A DNA stretch of 64,000 nucleotides from Planctomycetota bacterium (GTDB lineage Bacteria; Planctomycetota; UBA1135; UBA2386): positions 25,415-89,414 of the forward strand of contig JALORC010000010.1 in NCBI GenBank assembly GCA_025459175.1, in the 5' to 3' direction. The notes below the pieces were generated by a model. It had not been told where the DNA came from. It searched no databases and worked only from the letters and a program-made list of their open reading frames with translations. Every line of letters begins with the position of its first letter. Within the stretch, counting starts at the first letter, position 1. Below are positions 1-64,000 of this stretch, piece after piece. The position numbers and the translations under genes are program-made.

Positions 1-1287
1 AGCTCGTGGTCACCGCTCGGCAGCGGACTCGCGAACGGCTGGTTCTCCACCGGCGCCTACGGGCTGCTGCGGCTGGCCAACGGCGACCTCCTCGCGACCG
101 GGGTCTTCGCGGTCGCCGGCGGGGTCAATGCGAACGCGGTGGCGCGCTGGAACGGCACTTCGTGGTCCGCATTCGGCAGTCCGCTCGGGCTCGGCAACAA
201 CGTGATCGTCACCGATGCCGTCGAACTGCCGAACGGCGACGTGGTGGTCTCGCTGTGGCGACTCACGCCGGCACCGACGTCCCTCGAAGGACGCGTGATG
301 CGCTGGAACGGCGTCACCTGGTCGACGCTCGGCATCGGCGGCAGCTACTGCGGCCAGCTGCTGGTGCTGCCGAACGGCAATCTCGTCGTGGGCGGCCAGT
401 TCGCCAGCATGGACGGCGTCGCGGCGAACAACATCGCACGCTGGGACGGTTCCGCCTGGTCGCCACTCGGGGCCGGCACCGACGCCGGGGTCCAGGCGCT
501 GGCCCTGCTCGCGAACGGCGACCTGGTGGCCGGTGGCACCTTCCAGACGGCGGGTGGCGTTCCCGCTCTGCGCATAGCCCGCTGGGACGGCACCGGCTGG
601 AACGCGATGGGAGGCGGTTTGCAGGGGAACGTCACCGGTCTGTTGCCGACCGCGACCGGCACGCTGCTCGCCTGCGGGAATGCCGCCGATGGCTTCCTGT
701 CGCGCTGGGACGGCACCGGCTGGACCTCCCTCGAGTCGGGACTGGCGCTCGCCGGCCCGACCCCGACCACGCTGCAGATGCTGTTCGAGCTGAGCAACGG
801 CGACTACATGGTCGGCGGCAGTTTCCCGATCGCGGGCGGCGGCAGCAACCTCGGCCGCCGCAGCCCGTGCGCGTCCACCGTGGTGTCCTTCGCCACCGGC
901 TGCCCGAGCTCGGGTGGAGCCAACACGCTCACGGTGCTGGCACCGCCGCTGCTCGAGGCGACGGCGCGGACGCGAGGTCAGGGCCTGCCGGCAACCGCGC
1001 TCGTCGCCGCGGTATGGGGATGGACGCCGATCGTGCCGGCATTGCCGCTCGCCTCGCTGTTCCCGTCCGCGCCCGCCGGCTGCTCGCTGCACGTGACCCC
1101 GGATCGCATCGATCTGTCGCTGGCCAGCAGCGGCACGTCGGAGTCGTCGCTCACGGTGCCAGCCACCGCGGCCCTGCTCGGCGCGGTCCTGTTCCACCAG
1201 ATGATCCCGTTCGAACTGGGTGCCGGCGGCGCCCTTTCGGCGGTCACGGCTACGGATGCGCTGCGACTGACGATCGGAGCCGACTGA
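1..1287 (+). CDS. Secreted beta-propeller repeat protein, 5'-truncated by window edge
   Basis: The frame is open from base 1 to a TGA at 1285-1287, so the true start and signal peptide lie outside the window. The visible part holds about seven imperfect repeats of about 45-50 residues with the pattern '[12 protein letters not shown]...AGGV..N.IARWNG..WS.LG', which resemble delta-60/DUF5122-type propeller blades. The last ~130 residues form the Cys-containing C-terminal domain (CP.SSGGANTL ... GCSLHVTPD ... TIGAD) that recurs in the other propeller genes here. It probably acts outside the cytoplasm as a surface or adhesion protein; that role is inferred. The track ORF beginning at 139 is an internal start in this frame. 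The overlapping 662-aa ORF at 6-1994 is an antisense-like shadow rich in Arg. Confidence 0.85.
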   Translation, partial: SSWSPLGSGLANGWFSTGAYGLLRLANGDLLATGVFAVAGGVNANAVARWNGTSWSAFGSPLGLGNNVIVTDAVELPNGDVVVSLWRLTPAPTSLEGRVMRWNGVTWSTLGIGGSYCGQLLVLPNGNLVVGGQFASMDGVAANNIARWDGSAWSPLGAGTDAGVQALALLANGDLVAGGTFQTAGGVPALRIARWDGTGWNAMGGGLQGNVTGLLPTATGTLLACGNAADGFLSRWDGTGWTSLESGLALAGPTPTTLQMLFELSNGDYMVGGSFPIAGGGSNLGRRSPCASTVVSFATGCPSSGGANTLTVLAPPLLEATARTRGQGLPATALVAAVWGWTPIVPALPLASLFPSAPAGCSLHVTPDRIDLSLASSGTSESSLTVPATAALLGAVLFHQMIPFELGAGGALSAVTATDALRLTIGAD

Positions 1288-1335
1288 ACCAGGCCCAACG
1301 CCTCGACGGGACGCGCCGGCGGCCACCAGGATCAT

Positions 1336-1371
1336 CCGAGAGGCTTTATCCCGATTATCTCTCGGCCTCTC
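1336..1371. terminator. Possible bidirectional terminator between convergent genes
   Basis: The 82-base gap between two convergent genes contains overlapping inverted repeats: CCGAGAG pairs with CTCTCGG, and GAGAGGC pairs with GCCTCTC, giving a loop of roughly 16-20 bases. There is no clear T-tract. The position, rather than the strength of the stem, is the main argument. Confidence 0.3.
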
Positions 1372-2719
1372 AGGCGATCGAACCCTCGCGGGCAGTCAGC
1401 AGGATCTTCGCGTTGTCGCGCAGCCCCGCCAGGATCGTCGTCTGCTGGCCGACCGCGGCGGCGACGCTGGTGCTGTTCTCGCCGACCTGGGTCGAGTTCA
1501 GAGCGATACCGTCGATCGAGCCGGCGACGGTGCTGATGCGCCCCTGGATGCCCTCGATCTGCTTGCGGATCTTGCGCAGCGCCTCGTTGGTCGCCGTCGC
1601 CAGCTGCTTGACCTCGGTCGCGACGACGTGGAAGCCACGGCCCGCGTCACCGGCGCGCGCCGCTTCGATCGTCGCGTTCAGCGCGAGCAGTGTGGTCTGG
1701 TCGGCGAGATCGCGGATGAAGTCGATGATGTGGTTGATCTCGTCGCTGGACGTGTCGAGGTCGGCGACGAGCTGCTTGGCCTCGCCGGAACGCTGGGCCA
1801 GGCTGGTGCTGCGCGACGCGGTGTCGGCCACGCGCTGGTTGATCTCGGCCGAGGCCTGGGCGAGCTCGGTGATCGAACGCGCGATCGACTGCGCGACCTC
1901 CGTCGAGCGCCGCGCGAGCACGTCGTCGGTGATGTCGGTGGCGAACTTGACGACCCGCACGATGCGACCGCGCTGGTCGGGGATCGGCGTGTAGGTGGCG
2001 TGGATGAACAGCGGCGACCCGTCCTTGCGCCGTCGCTCGAAATCACCCTGCCGTGGCTGCCCGGCGGCCAGGTCCCGCCAGAGCTGCTGGTACTCCGGCA
2101 ACGCGGCCTTGCCCTCCGGCATGAAGATCCGGTGGTGCCGACCGACGATCTCGCCGAGCGCGAAGCCAGTCACCTGCAGGAACGCCGCATTCGCGGTCAG
2201 GATCTTGCCGTCCGGCTCGAACTCGATCATCGCGTGCGTGCGATCGACCGCCTGCAGGATCGCGTCGTTGTAGAGGCCGCGCTGCTTCTGGCTGGTGATG
2301 TCGGTCGCGACCTTGACGACGCCGGTCACCGATCCGTCCTTGGCCCGGATCGGCGCGTAGCTCGCCTGGATCCACACCTGCTTGCCGCCCTTGCCGAGAC
2401 GTTGGAACTCGGCGGTCTGCGCTTCGCCGTCGGCCAGACGCTTCCAGAACAGCCGGTACTCGGCGCTCGCCGCATGGGCGGGATCGACGAACATGCGGTG
2501 ATGCCGGCCGACCACCTCGTCGCGTCGATAGCCCGTCACGGCCAGGAACGCGTCGTTGGCGGCACGGATCGTCCCGTCGACGCCGAACTGGATCACGGCC
2601 ATGCTCGCGTCGACGGCTCTGGCGATGGCGACTGCCCACGAATCGTCACTCGACTCGGTTCGGGTCGCGATCGGCTCGACCGCCTGAGCCGGTACGGATG
2701 CGTGCTTTCTCCACCACAT
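1370..2719 (-). CDS. Soluble PAS-PAS methyl-accepting chemotaxis protein
   Basis: A 449-residue chemoreceptor. Two tandem PAS domains (about residues 35-145 and 155-270; both contain '[15 protein letters not shown]' style cores and end in 'VVKxATDIT') are followed by an MCP signalling domain (about 290-449) with the hallmark '[20 protein letters not shown]'. No transmembrane helix, HAMP domain or signal peptide is visible, so it is probably a cytoplasmic sensor resembling BdlA/Aer-type PAS receptors, perhaps binding haem or flavin (inference). The start chosen is the ATG giving MWWRKHA; the longer track ORF runs into the antisense of the neighbour. No che genes lie nearby, so partners must be elsewhere. 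Confidence 0.9.
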
Positions 2720-2790
2720 GGATCGATCCTTTGCACCGATGTGCCTGGGTCCGGATCGCCTATCGGCAGCGCCGCGAGATCGGCTTTTGC

Positions 2791-5292
2791 CTAATAGGCG
2801 CCGATCGTCGCCCGCAGCGTGTCCGTCGCGGTCACGGCCACGATGCTCATCGCGGCATCGACTTCGAACGGCACGCCCTGATGGAAGAAGCTGGCGCCGA
2901 CCAGCGCGGAAGTGTTGGGGATCATCGTGCGCGCACGCGCCGCTCCGGTCACGACCGGCAACAGCTGCAACACGTCCGGGGTCGGCACCAGCAGGCACCC
3001 CGCCTGGCCTTGCGGCAGCACTGCGACGAGCGGCTGCGGGTTGCTCGCGAAGCCGAGCACGTCGAGCAGCAGGGAGCTGGCGGGCAAGTTCGACCAGTCG
3101 ACGATGTAGTTGCTGCCGAGCCACGCATGCATGCCGACCGACCACAGGCCAGGTCCAGCCGAGCTCGCGCAGCCCCCTGCATGCAGCGAGGTCATGGCCG
3201 GGCAGTTGGTGAGGAAGCGAGCGACGTTGACCGATGGCACCGAGCCTGCGCTCCGGAAGGCGCCCCCGGCGATGACGCCGCCCTCCGGATCGAAGCCCAG
3301 CGCGAACACGGTGTCGTCGACGCCCGCTCCGAGTGATCCCCAGCTGGTTCCGTTCCAGCGCGCGATGTTGCGGCCGGGCGCGGTGAAGCGACCGCCGGCC
3401 ACGACACTGCCATCGGACAGGGTCGCGACCGCATCGACCGGGCCATTGGGGCTGTTGCCCATCGGGTTCCAGGTCGCGCCGTTCCAGATCGCCAGGCGCA
3501 GCAGTGGGGTGATGCTGAAACTGCCGCCGGCGACCAGCCTGCCATCAGGCAGCGCGGCGAGCCCGTAGACGTTGCCTGGCAGGCCGGAGCCGACCGGGCT
3601 CCACACGCCGTTGCTCAGGCGGGCCACTCCGGGCGGGGAGGAGAAACTGCCACCGAGGAAGACCTCGCCGTTCGTGGTCACGGCGATCGTGTGCACCCAG
3701 CTGTTCAGCGATTGCCCCACTTGCACCCAGCTGCTGCCCGTCCATCGTCGGACCTGAAACGGGCCGAAGCTGGGGAACCAACACGATGCGAGCAGTTCCC
3801 CGCTGGGCCGCACGGCCAGGGCACTGACTCCGCCGGGCAAGCCGAGGTGCATGGCGTGCCAGGCGACGCCGTCCCAGCGCGCGACGTTCTGGACCGCTGT
3901 GCCACCCGCCTGGGTGAAGGTACCGCCGGCGACGAGGTCCCCGTTGGGCAACACGGCGAGCGAACGGACGGGGCCGTTCATCCCGGAGCCCAGAGGGGTC
4001 CAGGTCGAGCCCGTACGTCGGGCGATGCGGCGGCATGGCGAACCGGCGGCGAAAGTGAAGTCGCCGCCGGCAACCAGGTCGCCGTTGGGCAGCTGCGCAA
4101 AGGCCAGGGCAGGGCTGTCCCAGTTCGCGTGGGGAGCACCGAGCGGCACCCACTGGCTGCCGTTCCATCTCGCCATGCCGCCGGCCTGCTGCCCGGCGAT
4201 CTGCGGAAAGCGACCTGCGACGACCAAGCCGACTCCGGCCAGCTCGCGACAGGCGACGCCGGCCGCCGTCAAGCCACCGCCGAGGGAGCTCCAGTTGGTG
4301 CCATCGAAGGTCGCGAAGCCGGTGGCCGCGGGCGTGCCGGTCAGCGTGAAGTCCCCGCACACGGCGAGCTGACCGTTGGCCGTGACGGTGAGTCCGAACA
4401 CACTCCACCCGGTCAGTGGTGCGCCGAGCGAGGTCCAGGCCGTGCCGTCCCAGCGCCGCAGCACCGGCGCGCTCGTCGTGGCGGTGAGGGAATTCCCGCC
4501 GATCACGATCTCGCCGTTCCACTCCACGATCGCATAGGCAACGTCCCAGCTGATGGGGAACGAGCTGAGGCCGGCACCGAGCGGCGACCACGACGTACCA
4601 TTCCAGCTGGCGATGCCGCTGGCCGCGATCGAGCCGGCCACCGTGAAGCCCCCGGTCACGATCAGATCGCCATTCTGGCGCGTCAGGCACGCATACGCTC
4701 CTCCTCCTCCACTCAGGCCGCCGCCGACCGGGCTCCACGCCGTGCCGGTCCAGGCCGCGATGTGGCTGCAGGCAACGCCGCCTGCATGCGAGAAGTCGCC
4801 GACGGCCACCAGCGTCCCGTCGGCCAGCACGGTGAGGCCGTTGACGGTGCCGTCCATGCCGCCGGCCAGCGAGGACCAGCTCACTCCGTTCCAGCGCGCG
4901 ATGTTGCCGACGGAGCCGAGCCTGCCGGCCGCGATGAGCTCACCATTCGGCAGCACCGCCAGTGCGAGCACGGTGGAGGCCGGCGGGTTGCCGCCGAGGC
5001 CCAGGCTCGGCAACCCACCGCCGATCGCGTGCCATGACGCTGTCTGCGGATGCCACAAGGCGATGTTGTCGACGATCTGATTGCCCGCCACCCGGAACCC
5101 CCCGCCGACGACGATGCACTCCAGCTGCGGGCCACCGCCATCCGGATCCCAGGTGGTCATCGCCATCGCGCCGGTGAGCACACCCGCATCACCGCCCGTG
5201 GGCTGCCACGTGTTCGCGCACTGGGCCATCAGTGGCGGGCCGACCAGCAGAACGAGGGCTGTAACCAGGCGGGAGAGGCGGGGCTGTTCCAT
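2791..5292 (-). CDS. Secreted beta-propeller repeat protein
   Basis: An 833-residue exported protein. The ATG at 5292 gives a signal peptide ([21 protein letters not shown], cleavage near MAQC); the longer track ORF has a non-native N-terminus. About fourteen repeats of the '[10 protein letters not shown] ... IARWNG.. W.. LGSGM' type follow, more diverged from one another than those of the 16-18.7 kb paralogue. The last ~130 residues form the family's C-terminal domain, starting at the Cys after 'RFLTN' and ending 'TLRATIGAY'. It likely folds as one or two propellers and is displayed outside the cell; ligand unknown. It is transcribed toward the chemoreceptor but separated from it by about 70 bases. 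Confidence 0.88.
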
Positions 5293-5460
5293 GGGGTGTT
5301 CTCGTGCTGGCGCATGCCGCCGTCGCCGCCCCGATCGTTCGCGCTGGCGCGAACGGCGACGAGATGGCCGGCGGCGGCAATGCAGCGGATAGGTGATGCG
5401 TGACAAACCGCTGTGTGCAGCGTCAGTTGGCGGCGGCACAGGCTCTCGGCAATCCCAGTC

Positions 5461-5490
5461 CGGTCCCGGACCACCCAGGACTCGCCTGCC
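5461..5490 (-). repeat. Dispersed IS91-type end repeat, short degenerate copy
   Basis: GGTCCCGGACCACCC followed by a GGACTCGCCTGCCA-like tail matches the terminal part of the dispersed repeat that ends the IS91-like remnants at 36.4 kb and 39.8 kb. Only about 30 bases match, so this copy could be fortuitous. Confidence 0.35.
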
Positions 5491-5597
5491 ATGGTGCGCC
5501 ATCCGTGCGCCATCGTCGAGCCCGTGCGTAACGGCCCCATCGCCGCCAGATCCGCGCGCGACCCGAGAACCGCTGGCAACCGGTGTAGCATGCGGCG

Positions 5598-7931
5598 GTG
5601 AAGGCCTTCCGCGCTGGCGTCGCGTTCCTGTTACTGCCGTGGTTGTCGGCGCAGCAAGCGCCCGATCCGGCGCGGCTCGACGCCGACCGCATCACCTCCG
5701 CCGAGTTCGTGCCGCAGCGCTTCGGCCCGGCGCGCTGGCTGGACGGCGCCCACTACGCGACGCTCGAGCCGAAGCCGGGCAGCGAAGTGTTCGAACTGGT
5801 CCGCTACCAGGCGGCGTCGGGCAACCGTTCGGTGCTGGTCTCGGCCGCGATGCTGTGGGTCGCCGCGGCCGGCAAAGCGCTGACGATCGAGGACTACGAC
5901 TTCGCTCCGGACGGCACGCGGCTGCTGGTGTTCACGCAGAGCGAGCGCGTCTGGCGGGAGAACACGCGCGGCGAGTACCACGTCGTCGCCAGGGACGGCA
6001 ACAGCGAGCCGCGGCGCCTGGGCGGCAAGCTGCCGGTGTCGACGTTGATGTTCGCCAAGTGGTCGCCGGACGGCACGCGCGTCGCCTACGTCGCGCAGAA
6101 CGATCTCTACGTCGAGGACGTCGGCACGGGTGCGGTGACGCGCCTCACCCAGGACGGCTCGCGCACGACGATCAACGGTACCTTCGACTGGGTCTACGAG
6201 GAGGAGTTCGACTGCCGCGACGGCTTCCGGTGGAGCCCCGACGGCAAGGCGATCGCGTTCTGGCAGCTCGACTGCAGCGGCGTCGGCGAGTTCGCGATGA
6301 TCGACAACCTGAGCGACCGCTATGCGCAGGTGGTGCCGGTGCAGTACCCGAAGGCGGGCACCACCAACTCGTCGTGCAAGGTCGGGGTGATCGCCGCCGA
6401 CGGCAAGGGCAAGCCGGTCTGGATGCAGACGCCGGGTGATCCGCGCGAGACCTACATCCCGCGCATGGCATGGCACCCGAAGGGCGAGGAACTGATGCTG
6501 CAGTGGCTGCCGCGCGAGCAGAACCGCCTGGTCGTCTACGGCGCCGAGGTCAGGACCGGGGCCGTGCGCATCGTGCACGAGGAGCAGGACGAGGCGTACG
6601 TCGACGTGCGCAACGACTTCGCGTGGTTGTACGGCGGCGAGAAGTTCTTCTGGACCAGCGACACCGCATTCCATCAAGGCGACGGCAAGCGCTTCCGGCA
6701 GTGCGGCACGATCGAGTGGGACACGCGCGGCAAGCAGGTGTTGCTGACCAGCATGGCGCTGAGCAGGGGCTTCGACGTGATCGCCGTCGAGCACGTCGAT
6801 CTGGCCAAGGAACTGCTGTACGTCAGTGCGGCACCGAGTGCCGCGACGCAGCGCGCGCTGTTCGCGGTGAACCTCGGCAGCGGTACTGCGAAGGCGCTGC
6901 TGCCCGCAGGCATGCCGAAGCGCTACGCCGCGTATTCCGCGACCGGGGCAACGGCCGGCTGGCACGAGTACCAGCTGTCCCCGGACGGCGCGTTGGCGAT
7001 CCACACCTGGTCGGCGTTCGACCACGCGCCGATCGTCGACCTGGTCCGGCTGCCGTCCCACGAACGCGTGCGCGTTCTGGTCGACAACGAGCCCTTGCGC
7101 ACCGCGGTCGGCCGGTTGGCCACGGGCATCAACGAGTTCTTCCAGGTCGATCTCGGCGGCGGGGTCACGCTCGACGGCTGGGCGATGTACCCGGCCGACT
7201 TCGATGCGGCGAAGTCGTGGCCGGTGGTGTTCCACGTCTACGGCGAGCCATGGTCGCAGACGGTCAAGGACACCTGGTTCCTGTCGCACCATCTGTTCCA
7301 CCGCTGGCTGACGCAGCTCGGCTACGTCGTGATGTCGGTCGACGCGCGCGGCACGCCGGCGCCCAAGGGCCGCGACTGGCGCAAGGCGCTCTACCAGAAG
7401 ATCGGGGTCACCAGCTCCGCCGACTGGAACGCCGCGGTCACCGCACTCCGCCGGCAGCACGCGTGGATGGACCCCGCGCGGCAGGCGATCTGGGGCTGGT
7501 CGGGCGGCGGCGCGATGACGCTGAACATGTTGTTCCGCTACCCGGACCTGTTCGCCGCCGGCATGTCGGTGGCGCCGGTCACCGACATCACGCTCTACGA
7601 CACGATCTATCAGGAACGCTACTGCGGCGATCCGCGCCAGGTGCCCGAGGTCTACCGGCAGTGCTCGCCGATCACGTTCGCCAAGAACTTGAAGGGCCAG
7701 CTGCTGCTGGTGCACGGCACCGGCGACGACAACGTGCACTTCCAGAACAGCGAGCGGCTGTTCGACGAGCTGGTCGCACACGGCAAGCTGTTCGAGTACC
7801 TGGCCTACCCGAATCGCACGCACGCGATCCGCGAACGCGCGGGCACGCGCGCGCACCTCTACCGCTCGCTGGCCGACTTCCTGCAGCGCCGGGTGCCGGC
7901 CGGGGCGCGGGTGGCGGACGGCGGTCGCTAG
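5598..7931 (+). CDS. Dipeptidyl-peptidase IV-like S9 serine peptidase
   Basis: A 777-residue exported prolyl oligopeptidase-family (S9B, DPP4-type) enzyme that would remove N-terminal dipeptides from peptides in the periplasm. A GTG start gives a short signal peptide ending ...LSAQQ. The N-terminal two-thirds is the DPP4 beta-propeller region, including the 'DWVYEEEF' motif that in DPP4 enzymes carries the Glu residues holding the substrate amino terminus. The C-terminal alpha/beta-hydrolase domain has the nucleophile in GWSGGG (Ser about 635), the acid in GTGDDNVH (Asp about 710) and the His in NRTHAI (about 742). All key residues are present and length is normal for the family. No clear Shine-Dalgarno sequence is visible ahead of the GTG. 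Confidence 0.93.
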   Translation: MKAFRAGVAFLLLPWLSAQQAPDPARLDADRITSAEFVPQRFGPARWLDGAHYATLEPKPGSEVFELVRYQAASGNRSVLVSAAMLWVAAAGKALTIEDYDFAPDGTRLLVFTQSERVWRENTRGEYHVVARDGNSEPRRLGGKLPVSTLMFAKWSPDGTRVAYVAQNDLYVEDVGTGAVTRLTQDGSRTTINGTFDWVYEEEFDCRDGFRWSPDGKAIAFWQLDCSGVGEFAMIDNLSDRYAQVVPVQYPKAGTTNSSCKVGVIAADGKGKPVWMQTPGDPRETYIPRMAWHPKGEELMLQWLPREQNRLVVYGAEVRTGAVRIVHEEQDEAYVDVRNDFAWLYGGEKFFWTSDTAFHQGDGKRFRQCGTIEWDTRGKQVLLTSMALSRGFDVIAVEHVDLAKELLYVSAAPSAATQRALFAVNLGSGTAKALLPAGMPKRYAAYSATGATAGWHEYQLSPDGALAIHTWSAFDHAPIVDLVRLPSHERVRVLVDNEPLRTAVGRLATGINEFFQVDLGGGVTLDGWAMYPADFDAAKSWPVVFHVYGEPWSQTVKDTWFLSHHLFHRWLTQLGYVVMSVDARGTPAPKGRDWRKALYQKIGVTSSADWNAAVTALRRQHAWMDPARQAIWGWSGGGAMTLNMLFRYPDLFAAGMSVAPVTDITLYDTIYQERYCGDPRQVPEVYRQCSPITFAKNLKGQLLLVHGTGDDNVHFQNSERLFDELVAHGKLFEYLAYPNRTHAIRERAGTRAHLYRSLADFLQRRVPAGARVADGGR

Positions 7932-8229
7932 CGGCGCGCCGATACCCCCGTGCTGCGGGGCCTGCCGTTCGCACCGCTGAGCCTCAGCAACGGCGTCGAC
8001 CTCGTGATCTGCCCCTGAGCCAGGCCGGCCACCGAGGGCCGCTGGCGCACGACGCAAGGAGCGGTCCGGCGACGCGCGGGGCCGCGGGGCGAGGAGCCTG
8101 CCGGCCTCAGGCGATCGAACCACGCAGCGCCGCGGTGCAAACCTGCCACGATCCGTCAGCAGTCGACGTAACGCGTTCGCATCGCGACACGGATTCCGGC
8201 CTTTGCGCGGGTTGCCGTTGCACGAGGGG

Positions 8230-9210
8230 ATGCAACCGCACACGAACCCGCACGATCGTCTGTTCCACTTCACGTTCCAGCACCCACAGCATGCCGGACC
8301 GTGGCTCCGTTCGATCCTGCCGCCGGCCATCGCCGGCGCGATCGACTGGGGCACACTCTCACCGGCAAGCAACCGAACCACCGGCACCGGGCTGCGGGTG
8401 CACGTCCCTGATCTCGTGTTCGGCGTCGGGCTGCGGCCCGTCCCGCGGAGGCTCCTGCTGGTTGTCGAACAGAAGTCCTGGCCGGACACCTCGCTGCACG
8501 CGCAGGTGCTGCGCTACGTCGTACACCTGCGGCGCACTGCGGAACGGCGCGGCGAGCCGTTGCCGCTGGTGATCCCGGTCGTGCTGCAGCACGGCGGTGA
8601 GGTGCCTTCCCAGAATTCGATCGCAGAGGACCTTCCTGCCGACGTCCGCGGCGAACTGGCCCGGCTGCAACCGCAGCTCGAACTGCTCGTCGACAACCTG
8701 AACGGACGCAGCGAGCAAGCGCTGCGACAGACCGCGCTGACGCCGCTGGTCCAGCTGACCATGCTGCTGCTGACGCACATACCCGGACGACCACCGGCCG
8801 AGGTCCTGGCTGCCATCGAACGCTGGGGCGATCTGCTGCGGGCCATCGAGGCTTCGACCGACCCGCCGCTGGGCGACGACGCCGTCGACGCCGTCGGCTG
8901 GTATCTTCTGGACGCCACGGAAGTGACCCAAGAGGACCTGCAGATGGCATTCTCCGAACAACTCAACCGACCGAGCACGTCCATCATGAGCACCGGACAA
9001 CGCCTGCGACTCGAAGGTGAGGCAAGAGGCATCACCAAAGGCATCTCTCGCGGCCAGGCGCAGACCCTGCAGCGCCTGCTCGTCAAGCGCTTCGGACCAC
9101 TGACCGAGGAGATCCTGTCGAAGCTGCAGAACGCATCCACTGCCGACCTCGATCGCTGGACCGATCGCCTGCTCGACGCCACGAGCCTCGACGCGATGTT
9201 CGCGGACTGA
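8230..9210 (+). CDS. Rpn-family recombination-promoting nuclease/putative transposase
   Basis: A 326-residue protein of the Rpn (transposase_31/PD-(D/E)XK) family. The N-terminus 'NPHDRLFHFTFQHP...LRSILPP' is the family signature. A nuclease-like core follows with 'DLVF' and 'LLLVVEQKS', matching the D...ExK pattern. The C-terminal part (RGEARGITKGISRGQAQTLQRLL) is the coiled, rearrangement-prone tail found in these proteins. The ATG at 8230 is preferred over the upstream TTG in the track because it places HD near the start as in relatives. Rpn proteins cut DNA in vitro and behave as mobile or phage-defence-linked genes. It stands alone here, beside an IS91 scrap. Confidence 0.85.
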   Translation: MQPHTNPHDRLFHFTFQHPQHAGPWLRSILPPAIAGAIDWGTLSPASNRTTGTGLRVHVPDLVFGVGLRPVPRRLLLVVEQKSWPDTSLHAQVLRYVVHLRRTAERRGEPLPLVIPVVLQHGGEVPSQNSIAEDLPADVRGELARLQPQLELLVDNLNGRSEQALRQTALTPLVQLTMLLLTHIPGRPPAEVLAAIERWGDLLRAIEASTDPPLGDDAVDAVGWYLLDATEVTQEDLQMAFSEQLNRPSTSIMSTGQRLRLEGEARGITKGISRGQAQTLQRLLVKRFGPLTEEILSKLQNASTADLDRWTDRLLDATSLDAMFAD

Positions 9211-9216
9211 ACGGCG

Positions 9217-9312
9217 TCAGCCCCATCCCCCCAGCACCCGCGCAATCGATAGCGGATCGTGGGTCGCCGCCTGCACGCGACGGACTCCCGAGCACTTTGG
9301 GCAAACCGACAT
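9217..9312 (-). pseudogene. IS91-family transposase C-terminal scrap (copy A)
   Basis: On the minus strand the sequence reads 'MSVCPKCSGVRRVQAATHDPLSIARVLG', the C-terminal zinc-ribbon-like tail of IS91/IS801-type transposases, then stops. It matches the better-preserved copies at 26.3, 36.6 and 47.5 kb. Only about 30 codons survive. Confidence 0.65.
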
Positions 9313-9361
9313 CTCGGACCACGGCGTTGCAAAGCCCGGCCAGCACCGCTGGCATGCATCG

Positions 9362-9880
9362 ATGCCACAGAAGCCGAAGCCGCCTGGCAACGATTTGTTC
9401 GCTCTCGTGATGACAGGCAACTGGGCTGCCATCCGGGCCGCGATCCTGGCCGGCACTCCAGTCGATGCGCGGCTGCCACAGGATCGAACGGTGCTGCACG
9501 AGGCCGCCGAGCGCGGCGCTCTCGCGGTAGTCGACTGGCTGCTGCAGCACGGCGCGGATGTCAGCGCCCGGGACTACCGGCAGACGACCCCGCTGCAGTT
9601 GGCGGCCGGCGCCGAACTGAACGCCACGGACAGCACGGGCCGCACGCCGTTGTGGTATGCGGCCGCGGCGGGGACCCGCGAGACCGCGACCGCACGGGCG
9701 ACCATCAGACTCCCCATGTTGCAGCTCTTGATCGAGCTCGGCGCCGATCCGCGAATCCGTGCGGCAGGGACACAAGGTAGCGCGATCGACGCGGCGAGCG
9801 CCAAAGGCAGAGGAGGCAGCGCCAGCGAGTGGCCTGAAGGTCTCGCCGTGCTGGCACTTGGCCCGAACTCCGGTCGCTGA
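9362..9880 (+). CDS. Small ankyrin-repeat protein
   Basis: A 172-residue protein with about three ankyrin repeats: 'TVLHEAAERGALAVVDWLLQHGADV', 'TPLQLAAGAEL', 'TPLWYAAAAG...LLIELGADP'. No signal peptide, so probably cytoplasmic; it would bind a protein partner that cannot be named from sequence. The ATG at 9362 is the first sensible start. It abuts the IS91 scrap, and its first bases overlap the antisense of that remnant's upstream flank, so it may be a passenger of the same rearrangement. Confidence 0.75.
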   Translation: MPQKPKPPGNDLFALVMTGNWAAIRAAILAGTPVDARLPQDRTVLHEAAERGALAVVDWLLQHGADVSARDYRQTTPLQLAAGAELNATDSTGRTPLWYAAAAGTRETATARATIRLPMLQLLIELGADPRIRAAGTQGSAIDAASAKGRGGSASEWPEGLAVLALGPNSGR

Positions 9881-10146
9881 TCCCGTCTGCTTCCCACCGT
9901 GCATGCGTTCGGGATCGTGCAACAGCCGTGCGTTGCGTTGCGGTTCCCTTACGTGCGATCGGCGCTGCCCCGCGACGCACCATGGCGAGCCCTCGCAATC
10001 GACGGCGCCTCCTGCTGCATGCCGGCAACCTCCGACTTCGCCCGCGTCCTTTGCCCGCCCCGTGTCGGACGAAGGCCCCGTTCCAGACGCACCGGGAATC
10101 GGCTATTGCAACGACTGCGCCGACTCGACGGCGCCTGGAGATGACG

Positions 10147-10980
10147 ATGCCGAAACCCGGATGGTTGGTGTGGCTGCTGTTCCTGATGCTGCCGGCGTGC
10201 ATGGCGCCGATGGGCACCCGCGCCGAACGATCGGCGCTCGACGATGTGACCGATGGCCTGGCCGACAACGACCCTGCCGACTATTCGCTCGCCGGCGCGT
10301 TCTTCCAGGACGGTGGCGATGGCGACGTGCGAGCGAGTACCGAGAACTCCTTCACGAGCGCCGGGGCCGCCGCCTGGACCGGCAGCGAGCCACCCCCGCA
10401 GCCCTCGGCGCCAGAACCCACTGCACCGCCGGCTGCCCAGCGGCTGCTGATCCAGAAGGGCGAGGTGAAGGTCGAAGTGGCCCGCCCCGACGACGTCGCG
10501 CGGGAGTTCCAGGCCAAGGTGCAGGCCTGGGGCGGCTTCCTGCAGCAGCAGAGCGGCGGGAGCCTGGTGCTGCGGCTGCCGGTGGCGAAGTTCGAAGAAG
10601 CGTTCGCCGCGGCGAAGGCGCTCGGTCGCGTGCTCGCCGAAGCGCGCTCGGCCGATGACGTCACCGAGGAGTTCATGGACCTCGGCATCCGGCTCGACAA
10701 CGCCAGGAAGTCGCGCGACCGGCTGCTCGAGATCCTGCAGAAGGCGGAGAAGATCGAGGACATCCTGCGCGTCGAGACCGAACTGCGCCGGCTCACCGAG
10801 GAGATCGAACGCATGGAGGGCCGCATCAAGTTCCTGCGCGACCAGGTGGCGATGGCGACCCTGCGCGTCACGCTGCAGGCGACCTCGACCCCGCCGCCGC
10901 CGAAACGGTCGCGGCAACGCAGCCGGTTCGCCTGGATCAACGGCGTCGGCGCCGAGCAGATGCTGCGGGAGGACTTCTGA
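10147..10980 (+). CDS. DUF4349-domain lipoprotein
   Basis: A 277-residue predicted lipoprotein. The start at 10147 is chosen because GGAG lies six bases upstream; an ATG six bases earlier is in frame but too close to it. A signal sequence with lipobox 'MLPAC' is followed by a Pro/Ala-rich linker, then a DUF4349-like region (about 100-250) beginning 'LLIQKGEVKVEV' and including a long charged coiled-coil (KSRDRLLEILQKAEKIEDIL ... RMEGRIKFLRDQ). Most DUF4349 proteins end in a membrane helix; this one does not. It overlaps the next gene by one base (TGATG), so both are co-translated. Function unknown; likely an envelope-anchored structural or sensing protein. Confidence 0.85.
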   Translation: MPKPGWLVWLLFLMLPACMAPMGTRAERSALDDVTDGLADNDPADYSLAGAFFQDGGDGDVRASTENSFTSAGAAAWTGSEPPPQPSAPEPTAPPAAQRLLIQKGEVKVEVARPDDVAREFQAKVQAWGGFLQQQSGGSLVLRLPVAKFEEAFAAAKALGRVLAEARSADDVTEEFMDLGIRLDNARKSRDRLLEILQKAEKIEDILRVETELRRLTEEIERMEGRIKFLRDQVAMATLRVTLQATSTPPPPKRSRQRSRFAWINGVGAEQMLREDF

Positions 10981-11441
10981 TGCGCGCTTCGTCGTGGTTC
11001 GTGCTCGCCGTGCTGGCGACGTTCGCAGCGTGCGCACCGATGCAGTTGCCGCAGGACTTCGTCGAACTCGGCGCCGGTGGCGACGGCTACCGCGGCGTCA
11101 CCGCCGACGATGCACGGCTGCGAGTCCGCAACTGCCACGACTCCACCGAGGGCAGCGTCGACTTCTGGGCCGACACGCTGAGCAACGACTGTGTGCAGCA
11201 ACGCGGCTACGAACTCGTCGACCGTGGCGAACTGAAGGACCGCGACGGCGCATCCGGCCGCTGGCTGCAGTTCGCCGCCAACGCCGGTGGTGAGAAGGTT
11301 GGGCTATTCATCGCGATCTGGGTGCGGCCGCGCCTGTTGCGCAAGGACTACCTGCAGGTCGCCGAGTTCGTGGCGCGCGATGCGGTGTTCACGGCGCGGC
11401 TGCCGGCGGTGCGGCAGGCACTGGCGACCCTGCGGCCCTGA
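10980..11441 (+). CDS. Small predicted lipoprotein, partner of DUF4349 protein
   Basis: A 153-residue protein whose ATG overlaps the upstream stop (TGATG). The N-terminus (MRASSWFVLAVLATFAAC) is a lipoprotein signal with Cys at about 18. The mature part has the pattern '...GYRGVTADDARLRVRN' followed by 'RWLQFAANAGGEKVGLFIAIWV', an alternating beta pattern with no family recognised. Tight coupling suggests it works with the DUF4349 lipoprotein in the same membrane compartment. Confidence 0.8.
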   Translation: MRASSWFVLAVLATFAACAPMQLPQDFVELGAGGDGYRGVTADDARLRVRNCHDSTEGSVDFWADTLSNDCVQQRGYELVDRGELKDRDGASGRWLQFAANAGGEKVGLFIAIWVRPRLLRKDYLQVAEFVARDAVFTARLPAVRQALATLRP

Positions 11442-11526
11442 GCGGTCGGGCATCACGCCGCCGGCAACCACGGATCAGCGGCCGAGCGGGCCATGGGGCG
11501 TCTGCACCACCGAGGTCGGTAACACC

Positions 11527-13065
11527 TCAGAAGACGCCGATCGTCGCCACCAACGCGTTGCTGCTGGTGTTCTGCAAGAAGTTGAGGTTGGCGTCGACCT
11601 CGAGCGCAACCAGCTGCTGATGCAGCACGACACCGGCGAGCGATGGCGTGTTCGGCAGCACGAGCTGCGCGTCGACGGTGCCGGTCGTCGTCAGGACGGC
11701 GTCCACGACGTCCGGCGAAGCCAGCAGCGTGCAGCCTCCAGGCGACGGCGGCAGCACGGCAGCCAGCGGGATCGACGTCGCGCTGAAGCCGTTGACCACG
11801 GCCACGAACGCGAACGAAGGCAGGCCCGTGCCGCGGGTGCGGTAGGTCGAGCCGGTCCACGGCAGCGAGAGCGCGCTGTAGGCGTTGGCGCCACCGGAGC
11901 TCGCGCACGCGGCGCCGGCGGCGGCCACCAAGGCCGGGCAGGGCGTCGCGTAGCGGGCAACCCTCGCGGCCGGCTGACCGCCGGCGGTCGTGAAGTTCCC
12001 ACCCGCGACGAGGTCGCCGCTCGGCCCCAAGGCGAGGGCGTAGACTCTGCCGCTCAGCCCGCTCGTCCCGCTGCCCAGCGCCGACCAGGCGCTGCCATTC
12101 CAGCGCGCGATGTTGTTCGCGGCGACGCCACCGGCGGTCGTGAACTGCCCACCCGCGATGAGGTCGCCGTTCGGCAGCACGGCCAGGGCGACGACCGTGC
12201 CGTTGATCCCGCTGCCCAGCGCCGACCAGGCGCTGCCATTCCAGAGCGCGATGTTGTTCGCGGCAACGCCGCCGGCGACCGTGAAGATCCCACCCACGAC
12301 GAGGTCACCGTTCGGTAGCACGACCAAAGACAAGGCCTGCCCGGAGCCAACGGTCGCCCCCAAGCCGCTCCCCAAAGCCGACCAAGAAGCTCCGTCCCAC
12401 CGGGCGATGTTGGAGGCGAAACTCGTCCCTGCGCTACCGAAACGCCCACCGGCAATCAGGTCGCCGTTCGGCAGCACGGCCAGGGTGCGGAGCACGCCGC
12501 CGGTCCCGCCGCCCAGCGCCGACCAGGTGCTGCCGTTCCAGCGCGCGATGTTGCTCGCGGCGCTGCCGCCGGCGGTCGTGAAATTCCCAGCCGCGACGAG
12601 GTCGCCGTTCGGCAGCACGGCCAGGGCGCCGACTTCGCCGGTAGTCCCACTGCCCAATGCAGACCAGGCGCTGCCGTTCCAGCGGGCGATGAAGGTCGCA
12701 ACGGTGCCGCCGGCCATCGTGAAGAGGCCCCCCGCGACCAGGTCGCCGTTCGGCAGCACGGCCAGAGCCTGGACGTCGCTGGAAGCGAAGCCCACCGTCA
12801 TCCCGCTGCCAAATGTCGACCAGGCGCTGCCATTCCAGCGCGCGATGTTGCTCGCGGCGATGCCACCGGCGGTCGTGAACACCCCACCCGCGACGAGGTC
12901 CCCATTGGGCAGGAAGGCCACGTCAAAGACGATGCTGCCAGCGCCACCTCCCAATGCCGACCACTGCGGCGTGCACTGGGCCGCGGCCGAGCCGACCGCA
13001 GCGATGAGGGGCACGAACAGGGAACGAGCAGCAGCTGCCGCGAGGCGACGAAGGGAGGTTTGCAT
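11527..13065 (-). CDS. Secreted beta-propeller repeat protein
   Basis: A 512-residue exported protein starting at the ATG giving MQTSLRRL; the track's longer ORF is not credible upstream. A signal peptide ends near SAAAQC. About eight very regular repeats follow ('[37 protein letters not shown]'). The C-terminal domain of about 130 residues (CPALVAAAGAACASSGGANAY ... LVATIGVF) is almost the same as that of the 16.2-18.7 kb paralogue, including 'GTGLPSFAFVAVVNGF'. Repeats are similar at the DNA level, so unequal recombination is likely to change copy number. Exported, function unknown. Confidence 0.9.
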   Translation of the reverse strand: MQTSLRRLAAAAARSLFVPLIAAVGSAAAQCTPQWSALGGGAGSIVFDVAFLPNGDLVAGGVFTTAGGIAASNIARWNGSAWSTFGSGMTVGFASSDVQALAVLPNGDLVAGGLFTMAGGTVATFIARWNGSAWSALGSGTTGEVGALAVLPNGDLVAAGNFTTAGGSAASNIARWNGSTWSALGGGTGGVLRTLAVLPNGDLIAGGRFGSAGTSFASNIARWDGASWSALGSGLGATVGSGQALSLVVLPNGDLVVGGIFTVAGGVAANNIALWNGSAWSALGSGINGTVVALAVLPNGDLIAGGQFTTAGGVAANNIARWNGSAWSALGSGTSGLSGRVYALALGPSGDLVAGGNFTTAGGQPAARVARYATPCPALVAAAGAACASSGGANAYSALSLPWTGSTYRTRGTGLPSFAFVAVVNGFSATSIPLAAVLPPSPGGCTLLASPDVVDAVLTTTGTVDAQLVLPNTPSLAGVVLHQQLVALEVDANLNFLQNTSSNALVATIGVF

Positions 13066-13338
13066 TCGGGTTTGGTGCGCAGGGTGCCGAGGACGACTGC
13101 CGCGAACCGCGTGGTCACCAATGGCCGCGCTTCTGGTTCTGGGGCTACTGCTATATGCACTGATGCGCCGACGCAACCCGCCCTCGGTATGCACCATGGA
13201 CGGCTCGGGGCGGCGGCGGCCGACGGTCCTTCGACGCTCCGCCGTCGGCATACCGTGACGCCCGGGCACGCCGTCGACGCCGACGCCGCGCCGTGAGGGC
13301 GAGGCGCGTCGGTATGCTCCTTGCGGTCGTTCGCCATC

Positions 13339-15846
13339 ATGAGCTCCCCCATGCGCCAGCTCGCACCCATGGCCGTCGTCGGCCTCGCCCTCGCCCTTCC
13401 CGGCCAGACCCGTCAGTTCGACTGGGATGCACACCGCGGCCCGACGGTCTTGCTGCCGGGCAGCGCCGTGACGCTCGCCGGCGGCGATGTCGACGGCAAC
13501 GGCAGCCTCGACGTCATGCTGTCGCGCACGACGCCGTGGCCACCACGCACCGACCTGCTGCTGTTGCGCCAACAAGGCGGCACCTTCACGCAGACCTTCC
13601 TGGGCGCGAGCCAAGGCGCCAACGGCTTCCTACCACGCGTCGACATCTCGCTGGTGGATCTGGATGCCGACGGGGACCTCGACGCGGCATTGCTGGTCAG
13701 TCTCGAGCTCGGCTCGTGGACGACCCGGTTCACCACCTATCGCAACGACGGCAGCGGTGGGTTCCTGGTCCAGGGCTCGGTCTCGCTGCCAGGCCTCGGC
13801 GAGCCAATGCTCAGCGTGGCGGACGTCGATGGCGACGGCGACCGGGACGTGGTCGTCGCGGGACGCACCACCAATGGCCAGGCACTGCCGGCGGTGCTGC
13901 TGCAGCACGACGGCCAGTTCGGCTTCCACCAAGCGACCAACGGACTGCCGGCGACCCCGGTGACGGCCCCACAGTTCGCGGATCTGGATGGCGATCAGGA
14001 TCCAGACCTGCTGGTCGTCGATGGGAGCGGCAACGTCCTGGCCTGGACCAACCAGGGCGGCACATTCGCCGGCGGCCCGGTGGCGGCGGTGGCCGCCCGC
14101 TACGTGGTGGCAGGCGACCTCGATGGCGACGGCGACCAGGACGGGCTCGCGCAGCGCGCCGACGGCAGCCTCTGGGCCTTGGCCAACACCGGCGCCGGGT
14201 TCACCACGCAGGCGCTCACGGGCGCCGGCGTCGCCACCAGCCAGCGCCCCGTGCTGGCCGACCTGGACGGCGATCTGGATCTCGACGTGGCCGTGGTGGT
14301 CGACGGCGAACTGCGCGTGCTGCACAACGGCGGCGCCTCCAGCTTCACCAGCACCGGGCTCACCGGCACCGGCACCGTGGCCACCGGCGATGCCAACCAG
14401 GACGGCATCGCCGATCTGCTCTTCACCGGGAACGGCCAGGGCGTGGGGGTCGCGCTCGGCCAGCCAGGCAATCTCGTGTTCGACCCGGTCTGGCTGCGGG
14501 CGGCCTACTCGCCGGTGGCGGGGCGCGGCTTCACCGAGCAGGTCGCCGATCTCGACGGCGACGACCGGGTCGATGTCGTGCAACAGGACAACTACCAGGT
14601 GATCGTGCGTCGCAACCGCGGCGTCGGCGAGTGGTCGACCGTGTCGATCGCGCTGCCGTTCCTGCGGCCGAAGGTGCGCGCCGCGGACCTCGACGGCGAC
14701 GGGGACCAGGACCTCGTGGTCACCAACAACGAGACCAGCGGTGGCATGCTGGTCTTGCGCCACGACCCGGGCTTCACGTTCACCACGGTGTTGCAACCGA
14801 ATCCCGGCTACGTCAACGTGGCCGGCATCGGCGACTTCGATGGCGACCAGCGCGCCGACCTGCTGCTCGGCACGGGTGCGGGTCTGCAGCTGCGGCGCAG
14901 CCTCGGCGCCGGGGTGTTTGCACCGCCCGTCACCGTCCATCCTGCCTACGCCCCCAACTCCCGGGTCGGGGTCTGGGACTTCGACGCGGACGCGGACCTC
15001 GACCTCTTGGTCAAGCAGAACTCGACGCAGTGCATGGCCCTGCTGACCAACGACGGCAACGGCAGCTTCACCGTCACCGACGCGTGCGCCGCGAACGTGC
15101 CGAGCTACCTGACCTACAGCAGCGACGTCGAACTGGTGGACCTCGACGGCGACGGCGACCCGGAGCTGTTCGCCGGGACCTACGGCAGCGGCCAGGTGTT
15201 CGTCAACGTCGGGGGCAGCTACCAGGCCGGGCAGGTGATCCAAGGGGTCTTCGGTTCCGCGCTGATGCAGCCGCTGTTCGCCGACTGGGACGCCGACGGC
15301 GACCAGGACCTGTTGCAGCTCGGTGGCCCACCCCAACTGTGGCTCAACGCCGGCAATGGCCTGCTGGTGGACTCCGGCCAGGCCCGGGTCGGCTGGACCG
15401 AGTTCTCGGCGGCCGGTGCCGGGGACCTCGACGGCGACGGCGACATCGATCCGGTCGGCGTGCTCGGGCTGTCGCTGCAGCATCGCTCGAACCACCAACG
15501 CTCGGCCAGTTCGTTGACGGCACCGACGCCCGGCGGCCAGATGCAGGTGCGATATGCGCACGACCCCGGCATCGCGACCGGCAACACGCTGTGCATTCCG
15601 ATCCTGACGCTGGCCCGCCGCCCGACGCCACTGCGGGTCCCGGGCATCGCGGGCTCGCTGCAGATCGACATGACCACGGCCGTGCTGTTGCCAGCCCTGG
15701 TGTTCCCGGCCCCGAACGGCACGGCGACGTCGGCATTCGCCATTCCGTTGCAGCCGGGGTTGCTCGGTTTCGACCTCCATGGGCAGGGCGTGATGCTGAA
15801 CACCGCGGCGATGTTCTCGCCGGCGATCCACGAGCGCATCCTGTAG
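13339..15846 (+). CDS. Secreted FG-GAP/VCBS-repeat protein
   Basis: About 835 residues. The ATG at 13339 (MSSPMRQL) or the one at 13351 gives a signal peptide ending near LALPGQT; the TTG in the track is less likely. The body is a run of calcium-binding-type 'DLDGDGDxD' repeats (for example DVDGDGDRDVVV, DLDGDGDQDLVV, DADGDQDLL) typical of integrin-like seven-bladed FG-GAP/VCBS propellers. The C-terminal ~100 residues form a beta domain (IPILTLARRP ... LGFDLHGQGVML) resembling the 'IP..P.L.G..L..Q' core of the propeller proteins' C-terminal domain. Likely a calcium-stabilised surface protein. Divergent from the 11.5-13.1 kb propeller gene. Confidence 0.88.
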   Translation: MSSPMRQLAPMAVVGLALALPGQTRQFDWDAHRGPTVLLPGSAVTLAGGDVDGNGSLDVMLSRTTPWPPRTDLLLLRQQGGTFTQTFLGASQGANGFLPRVDISLVDLDADGDLDAALLVSLELGSWTTRFTTYRNDGSGGFLVQGSVSLPGLGEPMLSVADVDGDGDRDVVVAGRTTNGQALPAVLLQHDGQFGFHQATNGLPATPVTAPQFADLDGDQDPDLLVVDGSGNVLAWTNQGGTFAGGPVAAVAARYVVAGDLDGDGDQDGLAQRADGSLWALANTGAGFTTQALTGAGVATSQRPVLADLDGDLDLDVAVVVDGELRVLHNGGASSFTSTGLTGTGTVATGDANQDGIADLLFTGNGQGVGVALGQPGNLVFDPVWLRAAYSPVAGRGFTEQVADLDGDDRVDVVQQDNYQVIVRRNRGVGEWSTVSIALPFLRPKVRAADLDGDGDQDLVVTNNETSGGMLVLRHDPGFTFTTVLQPNPGYVNVAGIGDFDGDQRADLLLGTGAGLQLRRSLGAGVFAPPVTVHPAYAPNSRVGVWDFDADADLDLLVKQNSTQCMALLTNDGNGSFTVTDACAANVPSYLTYSSDVELVDLDGDGDPELFAGTYGSGQVFVNVGGSYQAGQVIQGVFGSALMQPLFADWDADGDQDLLQLGGPPQLWLNAGNGLLVDSGQARVGWTEFSAAGAGDLDGDGDIDPVGVLGLSLQHRSNHQRSASSLTAPTPGGQMQVRYAHDPGIATGNTLCIPILTLARRPTPLRVPGIAGSLQIDMTTAVLLPALVFPAPNGTATSAFAIPLQPGLLGFDLHGQGVMLNTAAMFSPAIHERIL

Positions 15847-15879
15847 GCGACGGGCGACAGCGACGCGCCTGCGGCGTCT

Positions 15880-15970
15880 GGGCCCAAGGCAACGTGTCCG
15901 CTACACCGATCACGATTCCCTGATCGTGTCTGGTATCCCGGCCACGTTCCCAGAATCGACCTGCTGCCGC
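15880..15970 (+). repeat. Second copy of ATPase operator/start region, decayed
   Basis: About 90 bases align without gaps to 20981-21071 (offset 5101): the shared core is AAGGCAACGTGTCCG, the palindrome CCGATCACGATTCCCTGATC, and TCGACCTGCT at the gene start. Here the start ATG has become AGA and the sequence then diverges, so this is the promoter/operator and first five codons of a lost AAA-ATPase paralogue, or a target duplicated by recombination. Confidence 0.7.
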
Positions 15971-16066
15971 TGTGGTTCGCAGCGGCCGGTCTGGCCCAGC
16001 AATCGCGGGTCACGCTGACCACGGACACCTATCCCGTCGGGGAGCGGGCTGTTTGGTGGTCGCGAA

Positions 16067-16149
16067 CGGTGGAGGGGGCGCAATGAGCCCGCGGGACCGG
16101 CTGGACGGGCCGGAGATCGGGCGGCAAGCTGGCGCGCCTGGTCCGGGAC
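16067..16149 (+). repeat. Dispersed IS91-type end repeat
   Basis: About 83 bases (CGGTGGAGGGGGCGCAATG ... GGACCGGCTGGACGG ... GATCGGGCGGCAAGCTGGC ... GTCCGGGAC) are nearly identical to the reverse complement of 39757-39853, apart from an internal deletion of about 10 bases. It lies just upstream of the propeller gene; part of the track's N-terminal extension of that gene is simply this repeat translated. Confidence 0.75.
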
Positions 16150-16178
16150 GACTGCCTGACCTTCATCGGGGCTCTGCG

Positions 16179-18725
16179 ATGTCCAACATGCCTTGCGTGT
16201 CGCCGTTCCTGTTCTGCCTCCTGACGCTGTTGTCCGGCTGGTGCATGCCGCGGATCGCGGTCGCCCAATGCGTGCCGCAATGGTTGCCGGGGGATGGAGT
16301 GCCCGGGGTCACCGATACACAGATCAGTGCCGCCATCAAGTGGGATCCGGACGGTGCTGGTCCGCTGACGCCGCGCGTGGTGTGCGGCGGCCACTTCAAT
16401 GTCGCCGGCAACGTCGTCGCCAATCGCATCGCCGCGTACGAGCCCGCGACCGGCACCTGGTCGGCGCTGGGGAGCGGGATGGGCAGCCCGGTCACAACCC
16501 TCGCCGCGATGCCGAACGGCGATCTCGTCGCGGGAGGGCTCTTCTTCAGCGCCGGCGGCGTCGCCGCGAACCGCATCGCGCGCTGGAACGGCACCGCCTG
16601 GTCGGCGCTGGGGAGCGGACTGAACTTCCAGGCCCAAGCCCTCGCCGTGCTGCCGAACGGTGACCTGGTGGCGGGTGGATTCCTGACGACTGCCGGCGGC
16701 GTCGCTGTGAACTACATCGCGCGTTGGGATGGCATCACGTGGTCGGGGCTGGGGAGCGGCATGAACAACTGGATCAACGCCCTTGTCGTGCTACCGAACG
16801 GCGACCTCGTTGCCGGTGGGGAGTTCACGAGTGCCGGCGGCGTCGCGGCGAACTACATCGCGCGCTGGAACGGCAGTACCTGGTCCCCACTTGGTAGCGG
16901 GATGAACGGCGGCGTTACTGCCCTCACCGTGATGCCCAACGGCGACCTGGTTGCGGGTGGGGTTTTCACGACCGCCGGTGGCGTAGCTGCGAACACCATC
17001 GCGCGCTGGGATGGCAGCACGTGGTCGGCTCTCGGCAGCGGGATGAGCGACGTGGTCCGTCGCTTTGCCGTGATGCCGAACGGCGACCTCGTAGCGGCTG
17101 GAGATTTCACGCTTGTCGACGGCGTTGCCGCGAACTTCATTGCGCGCTGGAACGGCAGCTCGTGGGCCGCGCTCGGGATCGGGCTGAATGCACGGGCCCA
17201 AGCCCTCGCTGTGCTGCCGAACGGCGACCTCTTCGTTGGTGGGCAGTTCACGACCGCAGGCGGCGTCGCCGCGAACCTCATCGCGCAATGGAATGGCAGC
17301 GTGTGGTCGGCGCTGGCAAACGGAATGAACGATGCTGTCGCTGCTCTCACCGTATTGCCGAACGGCGACCTCGTCGCGGGTGGTGATTTCACGGTCACAG
17401 GTGGGATCGCCGCGAACCGGATCGCGCGCTCGGATGGCAGCACGTGGTCAGCGCTGGGGAGTGGCATGGACGGCTCAGTTCGTGCCCTCGCGGTGCTGTC
17501 GAACGGCGACCTCGTCGCGGGTGGTGATTTCACGGCCGCAGGTGGGATCGCCGCGAACCGCATCGCGCGCTGGGATGGCAGCACGTGGTCAGCGCTGGGG
17601 AGTGGCATGGACGGCTCTGTTCGCGCCCTCGCGGTGCTGTCGAACGGCGACCTGGTGGCTGGGGGGGCATTCACGACTGCCGGCGGCGTCGCCACGAACT
17701 TCATAGCGCTCTGGGATGGCAGCTCGTGGACGGCGCTGGGGAGCGGGATGAACGGCTCCGTCACGGCCCTCGCGGTGCTGTCGAATGGCGACTTCATCGC
17801 AGGTGGGCAGTTCACGACCGCCGGCGGCGTCGCCGCAAACCGCATCGCGGGCTGGGATGGCAGCACGTGGTCAGCGCTGGGGAGTGGGGTGAACAGCTCC
17901 GTCACGGCCCTCGCGGTGCTGCCGAATGGCGACTTCGTCGCGGGTGGGCAGTTCACGACTGCCGGCGGCGTCGCCGCGAACCGCATCGCACGCTGGAATG
18001 GCAGCGCGTGGTCGGCGCTGGGGAGCGGGCTGGGCAACATCCCGCGTAGCCTTGCCGTACTGCCGAATGGCGACTTCGTCGCGGGTGGGCAGTTCACGAC
18101 TGCCGGCGGCGTCGCTGCGAACCGCATCGCGCGCTGGAATGGCAGCACGTGGTCGGCGCTGGGGAGCGGGATGATCAGCAATGCCAGTGACAGTCCGCCG
18201 GCTGTCACGCGAGCCCTTGCCGTGCTACCGAACGGCCAACTCGCTGCAGGCGGCTACTTCTGGATCGCCGGTGGCCAGGCCTCCGCCTACCTCGCACGCT
18301 ACGCCACGCCCTGCGTCGCCAGCGTCGTCACCTCGGGTGCCCCCTGCGCCAGTTCTGGTGGCGCGAACACCTACGCCGCCCTGACGCAGCCGTGGACGGG
18401 CGCCGTCTACCGCACGCGCGGCTCCGGTTTGCCGGCCTTCGCGTTCGTGGCGGTGGTCAATGGCTTTGGCGGCACGGCCATACCGCTCGCTGCGTTGCTG
18501 TCGCCGTCGCCGGCGGGCTGTACGCTGTGGGCTGCGCCGGACGTGGTCGACATCATGATTGCGAATGCCGGCACGGTCGATGCGCAGATCGTTCTGCCCA
18601 ACACGCCGTCGCTCGCCGGGCTGGTGCTGCACCAGCAGCTGTTGCCGTTGGAGGTCGACGCCCAACTCAACTTCGTGCAAGTCACTGGCACGAATGGCCT
18701 CGTCGCGACGATCGGCACGTTCTGA
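16179..18725 (+). CDS. Large secreted beta-propeller repeat protein
   Basis: An 848-residue exported protein. The ATG at 16179 gives a signal peptide (MSNMPCVSPFLFCLLTLLSG, cleavage near VAQC). Thirteen clear blades carry the '[12 protein letters not shown]' motif after an initial degenerate one, about 47 residues each, enough for two propellers. The middle blades are almost identical at DNA level. The C-terminal domain of about 130 residues (CVASVVTSGAPCASSGGANTY ... LVATIGTF) matches the paralogue at 11.5-13.1 kb. The blade sequence TTAGGVAANRIARWNGS recurs nearly unchanged. Likely a cell-surface display or adhesion protein whose length varies by recombination; this role is inferred. Confidence 0.9.
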   Translation: MSNMPCVSPFLFCLLTLLSGWCMPRIAVAQCVPQWLPGDGVPGVTDTQISAAIKWDPDGAGPLTPRVVCGGHFNVAGNVVANRIAAYEPATGTWSALGSGMGSPVTTLAAMPNGDLVAGGLFFSAGGVAANRIARWNGTAWSALGSGLNFQAQALAVLPNGDLVAGGFLTTAGGVAVNYIARWDGITWSGLGSGMNNWINALVVLPNGDLVAGGEFTSAGGVAANYIARWNGSTWSPLGSGMNGGVTALTVMPNGDLVAGGVFTTAGGVAANTIARWDGSTWSALGSGMSDVVRRFAVMPNGDLVAAGDFTLVDGVAANFIARWNGSSWAALGIGLNARAQALAVLPNGDLFVGGQFTTAGGVAANLIAQWNGSVWSALANGMNDAVAALTVLPNGDLVAGGDFTVTGGIAANRIARSDGSTWSALGSGMDGSVRALAVLSNGDLVAGGDFTAAGGIAANRIARWDGSTWSALGSGMDGSVRALAVLSNGDLVAGGAFTTAGGVATNFIALWDGSSWTALGSGMNGSVTALAVLSNGDFIAGGQFTTAGGVAANRIAGWDGSTWSALGSGVNSSVTALAVLPNGDFVAGGQFTTAGGVAANRIARWNGSAWSALGSGLGNIPRSLAVLPNGDFVAGGQFTTAGGVAANRIARWNGSTWSALGSGMISNASDSPPAVTRALAVLPNGQLAAGGYFWIAGGQASAYLARYATPCVASVVTSGAPCASSGGANTYAALTQPWTGAVYRTRGSGLPAFAFVAVVNGFGGTAIPLAALLSPSPAGCTLWAAPDVVDIMIANAGTVDAQIVLPNTPSLAGLVLHQQLLPLEVDAQLNFVQVTGTNGLVATIGTF
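17433..17714 (+). repeat. Near-identical tandem 141-bp coding repeats
   Basis: Two successive 141-base (47-codon) units beginning GATGGCAGCACGTGGTCAGC differ at only a few positions, and similar units continue to about 18170. Being an exact multiple of three, duplication or loss keeps the reading frame. Confidence 0.75.
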
Positions 18726-19177
18726 CCTACCGCCGCAGGCGGACCTCGAGCGGGTTCGCCGCACGTCGCGGCAATGGCGGCGGGGTTGCATTGGGAGCAA
18801 CATCGAGTCGTGTTCGCCTCGCCATTTGCCCGAACCGTAGGCCGTTCGCCGGCGAGCTGAGGCAGTGAGCATCGCTACCTGAGGTAGCTCGGCCCGACCG
18901 GCGCGGGCGGCCTGACGCGGCTCGCCCACGCGCAGCTCATGTTCGGCGGCCAGCACCCCTTCGTCGCCGCTCACTGCCGGTCACGACCTCGCCCGACGGC
19001 AACTGCGCATGTGCTCGCACCGCCGAGCCAGGGCGCCGGCCCGACGCGCAGCAGTTCTTGGCACCTCGCCCGGGGACCAGCAGCTACGCTTTCGCGTGGA
19101 TGGCCCCACGCCGGCTGTCCGTTGGCGCCACGACGTCCAGGTCTGCTGGACCACCGCGACCGCTCGAGGAGAACATC
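18726..19177. other. Gene-free stretch, 452 bases
   Basis: No ORF here looks real; track ORFs crossing it are shadows. A small CCGCC-GCA-GGCGG hairpin lies six bases after the propeller stop and may help end transcription. GAGGA eight bases before 19178 is the ribosome-binding site of the peroxidase gene. Confidence 0.5.
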
Positions 19178-20812
19178 ATGCCGCTGCCCCTCATCGTCGT
19201 GTGCTTGCTCTCGTCCGCCTGCGTCGCGCAGTCGATCCTGCCGCCACCGCCGGTTCCGCCCGGCAACCCGATGGCCCCGGACAAGGTCCTGCTCGGCAAG
19301 ATCCTGTTCTGGGAAGAGCAGCTCAGCTCGTCGCGTTCGATCGCCTGCGGCAGCTGCCACCTGCCCGGCAATGGCGGCACCGACCCGCGCGCCGCCACCA
19401 GCCTCCATCCGGGGCTCGACGGTGTCTTCGGCAGCGCGGACGACGTGCACGGCTCGCCCGGCGTCGTCCATCACGACGCGACCTTCGCGCCTATCCCCAC
19501 GGCGACCTTCGGAATGGAGACGCAGGTCACCCGCCGACGCGCAGGATCGATGATCAATGCCGCCTACGCGACGACGCTGTTCGCGGACGGCCGGGCCACG
19601 GGCACGTTCCGTGATCCCGTCACCGGCGCGATCGTGCTGCCGACCGGTGGCGCGCTCGAGAGCCAGATCACGGAGCCACCGACGAGCGCCGTCGAGATGG
19701 GCTACGACGGCCGCACCTGGAACGATGTCGCCGGCAGTCTGGCGACGATGACACCGCTGGGCCTTGCACACGAAGTGCCCGACAAGCTGGCGGCGTTCAT
19801 CAACGACCGCAGCTACCCGCAGCTGTTCGCCGACGTGTTCGGCAGCCCCGGCATCACCCCGCAGCGCATCATCTTCGCGATCGCCGCCTACGAGCGCACG
19901 CTGGTCAGCGATCAGTCCCGTTTCGATCGTTACCTGGCCGGCCAGTTGCAACTGACGCCGCTCGAGCAACAGGGTCTGCAGCGCTTCCAAGTGCTGTGCG
20001 CCAGTTGCCACACCGACCTGGACCCTTCGGTGCTGACGACGGGGCCGGTGCTCGCGGACTTCCGCAACATCGGCGTGCGTCCGGTGGCGGAGGACCTGGG
20101 GCGACAGGAGGTCACCGGCAACAGCGCGGACCGCGGCAAGTTCCGCGTCACCGGCCTGCGCAACGTCGCGCTGCGCACCCGGTTCTTCCACAACGGCGGC
20201 GCGAGCTCGCTGACCGAGGTGCTGGACTTCTACCAGCGCGGCGGCGACTTCACCGACAACCTCGACCCGCTGATTCCGGCGACGGCGGCGCAGATGACGG
20301 CCGCCGACCATCCGCCGCTGCTGGCGCTGCTGTCGGCATTGACCGACCCGCGCGTCGCCAACGAACAGGCACCGTTCGATCGACCGACGCTGTGGCTCGA
20401 GGGGCCGCTGCTGCCCCGCCGGGTCGGCATCGGCACCGGCGGCACCTACCCGATGGCGCCGCGCGCCACTTCGGTCGGGCCCGCCTACTTCGGCAACGAT
20501 GTGTTCGGCATCGGCATGGATCGGATCGCACCCTGGCTCATCTGCGGCGTGCTGGTGAACCCCGTCGGCCAGGAACAGCCGATTCCCGTGCTGGGGCATT
20601 GGTTGAACGTCAGCCCGATCGGGCCGCAGATCCTGCCGCTGACGCTGTCGTTGCCGGCGGCCAACGGCGGCAGCTACGCCAACTGGGTGTTCCACGTGCC
20701 GCCGTCTTCGATTCCGCCCGGCGTGTTCTGGTTCCAGTGGTTCGCGCTCGATCCCAACGGACCGAACGGCTTCGCCACGGCCAACGGCATGCGCATCGTC
20801 ATGCACCCGTAG
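19178..20812 (+). CDS. Di-haem cytochrome c peroxidase with lineage-specific C-terminal domain
   Basis: A 544-residue exported protein starting at the ATG with GAGGA upstream; signal peptide MPLPLIVVCLLSSACVAQ. Residues about 25-380 are a MauG/cytochrome c peroxidase fold: 'LGKILFWEEQLSSSRSIACGSCH' gives the first CxxCH haem site and 'VLCASCHTDLD' the second, with 'TRFFHNGGASSLTEVLDFY' typical of the C-terminal haem domain. It would reduce hydrogen peroxide or oxidise a substrate in the periplasm. The last ~150 residues are not part of the family; they resemble the beta-rich C-terminal domains of the nearby surface proteins (PPGVFWFQWFALDPNGPNGF), suggesting surface or matrix attachment. Confidence 0.92.
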   Translation: MPLPLIVVCLLSSACVAQSILPPPPVPPGNPMAPDKVLLGKILFWEEQLSSSRSIACGSCHLPGNGGTDPRAATSLHPGLDGVFGSADDVHGSPGVVHHDATFAPIPTATFGMETQVTRRRAGSMINAAYATTLFADGRATGTFRDPVTGAIVLPTGGALESQITEPPTSAVEMGYDGRTWNDVAGSLATMTPLGLAHEVPDKLAAFINDRSYPQLFADVFGSPGITPQRIIFAIAAYERTLVSDQSRFDRYLAGQLQLTPLEQQGLQRFQVLCASCHTDLDPSVLTTGPVLADFRNIGVRPVAEDLGRQEVTGNSADRGKFRVTGLRNVALRTRFFHNGGASSLTEVLDFYQRGGDFTDNLDPLIPATAAQMTAADHPPLLALLSALTDPRVANEQAPFDRPTLWLEGPLLPRRVGIGTGGTYPMAPRATSVGPAYFGNDVFGIGMDRIAPWLICGVLVNPVGQEQPIPVLGHWLNVSPIGPQILPLTLSLPAANGGSYANWVFHVPPSSIPPGVFWFQWFALDPNGPNGFATANGMRIVMHP

Positions 20813-21000
20813 CCACCGGTTGGCGTCGCCATGGAATGCGCCCGGCCCCATGGGGGAATGGGGGCGCTGTCTCGCTCGACGGAATCGAGCGCTGTCCGCC
20901 GCCTTGCGCCCTTCTTGGTCACCGTCGCAATCGAGTTCCGGAACCGCTGCCGGCGAAGCGGTGGGCCTTCCTCCAGCATCGGGCAGAAGGCAACGTGTCC

Positions 21001-21040
21001 GGTATACCGATCACGATTCCCTGATCGTGTCTGGTATACC
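21001..21040. promoter_or_regulatory. Palindromic operator-like element upstream of ATPase gene
   Basis: GGTATACC and TGGTATACC flank an inner imperfect dyad (GATCACGAT / ATCGTGTC), giving a 40-base near-palindrome that ends 12 bases before the ATG at 21053. Position and symmetry suggest a repressor site overlapping the promoter. A decayed copy lies at 15900-15939. Confidence 0.55.
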
Positions 21041-21052
21041 CTCCACGTTTCC

Positions 21053-22348
21053 ATGATCGACCTGCTCGCCCGCTGGAACCGTTGGGGCACCGCGACGCTG
21101 GCCAGCGGCCACGACCGCGACGTCGTGGCCCGCCTGGTCCCGTTCCTCGACACCAAGGACGTGATCGGCCTGGTCGGACCGCGCCGCGCCGGCAAGAGCA
21201 CGGTGCTGTACCAGCTGATGGACGCCTTGTCGGCACAGGGCGTGGCGGCCGAGCAGATGCTGCACGTGAACTTCGAGGATCCGGCCTTCGCACCGGAACT
21301 CGGCACCGAACTGCTGGACCGCATCTACACGGCATTCCGCGACGAGGTGGTCGACCAGCGCCGAGCCTTCCTTTTCTTCGACGAGATCCAGGTGGTGCCG
21401 GGTTGGGAACGCTGGGTGCGCGCGCGCAACGAGAGCGAGGACGTGAAGATCTTCGTCACCGGCTCCTCCGCGAAGCTGCTGTCGCGCGAACTCGGCACCG
21501 CGCTGACCGGGCGCCACGTGACGTTCCACGTCCACCCGCTCGCCTTCGGCGAGTTCTTGCGCTTCCGCGGCACCGCACCACCGAAGAGCAGGTTCGGCCT
21601 CGTGCCGCCAGCGGTGCAGCGCGCCCTCGTCGAGTACGTCCGTTTCGGCGGCTTCCCCGAGGTCGTGCTGGCCAAGGACGAACGGCGCAAGGAACTGCTG
21701 CTCAAGCAGTACTTCGACGACCTGATCTACCGCGACGTGGCGCTGCGGCACGAGGTCCGCGACCTGCACAGCCTGCGGGCGCTCGCCGTGCACCTGCTCA
21801 CCCAGACCGGCTGCCTCGTGTCGTTCCAACGCCTCGCCAACCTGCTCGGCATCTCCGTCGAGCAAGCGCGCCGCCATTGCAGCCACCTGCAGGAAGCGAT
21901 GCTGGTCGAACTGCTGCCGATCTGCAGCACGAAGGTCGCCGAGCGCGTGCGCAATCCGCAGAAGGTGTTCGCGATCGACACCGGTCTCCGCAACGCCGTC
22001 TGCTTCACGACCACGCCGGACCACGGGGCCCTGGCGGAGACCGTCGTGTACGGCGCGCTGCAGCGGCAGCAGCACGACGGGATCGGCTATTGGCGCAACG
22101 GTAGCGAGATCGACCTGGTGGTCCGGCGAGGCACACAGGTCACCCGGCTCGTGCAGGTCGCCTACGAGCTGGATCGCGAAGGCAAGGTGTTGGAGCGGGA
22201 GACCACCGCGCTGGCCACCGCCGGCGCACGCTTCCCGGCCGCCGAGCAGCTGCTGGTCGTACAGAACCGTATCGCGGCAGGCACAGCCAAGCGCACTGGA
22301 CCGGTGCGAGCGCTGGCGCGGTTCCTGCTCGCCGAGACGCAGGCCTGA
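21053..22348 (+). CDS. AAA-type ATPase with DUF4143 C-terminal domain
   Basis: A 431-residue cytoplasmic protein of the AAA_14/DUF4143 family. The Walker A motif is GPRRAGKST (42-50), Walker B is 'LFFDEIQ', and sensor 1 is 'FVTGSSAKLLSRELGTALTGR', all textbook. The 'HPLAFGEFL' motif follows, then a winged-helix-like segment (LANLLGISVEQARRHCSHL) and a DUF4143 domain with a nuclease-like end ('YWRNGSEIDLVVRRG...LVQVAYEL'). Such single genes are abundant in bacteria, often multiplied and laterally moved; their job is not settled. The palindromic element just upstream suggests autoregulation. Confidence 0.9.
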   Translation: MIDLLARWNRWGTATLASGHDRDVVARLVPFLDTKDVIGLVGPRRAGKSTVLYQLMDALSAQGVAAEQMLHVNFEDPAFAPELGTELLDRIYTAFRDEVVDQRRAFLFFDEIQVVPGWERWVRARNESEDVKIFVTGSSAKLLSRELGTALTGRHVTFHVHPLAFGEFLRFRGTAPPKSRFGLVPPAVQRALVEYVRFGGFPEVVLAKDERRKELLLKQYFDDLIYRDVALRHEVRDLHSLRALAVHLLTQTGCLVSFQRLANLLGISVEQARRHCSHLQEAMLVELLPICSTKVAERVRNPQKVFAIDTGLRNAVCFTTTPDHGALAETVVYGALQRQQHDGIGYWRNGSEIDLVVRRGTQVTRLVQVAYELDREGKVLERETTALATAGARFPAAEQLLVVQNRIAAGTAKRTGPVRALARFLLAETQA

Positions 22349-22387
22349 AGCTCCGCGGGCTCGCCTCGCCCCACCGCGTCACCGACC

Positions 22388-24190
22388 TCAGGGCGCCAGC
22401 AGCAGCCCGACCGCGTCGATCTCGACCCAACCGCCGCCGCCCTTCGTGTCGAGGCGCAACCGCACGCGCACGACCGCCGACTCCGGCACCGTGAACGTGG
22501 TCTCGAACACCCCCGTCTGGTTGGCCGGCCACGCCGTCGCATCCGGCCCGGTCCAGACGCTGCGCACCGTGCCGTCCGCCAGCGTGAGGTCGATGCCGAC
22601 CAGCTTGCCTGGATTCAGGTTCTGCACCACCCGCACGCCACGCGCGGGCGCCGGCGGGTCGAAGTCGAGTTCGAGCCACTCGGCGCCGCCGTCGGCGGTC
22701 TTCGGGCACCACGCGCGCACGTGATCGCCGTACTTCGGGACGTCCGGGGCACCAGTGGCCCGCTCGGCGCTGTAGTCGCCGCGGTCGCGGTACGACGAAC
22801 TGGCGCGCGCCGCCGACGCCCACTGCACGGCCGCCGCGGTGTCGATCGGCGCTGGCTGCGGCGGCGGCGGTTTGGCCGCGGCCTCGCAGCGCTGCAGCGC
22901 CTGCTGCCAAGGCTTGGCGAAGTAGTCGTCGGTCGCGGTCGTGGCGGCCGTGGCCCGGGTGCGCAGCACCGCGATCGCTTCGCCGAGGCGACTGTCGTCG
23001 CCAGGTGGCGGCAGCGCGTCCAGCACCGCCAGCGCCGCTTGCCGCTCGTCGCGCAGCAGCAACCACTCGGCGCGCACCAGTTCGACCCGCGGCCCGGGCG
23101 CCACCGCGGCCAGCGCCGCCTGCTCCGCCGCGATCCCCCGCAGCGACGCGGCACACGCATCGAACAGCTTGACCTGCCAAGACAGGAAGGACTGCACCCG
23201 CTGCGCGTGCTGCCGCAGCAGCCGCACCTCGGCGAGCCGGCTGCACAGCGCGGCCAGCCGCGCGTCGGGCGCCGCCGCCGCCGTTGCGTCCAGGACCTGG
23301 ATCGCGAGCGGGCCGCTGGCGAACGCACCTTCCGGCTGGTCGACGTGCAGCACCAGTTCGTGGCGCCCCGGGGCGAGCTTCGCCGTCGCGTCGCCGGGCA
23401 GCCGCAGCCACCAGGTGCCAATCCGCCCACCCGCGCGCAGGAACGTCTGCGCGGGCACGCTGGCCTGGAACGGCACGATCGGCCACTTCGCCGGCGCACC
23501 GTCCGGGCCGCGCACCGCGATGCGCACTTCGTCGGGCAACCGCTCGCGATCGAAGCCGGGCGCTTGCCAACTGTCCTCGGCGGTGAAGTCGTCGGTGGCC
23601 ACGAACTGCACGCCGACCAGCAGCGGCGCCCCGGGGGTCAGTTGGCCACCGGCCGGCGCCAACAGCACCGCGTCGGGGCGCGGGTGGCCGAGCAGCGAGA
23701 ACCACGCGACCGGCGACAGCAGTTCGCCGCGCCAACCGGGCCCGTCGTCGCAGCGATAGCGCGCCCGCAGGCCGTAGCGACCCGGTGCCAGGCGCAGATC
23801 GCCGAGCGCGTACTCGTCGAGGTGCTGCGGCAACATCAAGGGCCGGCCAGCGACGACCTGCTGCAGCCCGTAGGGCGCGTTCCAGCTCCAGTGCGCCGGC
23901 AGCACCTTGCCGTCGGCGGCGAGCAGTTCGACCTGCAGGTGACGGTGGAACGACTGTTCGGGCGAACCGAAGGCCATGCCATCGGCGGGCACGGCGTCCC
24001 CGCGCACGCCGAAACGGACCATGGCGCCGAGCCGATGGCCGACCTGCGCCTCGGTGGCCGTGGCGCGGCCGCCGCCACCGAGCAGTTCGATCTGCAGGTA
24101 GGGCTGCTGGGCCGGCGACACGCTGGCGACGAACGCGACGAACGCGGCGACGCCAGCCGCGACGACGGCACGGTGCGCGCGAGCGTTCAC
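22388..24190 (-). CDS. Large exported protein with C-terminal discoidin-like domain
   Basis: A 600-residue exported protein. A GTG start shares four bases (GTGA) with the stop of the upstream gene, so the two are coupled; signal peptide VNARAHRAVVAAGVAAFVAFVASVS, cleavage near PAQQ. The middle has two beta-rich segments and a helical part with repeated Leu/Ala/Arg heptads (about 290-430). Residues about 440-600 look like a jelly-roll carbohydrate-binding/discoidin-type domain ('ASSSYRDRGDYSAERATGAPD' ... 'EWLELDFDPPAPARGVRVVQ'). Probably periplasmic or surface, binding glycans; the ligand is inferred only from the fold. Confidence 0.75.
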   Translation of the reverse strand: MNARAHRAVVAAGVAAFVAFVASVSPAQQPYLQIELLGGGGRATATEAQVGHRLGAMVRFGVRGDAVPADGMAFGSPEQSFHRHLQVELLAADGKVLPAHWSWNAPYGLQQVVAGRPLMLPQHLDEYALGDLRLAPGRYGLRARYRCDDGPGWRGELLSPVAWFSLLGHPRPDAVLLAPAGGQLTPGAPLLVGVQFVATDDFTAEDSWQAPGFDRERLPDEVRIAVRGPDGAPAKWPIVPFQASVPAQTFLRAGGRIGTWWLRLPGDATAKLAPGRHELVLHVDQPEGAFASGPLAIQVLDATAAAAPDARLAALCSRLAEVRLLRQHAQRVQSFLSWQVKLFDACAASLRGIAAEQAALAAVAPGPRVELVRAEWLLLRDERQAALAVLDALPPPGDDSRLGEAIAVLRTRATAATTATDDYFAKPWQQALQRCEAAAKPPPPQPAPIDTAAAVQWASAARASSSYRDRGDYSAERATGAPDVPKYGDHVRAWCPKTADGGAEWLELDFDPPAPARGVRVVQNLNPGKLVGIDLTLADGTVRSVWTGPDATAWPANQTGVFETTFTVPESAVVRVRLRLDTKGGGGWVEIDAVGLLLAP

Positions 24191-25941
24191 TTGCGCACCG
24201 TCCAGGTCGCGACGAAGCGGGCGGTGACCCCGTCGGCATCCCATTCCTTGGTCATCGTGCCCGTCCATTCGTCGGGCCCGACCGTCGCCGTCGTGCTGCG
24301 GTCGGGCAGCTGCGCGAGCAGGCCGCCGACCTGCTCCACATCCCAGCGCTCCGTCGTCGGCACGCGCTCGAGGCCGATGCGCGGCCGATAGACCTCCTGC
24401 CGGCGGTAGCTCGCGTTGTCGCGCATCGGCCCGATCCAATCCACGAACGGCAGCGCCCCGGTCCACTGCTTCGCCGCGACGTCGAAGCGCAGGTCGAAGC
24501 CGGTCGCGTCGATCAGGTCGCTCCCGCGCGCGCTGCCGTCGGTGTCGGCACCGCGGGTGCCGTATTCACCGGGCCCGCTCTCGTCCCACTTCGTCTGCTG
24601 GTCGGCCTTGAAGGTCGCGCGCATCAGGTCGGGCAAGCGCGTGTCGCGAACCTGCAGCACGGAACGGTCGCCCTCGCGGCTCTCGGTGAGGCGGCCGACG
24701 AAGCTGCCGTCGACCTTGGCGAACCACAGCGCCGACTGGGTTCGGGTCTCGACGATCTGCGTGGCCGGCGCCTTGCTGCGTTCGGTGCGGTCGATGTAGA
24801 CCGACAGATAGCACTTCAGGTCGACCGTGACCTCGCCGGCGTCGAGCAGTCGGATCGGCAACTCGTAGAGCACCTGCCGCGCGCCCTCCTGCACCACCGC
24901 GCCGAGCCGATGCACCCGTTCGGCGGGCATGCGCTTGGGTGCCTGGTAGGTCGCCTTGGTCGAAAGCGCCGCCCCGGTCGGCCCGCGGATCGTGCCGACC
25001 GTGGCGTTGCCGCCGGGAATGCCGTCGACGGTCCACTGCACGATGCGGGCGCTGCCGCGCCGCGTCTGCCGGACAGCGTCCCGAACGGCGCGCTTGCCGA
25101 TGAGGTCGGCGAGCCTCGCCGCCTCGCGCTGCTGACCACGCGGACTCAGGCTGAGCGCCGGCGGGCTCGGCGCCGACGGCGTCGGGTCGCTGCCGGCGAC
25201 GGCGCCAGGACCGGCGGGCTGCGCCGGCGCCGGGCTCGGTGCTCGGGTCGGCCGCAGCGGCGTCCATGGCGGCGGCTCGTTGGCCTCGAGGAAGACGTTC
25301 ATCGTCTGGTCGAGCGAGATCGAGGTGCGGCCGACCAGCAGCCGGAACAACGCGCCCTGGCTGAGCTGCACGCGGGTCGGCCGGCCGCGTTCGCCGACCT
25401 GCACCTGCTTGCCGCCGCCCGGGGCCGGCTGCGGCGTCACGTCGCGCCATTCCCCGTTGCCGTCCTCGATGGTGACCACCGGCTCGGGCGGCGGCGTGTC
25501 GCTGCGCGCTGGCGGCTCCCCCGCCGGCGGCGCCGGCCGCACCACGCGCACCGGATACCAGCGGATCACCACCGGGCCACTGGGGCCGACGACGACCGCA
25601 TCGAGCACCCCGGCGTCGGCCCCACCTGCGTCGCCTGGCCGGCTCAGCAGCTCCGCCGGCGACGGCTGGCGTTCGGGATCCGGCGCCCACTCGACCTCGA
25701 GCGAACCGTCGTCGGTGCGCAAGGCGCCGCCTTCGGCGCCGATCGAGCCAGCGGCCACACCGAACGGTGCCGTCGCGCCGGGCTCGTCGTTCGCCGGGGC
25801 AGCGGCTGGCGCGGGCGCGGGCGGTTGTTGGGCCAGCAGCGCCGCGGCCGCGGTCGACCAGCAGCAAAGGTGCAGCGCCAGCGCAGCCGCACGAACGCGG
25901 AAACCCGTCGGCATCCGGAGGAGGACCATGTCAGCCACCAT
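24187..25941 (-). CDS. Exported protein of unknown function, operon partner
   Basis: About 584 residues. The start is uncertain among ATGs at 25941, 25929 and 25914, all in frame; each gives a signal peptide ending LAQQPPAPA. A Pro/Ala-rich linker (about 30-60 and 200-260) separates small beta-rich parts ('WAPDPERQPSPAELLSRPG', 'RVQLSQGALFRLLVGRTSISLDQTM') from a C-terminal region of about 300 residues with strand-rich pattern ('VTVDLKCYLSVYIDRTERSKA' ... 'TKEWDADGVTARFVATWTVRK'). No family recognised. Tight overlap with the discoidin-like gene implies a shared envelope function. Confidence 0.7.
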   Translation of the reverse strand: MVADMVLLRMPTGFRVRAAALALHLCCWSTAAAALLAQQPPAPAPAAAPANDEPGATAPFGVAAGSIGAEGGALRTDDGSLEVEWAPDPERQPSPAELLSRPGDAGGADAGVLDAVVVGPSGPVVIRWYPVRVVRPAPPAGEPPARSDTPPPEPVVTIEDGNGEWRDVTPQPAPGGGKQVQVGERGRPTRVQLSQGALFRLLVGRTSISLDQTMNVFLEANEPPPWTPLRPTRAPSPAPAQPAGPGAVAGSDPTPSAPSPPALSLSPRGQQREAARLADLIGKRAVRDAVRQTRRGSARIVQWTVDGIPGGNATVGTIRGPTGAALSTKATYQAPKRMPAERVHRLGAVVQEGARQVLYELPIRLLDAGEVTVDLKCYLSVYIDRTERSKAPATQIVETRTQSALWFAKVDGSFVGRLTESREGDRSVLQVRDTRLPDLMRATFKADQQTKWDESGPGEYGTRGADTDGSARGSDLIDATGFDLRFDVAAKQWTGALPFVDWIGPMRDNASYRRQEVYRPRIGLERVPTTERWDVEQVGGLLAQLPDRSTTATVGPDEWTGTMTKEWDADGVTARFVATWTVRK

Positions 25942-26077
25942 CAGCGGCGGCCGGCCCGAATCAACACTGCGCCGCCTGCCAGCGCCGCGGGCTCGTGTGC
26001 CGTGAGACTCGCCTGCGGACCGCGCCCGCTGCCCGACAGCCAGCTGGACCGCGCGCCGTTCGTCGCATGGGCGGTTC

Positions 26078-26583
26078 ATGCTGCGGTTCCGGGCCACCCG
26101 GAACCCACCCCGGCCATCCAGCCCCCTGCGCATTCCCCCGTCCATCAGGTCGCAACAGCCCGTTTGGAGCCCGTTCCCGCCAGTTTCGAGCCATGCGGGC
26201 ACAACTCTCCCCGCTGCGACCTCCCCGAGGTCACGGCACCGCGATCACCATCACTCCGCGACAACCTCGTCGACGTCGGCGACCCCGCCTCCCGCCGGCG
26301 GCGCCCGGCACCCCGCCAGCTCCAGCACCACTGACGACAGCCACATCGCCCCCAGCACCCGCGCGATGGACGCCGGATCATGGATCGCGGCCAGCAGCCG
26401 GCGGATTCCCGAGCACTTCGGGCAGACCAACACCTCGATACCAATCGCCCGCGGCAGCAACTCCGCCCAGGGATACCGGCGGCGGCGACGTTCTTGACCA
26501 CCTCGGCGACCGATGCCGCAGCCACGTCCTGCTCCGCTGGACCTCAGACCGCCAGCATTCGCGATCCCGCGCTCGGAGGCCAC
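26078..26583 (-). pseudogene. IS91-family transposase 3' remnant with element end (copy B)
   Basis: The ORF 26251-26583 ends in 'VLVCPKCSGIRRLLAAIHDPASIARVLGAM', the IS91/IS801 transposase C-terminus. Beyond its stop the sequence continues with the conserved 3' flank (CCGTTTGGAGCCCGTTCCCGCC) and finishes with the end repeat around 26078-26110 (TGCGGTTCCGGGCCACCCGGAACCC). The N-terminal and catalytic Y2 parts are missing, so it cannot move itself. Confidence 0.75.
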
Positions 26584-26662
26584 AGACTGCTCACGCAGCT
26601 GTCGGACAATTACATCTATTGTACCGCACGGCCTACCGGGCGCTTACGTTGAGAAGTCCGGA

Positions 26663-27955
26663 CTAGCCACGCTTCTTCTGGCACGACGCCTCGGCCAGCT
26701 TCTTGGCGGGATCGAACCCCTTGCTGAACCGATCCACGTGGCAGCGACGGCAGTCCTCGACGGGCCTGGTGCCGATGCGCACACCCTGGTCGACGTGCTC
26801 CCTTCCCGGACCGTGACACGACTCGCACCCCACGTTGTGAAGATCCCTCCGAGTCAGGTCGGGTAAGCGCACTACACCATCCTGATCGAGCGAGACATCT
26901 CCAGTCACATGGCACACGACACAGTCTGCTCGCTCGTGCTTTCCGACCTTCTGAAGCGCCTCAAACGCAACCGCGTGCTTCGTCTCCACCCACGACTTAT
27001 AGGACGCTTCGTGACACTTCTTGCACGTCTCGCTGCCTACGAATCTCCGGCTCTCTTCGTCTGACACCCCGACCTCGCAAGTCGCGACGAGCTGACGAAG
27101 TGTGTCTGCCAGGGGCACTTCATCGGTCTTGTGAACGTCCTCAAAGCGAGCAGAGCACCACCCCTCTTGCTTGCTCATGTCGATGCTGAGGCGCAGGACC
27201 TGATTCCCTTCGCCTCGAGGTCGAAAAACATATCCCATTCCATATCGGGCCACACCAAGCTCCACAGAGTTGTGACAGTTTGGCTCCACCATCACGTAGC
27301 GATAATCGGTCGCCAGCAGTTGCCTCAAGAGCTTGGTTCGTCCCCCGGGATCACTGTGGACGAACATCACAGGTAGGCCCCCTGCATCAACCGCTTCGGT
27401 GGCGAAACGCAGGACGGCGCTCGCATCACACGACTTCCCGGGCGCAGGCACCTCCTCCACGATGAATGACGTGATCCACAGTCCGTTCGACACAGACCGA
27501 GCTCTCATGCTCTCGCCTTCAACGCTGCCGGAAACAAGCGGCAACCCCTCGGCGAGAAGCGTGGTCGCTTGCCTTGCCTCGGCGGGACCGAGACAGACAC
27601 AGTCAACCCTCATTGCCTTCCAAGCCTCGACCAGAACCCGCGTAGTCAAGGAGGCCAGGGGCCCACCCTCCACCGCGTTCCCGCCGTCGACGAGAACAAA
27701 AGCTTCGCGCCCGTCGCTATTCGCCCGCTCTCGCTGGACCAGTGCGACGACGCCATCGATCCCTCCGGCAACGTTGCCACCGCAGCCGCAGGGTTCGATA
27801 TTGCCGTTCAGGGATGGCAACGCCAGAATCGTTCCTCGCGGCGGCGATGTCGGCCGCGCTTGCCGATCGCATGCCAAGAACGACACACTCAGAGCGAGAG
27901 CTGTGATTGCGACGTGAGTCACTCGCTTCGAGTACGGGATTGACTTGGAAGCCAT
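26663..27955 (-). CDS. Exported UshA-like/tetrahaem cytochrome c protein
   Basis: A 430-residue exported protein. The N-terminus (MASKSIPYSKRVTHVAITALALSVSFLAC) is a signal peptide, perhaps lipoprotein-type. Residues about 40-280 resemble the UshA-like part often paired with multihaem cytochromes ('NGNIEPCGCGGNVAGG', 'FVLVDGGNAVEG'). The C-terminal ~130 residues hold four CxxCH haem sites: CKKCH, CVVCH, CESCH and CRRCH, in a cytochrome c554-like layout. Electron carriage in the periplasm is likely. It follows the HEAT-like gene by 31 bases in the locus that starts with the Cys-rich gene at 29984. GC is lower than in the propeller genes. Confidence 0.85.
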   Translation of the reverse strand: MASKSIPYSKRVTHVAITALALSVSFLACDRQARPTSPPRGTILALPSLNGNIEPCGCGGNVAGGIDGVVALVQRERANSDGREAFVLVDGGNAVEGGPLASLTTRVLVEAWKAMRVDCVCLGPAEARQATTLLAEGLPLVSGSVEGESMRARSVSNGLWITSFIVEEVPAPGKSCDASAVLRFATEAVDAGGLPVMFVHSDPGGRTKLLRQLLATDYRYVMVEPNCHNSVELGVARYGMGYVFRPRGEGNQVLRLSIDMSKQEGWCSARFEDVHKTDEVPLADTLRQLVATCEVGVSDEESRRFVGSETCKKCHEASYKSWVETKHAVAFEALQKVGKHERADCVVCHVTGDVSLDQDGVVRLPDLTRRDLHNVGCESCHGPGREHVDQGVRIGTRPVEDCRRCHVDRFSKGFDPAKKLAEASCQKKRG

Positions 27956-27986
27956 GCACGTGCACCTTCAGGTGAGTATGATCGGT

Positions 27987-29387
27987 CTATCGCTGTTTCC
28001 ACGAGGCCAGCGCCGTGGAAGCGGCCTTGGCAATCGACTTGTTGGCGTCCTTGGACAGTTCGCTCAGCAGCGAGGACAACTCGGGAACCCGCACGTATTG
28101 GAGCTGCTCCAGCACGTCACGACGCAGCAGGTCTTCATCTCGTGAGTTGCTCCATACTCGGAGGGCAGTCTCGAGATATGGCGCTGCGACGTAAGACTGT
28201 TCGGGATGACGCCGGAGGGATGTCATCAAGCCGCACAAGTAGTCCGATGTTCGCGTTACTTCCATGGGATCGGATGTCGGCATGCCTCGCGGCAGGTACT
28301 CGGTGAACCTCTGGGGGTCGAGGCAATAGCCAAGGTTAACCAGAGCAGTGGACTCAACCAGGGCACTCTTCGATCGTTTGACAAGACGAACGAGGGCCTC
28401 CCCCGCGCCGGGGGATTCGCCGCAGCCGCCCACAGCCACTGCACAACCCACCGCCGACCCCGCCGGCATATCGACCCCTTCGAGGGCAGCGATCGCAGCC
28501 GTGCGAAGCGACGCCTGCTTGTCGCGCTCTAACGAAGCCCCGTCTTGGAGGATCATCCGCGCGGCCGCGCCGATGTTCGTGGCGGCAGTCGCATCTCCCT
28601 CGTCCCCATCCAGAGTGAGGGCCGCGATGCCTAACAAACTGCCCACGGTGACGAATGGCGACTCCATGCTCTTGAGCAAGAATACACTCGCCAAGTCCCC
28701 GATCGCCAGGCTGTCCGCCTTGGCGATCGGGGTCATCAGCTGCACGACCAACTGATAATCAGCATAGGTTCCAGTTTGGAGGAGCCGCTCGATCTCGGAA
28801 ACCCGACGAGCCCGGTCCATGGCAACGAACTCCGCGATCCGGGCCTCCCACGCTCGCTGTTGCTCAGCGCTTCGCGGCCACAGGGCCATGCCCTCTTGCA
28901 CCTTGGCGTGGACCGGCGTCGCCGGCGGCATGTTCTTGTAGACGCCAGCAGAGGCAATACACAGATCGCTTGGTGATTCGTTCTCAGTGAAACATTGCAA
29001 CACCAGGGTGCTGTTTTTCAGTTGGTGGTGACCATCGCTATTGTCAACAGCAAGGCTTTCGAGAATGGCCAGCGAACAATCGTCGTGGGAGGCCACTCCG
29101 GAAGAACGGATGCCCGCCAGTCCAAGATAGCCCTGCATGCCTCCGTTCGGGCCAAACAGAAGTTCGGCGACCGATTTGGTCAGGATTTCTGGACGCTGTG
29201 GCGGCGAAGCTGTCGACACAGAGGTTCGGACCGCAGTCTCGGGGTTGGCCTTCGCCGATCGAACGGCTGGGGAAGATCCGCCTTCGCCTGCTACACGAGG
29301 GGGCGCGCTATCCGGGGAGTAGAGGAATGCGGCGAGACCCACGGCAAGAGTACCGGCGAGAATCCAGGGAAGTCTTCGAGATGCCAT
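27987..29387 (-). CDS. Exported helical-repeat protein of unknown function
   Basis: A 466-residue protein. The ATG giving MASRRLPWILAGTL is chosen; the track's longer form adds a poor N-terminus. One hydrophobic segment (WILAGTLAVGLAAFLY) acts as signal or anchor, then a low-complexity linker, then an all-helical domain. Its second half resembles HEAT-like repeats ('LTKSVAELLFG' ... 'LSSLLSELSKDANKSIAKAASTALASW'). No catalytic motif is visible. It lies between the Cys-rich gene (144 bases upstream, across a hairpin) and the multihaem cytochrome, suggesting a scaffold for that set. Confidence 0.65.
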   Translation of the reverse strand: MASRRLPWILAGTLAVGLAAFLYSPDSAPPRVAGEGGSSPAVRSAKANPETAVRTSVSTASPPQRPEILTKSVAELLFGPNGGMQGYLGLAGIRSSGVASHDDCSLAILESLAVDNSDGHHQLKNSTLVLQCFTENESPSDLCIASAGVYKNMPPATPVHAKVQEGMALWPRSAEQQRAWEARIAEFVAMDRARRVSEIERLLQTGTYADYQLVVQLMTPIAKADSLAIGDLASVFLLKSMESPFVTVGSLLGIAALTLDGDEGDATAATNIGAAARMILQDGASLERDKQASLRTAAIAALEGVDMPAGSAVGCAVAVGGCGESPGAGEALVRLVKRSKSALVESTALVNLGYCLDPQRFTEYLPRGMPTSDPMEVTRTSDYLCGLMTSLRRHPEQSYVAAPYLETALRVWSNSRDEDLLRRDVLEQLQYVRVPELSSLLSELSKDANKSIAKAASTALASWKQR

Positions 29388-29479
29388 GCGAGTCAGCCTC
29401 AAGGATCGGACAAACGAGCCACCTGACATCGAACACATGCGAGCATGCGAGGTCCGCTACCACGACACGATAACCGGCA

Positions 29480-29511
29480 CGTACCGCCGACGATACTCGG
29501 GCGGCGGTACG
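29480..29511 (-). terminator. Strong hairpin after Cys-rich gene (attenuator or processing site)
   Basis: CGTACCGCC at 29480-29488 pairs perfectly with GGCGGTACG at 29503-29511 around a 14-base loop. It lies about 20 bases after the stop of the small Cys-rich gene and about 90 before the next start. No T-tract, so partial termination or RNA stabilisation is as likely as full termination. Confidence 0.55.
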
Positions 29512-29531
29512 GGCCGAGAACGCGTCAGGGA

Positions 29532-29984
29532 CTAGTATTCCTCCGGCACGCCACATCCGTTGGGCCAGCAATCCACCGTCACATACACCTTCTTTTTTGC
29601 GCCAATGTAGCTCTTCGCCCCAGCGATGCACTCCGTCACACCATCTCTGTTGGTGTCAACACACGAGTAGGTGATCGTGTAGGCCCTCTGCTCTTGCAAG
29701 ACGCAGCACAACATCTCCGTCGAGTCCCTGCACGACGATGATGTCGGCGGGTTGTATGTCGTGACTTGGCCACAGGAATCGCCATTACCACACTGCCTAC
29801 TGGTCCCGGACGTGGAGAAGCCCCCGCCGACGTGCACCGCCTCCTTTTTCGGGCAATCGAATGCCTGAGGAGCAGCGACAGGAATGGCGCGACTCATCGA
29901 ATCGATCGCCAGCTCGGAGGGAGCGAGACGGTTTTGGGCAATCACAGAAAGCGAGCCAACTAAGATCGCGATTTTGAAGAGCAC
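29532..29984 (-). CDS. Small Cys-rich exported protein (locus 1)
   Basis: A 150-residue protein starting at GTG with AAGGAG seven bases ahead and a good promoter upstream. Signal peptide MLFKIAILVGSLSVIAQ; the mature part has ten cysteines ('CPKKEAVHVGGGFS', 'RQCGNGDSCG', 'MLCCVL', 'DCWPNGCGVPEEY') that could form five disulfides. 'SCVDTNRDGVTECIAG' resembles a calcium-binding loop of the DxNxDG type. No family recognised. It is the first gene of a three-gene locus with the HEAT-like and cytochrome genes, and has counterparts at 43741-44109 and 45113-45470. Confidence 0.75.
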   Translation of the reverse strand: MLFKIAILVGSLSVIAQNRLAPSELAIDSMSRAIPVAAPQAFDCPKKEAVHVGGGFSTSGTSRQCGNGDSCGQVTTYNPPTSSSCRDSTEMLCCVLQEQRAYTITYSCVDTNRDGVTECIAGAKSYIGAKKKVYVTVDCWPNGCGVPEEY

Positions 29985-30013
29985 AAGTAACTCCTTCGTG
30001 TTGAAGAAAGTAA

Positions 30014-30042
30014 CTTATAGCAAAATTACCCCCAGTCGTCAA
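30014..30042 (-). promoter_or_regulatory. Sigma-70-type promoter for small Cys-rich gene
   Basis: Read on the minus strand: TTGACG, then exactly 17 bases, then TATAAG, about 30 bases before the GTG start with AAGGAG between. It is the clearest consensus promoter in the window and sits in a locally AT-rich patch. Confidence 0.65.
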
Positions 30043-30263
30043 GCGCCGGCCCGGACACGGCAGCGGACCTGGTTCCGTTGGGCAAGAAGCGGCGTCTCGT
30101 CCAGACAACTCGGCCGGCGCACTTTCTGCCCGTGTTCCTGACTCCTCGGATCCACGCGAAACACCTCGTTCCTCGCCACGGCACAGCCCCCTAACCCGGC
30201 TGAACACGAACGGCGACCATCTCACCCGCCGAGATCCCCCAGATCGCTGCCATGGAGTCGGCA

Positions 30264-31358
30264 TCAGCTTGCCTCGTCGGCCCTAATTGCCAAACTACTC
30301 TCGACATCCAGCACAACGCCGCACTGCGAGAAGACCAAGGCGAATCCTCGCGTGCGTCCCCCGATGTGACCAACGATGGGGCTGGCCGCATCGCGAGGAA
30401 TGCAACACGACCAGGGGTCTTCACTCATCGCCGCTAGCCAGGCATGGTCAATGTCGCGCGGCAGAACGACCAACGCTTCCTCGATTCGGCCCGCGCGAAC
30501 GAGTCTTGCCAAGCAACGAACAGCCTCTTCTGGGCTCGTCGCATCGACGACGAGAACCCTGCCACGCGCCTTCTTGACTAGGTCTTTCAACCCGTCGACC
30601 TGAACTGAGGCAGGGCACTTCACCTTGCCGACTAGCACGTCGACGTTTCCTAGGATGCGAACGCACTCAGCCACCAGGTTGGCAGGCAACGGCGTGGCAC
30701 TCTCAACTCGGCGCGACCTGGGCCGAGGTGACCGACGTGCCGTAGCTGCTGCGGAAACCCAACGCAGTGCTCCTGCCTCCTTGGGGATCTCCTTCTTCTC
30801 GGACTTGGCGCGCAGATACCCCGTGAACACGTCCTCAGGTATGCGAGCGAGGGCCTTGTAGCGCCGCCTCCGATCCTTGTCGATCGCAGCCTGCGTCCCG
30901 CTGCCGAGCAAGTTCGCAGTGTGCGATCTTGATCGATCTCCGCCGTGGATAGAGCTTTGCAGCAAAGCGTGCCCGAGCCTGCGCTTCCCGCTGAGCTGGA
31001 AGGAGGCGATGCGGATGGCCTCTTCGATCAGGAACCCGAACCTCGCACTCGCCTCCTCCAGCACGGCCATCATCCGGTCAAAGTCTGCCAGCTGCTCGAT
31101 GGTCGTGGATCGCTCCAAAGCCATCTGAAGGTCGGCAGCGGACGGGATCACCAGGCCGGCAGGCCCGGCGCCTTGGCCCCCGGCAGCCATCTGTCCCGGA
31201 ACCAGCAGGCCGCCCAACTCCGCCTCCGACCCAGAAGCGCCACCATGCTGCGCGAGCGGCTGCCGCTGGACGGCGCGATCGACCAGCTTCTTGGCCTGTT
31301 CCGATACCGCGGGTGACGCCTGTGGCTCTTGATGCATGAGTTGACCCGGTTGCTGCAT
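30264..31358 (-). CDS. Phage-like protein, possible degenerate N6-adenine methyltransferase
   Basis: A 364-residue protein. The ATG giving MQQPGQLM is chosen; the 532-aa track ORF runs back through the divergent promoter. Residues about 75-185 match the helical domain found ahead of phage adenine methyltransferases ('SGKRRLGHALLQSSI', 'ALARIPEDVFTGYLRAKSEKKEIPKEAGALR'). The C-terminal ~150 residues have a Rossmann-like rhythm ('GRVLVVDATSPEEA', 'EEALVVLPRDIDHAWLAAM') reminiscent of the Dam-like PF05869 family, but no DPPY motif is present, so enzymatic activity is doubtful. It is divergent from the ParB-methyltransferase pseudogene, and a decayed partial copy lies at 44.3-44.6 kb. Confidence 0.55.
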   Translation of the reverse strand: MQQPGQLMHQEPQASPAVSEQAKKLVDRAVQRQPLAQHGGASGSEAELGGLLVPGQMAAGGQGAGPAGLVIPSAADLQMALERSTTIEQLADFDRMMAVLEEASARFGFLIEEAIRIASFQLSGKRRLGHALLQSSIHGGDRSRSHTANLLGSGTQAAIDKDRRRRYKALARIPEDVFTGYLRAKSEKKEIPKEAGALRWVSAAATARRSPRPRSRRVESATPLPANLVAECVRILGNVDVLVGKVKCPASVQVDGLKDLVKKARGRVLVVDATSPEEAVRCLARLVRAGRIEEALVVLPRDIDHAWLAAMSEDPWSCCIPRDAASPIVGHIGGRTRGFALVFSQCGVVLDVESSLAIRADEAS

Positions 31359-31584
31359 GCTCAAACAACCGCTTCGCGGGATCCTTAGCTGCGATACATA
31401 TAGGTTACACTCTGAGCCTGTTCTGGTTGTAGACCGACTCCTCCGCCGGAAATCGGTCAGGCAAACAACCATGTAAGAGTGCGGAAATCGTGACGGCGAG
31501 CCCCGGATGCGATAGTCTCCGCCACGTCGAGCCACCCGTCCAAGCACCACCTCCAAGCGGCTCCCAACGTCCCGAGGTGCTGAC
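31359..31584. promoter_or_regulatory. Divergent promoter region between phage-like genes
   Basis: 226 bases separate two divergent starts. The AT-rich patch GATACATATAGGTTACACT can supply -10 elements on either strand. GAGGTG lies five bases before the TTG at 31585. No operator symmetry was noticed. Confidence 0.3.
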
Positions 31585-32613
31585 TTGCCCACGAACACGT
31601 CCCCGCCGGTCGAGACCGTCTCGATCGCCCGGCTCTTCTGCTCGCCCACCGACCCCCGCAACAACGACGCGGCCGTCCCCCGCGTCGCTGCTAACCTTCG
31701 CCGCTTCGGGTGGCAACAGCCGATCGTCGCGCGCCGAACCGGCGAGGTGATCGCCGGCAACACCCGGCTGAAGGCCGCCCAGGAGCTCGGCATGACCGAG
31801 GTGCCCGTGTGGTGGCTCGACGGCTCCGACCTCGACGCCGTCGCCGACAACCGCACGCACACCTTCTCAGAGTTCGACGAGCCCGCCCTGGCGAAGCTCC
31901 TGGAGCAGCTGCGCGCCGAGGACTCGCTCGACGGCGTGGGCTACGACACTGACGACATCGACGCGCTGGTGCAGCAGCTCCGCGACCAGGAGCAGGTCGA
32001 CAGGGACCTGGACGATGAAGGCGCCGACGACCCGCCGGCGTTCGCCGTGGCCAAGTTCGGCGACCTGTGGCACCTCGGTGAGCACCGACTGCTCTGCGGC
32101 GACAACACCAACCTGAATGACGTCCTCCGCGTGATGGACGGCGAGAAGGCCGCCCTACTCACCACCGACCCGCCCTACCTCGTCGACTACACGGGTGAGC
32201 GGCCGAACGACAGCGGCATGGAATGGACCGACCGCATCTGCGGGATCGACATCAAGAACGCGGACGGGTTCTTCGAGGCCGTGTTCACGCACGTGCTTGA
32301 GGTGCTCGGGCCGAAGGGTGCTCTGTACTGCTGGCACGCCCACAAGCGGTACGGCGACATCCAGCGGATCTGGCGCGAACTGGGCATCCTGGACCACCAG
32401 CAGATCATCTGGGTCAAGCCGACGCCGGTGCTCGGACGCGCCTACTTTCACTTCCGCTATGAGCCGTGCATCTTCGGCTGGCGGCAGGGCGACAAGCCGG
32501 ATCACGACGGCGACCAAGACGACAACTCGGTGGGGAGTGCGACTGGGACGGGAAAGCGCGGGTAGTTGGCAACGAGCACCCTACCGACAAGCCCGTCGAA
32601 CTCATCGTCCGCC
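31585..32613 (+). pseudogene. ParB-like/DNA adenine methyltransferase, frameshifted and truncated
   Basis: The TTG-start ORF encodes a ParB-like N-terminal domain ('QQPIVARRTGEVIAGNTRLKAA', about 40-75) joined to a beta-class N6-adenine methyltransferase with TDPPY at about 193-197. Near 32530 the frame is broken: 'DDNSV' continues as 'WECDWDGKARVVGNEHPTDKPVELI' only in the next frame, consistent with one missing base in GTGGGGAGTG. In this family 'HPTxKPVEL' precedes the FxGxG cofactor loop, but here the sequence switches at 32614 to the IS91-type end repeat, so the loop is gone. The gene is therefore inactive as a methyltransferase. Confidence 0.8.
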
Positions 32614-32782
32614 CGCGCAAGCCCGTTTGGTGCCCGTTCCCGCCGGCTGTGCGCCCGACGGACACACCGCTCCTCCGCCACGACCAGACCTCGGTCACGG
32701 CACCGGCCCCACCATCACTCCGCGACACACTCGGAGTCACTGCCGAATTCCTCCACCGCCGGCGGCGCCCGACACCCCGCGC
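32614..32782 (-). repeat. IS91-type element end segment, solo copy
   Basis: From CGCGCAAGCCCGTTTGGTGCC to GGCGCCCGACACCCCGC the sequence is about 95% the same as 36474-36640, the region just beyond the stop of transposase copy C. No transposase codons remain. Its left edge coincides with the truncation point of the methyltransferase. Confidence 0.8.
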
Positions 32783-32865
32783 GAACGATGGCGTCGCACC
32801 ACGCCACGAACTGCGGGTGCAACCGAGGCGCCGCTGCACCGCGCGCATCACCGAAGGCGCCGACG

Positions 32866-33162
32866 TCAGCTGCCGGCGCGGCGGCGAAAGCTGCGCCGCC
32901 AGACGATCCACAGCACCACCGAACTCGACAGCAGGCCGATCACCAGACCGGTGGCCTGCAGGTGCAACCCGTCGGGTGCCGCCACCAGATACGGCCAGCG
33001 CCCGGCGACCGACCAGGTGGAGACCTCGTGCAGCTGGTTGGCCGCGTTGGGGTCATGCGTGCCGACCACCTGCCAGTGGCCCCAGATCGAGGCCATCGCG
33101 AGCAAGCCGGCGAGCCACCAGGCGGCGCGGGCAGACACGGAATCGACGGGCGCGGAGCTCAT
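32866..33162 (-). CDS. Small membrane protein
   Basis: A 98-residue protein from the ATG giving MSSAPVDS. Two predicted membrane helices (AAWWLAGLLAMASIWGHW and LVIGLLSSSVVLWIVW) frame a loop of about 40 residues, ending in a basic tail (RRSFRRRAGS). It lies 79 bases after the 439-aa exported-protein gene on the same strand and is probably co-transcribed with it. No family recognised. The element end at 32614-32782 follows it directly. Confidence 0.6.
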   Translation of the reverse strand: MSSAPVDSVSARAAWWLAGLLAMASIWGHWQVVGTHDPNAANQLHEVSTWSVAGRWPYLVAAPDGLHLQATGLVIGLLSSSVVLWIVWRRSFRRRAGS

Positions 33163-33241
33163 CGCCGAGGACGATCGCCGAGCCCGGAACTGGCCGCAAG
33201 ACGGTGGCGCCACCGTCGCACGACTGTCGCGCCGACGTCGG

Positions 33242-34561
33242 TCACCACCGATACGGCGTCGGGAAGCTGATGTTGATCTGCCGCATCGAGGCGTGGATCC
33301 GGCTGGTCTCTGCCCGCAGCTTCAGCACCTCCGACATCGAGTTGCGCTGCCGTTCCGCCGCCGCGCGCCGCTCGGCTTCGTCGACGGCCGATTGCGCGGC
33401 GATCGCCCGGCCGAGTTCGACGATCTGCGGCATGGCGCGCCAGTCGGCGACCATCGCCTCGCGTTCGCCGGTCGAGAGTTCGGGCCAACGCAGCCGCAGC
33501 GCAGCCCAGCCGAGCGGCATGCTGGCGACGAAGTCGCGCTGGTCGCGCGGCAAGCGCGGCCACTGCCCGGCGACGCCGGTGATCAGCTGTTCGCGCAGTT
33601 CCGGGGCCAACGGCGCCGAGGCGCCCGCGACCTGCTGGCCGGCGAAGTGCAGGAACTCGGCGAACGCCTCGACGGCCTGGCGCTTGAGCGGCGGATCTCC
33701 GGCGACGAGTACGCGGTCGACCTCGGCGTGGATCGCGAGCATCATCGCCGCGCCGCGACTCTCGGCCTGCTCCTGCCGCCAGGCCTCGAGCGCCTGCTCG
33801 AGCACCTGCACACGCGCCAATTCCCGGGCCTCGGGCTGCAGCGCGGCGAGTTCCTGCCGCGCCTGCAGCAGTTCGACCGTGCCGTCGATCTCCTCGCGGT
33901 CGCGGGTCCGCCACGCGGTGCGCAGCTCGGACTCGACGGTGGCCGCCTGCGCGTCGGTGAACGGACTCTGCAGCAGCCACTCGAGGAACGCCACCGCTTC
34001 ATCGACCATGTAGCGCGTCAGCGGCGGGCGACCGCGCTCGAGCCGTTCGAGCGTGGTCGGCACCGCGTTGCCCAGCAGGGCGCCGACGGCGGGCACGTAG
34101 CGCTCGTAGAGCTGCTGGTGGTCGAACTCGAACCGCAGCGCCGTGACCCGGCCGCCGCCGGCGAGCAGGCTCAGATAGATCCCCGGACGCAGGTCGCTGC
34201 CGGCTTCGCCCTGCAGCAGGAACAGCTCGCCGACATACGTGGCGCGCGTGCCCGTCACCGTCGGCTCCGCGCGTTCGCCCTGCCGTTCGTAGCCGGGCCT
34301 GCCGGTGTGCTCGGCGAGTCGTGCATCGAGGTGGTCCTCGATCGAGCCGGTCAACGGCACCGAGTGCTCGATGACGAGGCGCGCGCCGGCCACACCGGGC
34401 GTCAGCACGACCTCGTTGCCGACGGTCCTGCCCGACCAGCCGTCGGGTACCGGGAACCGCAGCAGGTCGTGCCGCATCGGCGGCGCCGGCTGGTCTTGGC
34501 ACGGGGCGGGGGAGGCCGCGGCGAGCGCGGCGGCGACCAGGAGCAGGGGGGCGATGCGCAT
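33242..34561 (-). CDS. Exported helical protein of unknown function
   Basis: A 439-residue exported protein with signal peptide MRIAPLLLVAAALAAASPAPCQ. Residues about 30-150 form a beta-rich part ('LLRFPVPDGWSGRTVGNEVVLTPG', 'VTALRFEFDHQQLYERYVPAV') that resembles the PsbP/Mog1-like fold used for detecting small envelope ligands. The rest is strongly helical with Ala/Glu/Arg-rich coiled segments. No catalytic motif. The start is supported by the compact signal peptide. Downstream is the small two-helix membrane gene. Confidence 0.65.
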   Translation of the reverse strand: MRIAPLLLVAAALAAASPAPCQDQPAPPMRHDLLRFPVPDGWSGRTVGNEVVLTPGVAGARLVIEHSVPLTGSIEDHLDARLAEHTGRPGYERQGERAEPTVTGTRATYVGELFLLQGEAGSDLRPGIYLSLLAGGGRVTALRFEFDHQQLYERYVPAVGALLGNAVPTTLERLERGRPPLTRYMVDEAVAFLEWLLQSPFTDAQAATVESELRTAWRTRDREEIDGTVELLQARQELAALQPEARELARVQVLEQALEAWRQEQAESRGAAMMLAIHAEVDRVLVAGDPPLKRQAVEAFAEFLHFAGQQVAGASAPLAPELREQLITGVAGQWPRLPRDQRDFVASMPLGWAALRLRWPELSTGEREAMVADWRAMPQIVELGRAIAAQSAVDEAERRAAAERQRNSMSEVLKLRAETSRIHASMRQINISFPTPYRW

Positions 34562-34673
34562 CGGAGCAGGGATCGGTTGCCGGGAGCCGGCGCTGCAGCC
34601 GGCCGTGGACCGTGGCTACAGCGGCATCGCCGCCGGAAGAACACCGCCTGGGGTGTCGAGGCGGAGCCCTCGC

Positions 34674-35657
34674 TCAGCTGCCCACGATTCCCTCGACACC
34701 GTTGCTGCTCACCAACAGCGAAGGATTGGCGAGCGACAGGCAGAGCGACTGCCCGGACAGCGGCAAGCCGATGAGTGTGGGTTGCAGCGGGATCGCGACC
34801 GTGACCACGGTCGAGCCGCCCAGATTGGGACCCGACAAGGCGGATAGCGCTGACGCCAGGTGCAGGAAGCAACCGGGCGCATCGAAACCGAGCGCAGAGA
34901 GCGGTACTGCGGGGCCACGATCGCCGAAGAAGGTGAACGCGACCGGCGACACTGCATCGACCTGGGTCGTCGTGAAGTTCCAGTTCGTGCCGATCACCGG
35001 CAAGTTGCTGTCGAGTGTCAGCGGTGAGCCGCAGCCGGTGCCGTAGGTCGCCTTGGTGGCCTGGACCGCGAACGACAAGCCGACGTTGATGCTGACCTGG
35101 CCGAGCGCGGCGGCCGTCTGGGTGACAACCCGGATGGTCAGCGATCCCGCGACGGTCAACGGCACCTGCAGTGGAGTGCCGGACGCCAGGCTCCAATCGA
35201 TGGTCCCGTCGTTGCCGATGTCGACCTGCGCCACTCTGGTGTTGAACACCGTGAAGCTCGAGGAGCTACCGACCACCCTCAGCGTCCCGGCGACCGGCTG
35301 TGGCGCCTGAATCACCCAGAGGCTCTGGTTGGGACCGGTCGCGGCCGAACCGCCCCCCGAGAACGAGCTCTGGTTCGAACTTGTCTCTGCCAAGGAGAAC
35401 TGCAGCCCGGAGGCCAGGGTCGACGTCTGGTAGGTCCCGCTCGAACTGAACAACTGGAAGGAGCCCGAGAAAAAGGCACTCATGCTGTTGCTCGGGCTCA
35501 AGCTGTCACCAGCCGGGATCGAGTCACCGTTGGACCCGGCGACACAGCTCATCGTGTTCAGAGCAGTTGCCGTGTGGGAGAGCTGGGCGCGCAACGCGGG
35601 CGCGGCCAGCATTGCAGCAAAGAAGGCGAAGAACACGGCGTAGCGGCGGCGGTGCAT
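34674..35657 (-). CDS. Secreted beta-rich protein with lineage C-terminal domain
   Basis: A 327-residue exported protein with signal peptide MHRRRYAVFFAFFAAMLAAPALRAQ. The first half is Ser/Thr/Gly-rich with beta pattern ('SAFFSGSFQLFSSSGTYQTSTLASG', 'TLRVVGSSSSFTVFN'). From 'YGTGCGSPLTLD' onward it carries a variant of the C-terminal beta domain found in the propeller and FG-GAP genes ('VAIPLQPTLIGLPLSGQSLCLS'). Probably surface-exposed. A conserved end repeat lies about 35 bases upstream of its start. Confidence 0.75.
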   Translation of the reverse strand: MHRRRYAVFFAFFAAMLAAPALRAQLSHTATALNTMSCVAGSNGDSIPAGDSLSPSNSMSAFFSGSFQLFSSSGTYQTSTLASGLQFSLAETSSNQSSFSGGGSAATGPNQSLWVIQAPQPVAGTLRVVGSSSSFTVFNTRVAQVDIGNDGTIDWSLASGTPLQVPLTVAGSLTIRVVTQTAAALGQVSINVGLSFAVQATKATYGTGCGSPLTLDSNLPVIGTNWNFTTTQVDAVSPVAFTFFGDRGPAVPLSALGFDAPGCFLHLASALSALSGPNLGGSTVVTVAIPLQPTLIGLPLSGQSLCLSLANPSLLVSSNGVEGIVGS

Positions 35658-35691
35658 GGCGTTCGTCCATCCGGTAGCGGAAGCAGTGGGT

Positions 35692-35726
35692 CAGGCTGCG
35701 GCCCCGGACCATCCGGAACTCACGCC
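35692..35726 (-). repeat. Dispersed IS91-type end repeat, short copy
   Basis: GGCTGCGGCCCCGGACCATCCGGAACTCACGCC matches the terminal 35 bases of the end repeat at 36401-36435 with a few changes. It lies upstream of the gene that ends at 34674. Confidence 0.5.
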
Positions 35727-35901
35727 CGTCATCCTGTCACGCTGACCCGCGACGTCGGCCGTCATTTTTCTGACAGTTCTTGGCGCGGGTTCGCCGTTTG
35801 ACGCCCTTGGGACAAATCGCCAACCACCACGAACAGCCAGCCCCTCGCAAGGGCTTGCCGGAGGGGCTGAGGCGGCGTTATCCTCGGGGGTAAGCAGGCC
35901 T

Positions 35902-35933
35902 GGGTGGTCCGGGACTGCAGCTTGAACTTCCTA
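35902..35933 (+). repeat. 32-bp inverted repeat, left arm (IS91-type end)
   Basis: GGGTGGTCCGGGACTGCAGC then TTGAACTTCCTA. Its reverse complement matches 36390-36421 at 31 of 32 positions. Sequence beyond the TTGAACTTCCTA edge differs between copies, marking the true element boundary. Confidence 0.85.
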
Positions 35934-35954
35934 CGCGCCACGAAACTCAGCAAA

Positions 35955-36383
35955 ATGCACATCCTCCAGAACCTCCTGCTCCTCCTGTTGGGCATCTCAT
36001 CGTTCGTCCAGCCGGTCCTCGGCCAGACGCCTCCCAGGCCTGCCGATCCGCTCGTTGGCTCGTTCGAAGTCGAATTGAACGGTGAGCCACCCATCGAGGG
36101 CGCCGTGTATCGCATCCGTTGGACCCAGGTCGAGGTGTCCACGACCTTCAGCTACTTCATGGGAATCACGACCATTGACCGCGGTCAGGGCCCGGAGGTA
36201 CTTAGCAACCCCAATGCGCACTTCCTCGCCGTCAAGACCAGCACCGGCAACTACTCCTGGCGGAGCCTCGGCGGCGGGGAGAACTCGACTGGCGGCGTAC
36301 TGAGGGCGGACGGACGCAACTTCGAGATGACCTACAACGATGGCCCCGGCGCCGGGACGACCCTCGACCTGAAACGGGAGTAG
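35955..36383 (+). CDS. Small exported beta-rich protein bracketed by inverted element ends
   Basis: A 142-residue protein. The ATG giving MHILQNLLLLLLGISSF (signal peptide ending near VLGQ) is chosen; the track start lies inside the repeat. The mature part is beta-rich ('PLVGSFEVELNGEPPIEGAVYRI', 'GVLRADGRNFEMTYNDGPGAGTTLDLKRE'), like small envelope or lipocalin-type sandwiches, but no family is recognised. It sits alone between two oppositely oriented 32-bp element ends, so it is probably a passenger gene carried by, or trapped between, two IS91-like elements. Confidence 0.7.
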   Translation: MHILQNLLLLLLGISSFVQPVLGQTPPRPADPLVGSFEVELNGEPPIEGAVYRIRWTQVEVSTTFSYFMGITTIDRGQGPEVLSNPNAHFLAVKTSTGNYSWRSLGGGENSTGGVLRADGRNFEMTYNDGPGAGTTLDLKRE

Positions 36384-36389
36384 GGCTCA

Positions 36390-36421
36390 TAGGAAGTTCA
36401 AGCTGCGGTCCCGGACCACCC
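36390..36421 (-). repeat. 32-bp inverted repeat, right arm (IS91-type end)
   Basis: TAGGAAGTTCAAGCTGCGGTCCCGGACCACCC, the mirror of 35902-35933. It is also the terminus of the transposase remnant that follows on the minus strand. Confidence 0.85.
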
Positions 36422-36573
36422 GGAACCCGCTCCCGCCATGCTGCCCACTGCGCGCGACCCGTCCAGTGCTGCGCGCAAGCCCGTTTGGGGCCCGTTCCCG
36501 CCGGCTGTGCGCCCGACGGACACACCGCTCCTTCCGCCACGACCAGACCTCGGTCACGGCAACGGCCCCACCA

Positions 36574-37290
36574 TCACTCCGCGACACACTCGGAGTCACT
36601 GCCGAACTCCTCCACCGCCGACGGCGCCCGACACGCCGCCTGCTCCGAAACCGCCGCAGACAGCCCCATCGCCTCCAACACCCGCGCGATGGATTCCGGA
36701 TCGCTGATCGCCGCCAGCACCCGCCGGATTCCCGAACACTTGGGGCAGACCCCGCCGACGGCCAGATCGTCGACTGCCGCCACCATGCGGAACCCGCAGC
36801 CGCGCGCGAACCCGCCGCTCGGCCTGCTGCCTATGGAACGCGGCGGCGGCGACGTTCTCGGCTCCCCCTTGGCGACCGCAGCCGCAGTCGCCTCCTGCCC
36901 CGCGGGGCCATCGCCAGCCCCGTGCTGGCAGCCGACGGATTCCCCTGCTTCCTCCACACGACGCGGCACCACCCGCGAGCGCAGCCCCGACGCCAGCTCC
37001 AGCACCCCGTGATACGTCACCAGGTGCTTCCGAGGCGTCGGAACCAGCGCACACAGGCGCTCCATCAGCACCTGCTTCGTCATCACCACCGCAGTCGTCC
37101 CGTCGCGCCAGCGCTTCTTCAGCGAATACCCGACCCGCCCATCTGCCAACTCCACCAGCCGCGACTCCGGAACCGCCGGCCGGGCTGCGTACTGGCACAG
37201 CTTCTCCAGCTTCTCGCGATCCCGCGCTGACACCCACGCGCCGGCGTGCAGCGAGAACCCGTCCAGCGCCGCGCACAGCGGCCCCTTCAC
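36574..37290 (-). pseudogene. IS91-family transposase, C-terminal third (copy C)
   Basis: The best preserved copy. On the minus strand the frame reads 'LDGFSLHAGAWVSARDREKLEKLCQYAARP', 'ELADGRVGYSLKKRWRDGT', 'LVPTPRKHLVTYHGVL' and 'GGVCPKCSGIRRVLAAISDPESIARVLEAM', in the order seen in IS91/IS801/ISCR transposases, ending at a TGA at 36574. The N-terminal zinc motifs and the Y2 catalytic tyrosine region are absent; the homology stops near 37290, where an unrelated FAD-oxidase fragment starts. The long track ORF to 38247 beyond this point is antisense read-through. Confidence 0.85.
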
Positions 37291-37317
37291 CTGCGGCTCC
37301 CAGCGACCATCACGGCC

Positions 37318-38205
37318 GATCCGACCATCGCACTGACCAGCGCGCTCGCCGAGTGCGGCGCGGCCCTCTACCGCCGCGGCCGCGAGACCGGGCAGCAACT
37401 CGTCGCCGACGCCATCGCCACTGTCCGCCGCAGCGTCCGCGTCGATCCACTTCCCCGCTTTGACATCCGCCCGGGCGACCGCTTCGCGGTGGTGAAGCCG
37501 GGCGTGCTCAACGGCGAGCTGCGCTGCGCGCTGGAGCCGCACGGCCTGTTCTGGCCGCCCGACCCCACCAGCGCCGACTATTCCAGCATCGGCGGCAATC
37601 TGGCCTGCAACGCCAGCGGCCCTCGCGCGGTGAACTACGGCGCCAGCCGCGACAACGTGCTGGCGCTGGTCGCATTGACCGGCACCGGCGAGCTGATCCG
37701 CTGCGGCACCGCCACCACCAATGGCGCCACCGGCTACGACCTGCAGTGGCTGCTGGTCGGCAGCGAGGGCACGCTGGCGCTCATCGTCGAGGCCACCCTG
37801 CGCCTCGCCCCTCTGCCGGCGCAGCGCCGCGCCCTGCGCGCGCTGTACCACGACGTCGACAGCGCCGCCGCGGTGGCGCGGCTGATGGCGCAGCCGGTCA
37901 CGCCCTCGATGCTGGAATTCATGGACGGCGACGCGCTCGCGCTCGCGCGCGGCCACATGCGCGCGCAGGCCGGCGGCAGCGACCTGCCCGAGGACGCGGG
38001 CGCGCTGCTTATGCTCGAAGCCGACGGCGACGCCGACACCCTGCCCGCCGCGGTCGCCGCGCTGCAGGCCGCGGCCCGGGGCCCCGGCTGCCTGGGCGTG
38101 GAGCCCGCCGCCGACGAAGCCGCCCGCGAGCGCCTGTGGGCCGCGCGCAAGGCGCTCTCGCCCGCGCTGCGCACGCTGGCGCCGCCGCACGCCGCTGCGA
38201 CGTGT
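37318..38205 (+). pseudogene. FAD-linked oxidase (GlcD-like) fragment, both ends missing
   Basis: The reading frame carries the FAD-binding type-4 signature 'RFAVVKPGVLNGEL', 'PDPTSADYSSIGGNLACNASGPRAVNYG', 'LVGSEGTLALIVEATLRLAPLP', as in glycolate oxidase GlcD/D-lactate dehydrogenases. The N-terminal P-loop is replaced by unrelated residues, and the C-terminal half ends at 'RTLAPPHAAATC'. No active enzyme can result. The frame stays open into the next gene, giving a false 648-aa fusion in the track. Its start abuts the IS91 remnant, so capture by that element is likely. The phrasing resembles proteobacterial (xanthomonad-like) homologues, which is an impression only. Confidence 0.8.
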
Positions 38206-38247
38206 AGTCTCCCACCTGCAGAGCCACCACCGACAAGGAGATCGCAC

Positions 38248-39192
38248 ATGCCTTCGATCATGTCACCGCGGCCGGGTCGCACCGCTGCCGCACCCCGTCC
38301 GCCGCAGGGCCCGCCGCGCCGATGGCCGCGTGCGTCAGTCCTGACCTGCACTCTCACCCTGCTCGCCGCCTGCGGCAGCACCCCGGTGCGCGAGGACATC
38401 CCGCCGTTCCGCGCCGCCGCGGCCACCGCCAATCAGCAGACCGCGCAGGCCTTCACCGACATCAACGCCTTCCTGCGCGAGCGCCAGATCGATCGCGCCG
38501 TGCAGCAGAACGCCCTCAGCGAGAGCCTGTTCTTCACCGCGCTGGCCGACGAGGACGTGGCCAAGTGGAACCGCGCGTTCGGAGTGATCGACGCCTACGC
38601 CGCTTCGCTGGAGAAACTGCTCGATCCACAGCGCCGCACCGAGGTGCAACAGGAGCTGGTGGGCCTGGGCGATGCCATCGGTCAGATCCGGAACGAACAG
38701 CTCCCCGGCGGCGTGGCCGCCGGCTTCGCCACGCTCGGCGGGCTGCTGTTGCAGATGAAGACCGAGAAGGACGCGATGGCCGCCATCCGCCGCGCCGACC
38801 CCGGCATGCAGGCGGTGTTCGCGACGATGCAGACCGCTCTGGGCGCGCACGAAGAGGACGCGATCCGCGGCACCGTGCGAACCTCGTGGAACCAGCTGCG
38901 CGACGAACGCTCGCTCGACTTCCGCCGTGACCAGGGGGCGGACGCCAGGCGCGCGGTGGTGGAGGATTACGTCGCCATTCTCGACAAGCGCGACGCGCAG
39001 GACCGTTCGCTCGCGGCGCTGCGGCGCTCCCTCGGCCTGCTGGCGAGCGCGCACTCAGCGCTGGCCGCCGGCCGTCCGGGCGGCGCGGGGGCGATACTCG
39101 ACCTGGTGCAACGCGAGTACGCGCTCTGGCGCGCCCAGCGCGAGTCCATCGACAAGGACCGCGCCACGGGCGCCAAGGAAGGTGCGCAATGA
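38248..39192 (+). CDS. Predicted lipoprotein, first of a coupled pair
   Basis: A 314-residue protein from an ATG with AAGGAG seven bases upstream, which fixes the start inside the long track ORF. The N-terminus is basic, then 'SVLTCTLTLLAACGSTP' gives a lipobox with Cys. The remainder is all-helical and soluble ('TAQAFTDINAFLRERQIDRAV', 'RTEVQQELVGLGDAIGQIRNEQ'), probably a helical bundle on the outer or inner membrane. No family recognised. It overlaps the next gene by ATGA. Both lie downstream of the captured oxidase fragment and may have arrived with it. Confidence 0.75.
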   Translation: MPSIMSPRPGRTAAAPRPPQGPPRRWPRASVLTCTLTLLAACGSTPVREDIPPFRAAAATANQQTAQAFTDINAFLRERQIDRAVQQNALSESLFFTALADEDVAKWNRAFGVIDAYAASLEKLLDPQRRTEVQQELVGLGDAIGQIRNEQLPGGVAAGFATLGGLLLQMKTEKDAMAAIRRADPGMQAVFATMQTALGAHEEDAIRGTVRTSWNQLRDERSLDFRRDQGADARRAVVEDYVAILDKRDAQDRSLAALRRSLGLLASAHSALAAGRPGGAGAILDLVQREYALWRAQRESIDKDRATGAKEGAQ

Positions 39193-39548
39193 ACGCCGTC
39201 GTGACCCAACAGAGCCGCCTGAACGCCGGGACCAAAGCGCTGCACGACGCCCTCATCGCCCGGCACAAGGCGCTCTCGGACCGGCTGTCGGTCACCGCCT
39301 CGCTGGACGATGCCGACGCCATCGTGCGTGAGATGCAGGAGGTCAACTTCCGGGTGATGATGAGCGGCAGCCTGCTGTTCAAGCAGACCACGGCCGCCAT
39401 CGATACCCAACTGCAGAGCGTGATGGACGCCAGCACCGACCTCGACGAGGCGATCGCCGAGGCGGACAAGATCAGGGACGTGATCAAGGCCATCAGCAAG
39501 TTCCTCGGCCTGGTGGACAAGGTGCTGGACAGGATCAAGCTGCTGTAG
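39189..39548 (+). CDS. Small helical protein, partner of lipoprotein
   Basis: A 119-residue protein with its ATG overlapping the upstream stop (ATGA). It has no signal peptide and is predicted to be wholly helical ('ALHDALIARHKALSDRLSVTASLDDADAIV', 'EAIAEADKIRDVIKAISKFLGLVDKVL'), compatible with a small coiled bundle that interacts with the lipoprotein. No family recognised. Stop at 39548; the following 450 bases contain only the end repeat. Confidence 0.7.
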   Translation: MNAVVTQQSRLNAGTKALHDALIARHKALSDRLSVTASLDDADAIVREMQEVNFRVMMSGSLLFKQTTAAIDTQLQSVMDASTDLDEAIAEADKIRDVIKAISKFLGLVDKVLDRIKLL

Positions 39549-39756
39549 GAGCGCCTCCGGGCGGCCGCAGACGCGGTCGCGACGCGCGGACCGGCCGTCT
39601 TCGGGGCGGGCGCATGCGATCCGGCGAGGCCGAGTCCTGGCCCGGGCCCTCTCCGGGTCCCGGCCCCGACACCCCTCCCGACCCCGACCTGTGGCCCGGG
39701 GGTGCGCATGCGCTCGAACTTCGGCTCCGGTGTTCCGATGCCGCCCGGGGGTAGGA

Positions 39757-39853
39757 GTCCCGGACCACCCGGAACCCACTCGCGCCAGCTTGCCGCCCGA
39801 TCTCCACCCCGTCCAGCCGGTCCCGGCTGCCCATTTCGCCCCCTCCACCGCCG
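39757..39853 (-). repeat. Dispersed IS91-type end repeat, full-length solo copy
   Basis: GTCCCGGACCACCCGGAACCC, CGCGCCAGCTTGCCGCCCGATC, CCGTCCAGCCGGTCCCGG and GCCCCCTCCACCG occur in that order. It is in direct orientation with the end at 36390 and inverted relative to 16067-16149. It lies in the otherwise gene-free 39549-40005 stretch, where nothing else was found. Confidence 0.8.
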
Positions 39854-40005
39854 GTTCCGCGGTCACGAGGCAATCCGCTACCCCGCCGCGACCCACGAGT
39901 GGTCACCGCACCGGCTCACCCATCCCTCGGCGGGTCACTCGGCCGGGTCACTCGGCCTGGCCATCGTCGCGACCCGGCGGCGCACGGCTAGCCCAGCCGC
40001 GAGCT

Positions 40006-41121
40006 TCATCGACGGAGCTGTCGCACCGTGACCGCAGCGTGCGTCATCGGACAGTAGGCTTGCGCCAGGGAGTCGGGTGTCAGATGGTCGCGAAGATACC
40101 GATAGAGCCACTCGCCGGCGCGCCGCAAGGTATCCGTCGGCACGCGCATGTCCTCGGGAACCATCAAAAGACATTCCCCGAGGTGGCCAGTAACAAGGGC
40201 CAGCGTATCGGCGGTGACTCGTTCTTCGGCGAGGCCGGAATACCAGTTGAGACCCCAGGCGCCATCTTCGCGCTGATTGGCGATGATGCGTGTCAGGCGG
40301 TCGGCGACGCCACGACGAACCCTCGCAGCCACGTCCGGATCGAGCACCGCCACCTGTGTGTCGACACTCGACAAGAGAACCAATGCGTTGAGGGCATGGA
40401 TGCCCGCACACGCCCCAAACTCAGGACTCCGACTCAGCAGCTTCTCGGCCAACTGGTCGAACGAGAACGACTCCCGGTACTTGTTCTGCCAGGAGCGCAC
40501 TGGCGGCAGCGAAAGGATCAGCGAGATCGCCGTCCATTCGAGTTCGGGTTGTTCGATCGAGAAGTTCGCGATCGAATCGACGACGACATCACGCAGTTCG
40601 ACCTGGGCATCGTCGAGTTCGAGCCGGCTCGTCAGCGGCAAGCCCAACTCGAGCAGGCCGGCGAGGACTTGGTCGATGTGCGACTCGTCGGCTGCGGTCG
40701 CGGCCTGCGGCAGCATCGAAGGTGGCCGAAACCGAGCCCCGAAACGAGTCTTCACGGCAATACGCGAATGGAACAACTGCTTGCCGCATTTGAATTGGAG
40801 CAGGGCGGCAAGGACGTCCTCGGATTGATCGATGAGCTCGTCGGCAAACCTCGCGTTCAGTCCGTGTAGCCGCAGGCAGTGCAGGCAGATCGAAGGCGTC
40901 GAGAACAGGGCCCCATTCCTGCGCACACGCGGCCCGAACGTAGCGACGATGCGCGCCCAGACTTCCGCATCGACGTCGACGACCGGCAGCCGCTGCTGCT
41001 TCACACGCAGAGGCTGCTCACGGATCGTCGCGACGCTCTCCGCATGCGAGCCGCGCACCTGCTCCCCGCATGCAGGAAGCAGGAGAACCAGCGCCAACGC
41101 CAGCGGCAGGAAGAGTGGCAT
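40006..41121 (-). CDS. Lipoprotein with alpha/alpha-toroid-like C-terminal half
   Basis: A 371-residue predicted lipoprotein: MPLFLPLALALVLLLPAC has a clean lipobox. The C-terminal half carries helical repeats with 'ANQREDGAWGLNW', the 'QxDGxWG' motif of terpene-cyclase/prenyltransferase and thioester-protein toroids, and regular Ala/Leu helices on either side. No cyclase acid motif is seen, so a binding rather than catalytic role is more likely. It is the last of four minus-strand genes, 14 bases after 41135-41827. The ATG at 41121 is chosen by its signal sequence. Confidence 0.65.
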   Translation of the reverse strand: MPLFLPLALALVLLLPACGEQVRGSHAESVATIREQPLRVKQQRLPVVDVDAEVWARIVATFGPRVRRNGALFSTPSICLHCLRLHGLNARFADELIDQSEDVLAALLQFKCGKQLFHSRIAVKTRFGARFRPPSMLPQAATAADESHIDQVLAGLLELGLPLTSRLELDDAQVELRDVVVDSIANFSIEQPELEWTAISLILSLPPVRSWQNKYRESFSFDQLAEKLLSRSPEFGACAGIHALNALVLLSSVDTQVAVLDPDVAARVRRGVADRLTRIIANQREDGAWGLNWYSGLAEERVTADTLALVTGHLGECLLMVPEDMRVPTDTLRRAGEWLYRYLRDHLTPDSLAQAYCPMTHAAVTVRQLRR

Positions 41122-41134
41122 GAAGAAGGGACGC

Positions 41135-41827
41135 TCAGCGCTTGGCAAGCTTGCGGAACGCGCCGCGGGCGCGCTGCCATTGGCCGATCGCCTTCCCCAA
41201 TTCCGGATACTCATCGGTGCTGACGAAGTAGTCGGCCACAGCGGAGCCAACGCGGAGGGTCCCGGTCTGCCCCATCCAAACCGTATCAGGGGTAGCCTCG
41301 ACCTTGACTGGGGGCGGCTGATTGTAGACGTAGCGCTGCTTGAGAATGAGATTGCGCAGAGTCCGCATCGAGAACTCGCTGTCGGCGAGTTCGTGTGCTT
41401 TTCGCTCCGCCTCCGCGCGCTCGGCATCGGGCAGTTTCGCTACCAGCGCGAGGTTCTCGGCGAGCGCCTCTTCATAGCATTCGCGCCGAAGTGTGCTGGC
41501 CTCTTCATTGAGGGCCTGGATCAGGACGGCCAAATCGACCGCGCCGATGTCCACCCGGGGCACCGGCGCGGCGCTAGCCGTCTCGGTCTTGTCGACCGGT
41601 TCACCTCCGGTGGCGGCACCCACCGGATCACCCACGGCAATCGGCGGCTTCGCATCTTCGCGATCGGGCTCTGCTCCTTGCGCCTTCTCCCCGGCGACGG
41701 GACCTTGCGCCTGGACTCCATGCTCGGCCACCCACTCCGCAGGCGCGACCGAACGGTCAGATCCATGGGTGACGAACCAGACGATGGCGCACACCATGGC
41801 CACCGCGACGAGCATCAGTCGGATCAT
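41135..41827 (-). CDS. Membrane-anchored protein of unknown function
   Basis: A 230-residue protein. One N-terminal helix (MIRLMLVAVAMVCAIVWFVTHG) anchors it; a Pro/Ala/Glu-rich linker of about 70 residues follows, then a helical domain ('VLIQALNEEASTLRRECYEEALAENLALVAKLPDAERAEAERKAHELADS') and a short basic end. No family recognised. It overlaps the upstream gene by four bases (ATGA at 41824-41827), so it is co-translated with it. Confidence 0.7.
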   Translation of the reverse strand: MIRLMLVAVAMVCAIVWFVTHGSDRSVAPAEWVAEHGVQAQGPVAGEKAQGAEPDREDAKPPIAVGDPVGAATGGEPVDKTETASAAPVPRVDIGAVDLAVLIQALNEEASTLRRECYEEALAENLALVAKLPDAERAEAERKAHELADSEFSMRTLRNLILKQRYVYNQPPPVKVEATPDTVWMGQTGTLRVGSAVADYFVSTDEYPELGKAIGQWQRARGAFRKLAKR

Positions 41828-43020
41828 CCCAGCTTCTCCTCGTAGAGATCTGTCGAAGCGCGCCTTCCGACCATCGCCGACGAGCCCCCGGGGCGCACCT
41901 CACCTGTCCGACGCGCGCGTCGTCGATGTCCATCGAGCAACAGCACGAACGCGGCCAGCAGGGCGCACACAGAAGCCACCAAACGCCACCACGCTGGGTC
42001 CTGCGCCCGAGCGACACGACGCTCGAAAGCAGACTGCAACATCCCAGCTGACTCTTCGAGCATGTCGTGTCCACCGGGCACGACCTGCTCCGACGTGCCG
42101 GTCTTGCGATCGAGGCGTAACCAACCTGGCCCTTGCTCGGGCAGCGGGACGTCACGCGCAACCTTTTGCACATCGATGTTGACCACCTCGACCGTGATGA
42201 CCGCCGGGTGCGCACCTCCGTAAGCATTGCCATCGCCGTCTATGAGCGGCGTGACATCGAAGACCGCGGGCAGCTTGCCGACCCCTGCGACATCCCGCAA
42301 CTCGCGCACCGACAGAATCATGGCCGGCCTCTCTGCTTGGTACCACGTCCGCCGAAGCAGCGGGAAGTCCGGTGGTGCCCCGAGCACGATCTCGTCGATG
42401 CCTTGTCGCGATACCGAGACTCGGGCCGCGTCGATGGGGTCGTCCGAACGCATCGGGGCCACCTTGTACCGCGCGTCGCGAAGCACGTGCCGGATGCTGA
42501 CACTGCTACCGAAGAACGCGGGAGGCTCGAGGTTCGGCTCGTTGTCGGGAAGAGTCCAGACTCCACTGCCGCGAAACCAGAACAGGACCGCGAGGCGTTC
42601 GAAGTTGGGGAGGCCTGGGTTGTCGATGGACTCGATCATTCGCTTGGCGACCCAATTGACGTGGACCCGCTGCGCATCCATCCACGTCTGTGTCCGGCCG
42701 TAGAATGCCCGCCACGGCACTCCCGCGGACGAATGGCCGCTGTCCAGGCAGATCGCGCCGCGCGCATCGATGGCGCAGTCGCAGTGCACGAGCTCACCGG
42801 GATCCGGGCCCGGGAAACGCGAGGCCACGAACAGGTGGGGCATTGCGCGACACTTGCTGATCCACCCGTCAAGAACAACCGAGCGCAGATCCTCTGGTGC
42901 GATGGCGGCGACCGCATGCGTCGATGCCTGCTGACTGAGGAGGGTCCGGCTCGGCCCCAGCAACGTCAACCCGACGGCAACCACCGTCCACAGTCGCAAG
43001 GTCGAAAGCCGATCTGTCAT
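41824..43020 (-). CDS. Exported protein with C-terminal membrane helix
   Basis: A 398-residue protein. The ATG giving MTDRLSTLRLWTVVAVGLTLLG is chosen because it overlaps the upstream stop by four bases. After a signal peptide comes an exported domain ('HLFVASRFPGPDPGELVHCDCAIDARGAICLDSGHSS', then 'RMIESIDNPGLPNFERLAVLFWFRGSGVW') with several Cys residues, then one C-terminal membrane helix ('WWRLVASVCALLAAFVLLLD') and a basic cytoplasmic tail. The layout suggests a large domain held outside. No family recognised; it may work with the C39-like gene. Confidence 0.7.
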   Translation of the reverse strand: MTDRLSTLRLWTVVAVGLTLLGPSRTLLSQQASTHAVAAIAPEDLRSVVLDGWISKCRAMPHLFVASRFPGPDPGELVHCDCAIDARGAICLDSGHSSAGVPWRAFYGRTQTWMDAQRVHVNWVAKRMIESIDNPGLPNFERLAVLFWFRGSGVWTLPDNEPNLEPPAFFGSSVSIRHVLRDARYKVAPMRSDDPIDAARVSVSRQGIDEIVLGAPPDFPLLRRTWYQAERPAMILSVRELRDVAGVGKLPAVFDVTPLIDGDGNAYGGAHPAVITVEVVNIDVQKVARDVPLPEQGPGWLRLDRKTGTSEQVVPGGHDMLEESAGMLQSAFERRVARAQDPAWWRLVASVCALLAAFVLLLDGHRRRARRTGEVRPGGSSAMVGRRASTDLYEEKLG

Positions 43021-43619
43021 GTCCGACCTCCGAGGCGCCAACGCAACAGCAACAACACGATCGCCCCACCGAGCGAGCCCCAGTGCACAAGCCACGCAAC
43101 GGTCAGGCGTGACGGCGGCGAGGCAATGAGAACGTGTCCGGACCAAAGCCGCTGAAACGCCTGCCTGCCGATGCTCTGCCTCAGCACCGTGGCCGCATCG
43201 AAGAGCGTCACACTATTAGGGTCCATCCTGACAACGATAGCATAGCCGCCGGCGCGGCCGTCGTCGCCGACGGCATCTTCGAGGTGCACGATGACTGGAA
43301 GCTGGGTTTTTGTCAGAGCATCCATCGAACCGAAACCGGTATGACTCGCCGCACCGAGCGCCGTGGCCGCGTTCTCCAGCCTCGCCAGGGTCACCGGGTA
43401 CCCTTGTTCCGCGACCGCCCGCACGACGTCGCCGTACAGGATGTCGTGGCCGCATCCGCGCAGCTGGAGGAACAAGGCGTTGGCCGCAGCCGATTCGGTG
43501 TTGCGCCAGATCGCGGGCACACCAGGGCCTTCATCCTGGCCAGCGGCCACCGCGGCGAGGGAGAACAGGCACAAACCTGCCATCGCCGCACGCGAGACGC
43601 TGCAGTAGGGCCGTTGCAT
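43017..43619 (-). CDS. C39 peptidase-like membrane protein, probably inactive
   Basis: A 200-residue protein with a signal segment (MAGLCLFSLAAVAAGQ region) and one C-terminal helix ('WLVHWGSLGGAIVLLLLRW'). The middle has the shape of a C39 peptidase: 'LRGCGHDILYGDVVRAVAEQG' (Cys near the expected nucleophile), 'ALTKTQLPVIVHLED', 'VTLFDAATVLRQSIGRQAFQRLWSGHVLI'. In active C39 enzymes the catalytic His heads the 'HFVVL' strand; here the strand reads GGYAIVV, so the His seems lost. It overlaps the next gene by ATGA, and follows the Cys-rich gene at 43741-44109. C39 domains normally cut Gly-Gly leaders of exported peptides. Confidence 0.65.
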   Translation of the reverse strand: MQRPYCSVSRAAMAGLCLFSLAAVAAGQDEGPGVPAIWRNTESAAANALFLQLRGCGHDILYGDVVRAVAEQGYPVTLARLENAATALGAASHTGFGSMDALTKTQLPVIVHLEDAVGDDGRAGGYAIVVRMDPNSVTLFDAATVLRQSIGRQAFQRLWSGHVLIASPPSRLTVAWLVHWGSLGGAIVLLLLRWRLGGRT

Positions 43620-43704
43620 CGGTCAGTAGTTTCTTCGACTGGAGAGCAACGATAGGCGTGAACGACTTCGGCAAACCCGGCGAACACGCCGTAGTCGACG
43701 GGAA

Positions 43705-43724
43705 CGAGGCCGGGAAGGGCCTCG
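43705..43724 (-). terminator. Hairpin between Cys-rich gene and C39-like gene
   Basis: CGAGGCC pairs with GGCCTCG around a six-base loop, 17 bases after the stop of the Cys-rich gene. Like the hairpins at 29480 and 45496 it separates a small Cys-rich gene from its larger downstream neighbours; no T-tract. Confidence 0.5.
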
Positions 43725-43740
43725 CGGCTTCCCCCCTCGG

Positions 43741-44109
43741 TCAGCCTCCGTCAACAGGCGGCACGTAGTCGCACGGGAACGGGACCCGCATCACACTGCC
43801 GCAGCCGACGACGGCGCTACCGGTCGACGTGCAGTACTTGATCCCGCCAAATGTGTTGAACCTGTTATCGCCGTCGGCCCGGGGGACCCAGCACTTCGTG
43901 GCAACGCAGCGCAAAGGCCAAGGACCGTACTCGTTGGGATCGCCCCCGGCACACCCGAGGAACTTCCAAGTGGCACAAGAATCCTCGCCCCCCAAGGACA
44001 TCGTCAGGACACCGTCCGCGTCTTCGAACAAGCGGGTCTCCGGGGAAGGAACTGCAGCGAGGGCCAAAGCGCTTACAGCAAGCGCCAAAATCATTCTTCC
44101 AGTGCGCAT
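43741..44109 (-). CDS. Small Cys-rich exported protein (locus 2)
   Basis: A 122-residue protein. The ATG with AAGGAGA eight bases upstream is chosen; the track's longer start is not. A hydrophobic segment (MRTGRMILALAVSALALAAV) is followed by 'DGVLTMSLGGEDSCATWKFLGC', where SLGG resembles a double-glycine leader site directly before the Cys-rich part. Seven cysteines ('LRCVATKCWVP', 'KYCTSTG', 'VVGCGSV', 'FPCDYVPP'). No family recognised. It heads a five-gene run with the C39-like protein next, which fits a processed exported peptide, though the C39 His appears missing. Confidence 0.7.
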   Translation of the reverse strand: MRTGRMILALAVSALALAAVPSPETRLFEDADGVLTMSLGGEDSCATWKFLGCAGGDPNEYGPWPLRCVATKCWVPRADGDNRFNTFGGIKYCTSTGSAVVGCGSVMRVPFPCDYVPPVDGG

Positions 44110-44294
44110 CTTGCTCTCCTTGGTTGTTGGAGTTTCCTTGGAGCCGGGTGACATACCCAGCGTCCCTTCGTGACTCTGTGCAATACCATCGCACAGCAGA
44201 TTTCCATGGAACCACAAACCATCGTATCCTTCAACCCCAAACTCCTGATCGGCCATCGGCGACGTAATCCAGCCGGCGCATCCACGCGCCGTGG

Positions 44295-44588
44295 GCTGTG
44301 ACCCGCTGCCGAAACCCAACGCAAGGCCCCGGCCTCCTTGGAATCTCCTTCTTCTCCGACTTGGCGCTCAGATACCCCCGGAACGAGTCCTCAGGAATGC
44401 GTGCGATAGCCTTGCAGCGCCGCCCCCTGCCCTTGTCGTTTGCAGCCAGCGCGCCGCCACCAAGCAAGTTCGCAGCCTGCGATCTTGCTCGATCTCCGTC
44501 TCGGACAGAGCTTTGCAGCAAATCTGCATCCAGCTTGCGCGTCCCGCTGAACTGGCAGGATGCAATGCGGATGGCCTCCTCGAGGCGA
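44295..44588 (-). pseudogene. Decayed partial copy of the phage-like gene at 30264-31358
   Basis: The minus frame reads 'EEAIRIASCQFSGTRKLDADLLQSSVRDGDRARSQAANLL' and 'AIARIPEDSFRGYLSAKSEKKEIP', aligning with residues of the 30.3-31.4 kb protein, then shifts frame at 'RRPGPCVGF' against 'KEAGALRWVS'. No start, no C-terminal part. It belongs to the otherwise gene-free 44110-45112 stretch, together with the end repeat at 44753. Confidence 0.8.
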
Positions 44589-44752
44589 CCGCCATCGAGG
44601 CCGATTCGCATCGAGGTGCGCGGCGAAGCCCAAGCCCGTGTCGGCAAGGGCATCGGCACCAACTACGTTTCGCCAGGGCCACTGATCCTTCTGGGCCTTT
44701 CGGCGCGCCAGGATGGCTAGTTCCGGAACCGCGGCGGGCTCGGAACCGCTGC

Positions 44753-44840
44753 GCGACCGGCTGGACGGCGGGATGCGCAGCGGGCAGGCTGGCGGGGGTG
44801 GGTTCCGGGTGGCCTGGGACAGCAGCGTGATCTTACTGCA
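44753..44840 (+). repeat. Dispersed IS91-type end repeat, diverged copy
   Basis: GCGACCGGCTGGACGG, GGGCAGGCTGGCGGGGGTG and GGTTCCGGGTGGCCTGGGAC are shared with the other ends; even the terminal part AGCAGCGTGATCTTACTG parallels TGCAGCTTGAACTTCCTA. Oriented like 16067-16149. Confidence 0.6.
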
Positions 44841-45112
44841 CCCGATCTTCGCCGGTTCGATAGATGGCACGTAGCGTGCGGCGACGACCTCTGACACTCA
44901 GGCGCGCCTTTCTCTCGCCGGAAACCGGAAACCCAACCTCGAACAGCGACCGCGTGAGCGGGAGTGGTTTACCCATCGGGTGCGGTAGCGGCCGAAGTCC
45001 TGCGTTTTTGAGGTGACCCGTCGCGTTCGTGGCGAAAGTATAGCATGTGTTCTGTGGGAGGTAAGCACCTTCGCCTGTCTCCCGCTAGAGCTCAACAACT
45101 TGGAGCCAACTC

Positions 45113-45470
45113 ATGAAGATGCTATTCGCGGCGATCCCCTGCGTTGTTCTTGGTATTTGCGGCGCAGGAGTGTTATACCGATTCGGCCCACAACTCGGGG
45201 GCGGCTGTGACTTTGAAGATCGGCGACTCCCGCGACAAGGCCAGGGCGGAAGCGGAAGCGCGCCAGCAAGTCAACGATGCGCTAGCGATTCTCTCCAAGG
45301 TGGAGTGTGCCATTTGCCCTGGTGGTGCCCAGTGCCCCAGGTCGGCCAAAGCAACAGACGGAACGGTGACCGTTCACTGCCAGCAAGTTGGCTCGACGCA
45401 AGACAGCAGAAGGTGGGTTTGCGCCGCGTCGCATCAAGGCGCCTACGTCGTCAACTGCAAGAAGTGCTGA
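45113..45470 (+). pseudogene. Small Cys-rich exported protein (locus 3), apparently frameshifted
   Basis: An ATG with TGGAG seven bases upstream begins a good signal peptide (MKMLFAAIPCVVLGICGAGV) in one frame, but the Cys-rich body ('VTLKIGDSRDKARAEAEARQQ', 'CAICPGGAQCPRS', 'AYVVNCKKC', eight cysteines) lies in another frame, open from a TTG at 45144 to 45470. A single indel around 45143-45190 would join them into a protein of about 118 residues like the genes at 29532 and 43741. Either a real frameshift, a sequencing error, or translation from the TTG. It heads the locus with 45540-47266. Confidence 0.6.
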
Positions 45471-45495
45471 GGAGCAGATCTGAGCATAGAACAAG

Positions 45496-45520
45496 GCGCT
45501 GCTGCGCTCGGCAGCAGCGC
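45496..45520 (+). terminator. Perfect 10-bp hairpin after Cys-rich gene
   Basis: GCGCTGCTGC - GCTCG - GCAGCAGCGC, a perfect ten-base stem with a five-base loop 25 bases after the 45470 stop and 20 before the next ATG. No T-tract follows, so attenuation or RNA stabilisation is possible. Confidence 0.65.
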
Positions 45521-45539
45521 TACCTAACACCATAAGAAC

Positions 45540-46688
45540 ATGCGATTTCCCAAGAGCGCAGTCTATCTTTTATTAGGCGCTTCCATTGGAGTGGTGTTTC
45601 TTGCACTGGCGCACGGTGGCTTCGCATCAGCGCCGTCTTTGGCCACGACCACGAACGTCGACGTCAAGGTGGCGCCACACATTGGAGAGCCGGCAGCAGC
45701 TGAGGGGCCTGCGGTGGCCGCATCGAGGATGACGGCCACCTCCACTCATGGCGGCCCGCCAGACTTCTCGGCAAGGATTGTCGTCGTGGGGCTCCCAGTG
45801 AACGACGGTCCCGACGCAGGTGTGATTGTCCGGAGGCTAGGTGATGGTCACCTCACACATCAAAGCCTTGACCTGGCGAGGTCATGGGTGGGTGCCTTGC
45901 CGGCCCTCACTCATGCGATCGAGGGCGTGACATCGAAATCTGGAGCCTTCGATGTTGTATCGTGTGACCCGCCGAACCTGTCAGTCGACAACGCAAGTGT
46001 CACCGTGGTGGTCAGGGCTTCTGAAGGATGGTTGCTTCATGCGATAGATGGATCTACAGGAACCCGCTTGAGTGGACTGGTGTCGTGCCAAGATGGTTCC
46101 GACAACCATGTCGGTAGCGATGGGACCGTGTGGATGCCGCGCGAGCTGCCGGGTCAAGCCAAGCACTACATTGCAAGCGTCGCAGGCTTCACGCCCCGAC
46201 GCCTTGCGCATCGAGCCGAAGAGGGAGATGCGTTCGTGTCCTTCTGGCGCTGCGGTTCAATACGAGTTCGGTTGCGGGCCGGGCACTCCGTTTCTGTGTG
46301 GAGCTCGGATGATGGGCGCATCGTGCATCTTGTAGACAGCGACCCACGGCGGGACCGAACCGTCGACGTCGAAGAGCTCAAGCCAGGACAATACATTTTG
46401 CATGTGGCGACAGAAAACGGCGTCTGCTGTGGAGAAGTCACTGTGCATCCGGAGTCATCGATCGTAATCAATGCTGAAGATCTATGCGGGTCTCTACCTC
46501 GTCAAGCAACGTTGCATTTGCTGTGCGATGGAGACTTGACGAAGATGGACAGCGTAAACATGGATCTGACGGTAGCGAGTATACCCTATAGTGTGGCGAT
46601 CCAAAACCAAGGCGGTGGATCGAAGTTGCATCAAAGAGTATTGCGCAGCTTGGCTTCTCGGGAGGGCTGCAGCATCGATAGGCATTGA
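45540..46688 (+). CDS. Exported protein with beta-sandwich repeats (locus 3)
   Basis: A 382-residue protein with signal peptide MRFPKSAVYLLLGASIGVVFLALAHGG. The body contains beta-rich segments like carboxypeptidase-regulatory or prealbumin-like sandwiches ('ARIVVVGLPVNDGPDAGVIVRR', 'VDVEELKPGQYILHVATENGVCCGEVTV'). No catalytic motif recognised. It ends with TGATG, so the next ORF starts on the stop; the two could also be one gene split by an old frameshift. GC is clearly lower than in the propeller and amidohydrolase genes. Confidence 0.65.
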   Translation: MRFPKSAVYLLLGASIGVVFLALAHGGFASAPSLATTTNVDVKVAPHIGEPAAAEGPAVAASRMTATSTHGGPPDFSARIVVVGLPVNDGPDAGVIVRRLGDGHLTHQSLDLARSWVGALPALTHAIEGVTSKSGAFDVVSCDPPNLSVDNASVTVVVRASEGWLLHAIDGSTGTRLSGLVSCQDGSDNHVGSDGTVWMPRELPGQAKHYIASVAGFTPRRLAHRAEEGDAFVSFWRCGSIRVRLRAGHSVSVWSSDDGRIVHLVDSDPRRDRTVDVEELKPGQYILHVATENGVCCGEVTVHPESSIVINAEDLCGSLPRQATLHLLCDGDLTKMDSVNMDLTVASIPYSVAIQNQGGGSKLHQRVLRSLASREGCSIDRH

Positions 46689-47266
46689 TGGATTTGTTTC
46701 CGGCGACATACAGAGTGGCCATTCCCGAAATCGGGGTTGAGACAGAGTTTATCGTTCCCGCGACCGGTCCGGTCGATGCCCCCATTGATTGCTATGATAT
46801 GGCCAGAATCAAGGTGGCAGTGCAGGCTGGTATGCAGCCACCGAATCTGTCGATCGAACATGTGTTTTGGTCGTATGCCGACAGCCAATCGAGTGGGTAC
46901 GCGCGGATCAGCACTGGCTCCGTGGAGTGCCATGTGTCGGTGCCGAAGAAACCACTGAAGATGATGGTGGTTTTCTCCGACAATTCGGTGTCCGGTGCCG
47001 TGCATTGGAGGCCAGGACAGGATACGGATTTGCACTTCAGCAAGGCGGAAGCCGTGAGGGTCGCCGTGCGCATGATGAGGTCGGGAAAGCCTGCGTACTT
47101 GGACGAGTATTGGGATGCTGACATTCAAGCTCTAGACCATGATGGTGAACGCCTTGGTTACGGAGTAAACAGCAGTGATCCGTCGCAAGCCGTGTTCACG
47201 GTGTCGCGGCCTGGCCTCCAGTCGCCATGGCATGGGTGTGGGGCAAGTCGGTCCTTGGCGAGCTGA
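46688..47266 (+). CDS. Beta-rich protein coupled to upstream exported protein
   Basis: About 192 residues from the ATG that overlaps the upstream TGA (TGATG). It opens directly into beta-rich sequence ('LFPATYRVAIPEIGVETEFIVPATGPVDAPIDCYDMARIKV') with no signal peptide, which suggests it is the displaced C-terminal part of 45540-46688. An in-frame TAG lies just upstream of its start, so simple read-through cannot join them. No family recognised. It ends 170 bases before the next IS91-type end. Confidence 0.5.
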   Translation: MDLFPATYRVAIPEIGVETEFIVPATGPVDAPIDCYDMARIKVAVQAGMQPPNLSIEHVFWSYADSQSSGYARISTGSVECHVSVPKKPLKMMVVFSDNSVSGAVHWRPGQDTDLHFSKAEAVRVAVRMMRSGKPAYLDEYWDADIQALDHDGERLGYGVNSSDPSQAVFTVSRPGLQSPWHGCGASRSLAS

Positions 47267-47436
47267 TCGTCGCTGATCTCGATGTTGCTTTCGTAGTCGT
47301 TGGTATCGAGAGCGGGTTTGACGTAGCTGTTGCGTGCGCCCCACATGCCAACGTTTGGCGCCGGTTGCTACATGATCCGGGATGCCGACCCGATCCCCGC
47401 GCGTTCGCCGTCACGACCCGACCCTGACCGAACGCA

Positions 47437-48330
47437 TAGGAAGTTCAATCTGCGGCCCCAACATCACTCCGCGACACACTCGGAGGCACTGCCGAACTCG
47501 TCCACCGCCGGCGGCGCCCGGCAACCCGCCTGCTCCAGCACCGCCGCAGACAGCCCCATCGCCCCCAACACCCGCACGATCGACGCCGGATCGTGGATCG
47601 CCGCCAGCACACGACGCACTCCCGAACACTACGGGCAAACCAAGGCCTCGAAGCCGCGCGCCCGCTGCAGCAACACCGCCGAAGAATTCCGCCGACGACC
47701 ACCACGTCGCCCGCCACCACCATGCGGAACCCGCAGCAGCGCGCGCACCCGCCGCTCTGCCTACTGCCTTTGGAACGCGGCGGCGGCGACGCTCTCGGCC
47801 ACCTCGGCCGCAGCGACCTGCCCCGCGGGGACACCACCTGCCACGTGCTGGCAGCCGCCGCCTTCGCCTTCCTCTTCCTCGCGACGCGGCACCACCCGCG
47901 AGCGCAATCCCGACGCTGGTGCCAGCACCCCGTGATACGTCACCAGGTGCTTCCTCGGCCTTGGCACCAGCGCGCACAGCCGCTCATCAGCACCTCCTTC
48001 GTCATCACCACCGCTTGCGTGCCGTCACGCCAGCGCTTCTTCAGCGAGTACCCGATCCGCCCATCCGCCAGCTCCGATTCCGGATCCGCCGCACCAGCTG
48101 CTGCACATCGCCATCGCTCACCTCCCGCATTGCACGCGAGCGAAGCCGTGCGCCAGCACCCCGCATCGCAAGAACGCCTCGACCTACCGCAGGCAGAACC
48201 GCGGCACCGACCGTTCCCTCGCTTCCACAGAGCACACGAACGAACCCCACGCCGCCTGCACCGCGCAGTACAGCACCGTTACCTCCGGCTCGCGCCGCAC
48301 GCGTTCGCCATCGCCACTGCGCACGCAGGC
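47437..48330 (-). pseudogene. IS91-family transposase, internally deleted and frameshifted (copy D)
   Basis: The minus strand retains the N-terminus ('PEVTVLYCAVQAAWGSFVCSVEARERSVPRF' then a stop, then 'VEAFLRCGVLAHGFARVQC'), typical of IS91 Y2 transposases. It jumps over the zinc and tyrosine region to 'DGRIGYSLKKRWRDGT', 'PRKHLVTYHGVL' and a frameshifted C-terminus, and ends with the element terminus TAGGAAGTTCAATCTGCGGCCCC at 47437-47459. At least one stop, several frameshifts and a large deletion make it inactive. The rest of the 47267-48529 stretch carries no gene. Confidence 0.85.
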
Positions 48331-48529
48331 TCCGCGGCACGCACTCCCGCCGCGATGGCACTCCAGCCACGGATCTGCCCACCCGCCACCCCACCCCGCC
48401 CAACCGCAACCACCCCCACCAGACACCTCCGGTACGTCGCGATCGCCAAAAAGTCTTGGCCCGACCGACCACCGGTTCCGTAGAAGTGCCCCTCCCCGCG
48501 ACCCCTCGCGCCGGCACTTCGAGAGCCAC

Positions 48530-50335
48530 ATGCGGACCCCCAGCTCGCTGCCCTTCCAAGGCGCCTCCCTGTTCGTACTCAGCCTGTGCCTCGGCGCAGC
48601 GGCCGCCGCCGCCCAGGACCCGACTCCGCCGGCGCCCCCAGTCGCCCCGCCGACCCAGGCCCCAGCCCAACCAGCAGCCGAACCACCCGCCGCGACCGCG
48701 CCCACCACCCCGCCCGCCGCCGAGGGCGAAGCCCCGCGCCGCCGCGGCCCGCGCCGCCCGCCGCTCGTGCTCGAAGCCGGCACCGTGCACCCCGTCGCCG
48801 GCCCCGCGATCCAGAACGGCGTCGTCGTGATCCGCGGCGACCGCATCCTCGCGGTCGGCAAGCAGGGCGAGGTCGAGCTCCCGCAAGGCGCCACGGTGCG
48901 CAGCTTCCCGACCGGCCACATCTACCCGGGCCTGATCGACGCCCAGACCGACGCCTTCACCGACGCCTCGCTGCGCGACGCCGGCGACAGCGACGGCGGC
49001 AGCGGCTTCGTCGACGACCTGCGTGTGCAGCACGACCGCAGCGACGAACTGATCCAGGCCGGCATCACCACCGCCTACGTCAGCGTGCGTTCGCCGGCGC
49101 TGGTGCGCGGCCAGGGCGCCATCGTGCGGCCGCTGGCCAGCGGCTTCGAACCGTGGAGCGGGCGCGAACGCGCCGCGCTGCAGCTGCGCATGACGCAGGG
49201 CCCCGGCCCGTCGCACGCGCTGCAGCGGCAGCAGCAGATGAAGCAGGTCGACGGCCTGTTCGAAGGCCTCGAGGAGTTCCGCAAGGCGCGCATCGACCAC
49301 GAAGACGCGGTCAAGAAGTACGACAAGGAGTTCGCCGACTACCTCGCGTTCCACCAGAAGAAGAAGGACGCCGAGAAGAAGGACGACAAGCCCGCTGGCG
49401 ACAAGGCGCCCGCCGGCGACGCGAAGCCGGCCACGCCCCCGGCCGGCGCCGACGCCGGTGGACCGCCGCGCGAAGGTCGACCCGGCCGCGGCAACCGCGG
49501 TGGACCGCCGCGCGAGCAGCCGCCGAAGGAAGAGCCGCCGAAGCAACCCGACCACGAGCTCGAAGCGGCGCTGGCGACCTTGTTCGACGCGCTGGCGCAG
49601 GATCCGCCGAAGCCGGTCGAGCCGCCGAAGCCGGCCGAACCCCCGAAGCAGGGTGAGCGCCCCGCCGGCCCGCCGCAGGGTGGCCCGCCCCAGGGTGGCG
49701 CCCCAGCGGGTGGCGCCGCGGCCGGCGACAAGAAGGACGAAGCGCCCAAGCGCCCGACCTACCCGAAGGCACCCGACCGCGATCCGCAGCGCGAGGCGTT
49801 GCTGCGCGTGCTCGACGGCGAACTGCCGCTGCGCGTCGAAGCGCACCGCCCCGACGAACTGCGCGCCGCGCTGCAGCTGCAACGCGAGCGCAAGATCCCG
49901 GTGCTGGTGCTCGAGCAGGCCTACGGCGCCGCACCGCTGGTCGCCCAGCTCGCCGAGCAAGGTGCGTCCGTGGTGCTGACCGAACTGCTGCCGGTGCCGT
50001 TCGAACCGCCGTACGACCACTTCGACCCGACCGCGCTGCCCGCAGCGCTGCAGCAGGCCGGCGTGCCGTTCGCGATCGCGACCGGCAGCGGCAAGCAGGC
50101 GGGCCTGCTGCCGCTGCTCGCCGCTGCCGCGGTCGGCCGCGGCCTCGATCGCGACGCGGCGCTGCGCGCGATCACGTTGACGCCGGCCGAGATCCTCGGC
50201 GTCGCCGCCGACACCGGGTCGCTGCAGGCCGGCAAGTATGCCGACGTGCTGGTGACCGACCGACCGTTGTTCGCGACCGACAGCCGCGTGCTGCTGGTGC
50301 TGCAGAAGGGCCGCGCCGAATTCGAGGTGAAGTGA
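48530..50335 (+). CDS. Amidohydrolase-like exported protein 1, metal ligands lost
   Basis: A 601-residue exported protein, first of the array. Signal peptide MRTPSSLPFQGASLFVLSLCLGAAAAAAQ, then a Pro/Ala linker. The amidohydrolase N-terminal sandwich is clear ('AGTVHPVAGPAIQNGVVVIRGDRILAVG', 'HIYPGLIDAQTDA'), but the HxH normally following PGLID is QTD. A Lys/Pro/Gly-rich insert (about 250-410) interrupts the barrel. The C-terminal signature 'GSLQAGKYADVLVTDRPL' is kept. Likely non-catalytic. It ends in TGATG overlapping gene 2. Confidence 0.85.
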   Translation: MRTPSSLPFQGASLFVLSLCLGAAAAAAQDPTPPAPPVAPPTQAPAQPAAEPPAATAPTTPPAAEGEAPRRRGPRRPPLVLEAGTVHPVAGPAIQNGVVVIRGDRILAVGKQGEVELPQGATVRSFPTGHIYPGLIDAQTDAFTDASLRDAGDSDGGSGFVDDLRVQHDRSDELIQAGITTAYVSVRSPALVRGQGAIVRPLASGFEPWSGRERAALQLRMTQGPGPSHALQRQQQMKQVDGLFEGLEEFRKARIDHEDAVKKYDKEFADYLAFHQKKKDAEKKDDKPAGDKAPAGDAKPATPPAGADAGGPPREGRPGRGNRGGPPREQPPKEEPPKQPDHELEAALATLFDALAQDPPKPVEPPKPAEPPKQGERPAGPPQGGPPQGGAPAGGAAAGDKKDEAPKRPTYPKAPDRDPQREALLRVLDGELPLRVEAHRPDELRAALQLQRERKIPVLVLEQAYGAAPLVAQLAEQGASVVLTELLPVPFEPPYDHFDPTALPAALQQAGVPFAIATGSGKQAGLLPLLAAAAVGRGLDRDAALRAITLTPAEILGVAADTGSLQAGKYADVLVTDRPLFATDSRVLLVLQKGRAEFEVK

Positions 50336-51543
50336 TGAACCGTCCGTTCGCGAAGTCGACCCTGCACCACGCCACCGCCGCCGCCGCCCTGCTGGCGTTG
50401 GCCGCTCTGAGTCCGGCGCAGGATCTGCTGGTGCGCGCGCGCACCGTGGTGCTGGCCGCCGACACGGTGCTGTCCCCCGGCAGCTTCCTGGTGCAGAAGG
50501 GCAAGGTCGCGTGGGTCGGCGACGACATCCCGGCCGAAGCGCGCGCCGGCGCCACCGTCGTCGACTACGGCGATGCGACCATCGTGCCGGGCTTCGTATT
50601 GCCGCCGACCACCCTCGGCCGCGACCGCGACCTCGCCGAGGGTGCGCTGGCGTTCACGCCGGACCTGCGCGCCAGCGAAGCGTTCGATCCGTGGCAGGAA
50701 CAGCTGCTGGCGCTGCCGAAGTTCGGCATCACGTCGATGTTCCTGTCGCCGTCGCCGCGCAACGTCGCCGGCGGCATCGGCGCACTGGTCAAGCCCGGCA
50801 AGGACGGCGGCACGCTGGTCGCTCCCGACCTGCAGCTGACGCTGTCGCTGACCACAGCGGCGCGCAACCCCGAACGCCAGCCGACCTCGCTGATGGGCGC
50901 GATGGAGCTGCTGCGCACGACCTTGACCGCGGCGCAGAGCGGCGTGCAGGGCGGCCCTGACGCCGCGGTGCTGCGGCAGGCGCTGCAGGGCGGTCGCCGC
51001 ATCGTCGTACACGCCGACACCTACACCGAACTGATGGCGGCACTCGACCTGGCCAAGGAGTTCCGCTTCGAGCCGGTGCTGGTCGGCGCCGCCGACGCCG
51101 GCAAGGTGCTGCCGCGGCTGATCGCGCAGAAGGCCGCGGTCGTGCTCGGCTCGCTGCAGCCCAGCCAGCGGCTCGAGCAGCTGCGGCTGCCGGTGCGGCT
51201 CGCCGAGGCCGGCGTGCCGTTCTGCTTCGGCGGTCGCGCCGAGACGATGCGGCTGTCGGCGGTGCTCGCGGTGCGCCACGGCCTCGACCGCAAGAACGCG
51301 CTGCAGGCGCTGACCCGCAACGCCGCCGCGCTGCTCGACCAGCAAGCGAACATCGGGGCGCTGCGCCAGGGCACGGCCGCCGACTTCGTGGTGTTCTCGG
51401 GCGACCCGCTCGACCTCGACAGCACCCATCTCGCCACCTGGATCGACGGCGCGCGCGTGCACGGCGCGGCGCCGAGCCAGGCGGCCTCGACCCCAGCCGC
51501 CGCGAACCAGGCCGCCGCGACCACCACTGCAGGAGCCCGCTGA
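50335..51543 (+). CDS. Amidohydrolase-like exported protein 2, metal ligands lost
   Basis: A 402-residue exported protein; the ATG on the upstream stop (TGATG) is chosen over the GTG three bases earlier. Signal peptide ends near LSPAQDLL. The N-terminal sandwich ('ARTVVLAADTVLSPGSFLVQKGKVAWVG', 'ATIVPGFVLPPTTL') lacks the HxH. The barrel remnant and C-terminal helices ('LAVRHGLDRKNALQALTRNAAALL') and 'GALRQGTAADFVVFSGDPLD' are kept. Likely non-catalytic. Confidence 0.85.
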   Translation: MNRPFAKSTLHHATAAAALLALAALSPAQDLLVRARTVVLAADTVLSPGSFLVQKGKVAWVGDDIPAEARAGATVVDYGDATIVPGFVLPPTTLGRDRDLAEGALAFTPDLRASEAFDPWQEQLLALPKFGITSMFLSPSPRNVAGGIGALVKPGKDGGTLVAPDLQLTLSLTTAARNPERQPTSLMGAMELLRTTLTAAQSGVQGGPDAAVLRQALQGGRRIVVHADTYTELMAALDLAKEFRFEPVLVGAADAGKVLPRLIAQKAAVVLGSLQPSQRLEQLRLPVRLAEAGVPFCFGGRAETMRLSAVLAVRHGLDRKNALQALTRNAAALLDQQANIGALRQGTAADFVVFSGDPLDLDSTHLATWIDGARVHGAAPSQAASTPAAANQAAATTTAGAR

Positions 51544-52769
51544 TGATCCGCCTCGCCACCACCGCGGCCGCGCTGCTGCTGCTCGCGAGCAATCTCGCCG
51601 CGCAAGCCACCGCCACCGTCTACACCAACGCCCGCATCCTGCCCGGCGGCCGGGCCCCGATCGAGAACGGCGTGCTGGTGATCGCCGGCGGCAAGATCCT
51701 GGCCCTCGGCGGCGCCGAGACCGCGATCCCCGACGGCAGCACGCGCGTCGACTGCCAGGGCCAGACGATCACGCCGGGGCTCATCGACGCGTCGTTCCGC
51801 GGCACCAGTAGCGGCGCCGACTTCAATGAACAGAGCGGCGAAGTGACGCCGCACCTGCGCGTGCTCGACAGCCTCGACCCGCAGGACAAGGTGTTCGAGC
51901 GCGCGCGCAACGCCGGCGTCACCACCGTGCACGTGATGCCCGGCACCAGGAACGTGATCGGCGGACTCGGTTGTGTGCTGAAGACCGCCGGCAGCGACCC
52001 GCAGGCGATGGTGCTGAAGCAGGACGCCAGCCTGCGCATCGTGATGGGCACCGAACCGTCGATGGGCAACCGCGCGATCCGCGGCGGCAGCGTCGACTCG
52101 ATCTACTACCGCCGCCCGACCACCCGCATGGGCGTGGTGTGGGAGGCGCGCAAGTCGTTCTTCGCCGCCAAGCAGGCGATGCAGACCCAGGGCACGCCGC
52201 CGAGCGCCGACCCGGGCCGCGCCGTGCTCGAACGCGTGCTGAAGGGCCAGCTGACCGCGGTCACCACCGCGCGCAGCGAACAGGATCTGCGCACCGCCCT
52301 GCGCATCGCCGCCGAGTTCGGCTACCAGACCGTGCTCGACGACGCCCAGGACGCGCACCTGGTGATCGACGAGATCGCGGCGGCCAAGACCACCGTGCTG
52401 CTCGGCGCGCCGAGTGCTGTCGCGGTGGCCGGCAGCGCCGCCCAGGACGGCGCCGATCCACGCAGCGCCACCGTGGCGCTGCTGGCCGCGCGCGGCATCC
52501 CGTTCGTGATCACCACCGGCAGCAACCTCGCCGCGCTCGATCTCGTGCGCGAAGCGATGTTCGCGGTGCGCAACGGTCTGTCGCCGGCGCAGGCGCTCGA
52601 CGCCATCACCATCGAACCCGCCAAACTGCTCGGCATCGCCGACCGCACCGGCAGCCTCGCCCCCGGCAAGGACGCCGACTTCGTGGTCTGGTCCACTGAT
52701 CCCCTCGACCCGGCCGCGCAGGCCACGTCGGTCCACATCGACGGCATTCCCGTGCTCGCACCCCGATGA
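51543..52769 (+). CDS. Amidohydrolase-like exported protein 3, metal ligands lost
   Basis: A 408-residue exported protein starting on the upstream stop (TGATG). Signal peptide MIRLATTAAALLLLASNLAAQ. 'YTNARILPGGRAPIENGVLVIAGGKILALGG' and 'QTITPGLIDASFRGTSS' show the amidohydrolase entrance with HxH replaced. 'MPGTRNVIGGLGCVLKTAG' is the barrel loop also present in genes 6 and 7. The end 'GSLAPGKDADFVVWSTDPLD' is canonical. It overlaps the next gene by ATGA. Confidence 0.85.
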   Translation: MIRLATTAAALLLLASNLAAQATATVYTNARILPGGRAPIENGVLVIAGGKILALGGAETAIPDGSTRVDCQGQTITPGLIDASFRGTSSGADFNEQSGEVTPHLRVLDSLDPQDKVFERARNAGVTTVHVMPGTRNVIGGLGCVLKTAGSDPQAMVLKQDASLRIVMGTEPSMGNRAIRGGSVDSIYYRRPTTRMGVVWEARKSFFAAKQAMQTQGTPPSADPGRAVLERVLKGQLTAVTTARSEQDLRTALRIAAEFGYQTVLDDAQDAHLVIDEIAAAKTTVLLGAPSAVAVAGSAAQDGADPRSATVALLAARGIPFVITTGSNLAALDLVREAMFAVRNGLSPAQALDAITIEPAKLLGIADRTGSLAPGKDADFVVWSTDPLDPAAQATSVHIDGIPVLAPR

Positions 52770-54199
52770 ACCAGAAGTCGCAACTCGTGTCCTTGGCCTG
52801 CTGGCTCGCCGCCGCCCTCGCATCGGGTGCGCCGCTCACCGGCCAGGACGTCACCGCCGTCAAGGCGGGCAAGATCATCACCATCAGCGGCCCGGTCATC
52901 GAGAACGGGCTGGTGCTGATCGAGAACGGCCGCATCACCAAGCTCTGCAAGCAGGGTGAGGTCGAGATCCCGTGGGCGGCGAAGGTCATCGACGCCAGCG
53001 GCAAGGTCGTCATGCCGACCTGGGTCGTCGCCCACTCGCAGGGCGGCCAGCGCGGCTTCAACGAGAACATGCAGAACGTGCCGTGGTTGTCGGTCGCCGA
53101 CGCGATCGACCCGGCCGCGCTCTACTTCGAGGACGCGCTGCGCACCGGGGTCGGCACGATCCACGTGCTGGCCGGCAACCAGACGCTGCTCGGTGGCCAC
53201 GGCATGGTCGTGCGCCCGGTCGGCCGCACCGTCGAGGACATGGCGGTGAGCGCCAACACCGGCATCAAGATGTCGCTGTTCGCGCCGGGCGGCGGCCGCC
53301 TGCAGCAGATCCGCAAGCTGCGCCGCGCGCTCGGCGACGTGCGCGAGTACCTCGCCGACTTCGACCGCCGCAAGGCCGAATTCGACAAGGAACAGGCGGC
53401 CGGCGCGATCCCGGCGGACAAGAAGTGGACCGAGGAGATCGACCGCACCAAGAAGCCGGCGGTCGACCTGGTGCAGAAGAAGACCAAGGGCTGGCTCTAC
53501 GTGCCGAGCTTCGCCGAGGTCGACGAGGCGCTGCGGCTGCAGCAGGAACTCGATCTGGTCTGCGTGCTCGGCAACAACATCGACGAGGCCATCGGCCTGC
53601 TGAAGAAGCTCGGCAAGCCGGTCGTGCTCGACGAGAACCTCGAGTACTTCGAGACCGACGAGGAGACGCAGCAGGAGAAGAAGCTGTGCAGCGCCAAGCT
53701 GGTCGCCGACGCCGGCATCCCGTTCGCGCTGACGCTCGGCGCCAACGGCCCGACCGCGCAACCGTGGTGGCAGCTCGGCACCTGCGTGCGCAACGGCATC
53801 CCGCGCCAGCAGGCGCTCGAGGCGCTGACGACGGTGCCGGCCAAGCTGCTCGGGCTCGACGACCAGCTCGGCTCGTTGGCCGAGGGCAAGCTCGGCAACC
53901 TGCAGATCCTGACCGGCGATCCGCTGCAGGCGACCAGCTGGGTCGAGACCGTGCTGCTCGAGGGCGCGGTGGTCTACGAGCGCAGCAAGGATCCGCGGCT
54001 GCAGTACCTGTTCGGCGAGGAGAAGGACAAGCAGAAGAAGGGGGCCGGGCCCGACGACGCCGAGGGCAAGGTCGAACCCAAGGTCACCGAGCCGGCCAAG
54101 GCCGAACCCGCCAAGACCGAGCCGAAGGCCGGTGAGCCGAAGACCGGCGACGGCAAGACGGGCACCCAGAACGGCGGCGGCGGCCGCGAGGTCCGCTGA
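52766..54199 (+). CDS. Amidohydrolase-like exported protein 4, metal ligands changed
   Basis: A 477-residue exported protein starting in an ATGA overlap. Signal peptide ends near LTGQ. 'AGKIITISGPVIENGLVLIENGRITKL' and 'KVVMPTWVVAHSQGG' show the sandwich; one His remains (AHSQ) but the second is Gln. A Lys/Glu-rich helical insert (about 190-240) is present. The C-terminal signature 'GSLAEGKLGNLQILTGDPLQ' is followed by a Lys/Ala/Glu/Pro tail of about 50 residues. Probably non-catalytic, or altered in metal use. Confidence 0.8.
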   Translation: MNQKSQLVSLACWLAAALASGAPLTGQDVTAVKAGKIITISGPVIENGLVLIENGRITKLCKQGEVEIPWAAKVIDASGKVVMPTWVVAHSQGGQRGFNENMQNVPWLSVADAIDPAALYFEDALRTGVGTIHVLAGNQTLLGGHGMVVRPVGRTVEDMAVSANTGIKMSLFAPGGGRLQQIRKLRRALGDVREYLADFDRRKAEFDKEQAAGAIPADKKWTEEIDRTKKPAVDLVQKKTKGWLYVPSFAEVDEALRLQQELDLVCVLGNNIDEAIGLLKKLGKPVVLDENLEYFETDEETQQEKKLCSAKLVADAGIPFALTLGANGPTAQPWWQLGTCVRNGIPRQQALEALTTVPAKLLGLDDQLGSLAEGKLGNLQILTGDPLQATSWVETVLLEGAVVYERSKDPRLQYLFGEEKDKQKKGAGPDDAEGKVEPKVTEPAKAEPAKTEPKAGEPKTGDGKTGTQNGGGGREVR

Positions 54200-57027
54200 T
54201 GCGAGCCCTCGCCCCGATGCGGCTGCTGCTGGCGGCGGCGCTCGCCGCTGCCGCTGCGGCGCAGGATCCCGCGGCCCCGCCGTCGTCGTCGTTCGCGATG
54301 CGCTGCGGCACGCTGCTGACCGGCGACGGCACCACCGTGCTGCGCGACGCGTGGCTGGTGATCGAGAACGGCAAGGTGTCGCGGATCGGCGGCGACAGCG
54401 CGCCGGCCGGCCTGCCGGTCGTCGACGCGCGCGGCAAGGTCGTGATGCCCGGCATCGTCGCGGTCGACAGTGATCTCGCCGCCGCCGCCGACTCCGACTA
54501 CCAGCTGACCCCCGACGCGCTGGCGCTCGACTCGTTCGACTTCGAACGCAACTGGATCACCGCGCTGCAGGGCGGGGTCACCACCGCGTATCTGTCGCCG
54601 GGCCGCCTGCGGCTCGTCTCCGGTCAGGGTGCGGTGGTCAAGCTCGCCGGCCAGGACCTCGTCGAACGCGTGCTCAGCGACAGCCAGAGCCTGCGCGTGC
54701 ACTTCGGCGAAGCCGCGCTGAACGCGCCGCGCGTGTTCGAGCCGAGCCCGCACCCGACCGACGAGGACCCGCTCGAGGCCGCGCGCATCCAGACGCCGAC
54801 CGGCCGCATCAGCGTACTCGCCGAATTGCGGGCGGCGTTCGCCGCCGCCACCGACAAGAACCTCGCGCCGGGCGGCGAAGGCCCGGCCGAGCACCGCTAC
54901 GACGAACGGCCGCTGGCGGCCGTGGTCGGCGGCAAGCTGCCGCTGCGCGCCGGTGCGTTCCTCGCCAACGACATCCGCCGCGCGCTGCAGCTGCAGCAGG
55001 AACTCGGCGTGCGCATGGTGCTCGAGGATCCGCAGGAGATCGCCGCGGTCGCCAAGCAGGCGGCCGAGCAGAAGGTCGCCGCGACGTTCCGGATGCCGGT
55101 GCGGCCGGGTCGCCAGGGCCAGGGCGGCGAGGACCGCCTCGACAAGACGCCGCAGCCGCGCCCCGAGGCCGCCGCGAAGGCTGCCGCTGCCGGCATGAAG
55201 ATCGGCCTCGCGCCGGCCCCCGGCATGCCGCTGCGCGACTACCTGATGGCGGTCGCGGTCGCCGTGCGACACGGGCTGCCGAGCAGCACCGCGCTGCGCG
55301 CGATCGGCCAGGATGCCGCCGCGATCCTCGGCGTCGACGGCCGCGTCGGCAGCCTGCAGCCGGGCAAGGACGCCGACTTCATCGTGCTCAGCGGTGAACC
55401 GCTGGCAATCGGCACGATGGTCGAGCAGACCTGGATCGACGGCCGCCGCGTCTACGCGCGGCAGACCACCGGCAAGGCGCTGGCGATCCGCGCCGGCGTC
55501 GTGCACGACGGCCAGGGCCGCGTCTACCGCAACGGCGTCGTGCTGGTGCAGGACGGCCGCATCAAGGGTGTCGGCGAGGACCTCGCGATCCCGTACGGCG
55601 CCGAGGTCATCGACCTGCCGAACGGCGTGATGACGCCGGGCCTGATCGACGCGTTCTCGCACCTCGGCCTCGCCGGCGACGGCGCGCCGGTGCCGAACGG
55701 TGCCCCGGACCAGCGGCTGCACGAGGCCGTCGCCTTCGACGACCCGATGTTCCAGCCGGCGCTCGCCGAGGGCATCACCACGGTGCTGGTCGCCGGCAAG
55801 GACGGTGGCCTGGTGTCGGGCCGCATCGCCGCGCTGAAGACCGGTGCCGCCGATCACGCGGGCATGATCGTGCGCGCGATCGCCGGCCAGCGTTACGTGC
55901 ACGAGGCGATCGGCCCCGATGCGATCAAGCCGCTCGCCGACCAGATCGGTCGCGGCAAGCAGTACGTCGAGTCGTGGCGCAAGTACGAGAAGGAACTCGC
56001 CGAGTGGCAGCAGGGCAAGCTGGTCGCCGCCGCCCCGCCCCCACCACCGCCGAGCCCCGACGCGGCGCCGGTCGAGGACCCGGTCAGCGGCACCTGGGAA
56101 GCGGAGATCTCGATCCAGGGCCAGCTGACGCTGAAGGTCGCGCTCGAGCTGAAGCTCGAGGGCACCAAGGTCAGCGGCCAGGTCAAGATCTCGTTCGGCG
56201 GTCGCGAGGCGCCGCCACAGCCGATCAGCAGCGGCTCGTTCGAGAACGGTACGCTGAAGCTGGAGTTCCGCGGCGCCGGTGGCGGCGGCGGTGGTTCGAC
56301 GACGCTGGAGGCGACGCTGAACGGCGACCAGCTGACCGGCAAGATCACGCTGCCGCGCATCGGCGATCAGGATGTCACCGGCACCCGCACCCAGAAGGGC
56401 AGTGGCGGCGGCGCGAGCGCGAAGAAGGCGAGCCGCGAACCGGCCGACGAAGCGGGCAAGCCGAAGGCGCCGAAGGTCGACGAAGGGCTCGAACCGCTGC
56501 GCGCCGCGCTCGAGAAGCGCGGCGCCCTGGTGGTGCGCACCAACCGCGGCGCCGCGATCCGCGACGTCGTCGAGCTGCTCGGCAAGGAGGGCATTCCGTA
56601 CGTGCTGCAAGGCGCCGAGGACCTGCTCGATGCGCCGGAGCTGACCGGCGGCAAGAAGCCGACGGTGATGGTCGGTCCGGACGGCGTCACCGAGGACAAG
56701 GGCCAGCTGCGCAACGCCGCGGCGATGCTCGCCGACCAGGACCTGCCGGTGCTGTTCGGCAGCGGCGAGTGCCTCGGCGCCCGCAATCTGCCGCTGCACG
56801 CCGCCTACGCGGTGCGCTACGGCTTCAACCCGGCCGACGCGCTGCGCGGCCTGACCGGGGCGGCGGCGGCCGCGTTCCAGCTCGGCGACCGCATCGGTTC
56901 GCTGCAGAAGGGCCGCGACGGCGACCTGGTGGTGTTCTCCGGCGATCCGTTCGAACCGCAGAGCCGGGTGCTGTTGGTGGTCTGCAACGGGCGAGTCGTC
57001 GTCGACCGCCGCGAGGGCAAGCAATGA
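54199..57027 (+). CDS. Tandem double amidohydrolase-like exported protein 5
   Basis: A 942-residue exported protein starting on the upstream stop (TGATG), signal peptide ending near AAAQDPA. Two amidohydrolase-like units are fused: unit 1 (about 25-425) with 'VVMPGIVAVDSDL' and 'GSLQPGKDADFIVLSGEPL', unit 2 (about 428-942) with 'GVMTPGLIDAFSHLG' and 'GSLQKGRDGDLVVFSGDPFE'. Neither has HxH. A beta-barrel-like insert (about 628-735: 'VSGTWEAEISIQGQLTLKVALELKLEG', 'GSFENGTLKLEFRG') interrupts unit 2, resembling a small lipid- or ligand-binding barrel. It overlaps gene 6 by ATGA. Confidence 0.85.
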   Translation: MRALAPMRLLLAAALAAAAAAQDPAAPPSSSFAMRCGTLLTGDGTTVLRDAWLVIENGKVSRIGGDSAPAGLPVVDARGKVVMPGIVAVDSDLAAAADSDYQLTPDALALDSFDFERNWITALQGGVTTAYLSPGRLRLVSGQGAVVKLAGQDLVERVLSDSQSLRVHFGEAALNAPRVFEPSPHPTDEDPLEAARIQTPTGRISVLAELRAAFAAATDKNLAPGGEGPAEHRYDERPLAAVVGGKLPLRAGAFLANDIRRALQLQQELGVRMVLEDPQEIAAVAKQAAEQKVAATFRMPVRPGRQGQGGEDRLDKTPQPRPEAAAKAAAAGMKIGLAPAPGMPLRDYLMAVAVAVRHGLPSSTALRAIGQDAAAILGVDGRVGSLQPGKDADFIVLSGEPLAIGTMVEQTWIDGRRVYARQTTGKALAIRAGVVHDGQGRVYRNGVVLVQDGRIKGVGEDLAIPYGAEVIDLPNGVMTPGLIDAFSHLGLAGDGAPVPNGAPDQRLHEAVAFDDPMFQPALAEGITTVLVAGKDGGLVSGRIAALKTGAADHAGMIVRAIAGQRYVHEAIGPDAIKPLADQIGRGKQYVESWRKYEKELAEWQQGKLVAAAPPPPPPSPDAAPVEDPVSGTWEAEISIQGQLTLKVALELKLEGTKVSGQVKISFGGREAPPQPISSGSFENGTLKLEFRGAGGGGGGSTTLEATLNGDQLTGKITLPRIGDQDVTGTRTQKGSGGGASAKKASREPADEAGKPKAPKVDEGLEPLRAALEKRGALVVRTNRGAAIRDVVELLGKEGIPYVLQGAEDLLDAPELTGGKKPTVMVGPDGVTEDKGQLRNAAAMLADQDLPVLFGSGECLGARNLPLHAAYAVRYGFNPADALRGLTGAAAAAFQLGDRIGSLQKGRDGDLVVFSGDPFEPQSRVLLVVCNGRVVVDRREGKQ

Positions 57028-58448
57028 CGTCGTTCCGCTCCGCACTGCTGTTCGCCGCCACGGCCACGGCCGCTCTCGCCCAGCAGCCGGCGCCGCTGGT
57101 CCCGGCGGCGCCCGTGACCCCGACCGAGAAGACGCCGGCGCCGGCAGCCGCACCGGCGCACAAGCCGTTCGAGGTCTGGCGCCCGCGCCGCCCGGCCAAG
57201 GAGGCCGACTACCAGGTCGCAAAGTGGGGTCCACGCGGCCTGCCGAGCCCCGGCTATGCGTTCCGCGCCGCGCGCGTGCTGCCGATCACCGCGGCGCCGA
57301 TCGACGACGGGGTCGTGGTGACGCGCAACGGCCTGATCGAGGCGGTCGGTCGCGCCAAGGACGTCGTGATCCCGGCCGACTACGAACGCATCGACTGCGG
57401 GGATGCGATCATCCTGCCCGGCTTCGTGGAGATGCACTGCCACATCGCCAGCGAGAGCTTCGACCTCAACGACACGGTGCACGCGACCAACCCCGAGTTC
57501 CGCACGCTCGACCTGATCGGCATGGAGCACGATCAGATGCGCACCGCGCGGGCCGGCGGCATCAGCACCGCGCTCTACATCCCCGGTTCGGGCTCCAACA
57601 TGGGCGGCTTCGGCACGCTGACGAAGACCTGGGGCCGCAACGCCGACGAGGCGCTGGTGCGCTTCCCGGGCAGCCTGAAGATCGCGCAGGCCGGCAATCC
57701 CGAGCGCGGCAGCGGCGACCTCGGCACCGACATGATGGGCATGAGCGAGAACATTCGCATGACCCTGCTCGACGGCAAGCGCTACTGGGAGCAGCACGAG
57801 CTGTGGCAGCAGGGCAAGGCCAGCAAGCCCGAACTCGACCCGACGCTCGAACTGCTGCGCGGCCTGTTCCGCCAGGAGTACCCGGTGTCGGTGCACACGC
57901 AGATCTACCAGGTCGTGCTGCAGACGCTGCAGGTGCTGCGGCTCGAGATGGGGCTGTGGACCGTCGTCGTGCACGGTGAGTTCGACGCCTACCGGCTCAG
58001 CGGCAACGCCTACGAGAGCGGCATGGCGATCGCGGCCGGACCGCGCAACTACCACTTCGACCGCGCGACGTCGCAGTTCCTCGGCCTGATGCAGACCTGG
58101 CACGACGGCGGCGACTACTACCCGTTCCACCCGCGCGTGCCGGGCGTCGGCCGCGACGGCATCGGCGTCAACACCGACTCACCGGTGGTGCCGCAGGAGC
58201 AACTGACCGTGCAGGCCGCGATCGGCGTGCGCCTCGGGCTGCCGCACGAGGTCGCGCTGCGCGCGCTGACGATCAACAACGCCCGCTTCGCCGGCATCGA
58301 CCACCGGGTCGGTTCGCTCGAGGTCGGCAAGGATGCCGATATCGGCATCTGGAGCGGCGACCCGGTCGACCCACGTTCGTATGTCGAGCGCATGGTGATC
58401 TCCGGCCACATCTGCTACCGCCGCGATCCGTCGCGCCCTGTGTGGTGA
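57024..58448 (+). CDS. Amidohydrolase with intact metal site (gene 6)
   Basis: A 474-residue exported enzyme candidate starting in an ATGA overlap; signal peptide MTSFRSALLFAATATAALAQ. 'AIILPGFVEMHCHIA' supplies the HxH metal pair (about His138 and His140). 'VVVHGEFDAY' and 'VHTQIYQ' give later His candidates, and 'GIGVNTDSPVV' the barrel Asp. C-terminal 'GSLEVGKDADIGIWSGDPVD' is canonical. All ligands for a metal-dependent hydrolase of the imidazolonepropionase-like/amidohydrolase group are present, so this is one of only two likely active members. The substrate cannot be named. Confidence 0.88.
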   Translation: MTSFRSALLFAATATAALAQQPAPLVPAAPVTPTEKTPAPAAAPAHKPFEVWRPRRPAKEADYQVAKWGPRGLPSPGYAFRAARVLPITAAPIDDGVVVTRNGLIEAVGRAKDVVIPADYERIDCGDAIILPGFVEMHCHIASESFDLNDTVHATNPEFRTLDLIGMEHDQMRTARAGGISTALYIPGSGSNMGGFGTLTKTWGRNADEALVRFPGSLKIAQAGNPERGSGDLGTDMMGMSENIRMTLLDGKRYWEQHELWQQGKASKPELDPTLELLRGLFRQEYPVSVHTQIYQVVLQTLQVLRLEMGLWTVVVHGEFDAYRLSGNAYESGMAIAAGPRNYHFDRATSQFLGLMQTWHDGGDYYPFHPRVPGVGRDGIGVNTDSPVVPQEQLTVQAAIGVRLGLPHEVALRALTINNARFAGIDHRVGSLEVGKDADIGIWSGDPVDPRSYVERMVISGHICYRRDPSRPVW

Positions 58449-58457
58449 GCTGAACCG

Positions 58458-59663
58458 ATGCGCGCCCTGCCGCTGATCGCCGCCGCCGTCGTCCTGGCCC
58501 CGCTCGGGGCCCAGGTGACTGCCCACGTGGCGGCGCGCATCGTGACCGCGGTCGGTACACCGATCGACGACGGCGTGCTGCTGGTCGCCGGCGGCCGCAT
58601 CACCGCGCTCGGCCCACGCGCCACCATCGCGATCCCGGCCGCGGCGAAGACGATCGACCACGGCGCACACTGGCTCGCCCCGGGCTTCGTCGACCTGCAC
58701 CACCACGTCAGCGGCGGCGGCGGCGACATCAACGACATGGTGCTGCCGCTCAACGCCGAGCTGCGCACGTTCGACGTCGTCAAGCCGAGCGAAGAGGCGA
58801 TCCGGCGCACGGTCGCCGGTGGCGTCACCACGACGCTGTTCATCCCCGGGTCGGGCACCAACATCAGCGGCTTCGGCACGCTGCTGAAGATGTTCCCGGA
58901 CGGCCCGTTCGAGCGCATGGTCGTGCGCGAACTCGGGGCGATGAAGGTCGCGCAAGGCTTCAACCCCGAACGCGGCAGCGGCGACATGGGCGCCTCGCGC
59001 ATGGGCAGCAACGAACTGCTGACCCGGCAGCTGGCCCGCGCCCGCGACTACGCCGCCGCCTGGCGCGAGCACCGCGAACGCGGCGGCAGCAAGCCCGCGT
59101 TCGAGCCGGAGCTCGAACAGCTGCGCCAGGTGTTCGACCTCACCGTGCCGGTGCTGATCCACACCGCGGGGGCCCGCGACTGCGTCGCCACCTCGCGCAT
59201 GTTCCAGGACGTGTTCCCGGTGCGCATGGTGCTGTCGCACGGCTGCTTCGACGGCTGGCTCGCCGCCGCCGCGCTGGCGAAGCGCCAGACGCCGCTGAAC
59301 CTCGGCCCGCGCATGTTCGAGTTCGATCGCTACGGCCGCATGCAGGGCATGTGCGAGGCGTACTGGAACGCCGGCTGCCGCGACCTGTCGATCAACACCG
59401 ATGCCCCCGTGGTCGCCGCCGAGGAGCTGCAGCTGCAGGCGGCGATGGCGGTGCGCCTGGGGCTGCCGTACACGGCGGCGCTGCAGGCACTGACGATCCA
59501 ACCCGCCCGCCAGATCGGTCTCGCCGATCGGGTGGGCTCCCTCGAGGTCGGCAAGGACGCCGACTTCCAGGTCACCGCCGGCGATCCACTCGACCCGCGC
59601 CACGCGCCGCTCGAGGTCTGGATCGAAGGCACCTTGGTCCACCGAAGCGGAGACGTGCGATGA
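58458..59663 (+). CDS. Amidohydrolase with intact metal site (gene 7)
   Basis: A 401-residue exported enzyme candidate, nine bases after gene 6. Signal peptide MRALPLIAAAVVLAPLGAQ. 'HWLAPGFVDLHHHVS' supplies HxH (about His81 and His83); 'VLIHTAGARD' and 'MVLSHGCFDG' provide later His residues and 'LSINTDAPVV' the Asp. It is close to gene 6 in layout ('IPGSGTNISGFGTLLKMF', 'NPERGSGDMG'), suggesting a duplicated pair of active subunits. C-terminal 'GSLEVGKDADFQVTAGDPLD'. It overlaps gene 8 by ATGA. Confidence 0.88.
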   Translation: MRALPLIAAAVVLAPLGAQVTAHVAARIVTAVGTPIDDGVLLVAGGRITALGPRATIAIPAAAKTIDHGAHWLAPGFVDLHHHVSGGGGDINDMVLPLNAELRTFDVVKPSEEAIRRTVAGGVTTTLFIPGSGTNISGFGTLLKMFPDGPFERMVVRELGAMKVAQGFNPERGSGDMGASRMGSNELLTRQLARARDYAAAWREHRERGGSKPAFEPELEQLRQVFDLTVPVLIHTAGARDCVATSRMFQDVFPVRMVLSHGCFDGWLAAAALAKRQTPLNLGPRMFEFDRYGRMQGMCEAYWNAGCRDLSINTDAPVVAAEELQLQAAMAVRLGLPYTAALQALTIQPARQIGLADRVGSLEVGKDADFQVTAGDPLDPRHAPLEVWIEGTLVHRSGDVR

Positions 59664-61126
59664 GAATGGCTAGGAACTGTCTGCCCACCCTGCTGGCCCT
59701 CGGCACCGCGGCGGCGCTGGCGGCGCAGGACACGCGACCGGTCGCGTTCACCAACGCGCGCATCGTCACCGTCGCGGGCGCCGCGATCGAACGCGGCACG
59801 CTGGTGATCAAGAACGGCAAGATCGAGGCGGTCGGTGCCAACGTCACGGTGCCGCCCGGCGCCCGCGTCATCGACGCCAGCGGCAAGACGCTGCTGCCCG
59901 GCCTGGTCAGCGCCTGGTCGCGGGCCGGTATGCAGCCGCAGCAGCCGCGCACCGAGGAGTTCGCCGGCGGTGGTCGGCGCCGCGGCGGCCCCATGCCGAT
60001 GCCGGGCGGCGGCGGCGGCGGCAACGCCCAGAACCGCGCCGCGACCAAGATCGTCGACGGTCTCTACGGCAAGCAGGCCGTGTTCGGCGAACTGCTGCAG
60101 CTCGGCATCACCACGCTGGCGCTGAATCCCGCCGGCGGTGGCTTCCCGGGCCTCGGCGCGCTGCTGCGGCCGGACGGCAAGACGCTCGAGCAGCTGACCG
60201 CCGACGACGACGCGTTCGTGCAGATCGGCATGGTGCGCGATGGCGCCACCAAGAAGCTGCTGAAGGAGCAGTTCGAGAAGGCGCAGAAGGTCGTCGCCGA
60301 ACGCAAGAAGCCACCGGAGCCGGCGGCGCCGCCCGCCGAAGCGAAGCCGGCCGACGGCAAGCCCACCGCCGACGGCAAACCGCCCGAAGCGAAGGAGCCG
60401 CCGAAGGGCGAGCAACCGCCGAAGCCGGAACCCAAGCCGGAGCCGAAACCCGAGCCGAAACCCGAACCGAAGCCGGAACCCAAGCCCGAGCCGCCGAAGG
60501 CGGAGGACAAGAAGGAGGCTCCGGCCGCGGCGCCGGCCCCGGCCAAGAAGCCGGAGGCGCCGAAGGATCCCAACCTCGAAGTGATCGCCGACCTGCTCGA
60601 GGGCAAGCGGCGCGCGCTGGTGCAGATCGACTCGGCCGCCGACCTGCTGCACTGGCAGACCGCGGTCGCCGACGACGTGAAGTTCCCGCGCACGCTGGTG
60701 CTGCCGCGCCACGACCCGATGTCCGGCACGCTCGACGTCGTGCTCGACCAGGTGAAGGCGATGCAGTGTGCGGTGCTGCTGCCGCTCGAACTGACCACGC
60801 TGCCGCGCTCGCGCTATCTGATCCACCCGGCGCGGGTGCTGCACGAAGCCGGGGTCGAGATCGGCTTCGCGGTCGGCGACACGCCGTTCGCGCTGCGCGC
60901 CCTGTTCTACCGGTTGATGGAGCAGGTCCGCTGCGGCCTGCCGGCCGACGTCGCGCTACGCGCCATCACGCTGGCGCCGGCGAAGATGCTCGGCGTCGAC
61001 AAGCAGAAGGGCTCGCTCGAAGTCGGCAAGGACGCCGACCTGCTGGTGTTCGACGGCGATCCGCTGGCGCCGACCGGCCAGCTGTCCGCGGTCTGGCTCG
61101 CCGGCCGCGAAGTCAAGCAGCCGTGA
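59660..61126 (+). CDS. Amidohydrolase-like exported protein 8, metal ligands lost
   Basis: A 488-residue exported protein from an ATG in an ATGA overlap; signal peptide ends near ALAAQDT. 'TNARIVTVAGAAIERGTLVIKNGKIEAVG' is canonical, but 'KTLLPGLVSAWSRAGMQ' has no HxH. A Gly-rich stretch (about 95-115) and a long Lys/Pro/Glu insert (about 217-300, repeated PKPEPK) replace part of the barrel. C-terminal 'GSLEVGKDADLLVFDGDPLA' is kept. Likely non-catalytic. Confidence 0.85.
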   Translation: MRMARNCLPTLLALGTAAALAAQDTRPVAFTNARIVTVAGAAIERGTLVIKNGKIEAVGANVTVPPGARVIDASGKTLLPGLVSAWSRAGMQPQQPRTEEFAGGGRRRGGPMPMPGGGGGGNAQNRAATKIVDGLYGKQAVFGELLQLGITTLALNPAGGGFPGLGALLRPDGKTLEQLTADDDAFVQIGMVRDGATKKLLKEQFEKAQKVVAERKKPPEPAAPPAEAKPADGKPTADGKPPEAKEPPKGEQPPKPEPKPEPKPEPKPEPKPEPKPEPPKAEDKKEAPAAAPAPAKKPEAPKDPNLEVIADLLEGKRRALVQIDSAADLLHWQTAVADDVKFPRTLVLPRHDPMSGTLDVVLDQVKAMQCAVLLPLELTTLPRSRYLIHPARVLHEAGVEIGFAVGDTPFALRALFYRLMEQVRCGLPADVALRAITLAPAKMLGVDKQKGSLEVGKDADLLVFDGDPLAPTGQLSAVWLAGREVKQP

Positions 61127-61167
61127 GCCGCGCCCTTCAACCACCCCACCGACTGCCGTTCCCGAGA

Positions 61168-62568
61168 ATGCCCATGATGCGCCCCCACGCCCTGCTCGCG
61201 ACCGCCCTGGTGTTGCTGGCCGCGTTCGAACTGCCCGCCCAAGGCCGCGGCCGCCGCGGCCAACGCCCCGATCAGGCGCCGCCAACGCCGGCCCCCGAAG
61301 CGAAGGCCGAGCCGGTCGCCGAGCAGAAGCCGAAGACCTGGCTCGCGATCGTCGGTGGCGACGTCTACCTCGGCACCGGCCAGCGGCTCAGCGGCGCCAC
61401 CGTGCTGGTCGGCAACGACAAGATCGAGGCGGTCGGTCACAACCTGGTGTTGCCCGAGGGCACCACGGTCATCGACGCCAAGGGCCGGACCGTCTGCCCG
61501 GGCTTCGTCGCCGTGCAGGGCTACGGCATGGGGGCCGGCCGCGGCGCCCCCTACGCCGACTCGGTGAACCCGTTCGACCCCGAGATCAAGCAGGGCCTCG
61601 CGTCGGGCGTCACCGCGTTCCTGGTCGGCAACGTCGGCTCGGGGCCGCTGCCGACCGGCGGCAACGCGGTGATCAAGCTCGCCTACGGCGACGTCAAGGG
61701 CATGGTGCTGCAGGAGGACAGCGTGGTCGGCATGAACGCCCAGCTGAGCCTCGCCGATCGCGACAAGTTCGAGGAGACGGTCAAGAAGGCGAAGGAGTAC
61801 CTGCAGGCGCTCGAGGAGTTCCCGGCCAAGAAGGCCGCCGACCAGAACGCCAAGGAGCCGGCGATGCCGCCGGGCGCCGACAAGATCATCGCGGTGCTGA
61901 AGGGCAAGGCGCAGCTGTGGCTCGGCCTCGGCGGCTCGGGCTTCAATCCGTTCGGCGGCGGTCGGCGCGGCGGTGGCGCGCGGAACAACGACGTCGACGC
62001 GATCCGCCAGGGCCTGGAGCTGGCCCGCCTGCTCGGCCGCGGCGCGGTGCTGCAGAAGCCGACCAGCGCCTGGCTGCTGGCGGACGAGATCGCCGCCACC
62101 GGCTCGATGGTGATGCTGAGCCCGCGCGACCGGGTGCCGAGCGACCCCGCCGATCCGGACCGCACCGGCAGCAACCTCGCCAGCAGCGCGATCCTGGCCA
62201 AGGCCGGAGTGCCGGTCGCGGTCACCTGCCCGGTGGGCATGTTCGGCGGCGCCGGTGTCGGCACCGGCGGCATCATGGGCCAGGACCTGAACACCCCGCA
62301 CATCGATGCGGCGTTCGCCGTGCGCGGCGGCCTGGACAACCGCAAAGCCTTGCGGACACTGACCTTGGACGCAGCCAAGCTACTGGGCGTCGACCACCGG
62401 ATCGGCTCGCTGGAGCCAGGTAAGGACGCCGACGTCTTGATTCTCGATGGCGATCCGTTGCACTATAGCACCCTTGTGACGACGGCCGTGGTCAACGGCA
62501 AAGTCGTCTACGAGAAGGCCAAAGAGCCCCTCTACCGACACCTCTCGGACCGAAACCTCGCGCGCTGA
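61168..62568 (+). CDS. Amidohydrolase-like exported protein 9, metal ligands lost
   Basis: About 466 residues; ATGs at 61168, 61174 and 61177 are all possible starts giving the signal peptide MMRPHALLATALVLLAAFELPAQ. It is the first gene of the array not overlapping its neighbour (41-base gap). 'GGDVYLGTGQRLSGATVLVGNDKIEAVG' and 'RTVCPGFVAVQGYGMGAG' show the sandwich without HxH. It has a helical Lys/Glu insert and Gly/Arg-rich loop (FGGGRRGGGARNN). C-terminal 'GSLEPGKDADVLILDGDPLH'. Likely non-catalytic and last of the array. Confidence 0.85.
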   Translation: MPMMRPHALLATALVLLAAFELPAQGRGRRGQRPDQAPPTPAPEAKAEPVAEQKPKTWLAIVGGDVYLGTGQRLSGATVLVGNDKIEAVGHNLVLPEGTTVIDAKGRTVCPGFVAVQGYGMGAGRGAPYADSVNPFDPEIKQGLASGVTAFLVGNVGSGPLPTGGNAVIKLAYGDVKGMVLQEDSVVGMNAQLSLADRDKFEETVKKAKEYLQALEEFPAKKAADQNAKEPAMPPGADKIIAVLKGKAQLWLGLGGSGFNPFGGGRRGGGARNNDVDAIRQGLELARLLGRGAVLQKPTSAWLLADEIAATGSMVMLSPRDRVPSDPADPDRTGSNLASSAILAKAGVPVAVTCPVGMFGGAGVGTGGIMGQDLNTPHIDAAFAVRGGLDNRKALRTLTLDAAKLLGVDHRIGSLEPGKDADVLILDGDPLHYSTLVTTAVVNGKVVYEKAKEPLYRHLSDRNLAR

Positions 62569-62657
62569 GCTGGAATCCCGTCGCGGCCAGGCCCGTCCAC
62601 CAGGTCGGCCGCCTGCCGTGCGCCTTCCACTGGCTCGCCACAAGGACTTAGCAGCTC

Positions 62658-63074
62658 ATGAGCGTCGAAAGCCTGAAGGAACTGGACGACTTCTTCCGCA
62701 GCATGCGGCAAGCGTTCAACAGCCGCGACCTGAAGACCTTCCGCTCGCACTTCTGGACCGACAAACGGTTCCACAACCTCGACGCCTCCGGGCGCCGCGA
62801 CCGCGGCTGGGGCGCGTTCGAAGAAGTGCTCGACCAGGAGTTCCGCTACCTGGACTCGGTCAAGCTCGAGCTGAAGGACCTCGACTTCCAGATCTTCGAG
62901 GACCAGTTCGCGACCGTGGTCGGTGGCTGGCGCCTGACCCAGGTCGATCCGGAAGGACGCAATCACGACCAGAACGGTCGCTGCACCTTCTCGCTGTGCC
63001 GGATGAGCGACGACTGGAAGATCGTCGCGCAGCACTACTCGCAGATGTCGGCCGAGAGCGCGGCGACCGAGTGA
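62658..63074 (+). CDS. SnoaL/NTF2-like domain protein
   Basis: A 138-residue cytoplasmic protein. The pattern 'LDDFFRSMRQAFNSRDLKTFRSHFWTD', two central strands and 'DDWKIVAQHYSQM' fits the DUF4440/SnoaL-like NTF2 fold, a small cone that binds ligands or catalyses simple steps. The ATG at 62658 is the first plausible start. It lies 90 bases after the amidohydrolase array and 129 before icmF; whether it belongs to either is unclear. Confidence 0.8.
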   Translation: MSVESLKELDDFFRSMRQAFNSRDLKTFRSHFWTDKRFHNLDASGRRDRGWGAFEEVLDQEFRYLDSVKLELKDLDFQIFEDQFATVVGGWRLTQVDPEGRNHDQNGRCTFSLCRMSDDWKIVAQHYSQMSAESAATE

Positions 63075-63203
63075 CCCGCGTCGCTCGCCGTCCGAGGTGA
63101 CGGCGCGGTGACGGACCAGGGCCGCGGTGGCCGGGGATAACCCTCGGCGGCGGCTCGTGTGGTCGATACATTCCCCGGTTCGACCGCTACCCCGCATCGC
63201 ATC

Positions 63204-64000
63204 GTGACCTCGACCGTCCAAGCGTCGCCGAGCAACGTGTCCCAGCCGTTCCAGGCCCGCAACAAGATCCGCCTCGTCACCGCGACGAGCCTGTTCGACG
63301 GCCACGACGCGTCGATCCACATCTTCCGCCGGATCGCCCAGGGCTCCGGCGCCGAGGTCGTGCACCTCGGCCACAACCGCTCGGTGCAGGAGATCGTCGA
63401 CGCGGCGATCCACGAAGACGCGCAGGGCATCGCCGTCACCTCGTATCAGGGCGGCCACAACGAGTTCTTCCGCTACATGTTCGACATGCTGCGGGAACGG
63501 GGCGCCGGCCACATCCGCATCTTCGGCGGCGGCGGCGGCGTGATCCTGCCCGAGGAGATCGCGGCGCTGCACGCCTACGGCATCGGCCGCATCTACTCGC
63601 CGGACGACGGCCGCTCGATGGGCCTGCAGGGCATGATCGACGACATGCTGCAGCGCTGCGACTTCGCGACGGTGCACCAGGAAGAAGCACTGCCGGCGCT
63701 GCAGGCGAGCGAACCGCGGGCCCTGGCCAAGGCGATCACGCTGGTCGAGAGCTTCCCCGAACGGCACCGCGCCCTTCTGCGCGAACGGCTCGCGGCGCTG
63801 CCGTCGCCGCCACCGGTGCTCGGCATCACCGGCACCGGCGGGGCGGGCAAGAGCTCGCTGATCGACGAACTGCTGCGCCGCTTCCTGCTCGACTTCCCGC
63901 AGCTCCGGATCGCCGTGCTGTGCGTCGACCCGACCCGTAAGAAGACCGGCGGCGCGCTGCTCGGCGACCGCATCCGGATGAACGCCGCGTCGGACCCGCG
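63204..64000 (+). CDS. icmF: Fused isobutyryl-CoA mutase IcmF, 3'-truncated by window edge
   Basis: The frame is open from a GTG at 63204 to the window end (about 265 residues). It is absent from the ORF track because no stop is reached. The N-terminal ~150 residues are the adenosylcobalamin-binding domain with '[13 protein letters not shown]' (the DxH that ligates cobalt) and 'AVTSYQGGH...FGGGGGVI'. A linker leads to the MeaB-like GTPase with Walker A 'GTGGAGKSS' and '[19 protein letters not shown]'. This order (B12 domain, GTPase, then mutase barrel) is that of IcmF, which interconverts isobutyryl-CoA and butyryl-CoA and protects its own cofactor loading. No cobalamin riboswitch is seen upstream. 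Confidence 0.93.

Follow-up and report, generated by a model that had tools for sequence, protein, structure and literature searches.

The locus at positions 40006–44109 (locus 2) of the 64,000-nucleotide stretch analysed here (the window, part of a 7.5-Mb draft genome) belongs, as judged from its sequence relationships, to a gene cluster that is widespread in Planctomycetota. The cluster comprises a Cys-rich precursor with a predicted Sec signal, a stand-alone C39 protein that has a predicted Sec signal and is anchored in the membrane by its C-terminus, and two unnamed families of exported proteins. We estimate at roughly 60% the probability that locus 2 is a derived member of this cluster and that the cluster makes a secreted disulfide-rich protein, which would be handled first by Sec and then by C39. 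The broader reading is slightly less secure, if still favored: that Planctomycetota possess a two-step pathway that lies outside the known C39-ABC scheme, combines a Sec signal with a double-glycine leader, relies on a dedicated anchored C39, serves a fast-evolving repertoire of disulfide-rich proteins, and has retained only a pseudo-enzyme in some lineages.

All genes of locus 2 lie on the minus strand. The first, S2 (43741–44109), is preceded by AAGGAG and encodes a small exported Cys-rich protein of 122 residues with seven Cys. It carries GG at residues 40–41, directly ahead of the first Cys, and its leader is otherwise off-profile for a double-glycine leader (Ser at −4, Val at −8, Asp at −12). 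No credible relative of S2 was found among 60 related genomes, and a search of viral contigs gave no match; weak matches in G042, G052, and G017 were rejected, as on reading these loci carry unrelated genes. The second gene, S2b (43017–43619), encodes an exported C39-like domain followed by a C-terminal transmembrane segment. Its profile match places it in the C39 family (Pfam PF03412, E = 6.7e-7, above the curated cut-off), and alignments put Ala44 at the position of the catalytic Cys and Tyr126 at that of the His, so the Cys, His, and Asp of an active peptidase are not all present and S2b is predicted to be a catalytically dead pseudo-peptidase. With 200 residues, a single membrane segment at the C-terminus, and no fused ABC transporter, it is not a C39-ABC exporter. 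S2c (41824–43020) is exported, has a C-terminal membrane segment and a weak LolA-like hint, and belongs to an unnamed family that recurs in C39 clusters. S2d (41135–41827) consists of an N-terminal membrane anchor and a low-complexity linker. S2e (40006–41121), which also recurs in C39 clusters, is exported, with a possible lipobox (LLPAC) and conserved residues in the pattern H, C-x-G-x-H, GH, and CP-x-[TS]-H. It is all-helical in a model of low confidence (pLDDT 40), which was too poor for a fold to be assigned, and we do not claim it as an alpha/alpha-toroid enzyme, the hint to squalene-hopene cyclase being at chance level (E = 0.41). PDB sequence searches with the S2e and S2c profiles gave no significant match.

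A weak match to S2c in another genus (genome G024) led to a locus with the whole gene set, apart from S2d, for which homology was not established. The S2e proteins of the two genomes match with E = 1e-56, the C39-like proteins share 35% identity, S2c matches with E = 2.6e-9, and the small Cys-rich protein of G024 matches S2 in a two-sequence comparison (E = 6e-5), with the common motif KYCT..G....GC..V. Unlike in the window, S2e lies upstream in G024. The C39-like proteins of both genomes are without the catalytic Cys and His. A profile built from these two proteins identified loci in the complete genomes G220 and G424 in which the catalytic residues are intact and the neighbors include small Cys-rich, S2c-like, and S2e-like proteins. 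The relationship to C39 is further indicated by matches to the peptidase domains of known structure from ComA and PCAT (E = 4e-15) and by a match to the Pfam C39 family. Matches in G324, G158, G292, and G306 were set aside; they stand in other contexts, mostly as longer fusions, and do not have the S2 layout.

A six-sequence C39 profile retrieved many C39 genes from 170 genomes of the order of G220, some fused to ABC transporters and some stand-alone. We examined 20 stand-alone loci, most C39 loci coming from this one order and none of the 20 being among the sequences used to build the profile. Small genes were accepted as exported ORFs with at least six Cys, with no demand for glycines and with signal peptides called by a simple hydrophobicity rule. 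Of the 20 loci, 17 have such an ORF on the same strand as C39 and three have one on the opposite strand, one of which may go with a second, divergent C39; at three of the 20 no small gene was detected. Within 1.5 kb, a small Cys-rich ORF accompanies 7/17 stand-alone C39 genes vs 0/13 ABC-fused ones (Fisher P = 0.010). BLAST clustering indicated that the S2c and S2e families recur at C39 loci, and at other C39 loci DUF1573 proteins take their place. S2e is not specific to the cluster, because genomes in the order of G220 have two to five S2e-like paralogues each, mostly at sites apart from C39 genes (L146–L171); these proteins form a large, unnamed family of Planctomycetota in which His and Cys residues are conserved. 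Several further arrangements were observed. DUF1573 proteins adjoin a Cys-rich gene at L130, L133, L134, and L138, which represent a second type of C39 locus, and C39 and DUF1573 are fused at L091. In G220, a single exported chain (L085:5890–7078, minus strand) contains tandem C39 domains, one active-looking and one degenerate. A C39 ORF at L141:1233–2897 (minus strand) has a C-terminal part that resembles a prepilin N-terminus (GFTIVELLVTLSIVSLLLALIAPAV) and may be a C39-pseudopilin fusion, and L125 has one stand-alone C39 gene per strand, each strand also having a small Cys-rich ORF.

The small proteins linked to C39 are distinguished by what precedes their Cys core. By inspection, GG, GA, or GS stands ahead of it in 20 of 25 C39-linked proteins vs 0 of 15 members of the S3 family from locus 3 (P = 8e-7). 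A double-glycine leader is defined by GG or GA, hydrophobic residues at −4, −7, and −12, and Glu at −8. Among 23 aligned leaders, 18 have Val or Leu at −12, 15 have Glu or Asp at −8, 16 have Leu, Ile, or Val at −4, and 19 have Gly or Ala at −1, so that in most relatives the aligned sequences correspond to a classic double-glycine leader. At two loci (in G024 and at L140), a C39 without catalytic residues is accompanied by a small protein without GG. GG and catalysis do not always go together, since S2 of the window keeps GG although its C39 is dead. This leader profile would also fit if the small proteins were cytoplasmic precursors of RiPPs or bacteriocins, exported by a C39-ABC transporter encoded at another site of the genome, with an N-terminal stretch that is not a Sec signal. 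ABC-fused C39 proteins are indeed present in the same order, and one of the small proteins weakly matches the CCRG-2 family of RiPPs (E = 5.5e-4, below the curated cut-off). However, the small Cys-rich genes lie beside most stand-alone exported C39 genes and beside none of the 13 ABC-type ones, the C39 partner itself carries a signal sequence and a C-terminal membrane segment, and to our knowledge classic double-glycine leaders have no signal peptide ahead of them. We therefore consider cytoplasmic precursors unlikely. A precursor with two leaders in tandem is most simply explained if Sec exports it first and C39 then cleaves it outside the cytoplasm.

The preliminary description of this DNA had placed locus 2 among three loci with one plan, the others being at 26663–29984 (locus 1) and 45113–47266 (locus 3). 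This layout holds for the most part. At all three loci, a small Cys-rich gene behind a good ribosome-binding site comes first, although the frame of S3 at locus 3 had been misassigned, and it is followed by a hairpin without a T-tract. The larger partners described as exported mostly begin with a hydrophobic stretch, but the two at locus 3 are pieces of one frameshifted protein. The lower-GC context is borne out as well, with 60.7, 64.6, and 57.9% GC in loci 1, 2, and 3, respectively, vs 69.0% in the window. When the order of small gene, hairpin, and partner was sought in related genomes, it recurred for loci 2 and 3 but not for locus 1. The loci have in common a layout and not, as had been proposed, one system, because the small proteins are unrelated and the partners differ: locus 2 has a C39-like protein and two unnamed exported families, locus 3 a carboxypeptidase-regulatory-like protein, and locus 1 a cytochrome c554 protein. 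A single family for the small proteins was ruled out, as neither S1 nor S2 matches the S3 family profile, and S2 and S3 belong to no common family. The three loci are three different things. A tRNA-linked island was also considered and rejected, as no tRNA is present.

The hairpins had been described as strong, and this holds at loci 1 and 3. The hairpin after S1 (29475–29516, minus strand) has a folding energy of −28 to −29.8 kcal/mol (z = −4.6), and that after S3 (45496–45520, plus strand) has a perfect 10-bp core stem and −23.7 kcal/mol (z = −5.0). The hairpin after S2 (43696–43739, minus strand; −24 to −25.5 kcal/mol) is weak when taken alone, because its z is −1.6 and 15 of 200 shuffles were as good. 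Searches of Rfam gave no match at the gathering score. Among 41 small Cys-rich genes from the relatives and the window, 39% have z < −2 downstream, vs 7% of 28 controls, mostly C39 genes of the same operons (Mann–Whitney P = 1.7e-4), a comparison that is not perfectly fair because the control regions often extend into coding sequence. Perfect 12-bp stems occur in the hairpins of G424 and G024. The hairpins fit a 3′-end stabilizer or a partial terminator that favors the first gene.

Locus 1 only resembles the plan and is unsupported as a unit. Its genes lie on the minus strand. S1 (29532–29984), preceded by AAGGAG, starts with GTG and encodes a small exported Cys-rich protein of 150 residues with 10 Cys, with no homologue in 150 relatives. 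S1b (27987–29438), an exported or membrane protein, is likewise an orphan; 153 other genomes of the order contained no homologue. S1c (26663–27955) has an NIEPCGC motif and a cytochrome c554 domain and is of a type common in the order; the upstream flanks examined in its relatives contained no credible small Cys-rich gene. A protein with a ParB N-terminal domain (31585–32565) adjoins the low-GC patch of locus 1, and elsewhere in the window (50332–57027) four adjacent genes with amidohydrolase-like N-termini possibly arose by tandem expansion.

Locus 3, on the plus strand, is a new conserved two-gene module, separate from locus 2, that consists of a Cys-rich protein and an anchored beta-domain partner. 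S3 (45113–45470), preceded by GGAG, is split by a frameshift near 45150 into a signal-peptide frame that starts at 45113 and a mature frame (45144–45470) with eight Cys that ends in NCKKC. Homologues were found for the mature frame only and not for the frame starting at 45113. The partner is present as two pieces, S3b (45540–46688), with a weak match to residues 139–285 of the partner in G066 (E = 0.09), and S3c (46685–47266), which matches residues 444–649 of this intact 665-residue protein (E = 0.001) and a partner in G135 (E = 6.6e-4). Relative to intact homologues, both genes thus appear frameshifted, which points to a decaying locus or to errors in the assembly of the draft genome. For the mature frame of S3, a homologue was identified in G066 (E = 2e-8). 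A profile made from this pair retrieved further members in the order, and a refined version added others in the phylum, one of them outside the order. The family has six invariant Cys (CG...CxxC...C...CxxC), a pattern that the mature frame of S3 fits and S1 and S2 do not. Matches to the S3 profile in G223 and on contig 31 of G062 were rejected, as they overlap a long unrelated ORF. The two-gene family was found in about nine genomes, and in G066, G017, G135 (two copies), G050, G076, G197, and G062 a gene for a large N-terminally anchored protein lies downstream of the S3-family gene in the same orientation. Seven of eight partners are recognized by a profile of the others (leave-one-out, E < 1e-3), and one has a weak carboxypeptidase-regulatory-like match. 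An AlphaFold model of the S3 family, based on two sequences, has a core with a pLDDT of about 90, with two strands, a helix, and two long strands; fold searches with it against PDB and BFVD gave no match, and a PDB sequence search with the family profile gave no significant one. Exported Cys-rich proteins and hairpins could be so abundant in planctomycete genomes that all three look-alike loci within 20 kb are a coincidence, and the orphan S1, the lack of relationship among the small proteins, and solo S3-family genes without a partner in five genomes (G101, G074, G102, G105, and G050) would agree with this. It is nevertheless improbable, since loci 2 and 3 are kept as units in other genera and families, which already contradicts coincidence there, and hairpins are enriched behind the small genes.

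For locus 2, we propose the following pathway. In the presumed ancestral form, represented for example by genomes G220, G431, and G616, the small Cys-rich precursor would leave the cytoplasm by Sec with the second, double-glycine leader still attached, and the Sec-exported C39, anchored in the membrane by its C-terminus, would cut this leader after GG or GA outside the cytoplasm. Proteins of the S2e and S2c families may act on the product enzymatically or serve it as chaperone or carrier. The hairpin probably limits read-through or shields the first message at its 3′ end, which would place the precursor in excess over its partners. In the window, where the Cys and His are lost and the leader has decayed, the C39-like domain is for that reason probably a non-catalytic docking or chaperone domain, like that of HlyB. 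Alternatively, and with no antimicrobial role, the clusters could make structural parts of the cell surface or envelope, such as a disulfide-linked coat or fiber, with C39 acting in fiber assembly as FapD does. Planctomycete envelopes are reportedly cystine-rich, and many of the partners are anchored exported proteins. FapD itself works in the export of amyloid fibers (PMC5557850). The small proteins, however, are highly diverse in sequence and scattered in occurrence, which suits a competition factor or a signal equally well or better, and neither fiber-like repeats nor an outer-membrane pore gene was noticed beside them, so that we regard a structural role as doubtful, if less so than cytoplasmic precursors.

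If the two-step pathway is correct, double-glycine processing, which is known from cytoplasmic C39-ABC transporters, would be shifted to a site outside the cytoplasmic membrane, and a large uncharacterized class of secreted Cys-rich proteins would be named in Planctomycetota, for which little is known about what is secreted. Because exact cleavage sites are predicted, the pathway can be tested directly in cultured species with complete genomes and active C39 genes. The series from an active peptidase with a GG leader to a dead peptidase with a decayed leader would also provide a case of a protease becoming a pseudo-enzyme.

The statement that no described system has such a layout holds for the literature searched, although locus 2 is built from known parts, namely a C39 peptidase and, in relatives, also double-glycine leaders. 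The open-licence literature searched, on planctomycete C39, DUF1573, and small Cys-rich proteins, contained no description of the C39 cluster; an earlier account in a subscription journal is possible. NVEALA-type peptides of Bacteroidota are small, exported, and Cys-rich and are encoded beside exported partners. In these features they are similar to the clusters described here, whose small Cys-rich proteins gave no family match. A precedent in the literature is FapD, a periplasmic, Sec-exported C39 peptidase of functional amyloid export in Pseudomonas; this export depends on the active-site Cys of FapD, the substrate of which was unclear (PMC5557850). As judged from their hydrophobic N-terminus and single ORF, the C39 proteins of the relatives resemble FapD as Sec-exported stand-alone peptidases that adjoin small exported partners. 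However, the substrates of Fap are amyloid subunits that have no canonical GG leader and leave through the FapF pore, whereas the partners in the cluster are Cys-rich and have canonical GG leaders, C39 is anchored C-terminally, and the window copy is predicted to be dead; neither FapB/FapC amyloid repeats nor a FapF pore was noticed when neighboring ORFs in the C39 clusters were read. S2b resembles the CLD of HlyB-type RTX transporters in having a degenerate C39 fold without the catalytic Cys, but the CLD is cytoplasmic and ABC-fused, whereas S2b is stand-alone and probably exported. With ComA/PCAT1/LctT-type C39-ABC transporters, the clusters have in common the C39 domain and, in relatives, the same leader profile. 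In contrast to these transporters, the cluster C39 has no ABC part, peptidase and precursor both have predicted signal peptides, and processing would take place at the outer side of the cytoplasmic membrane.
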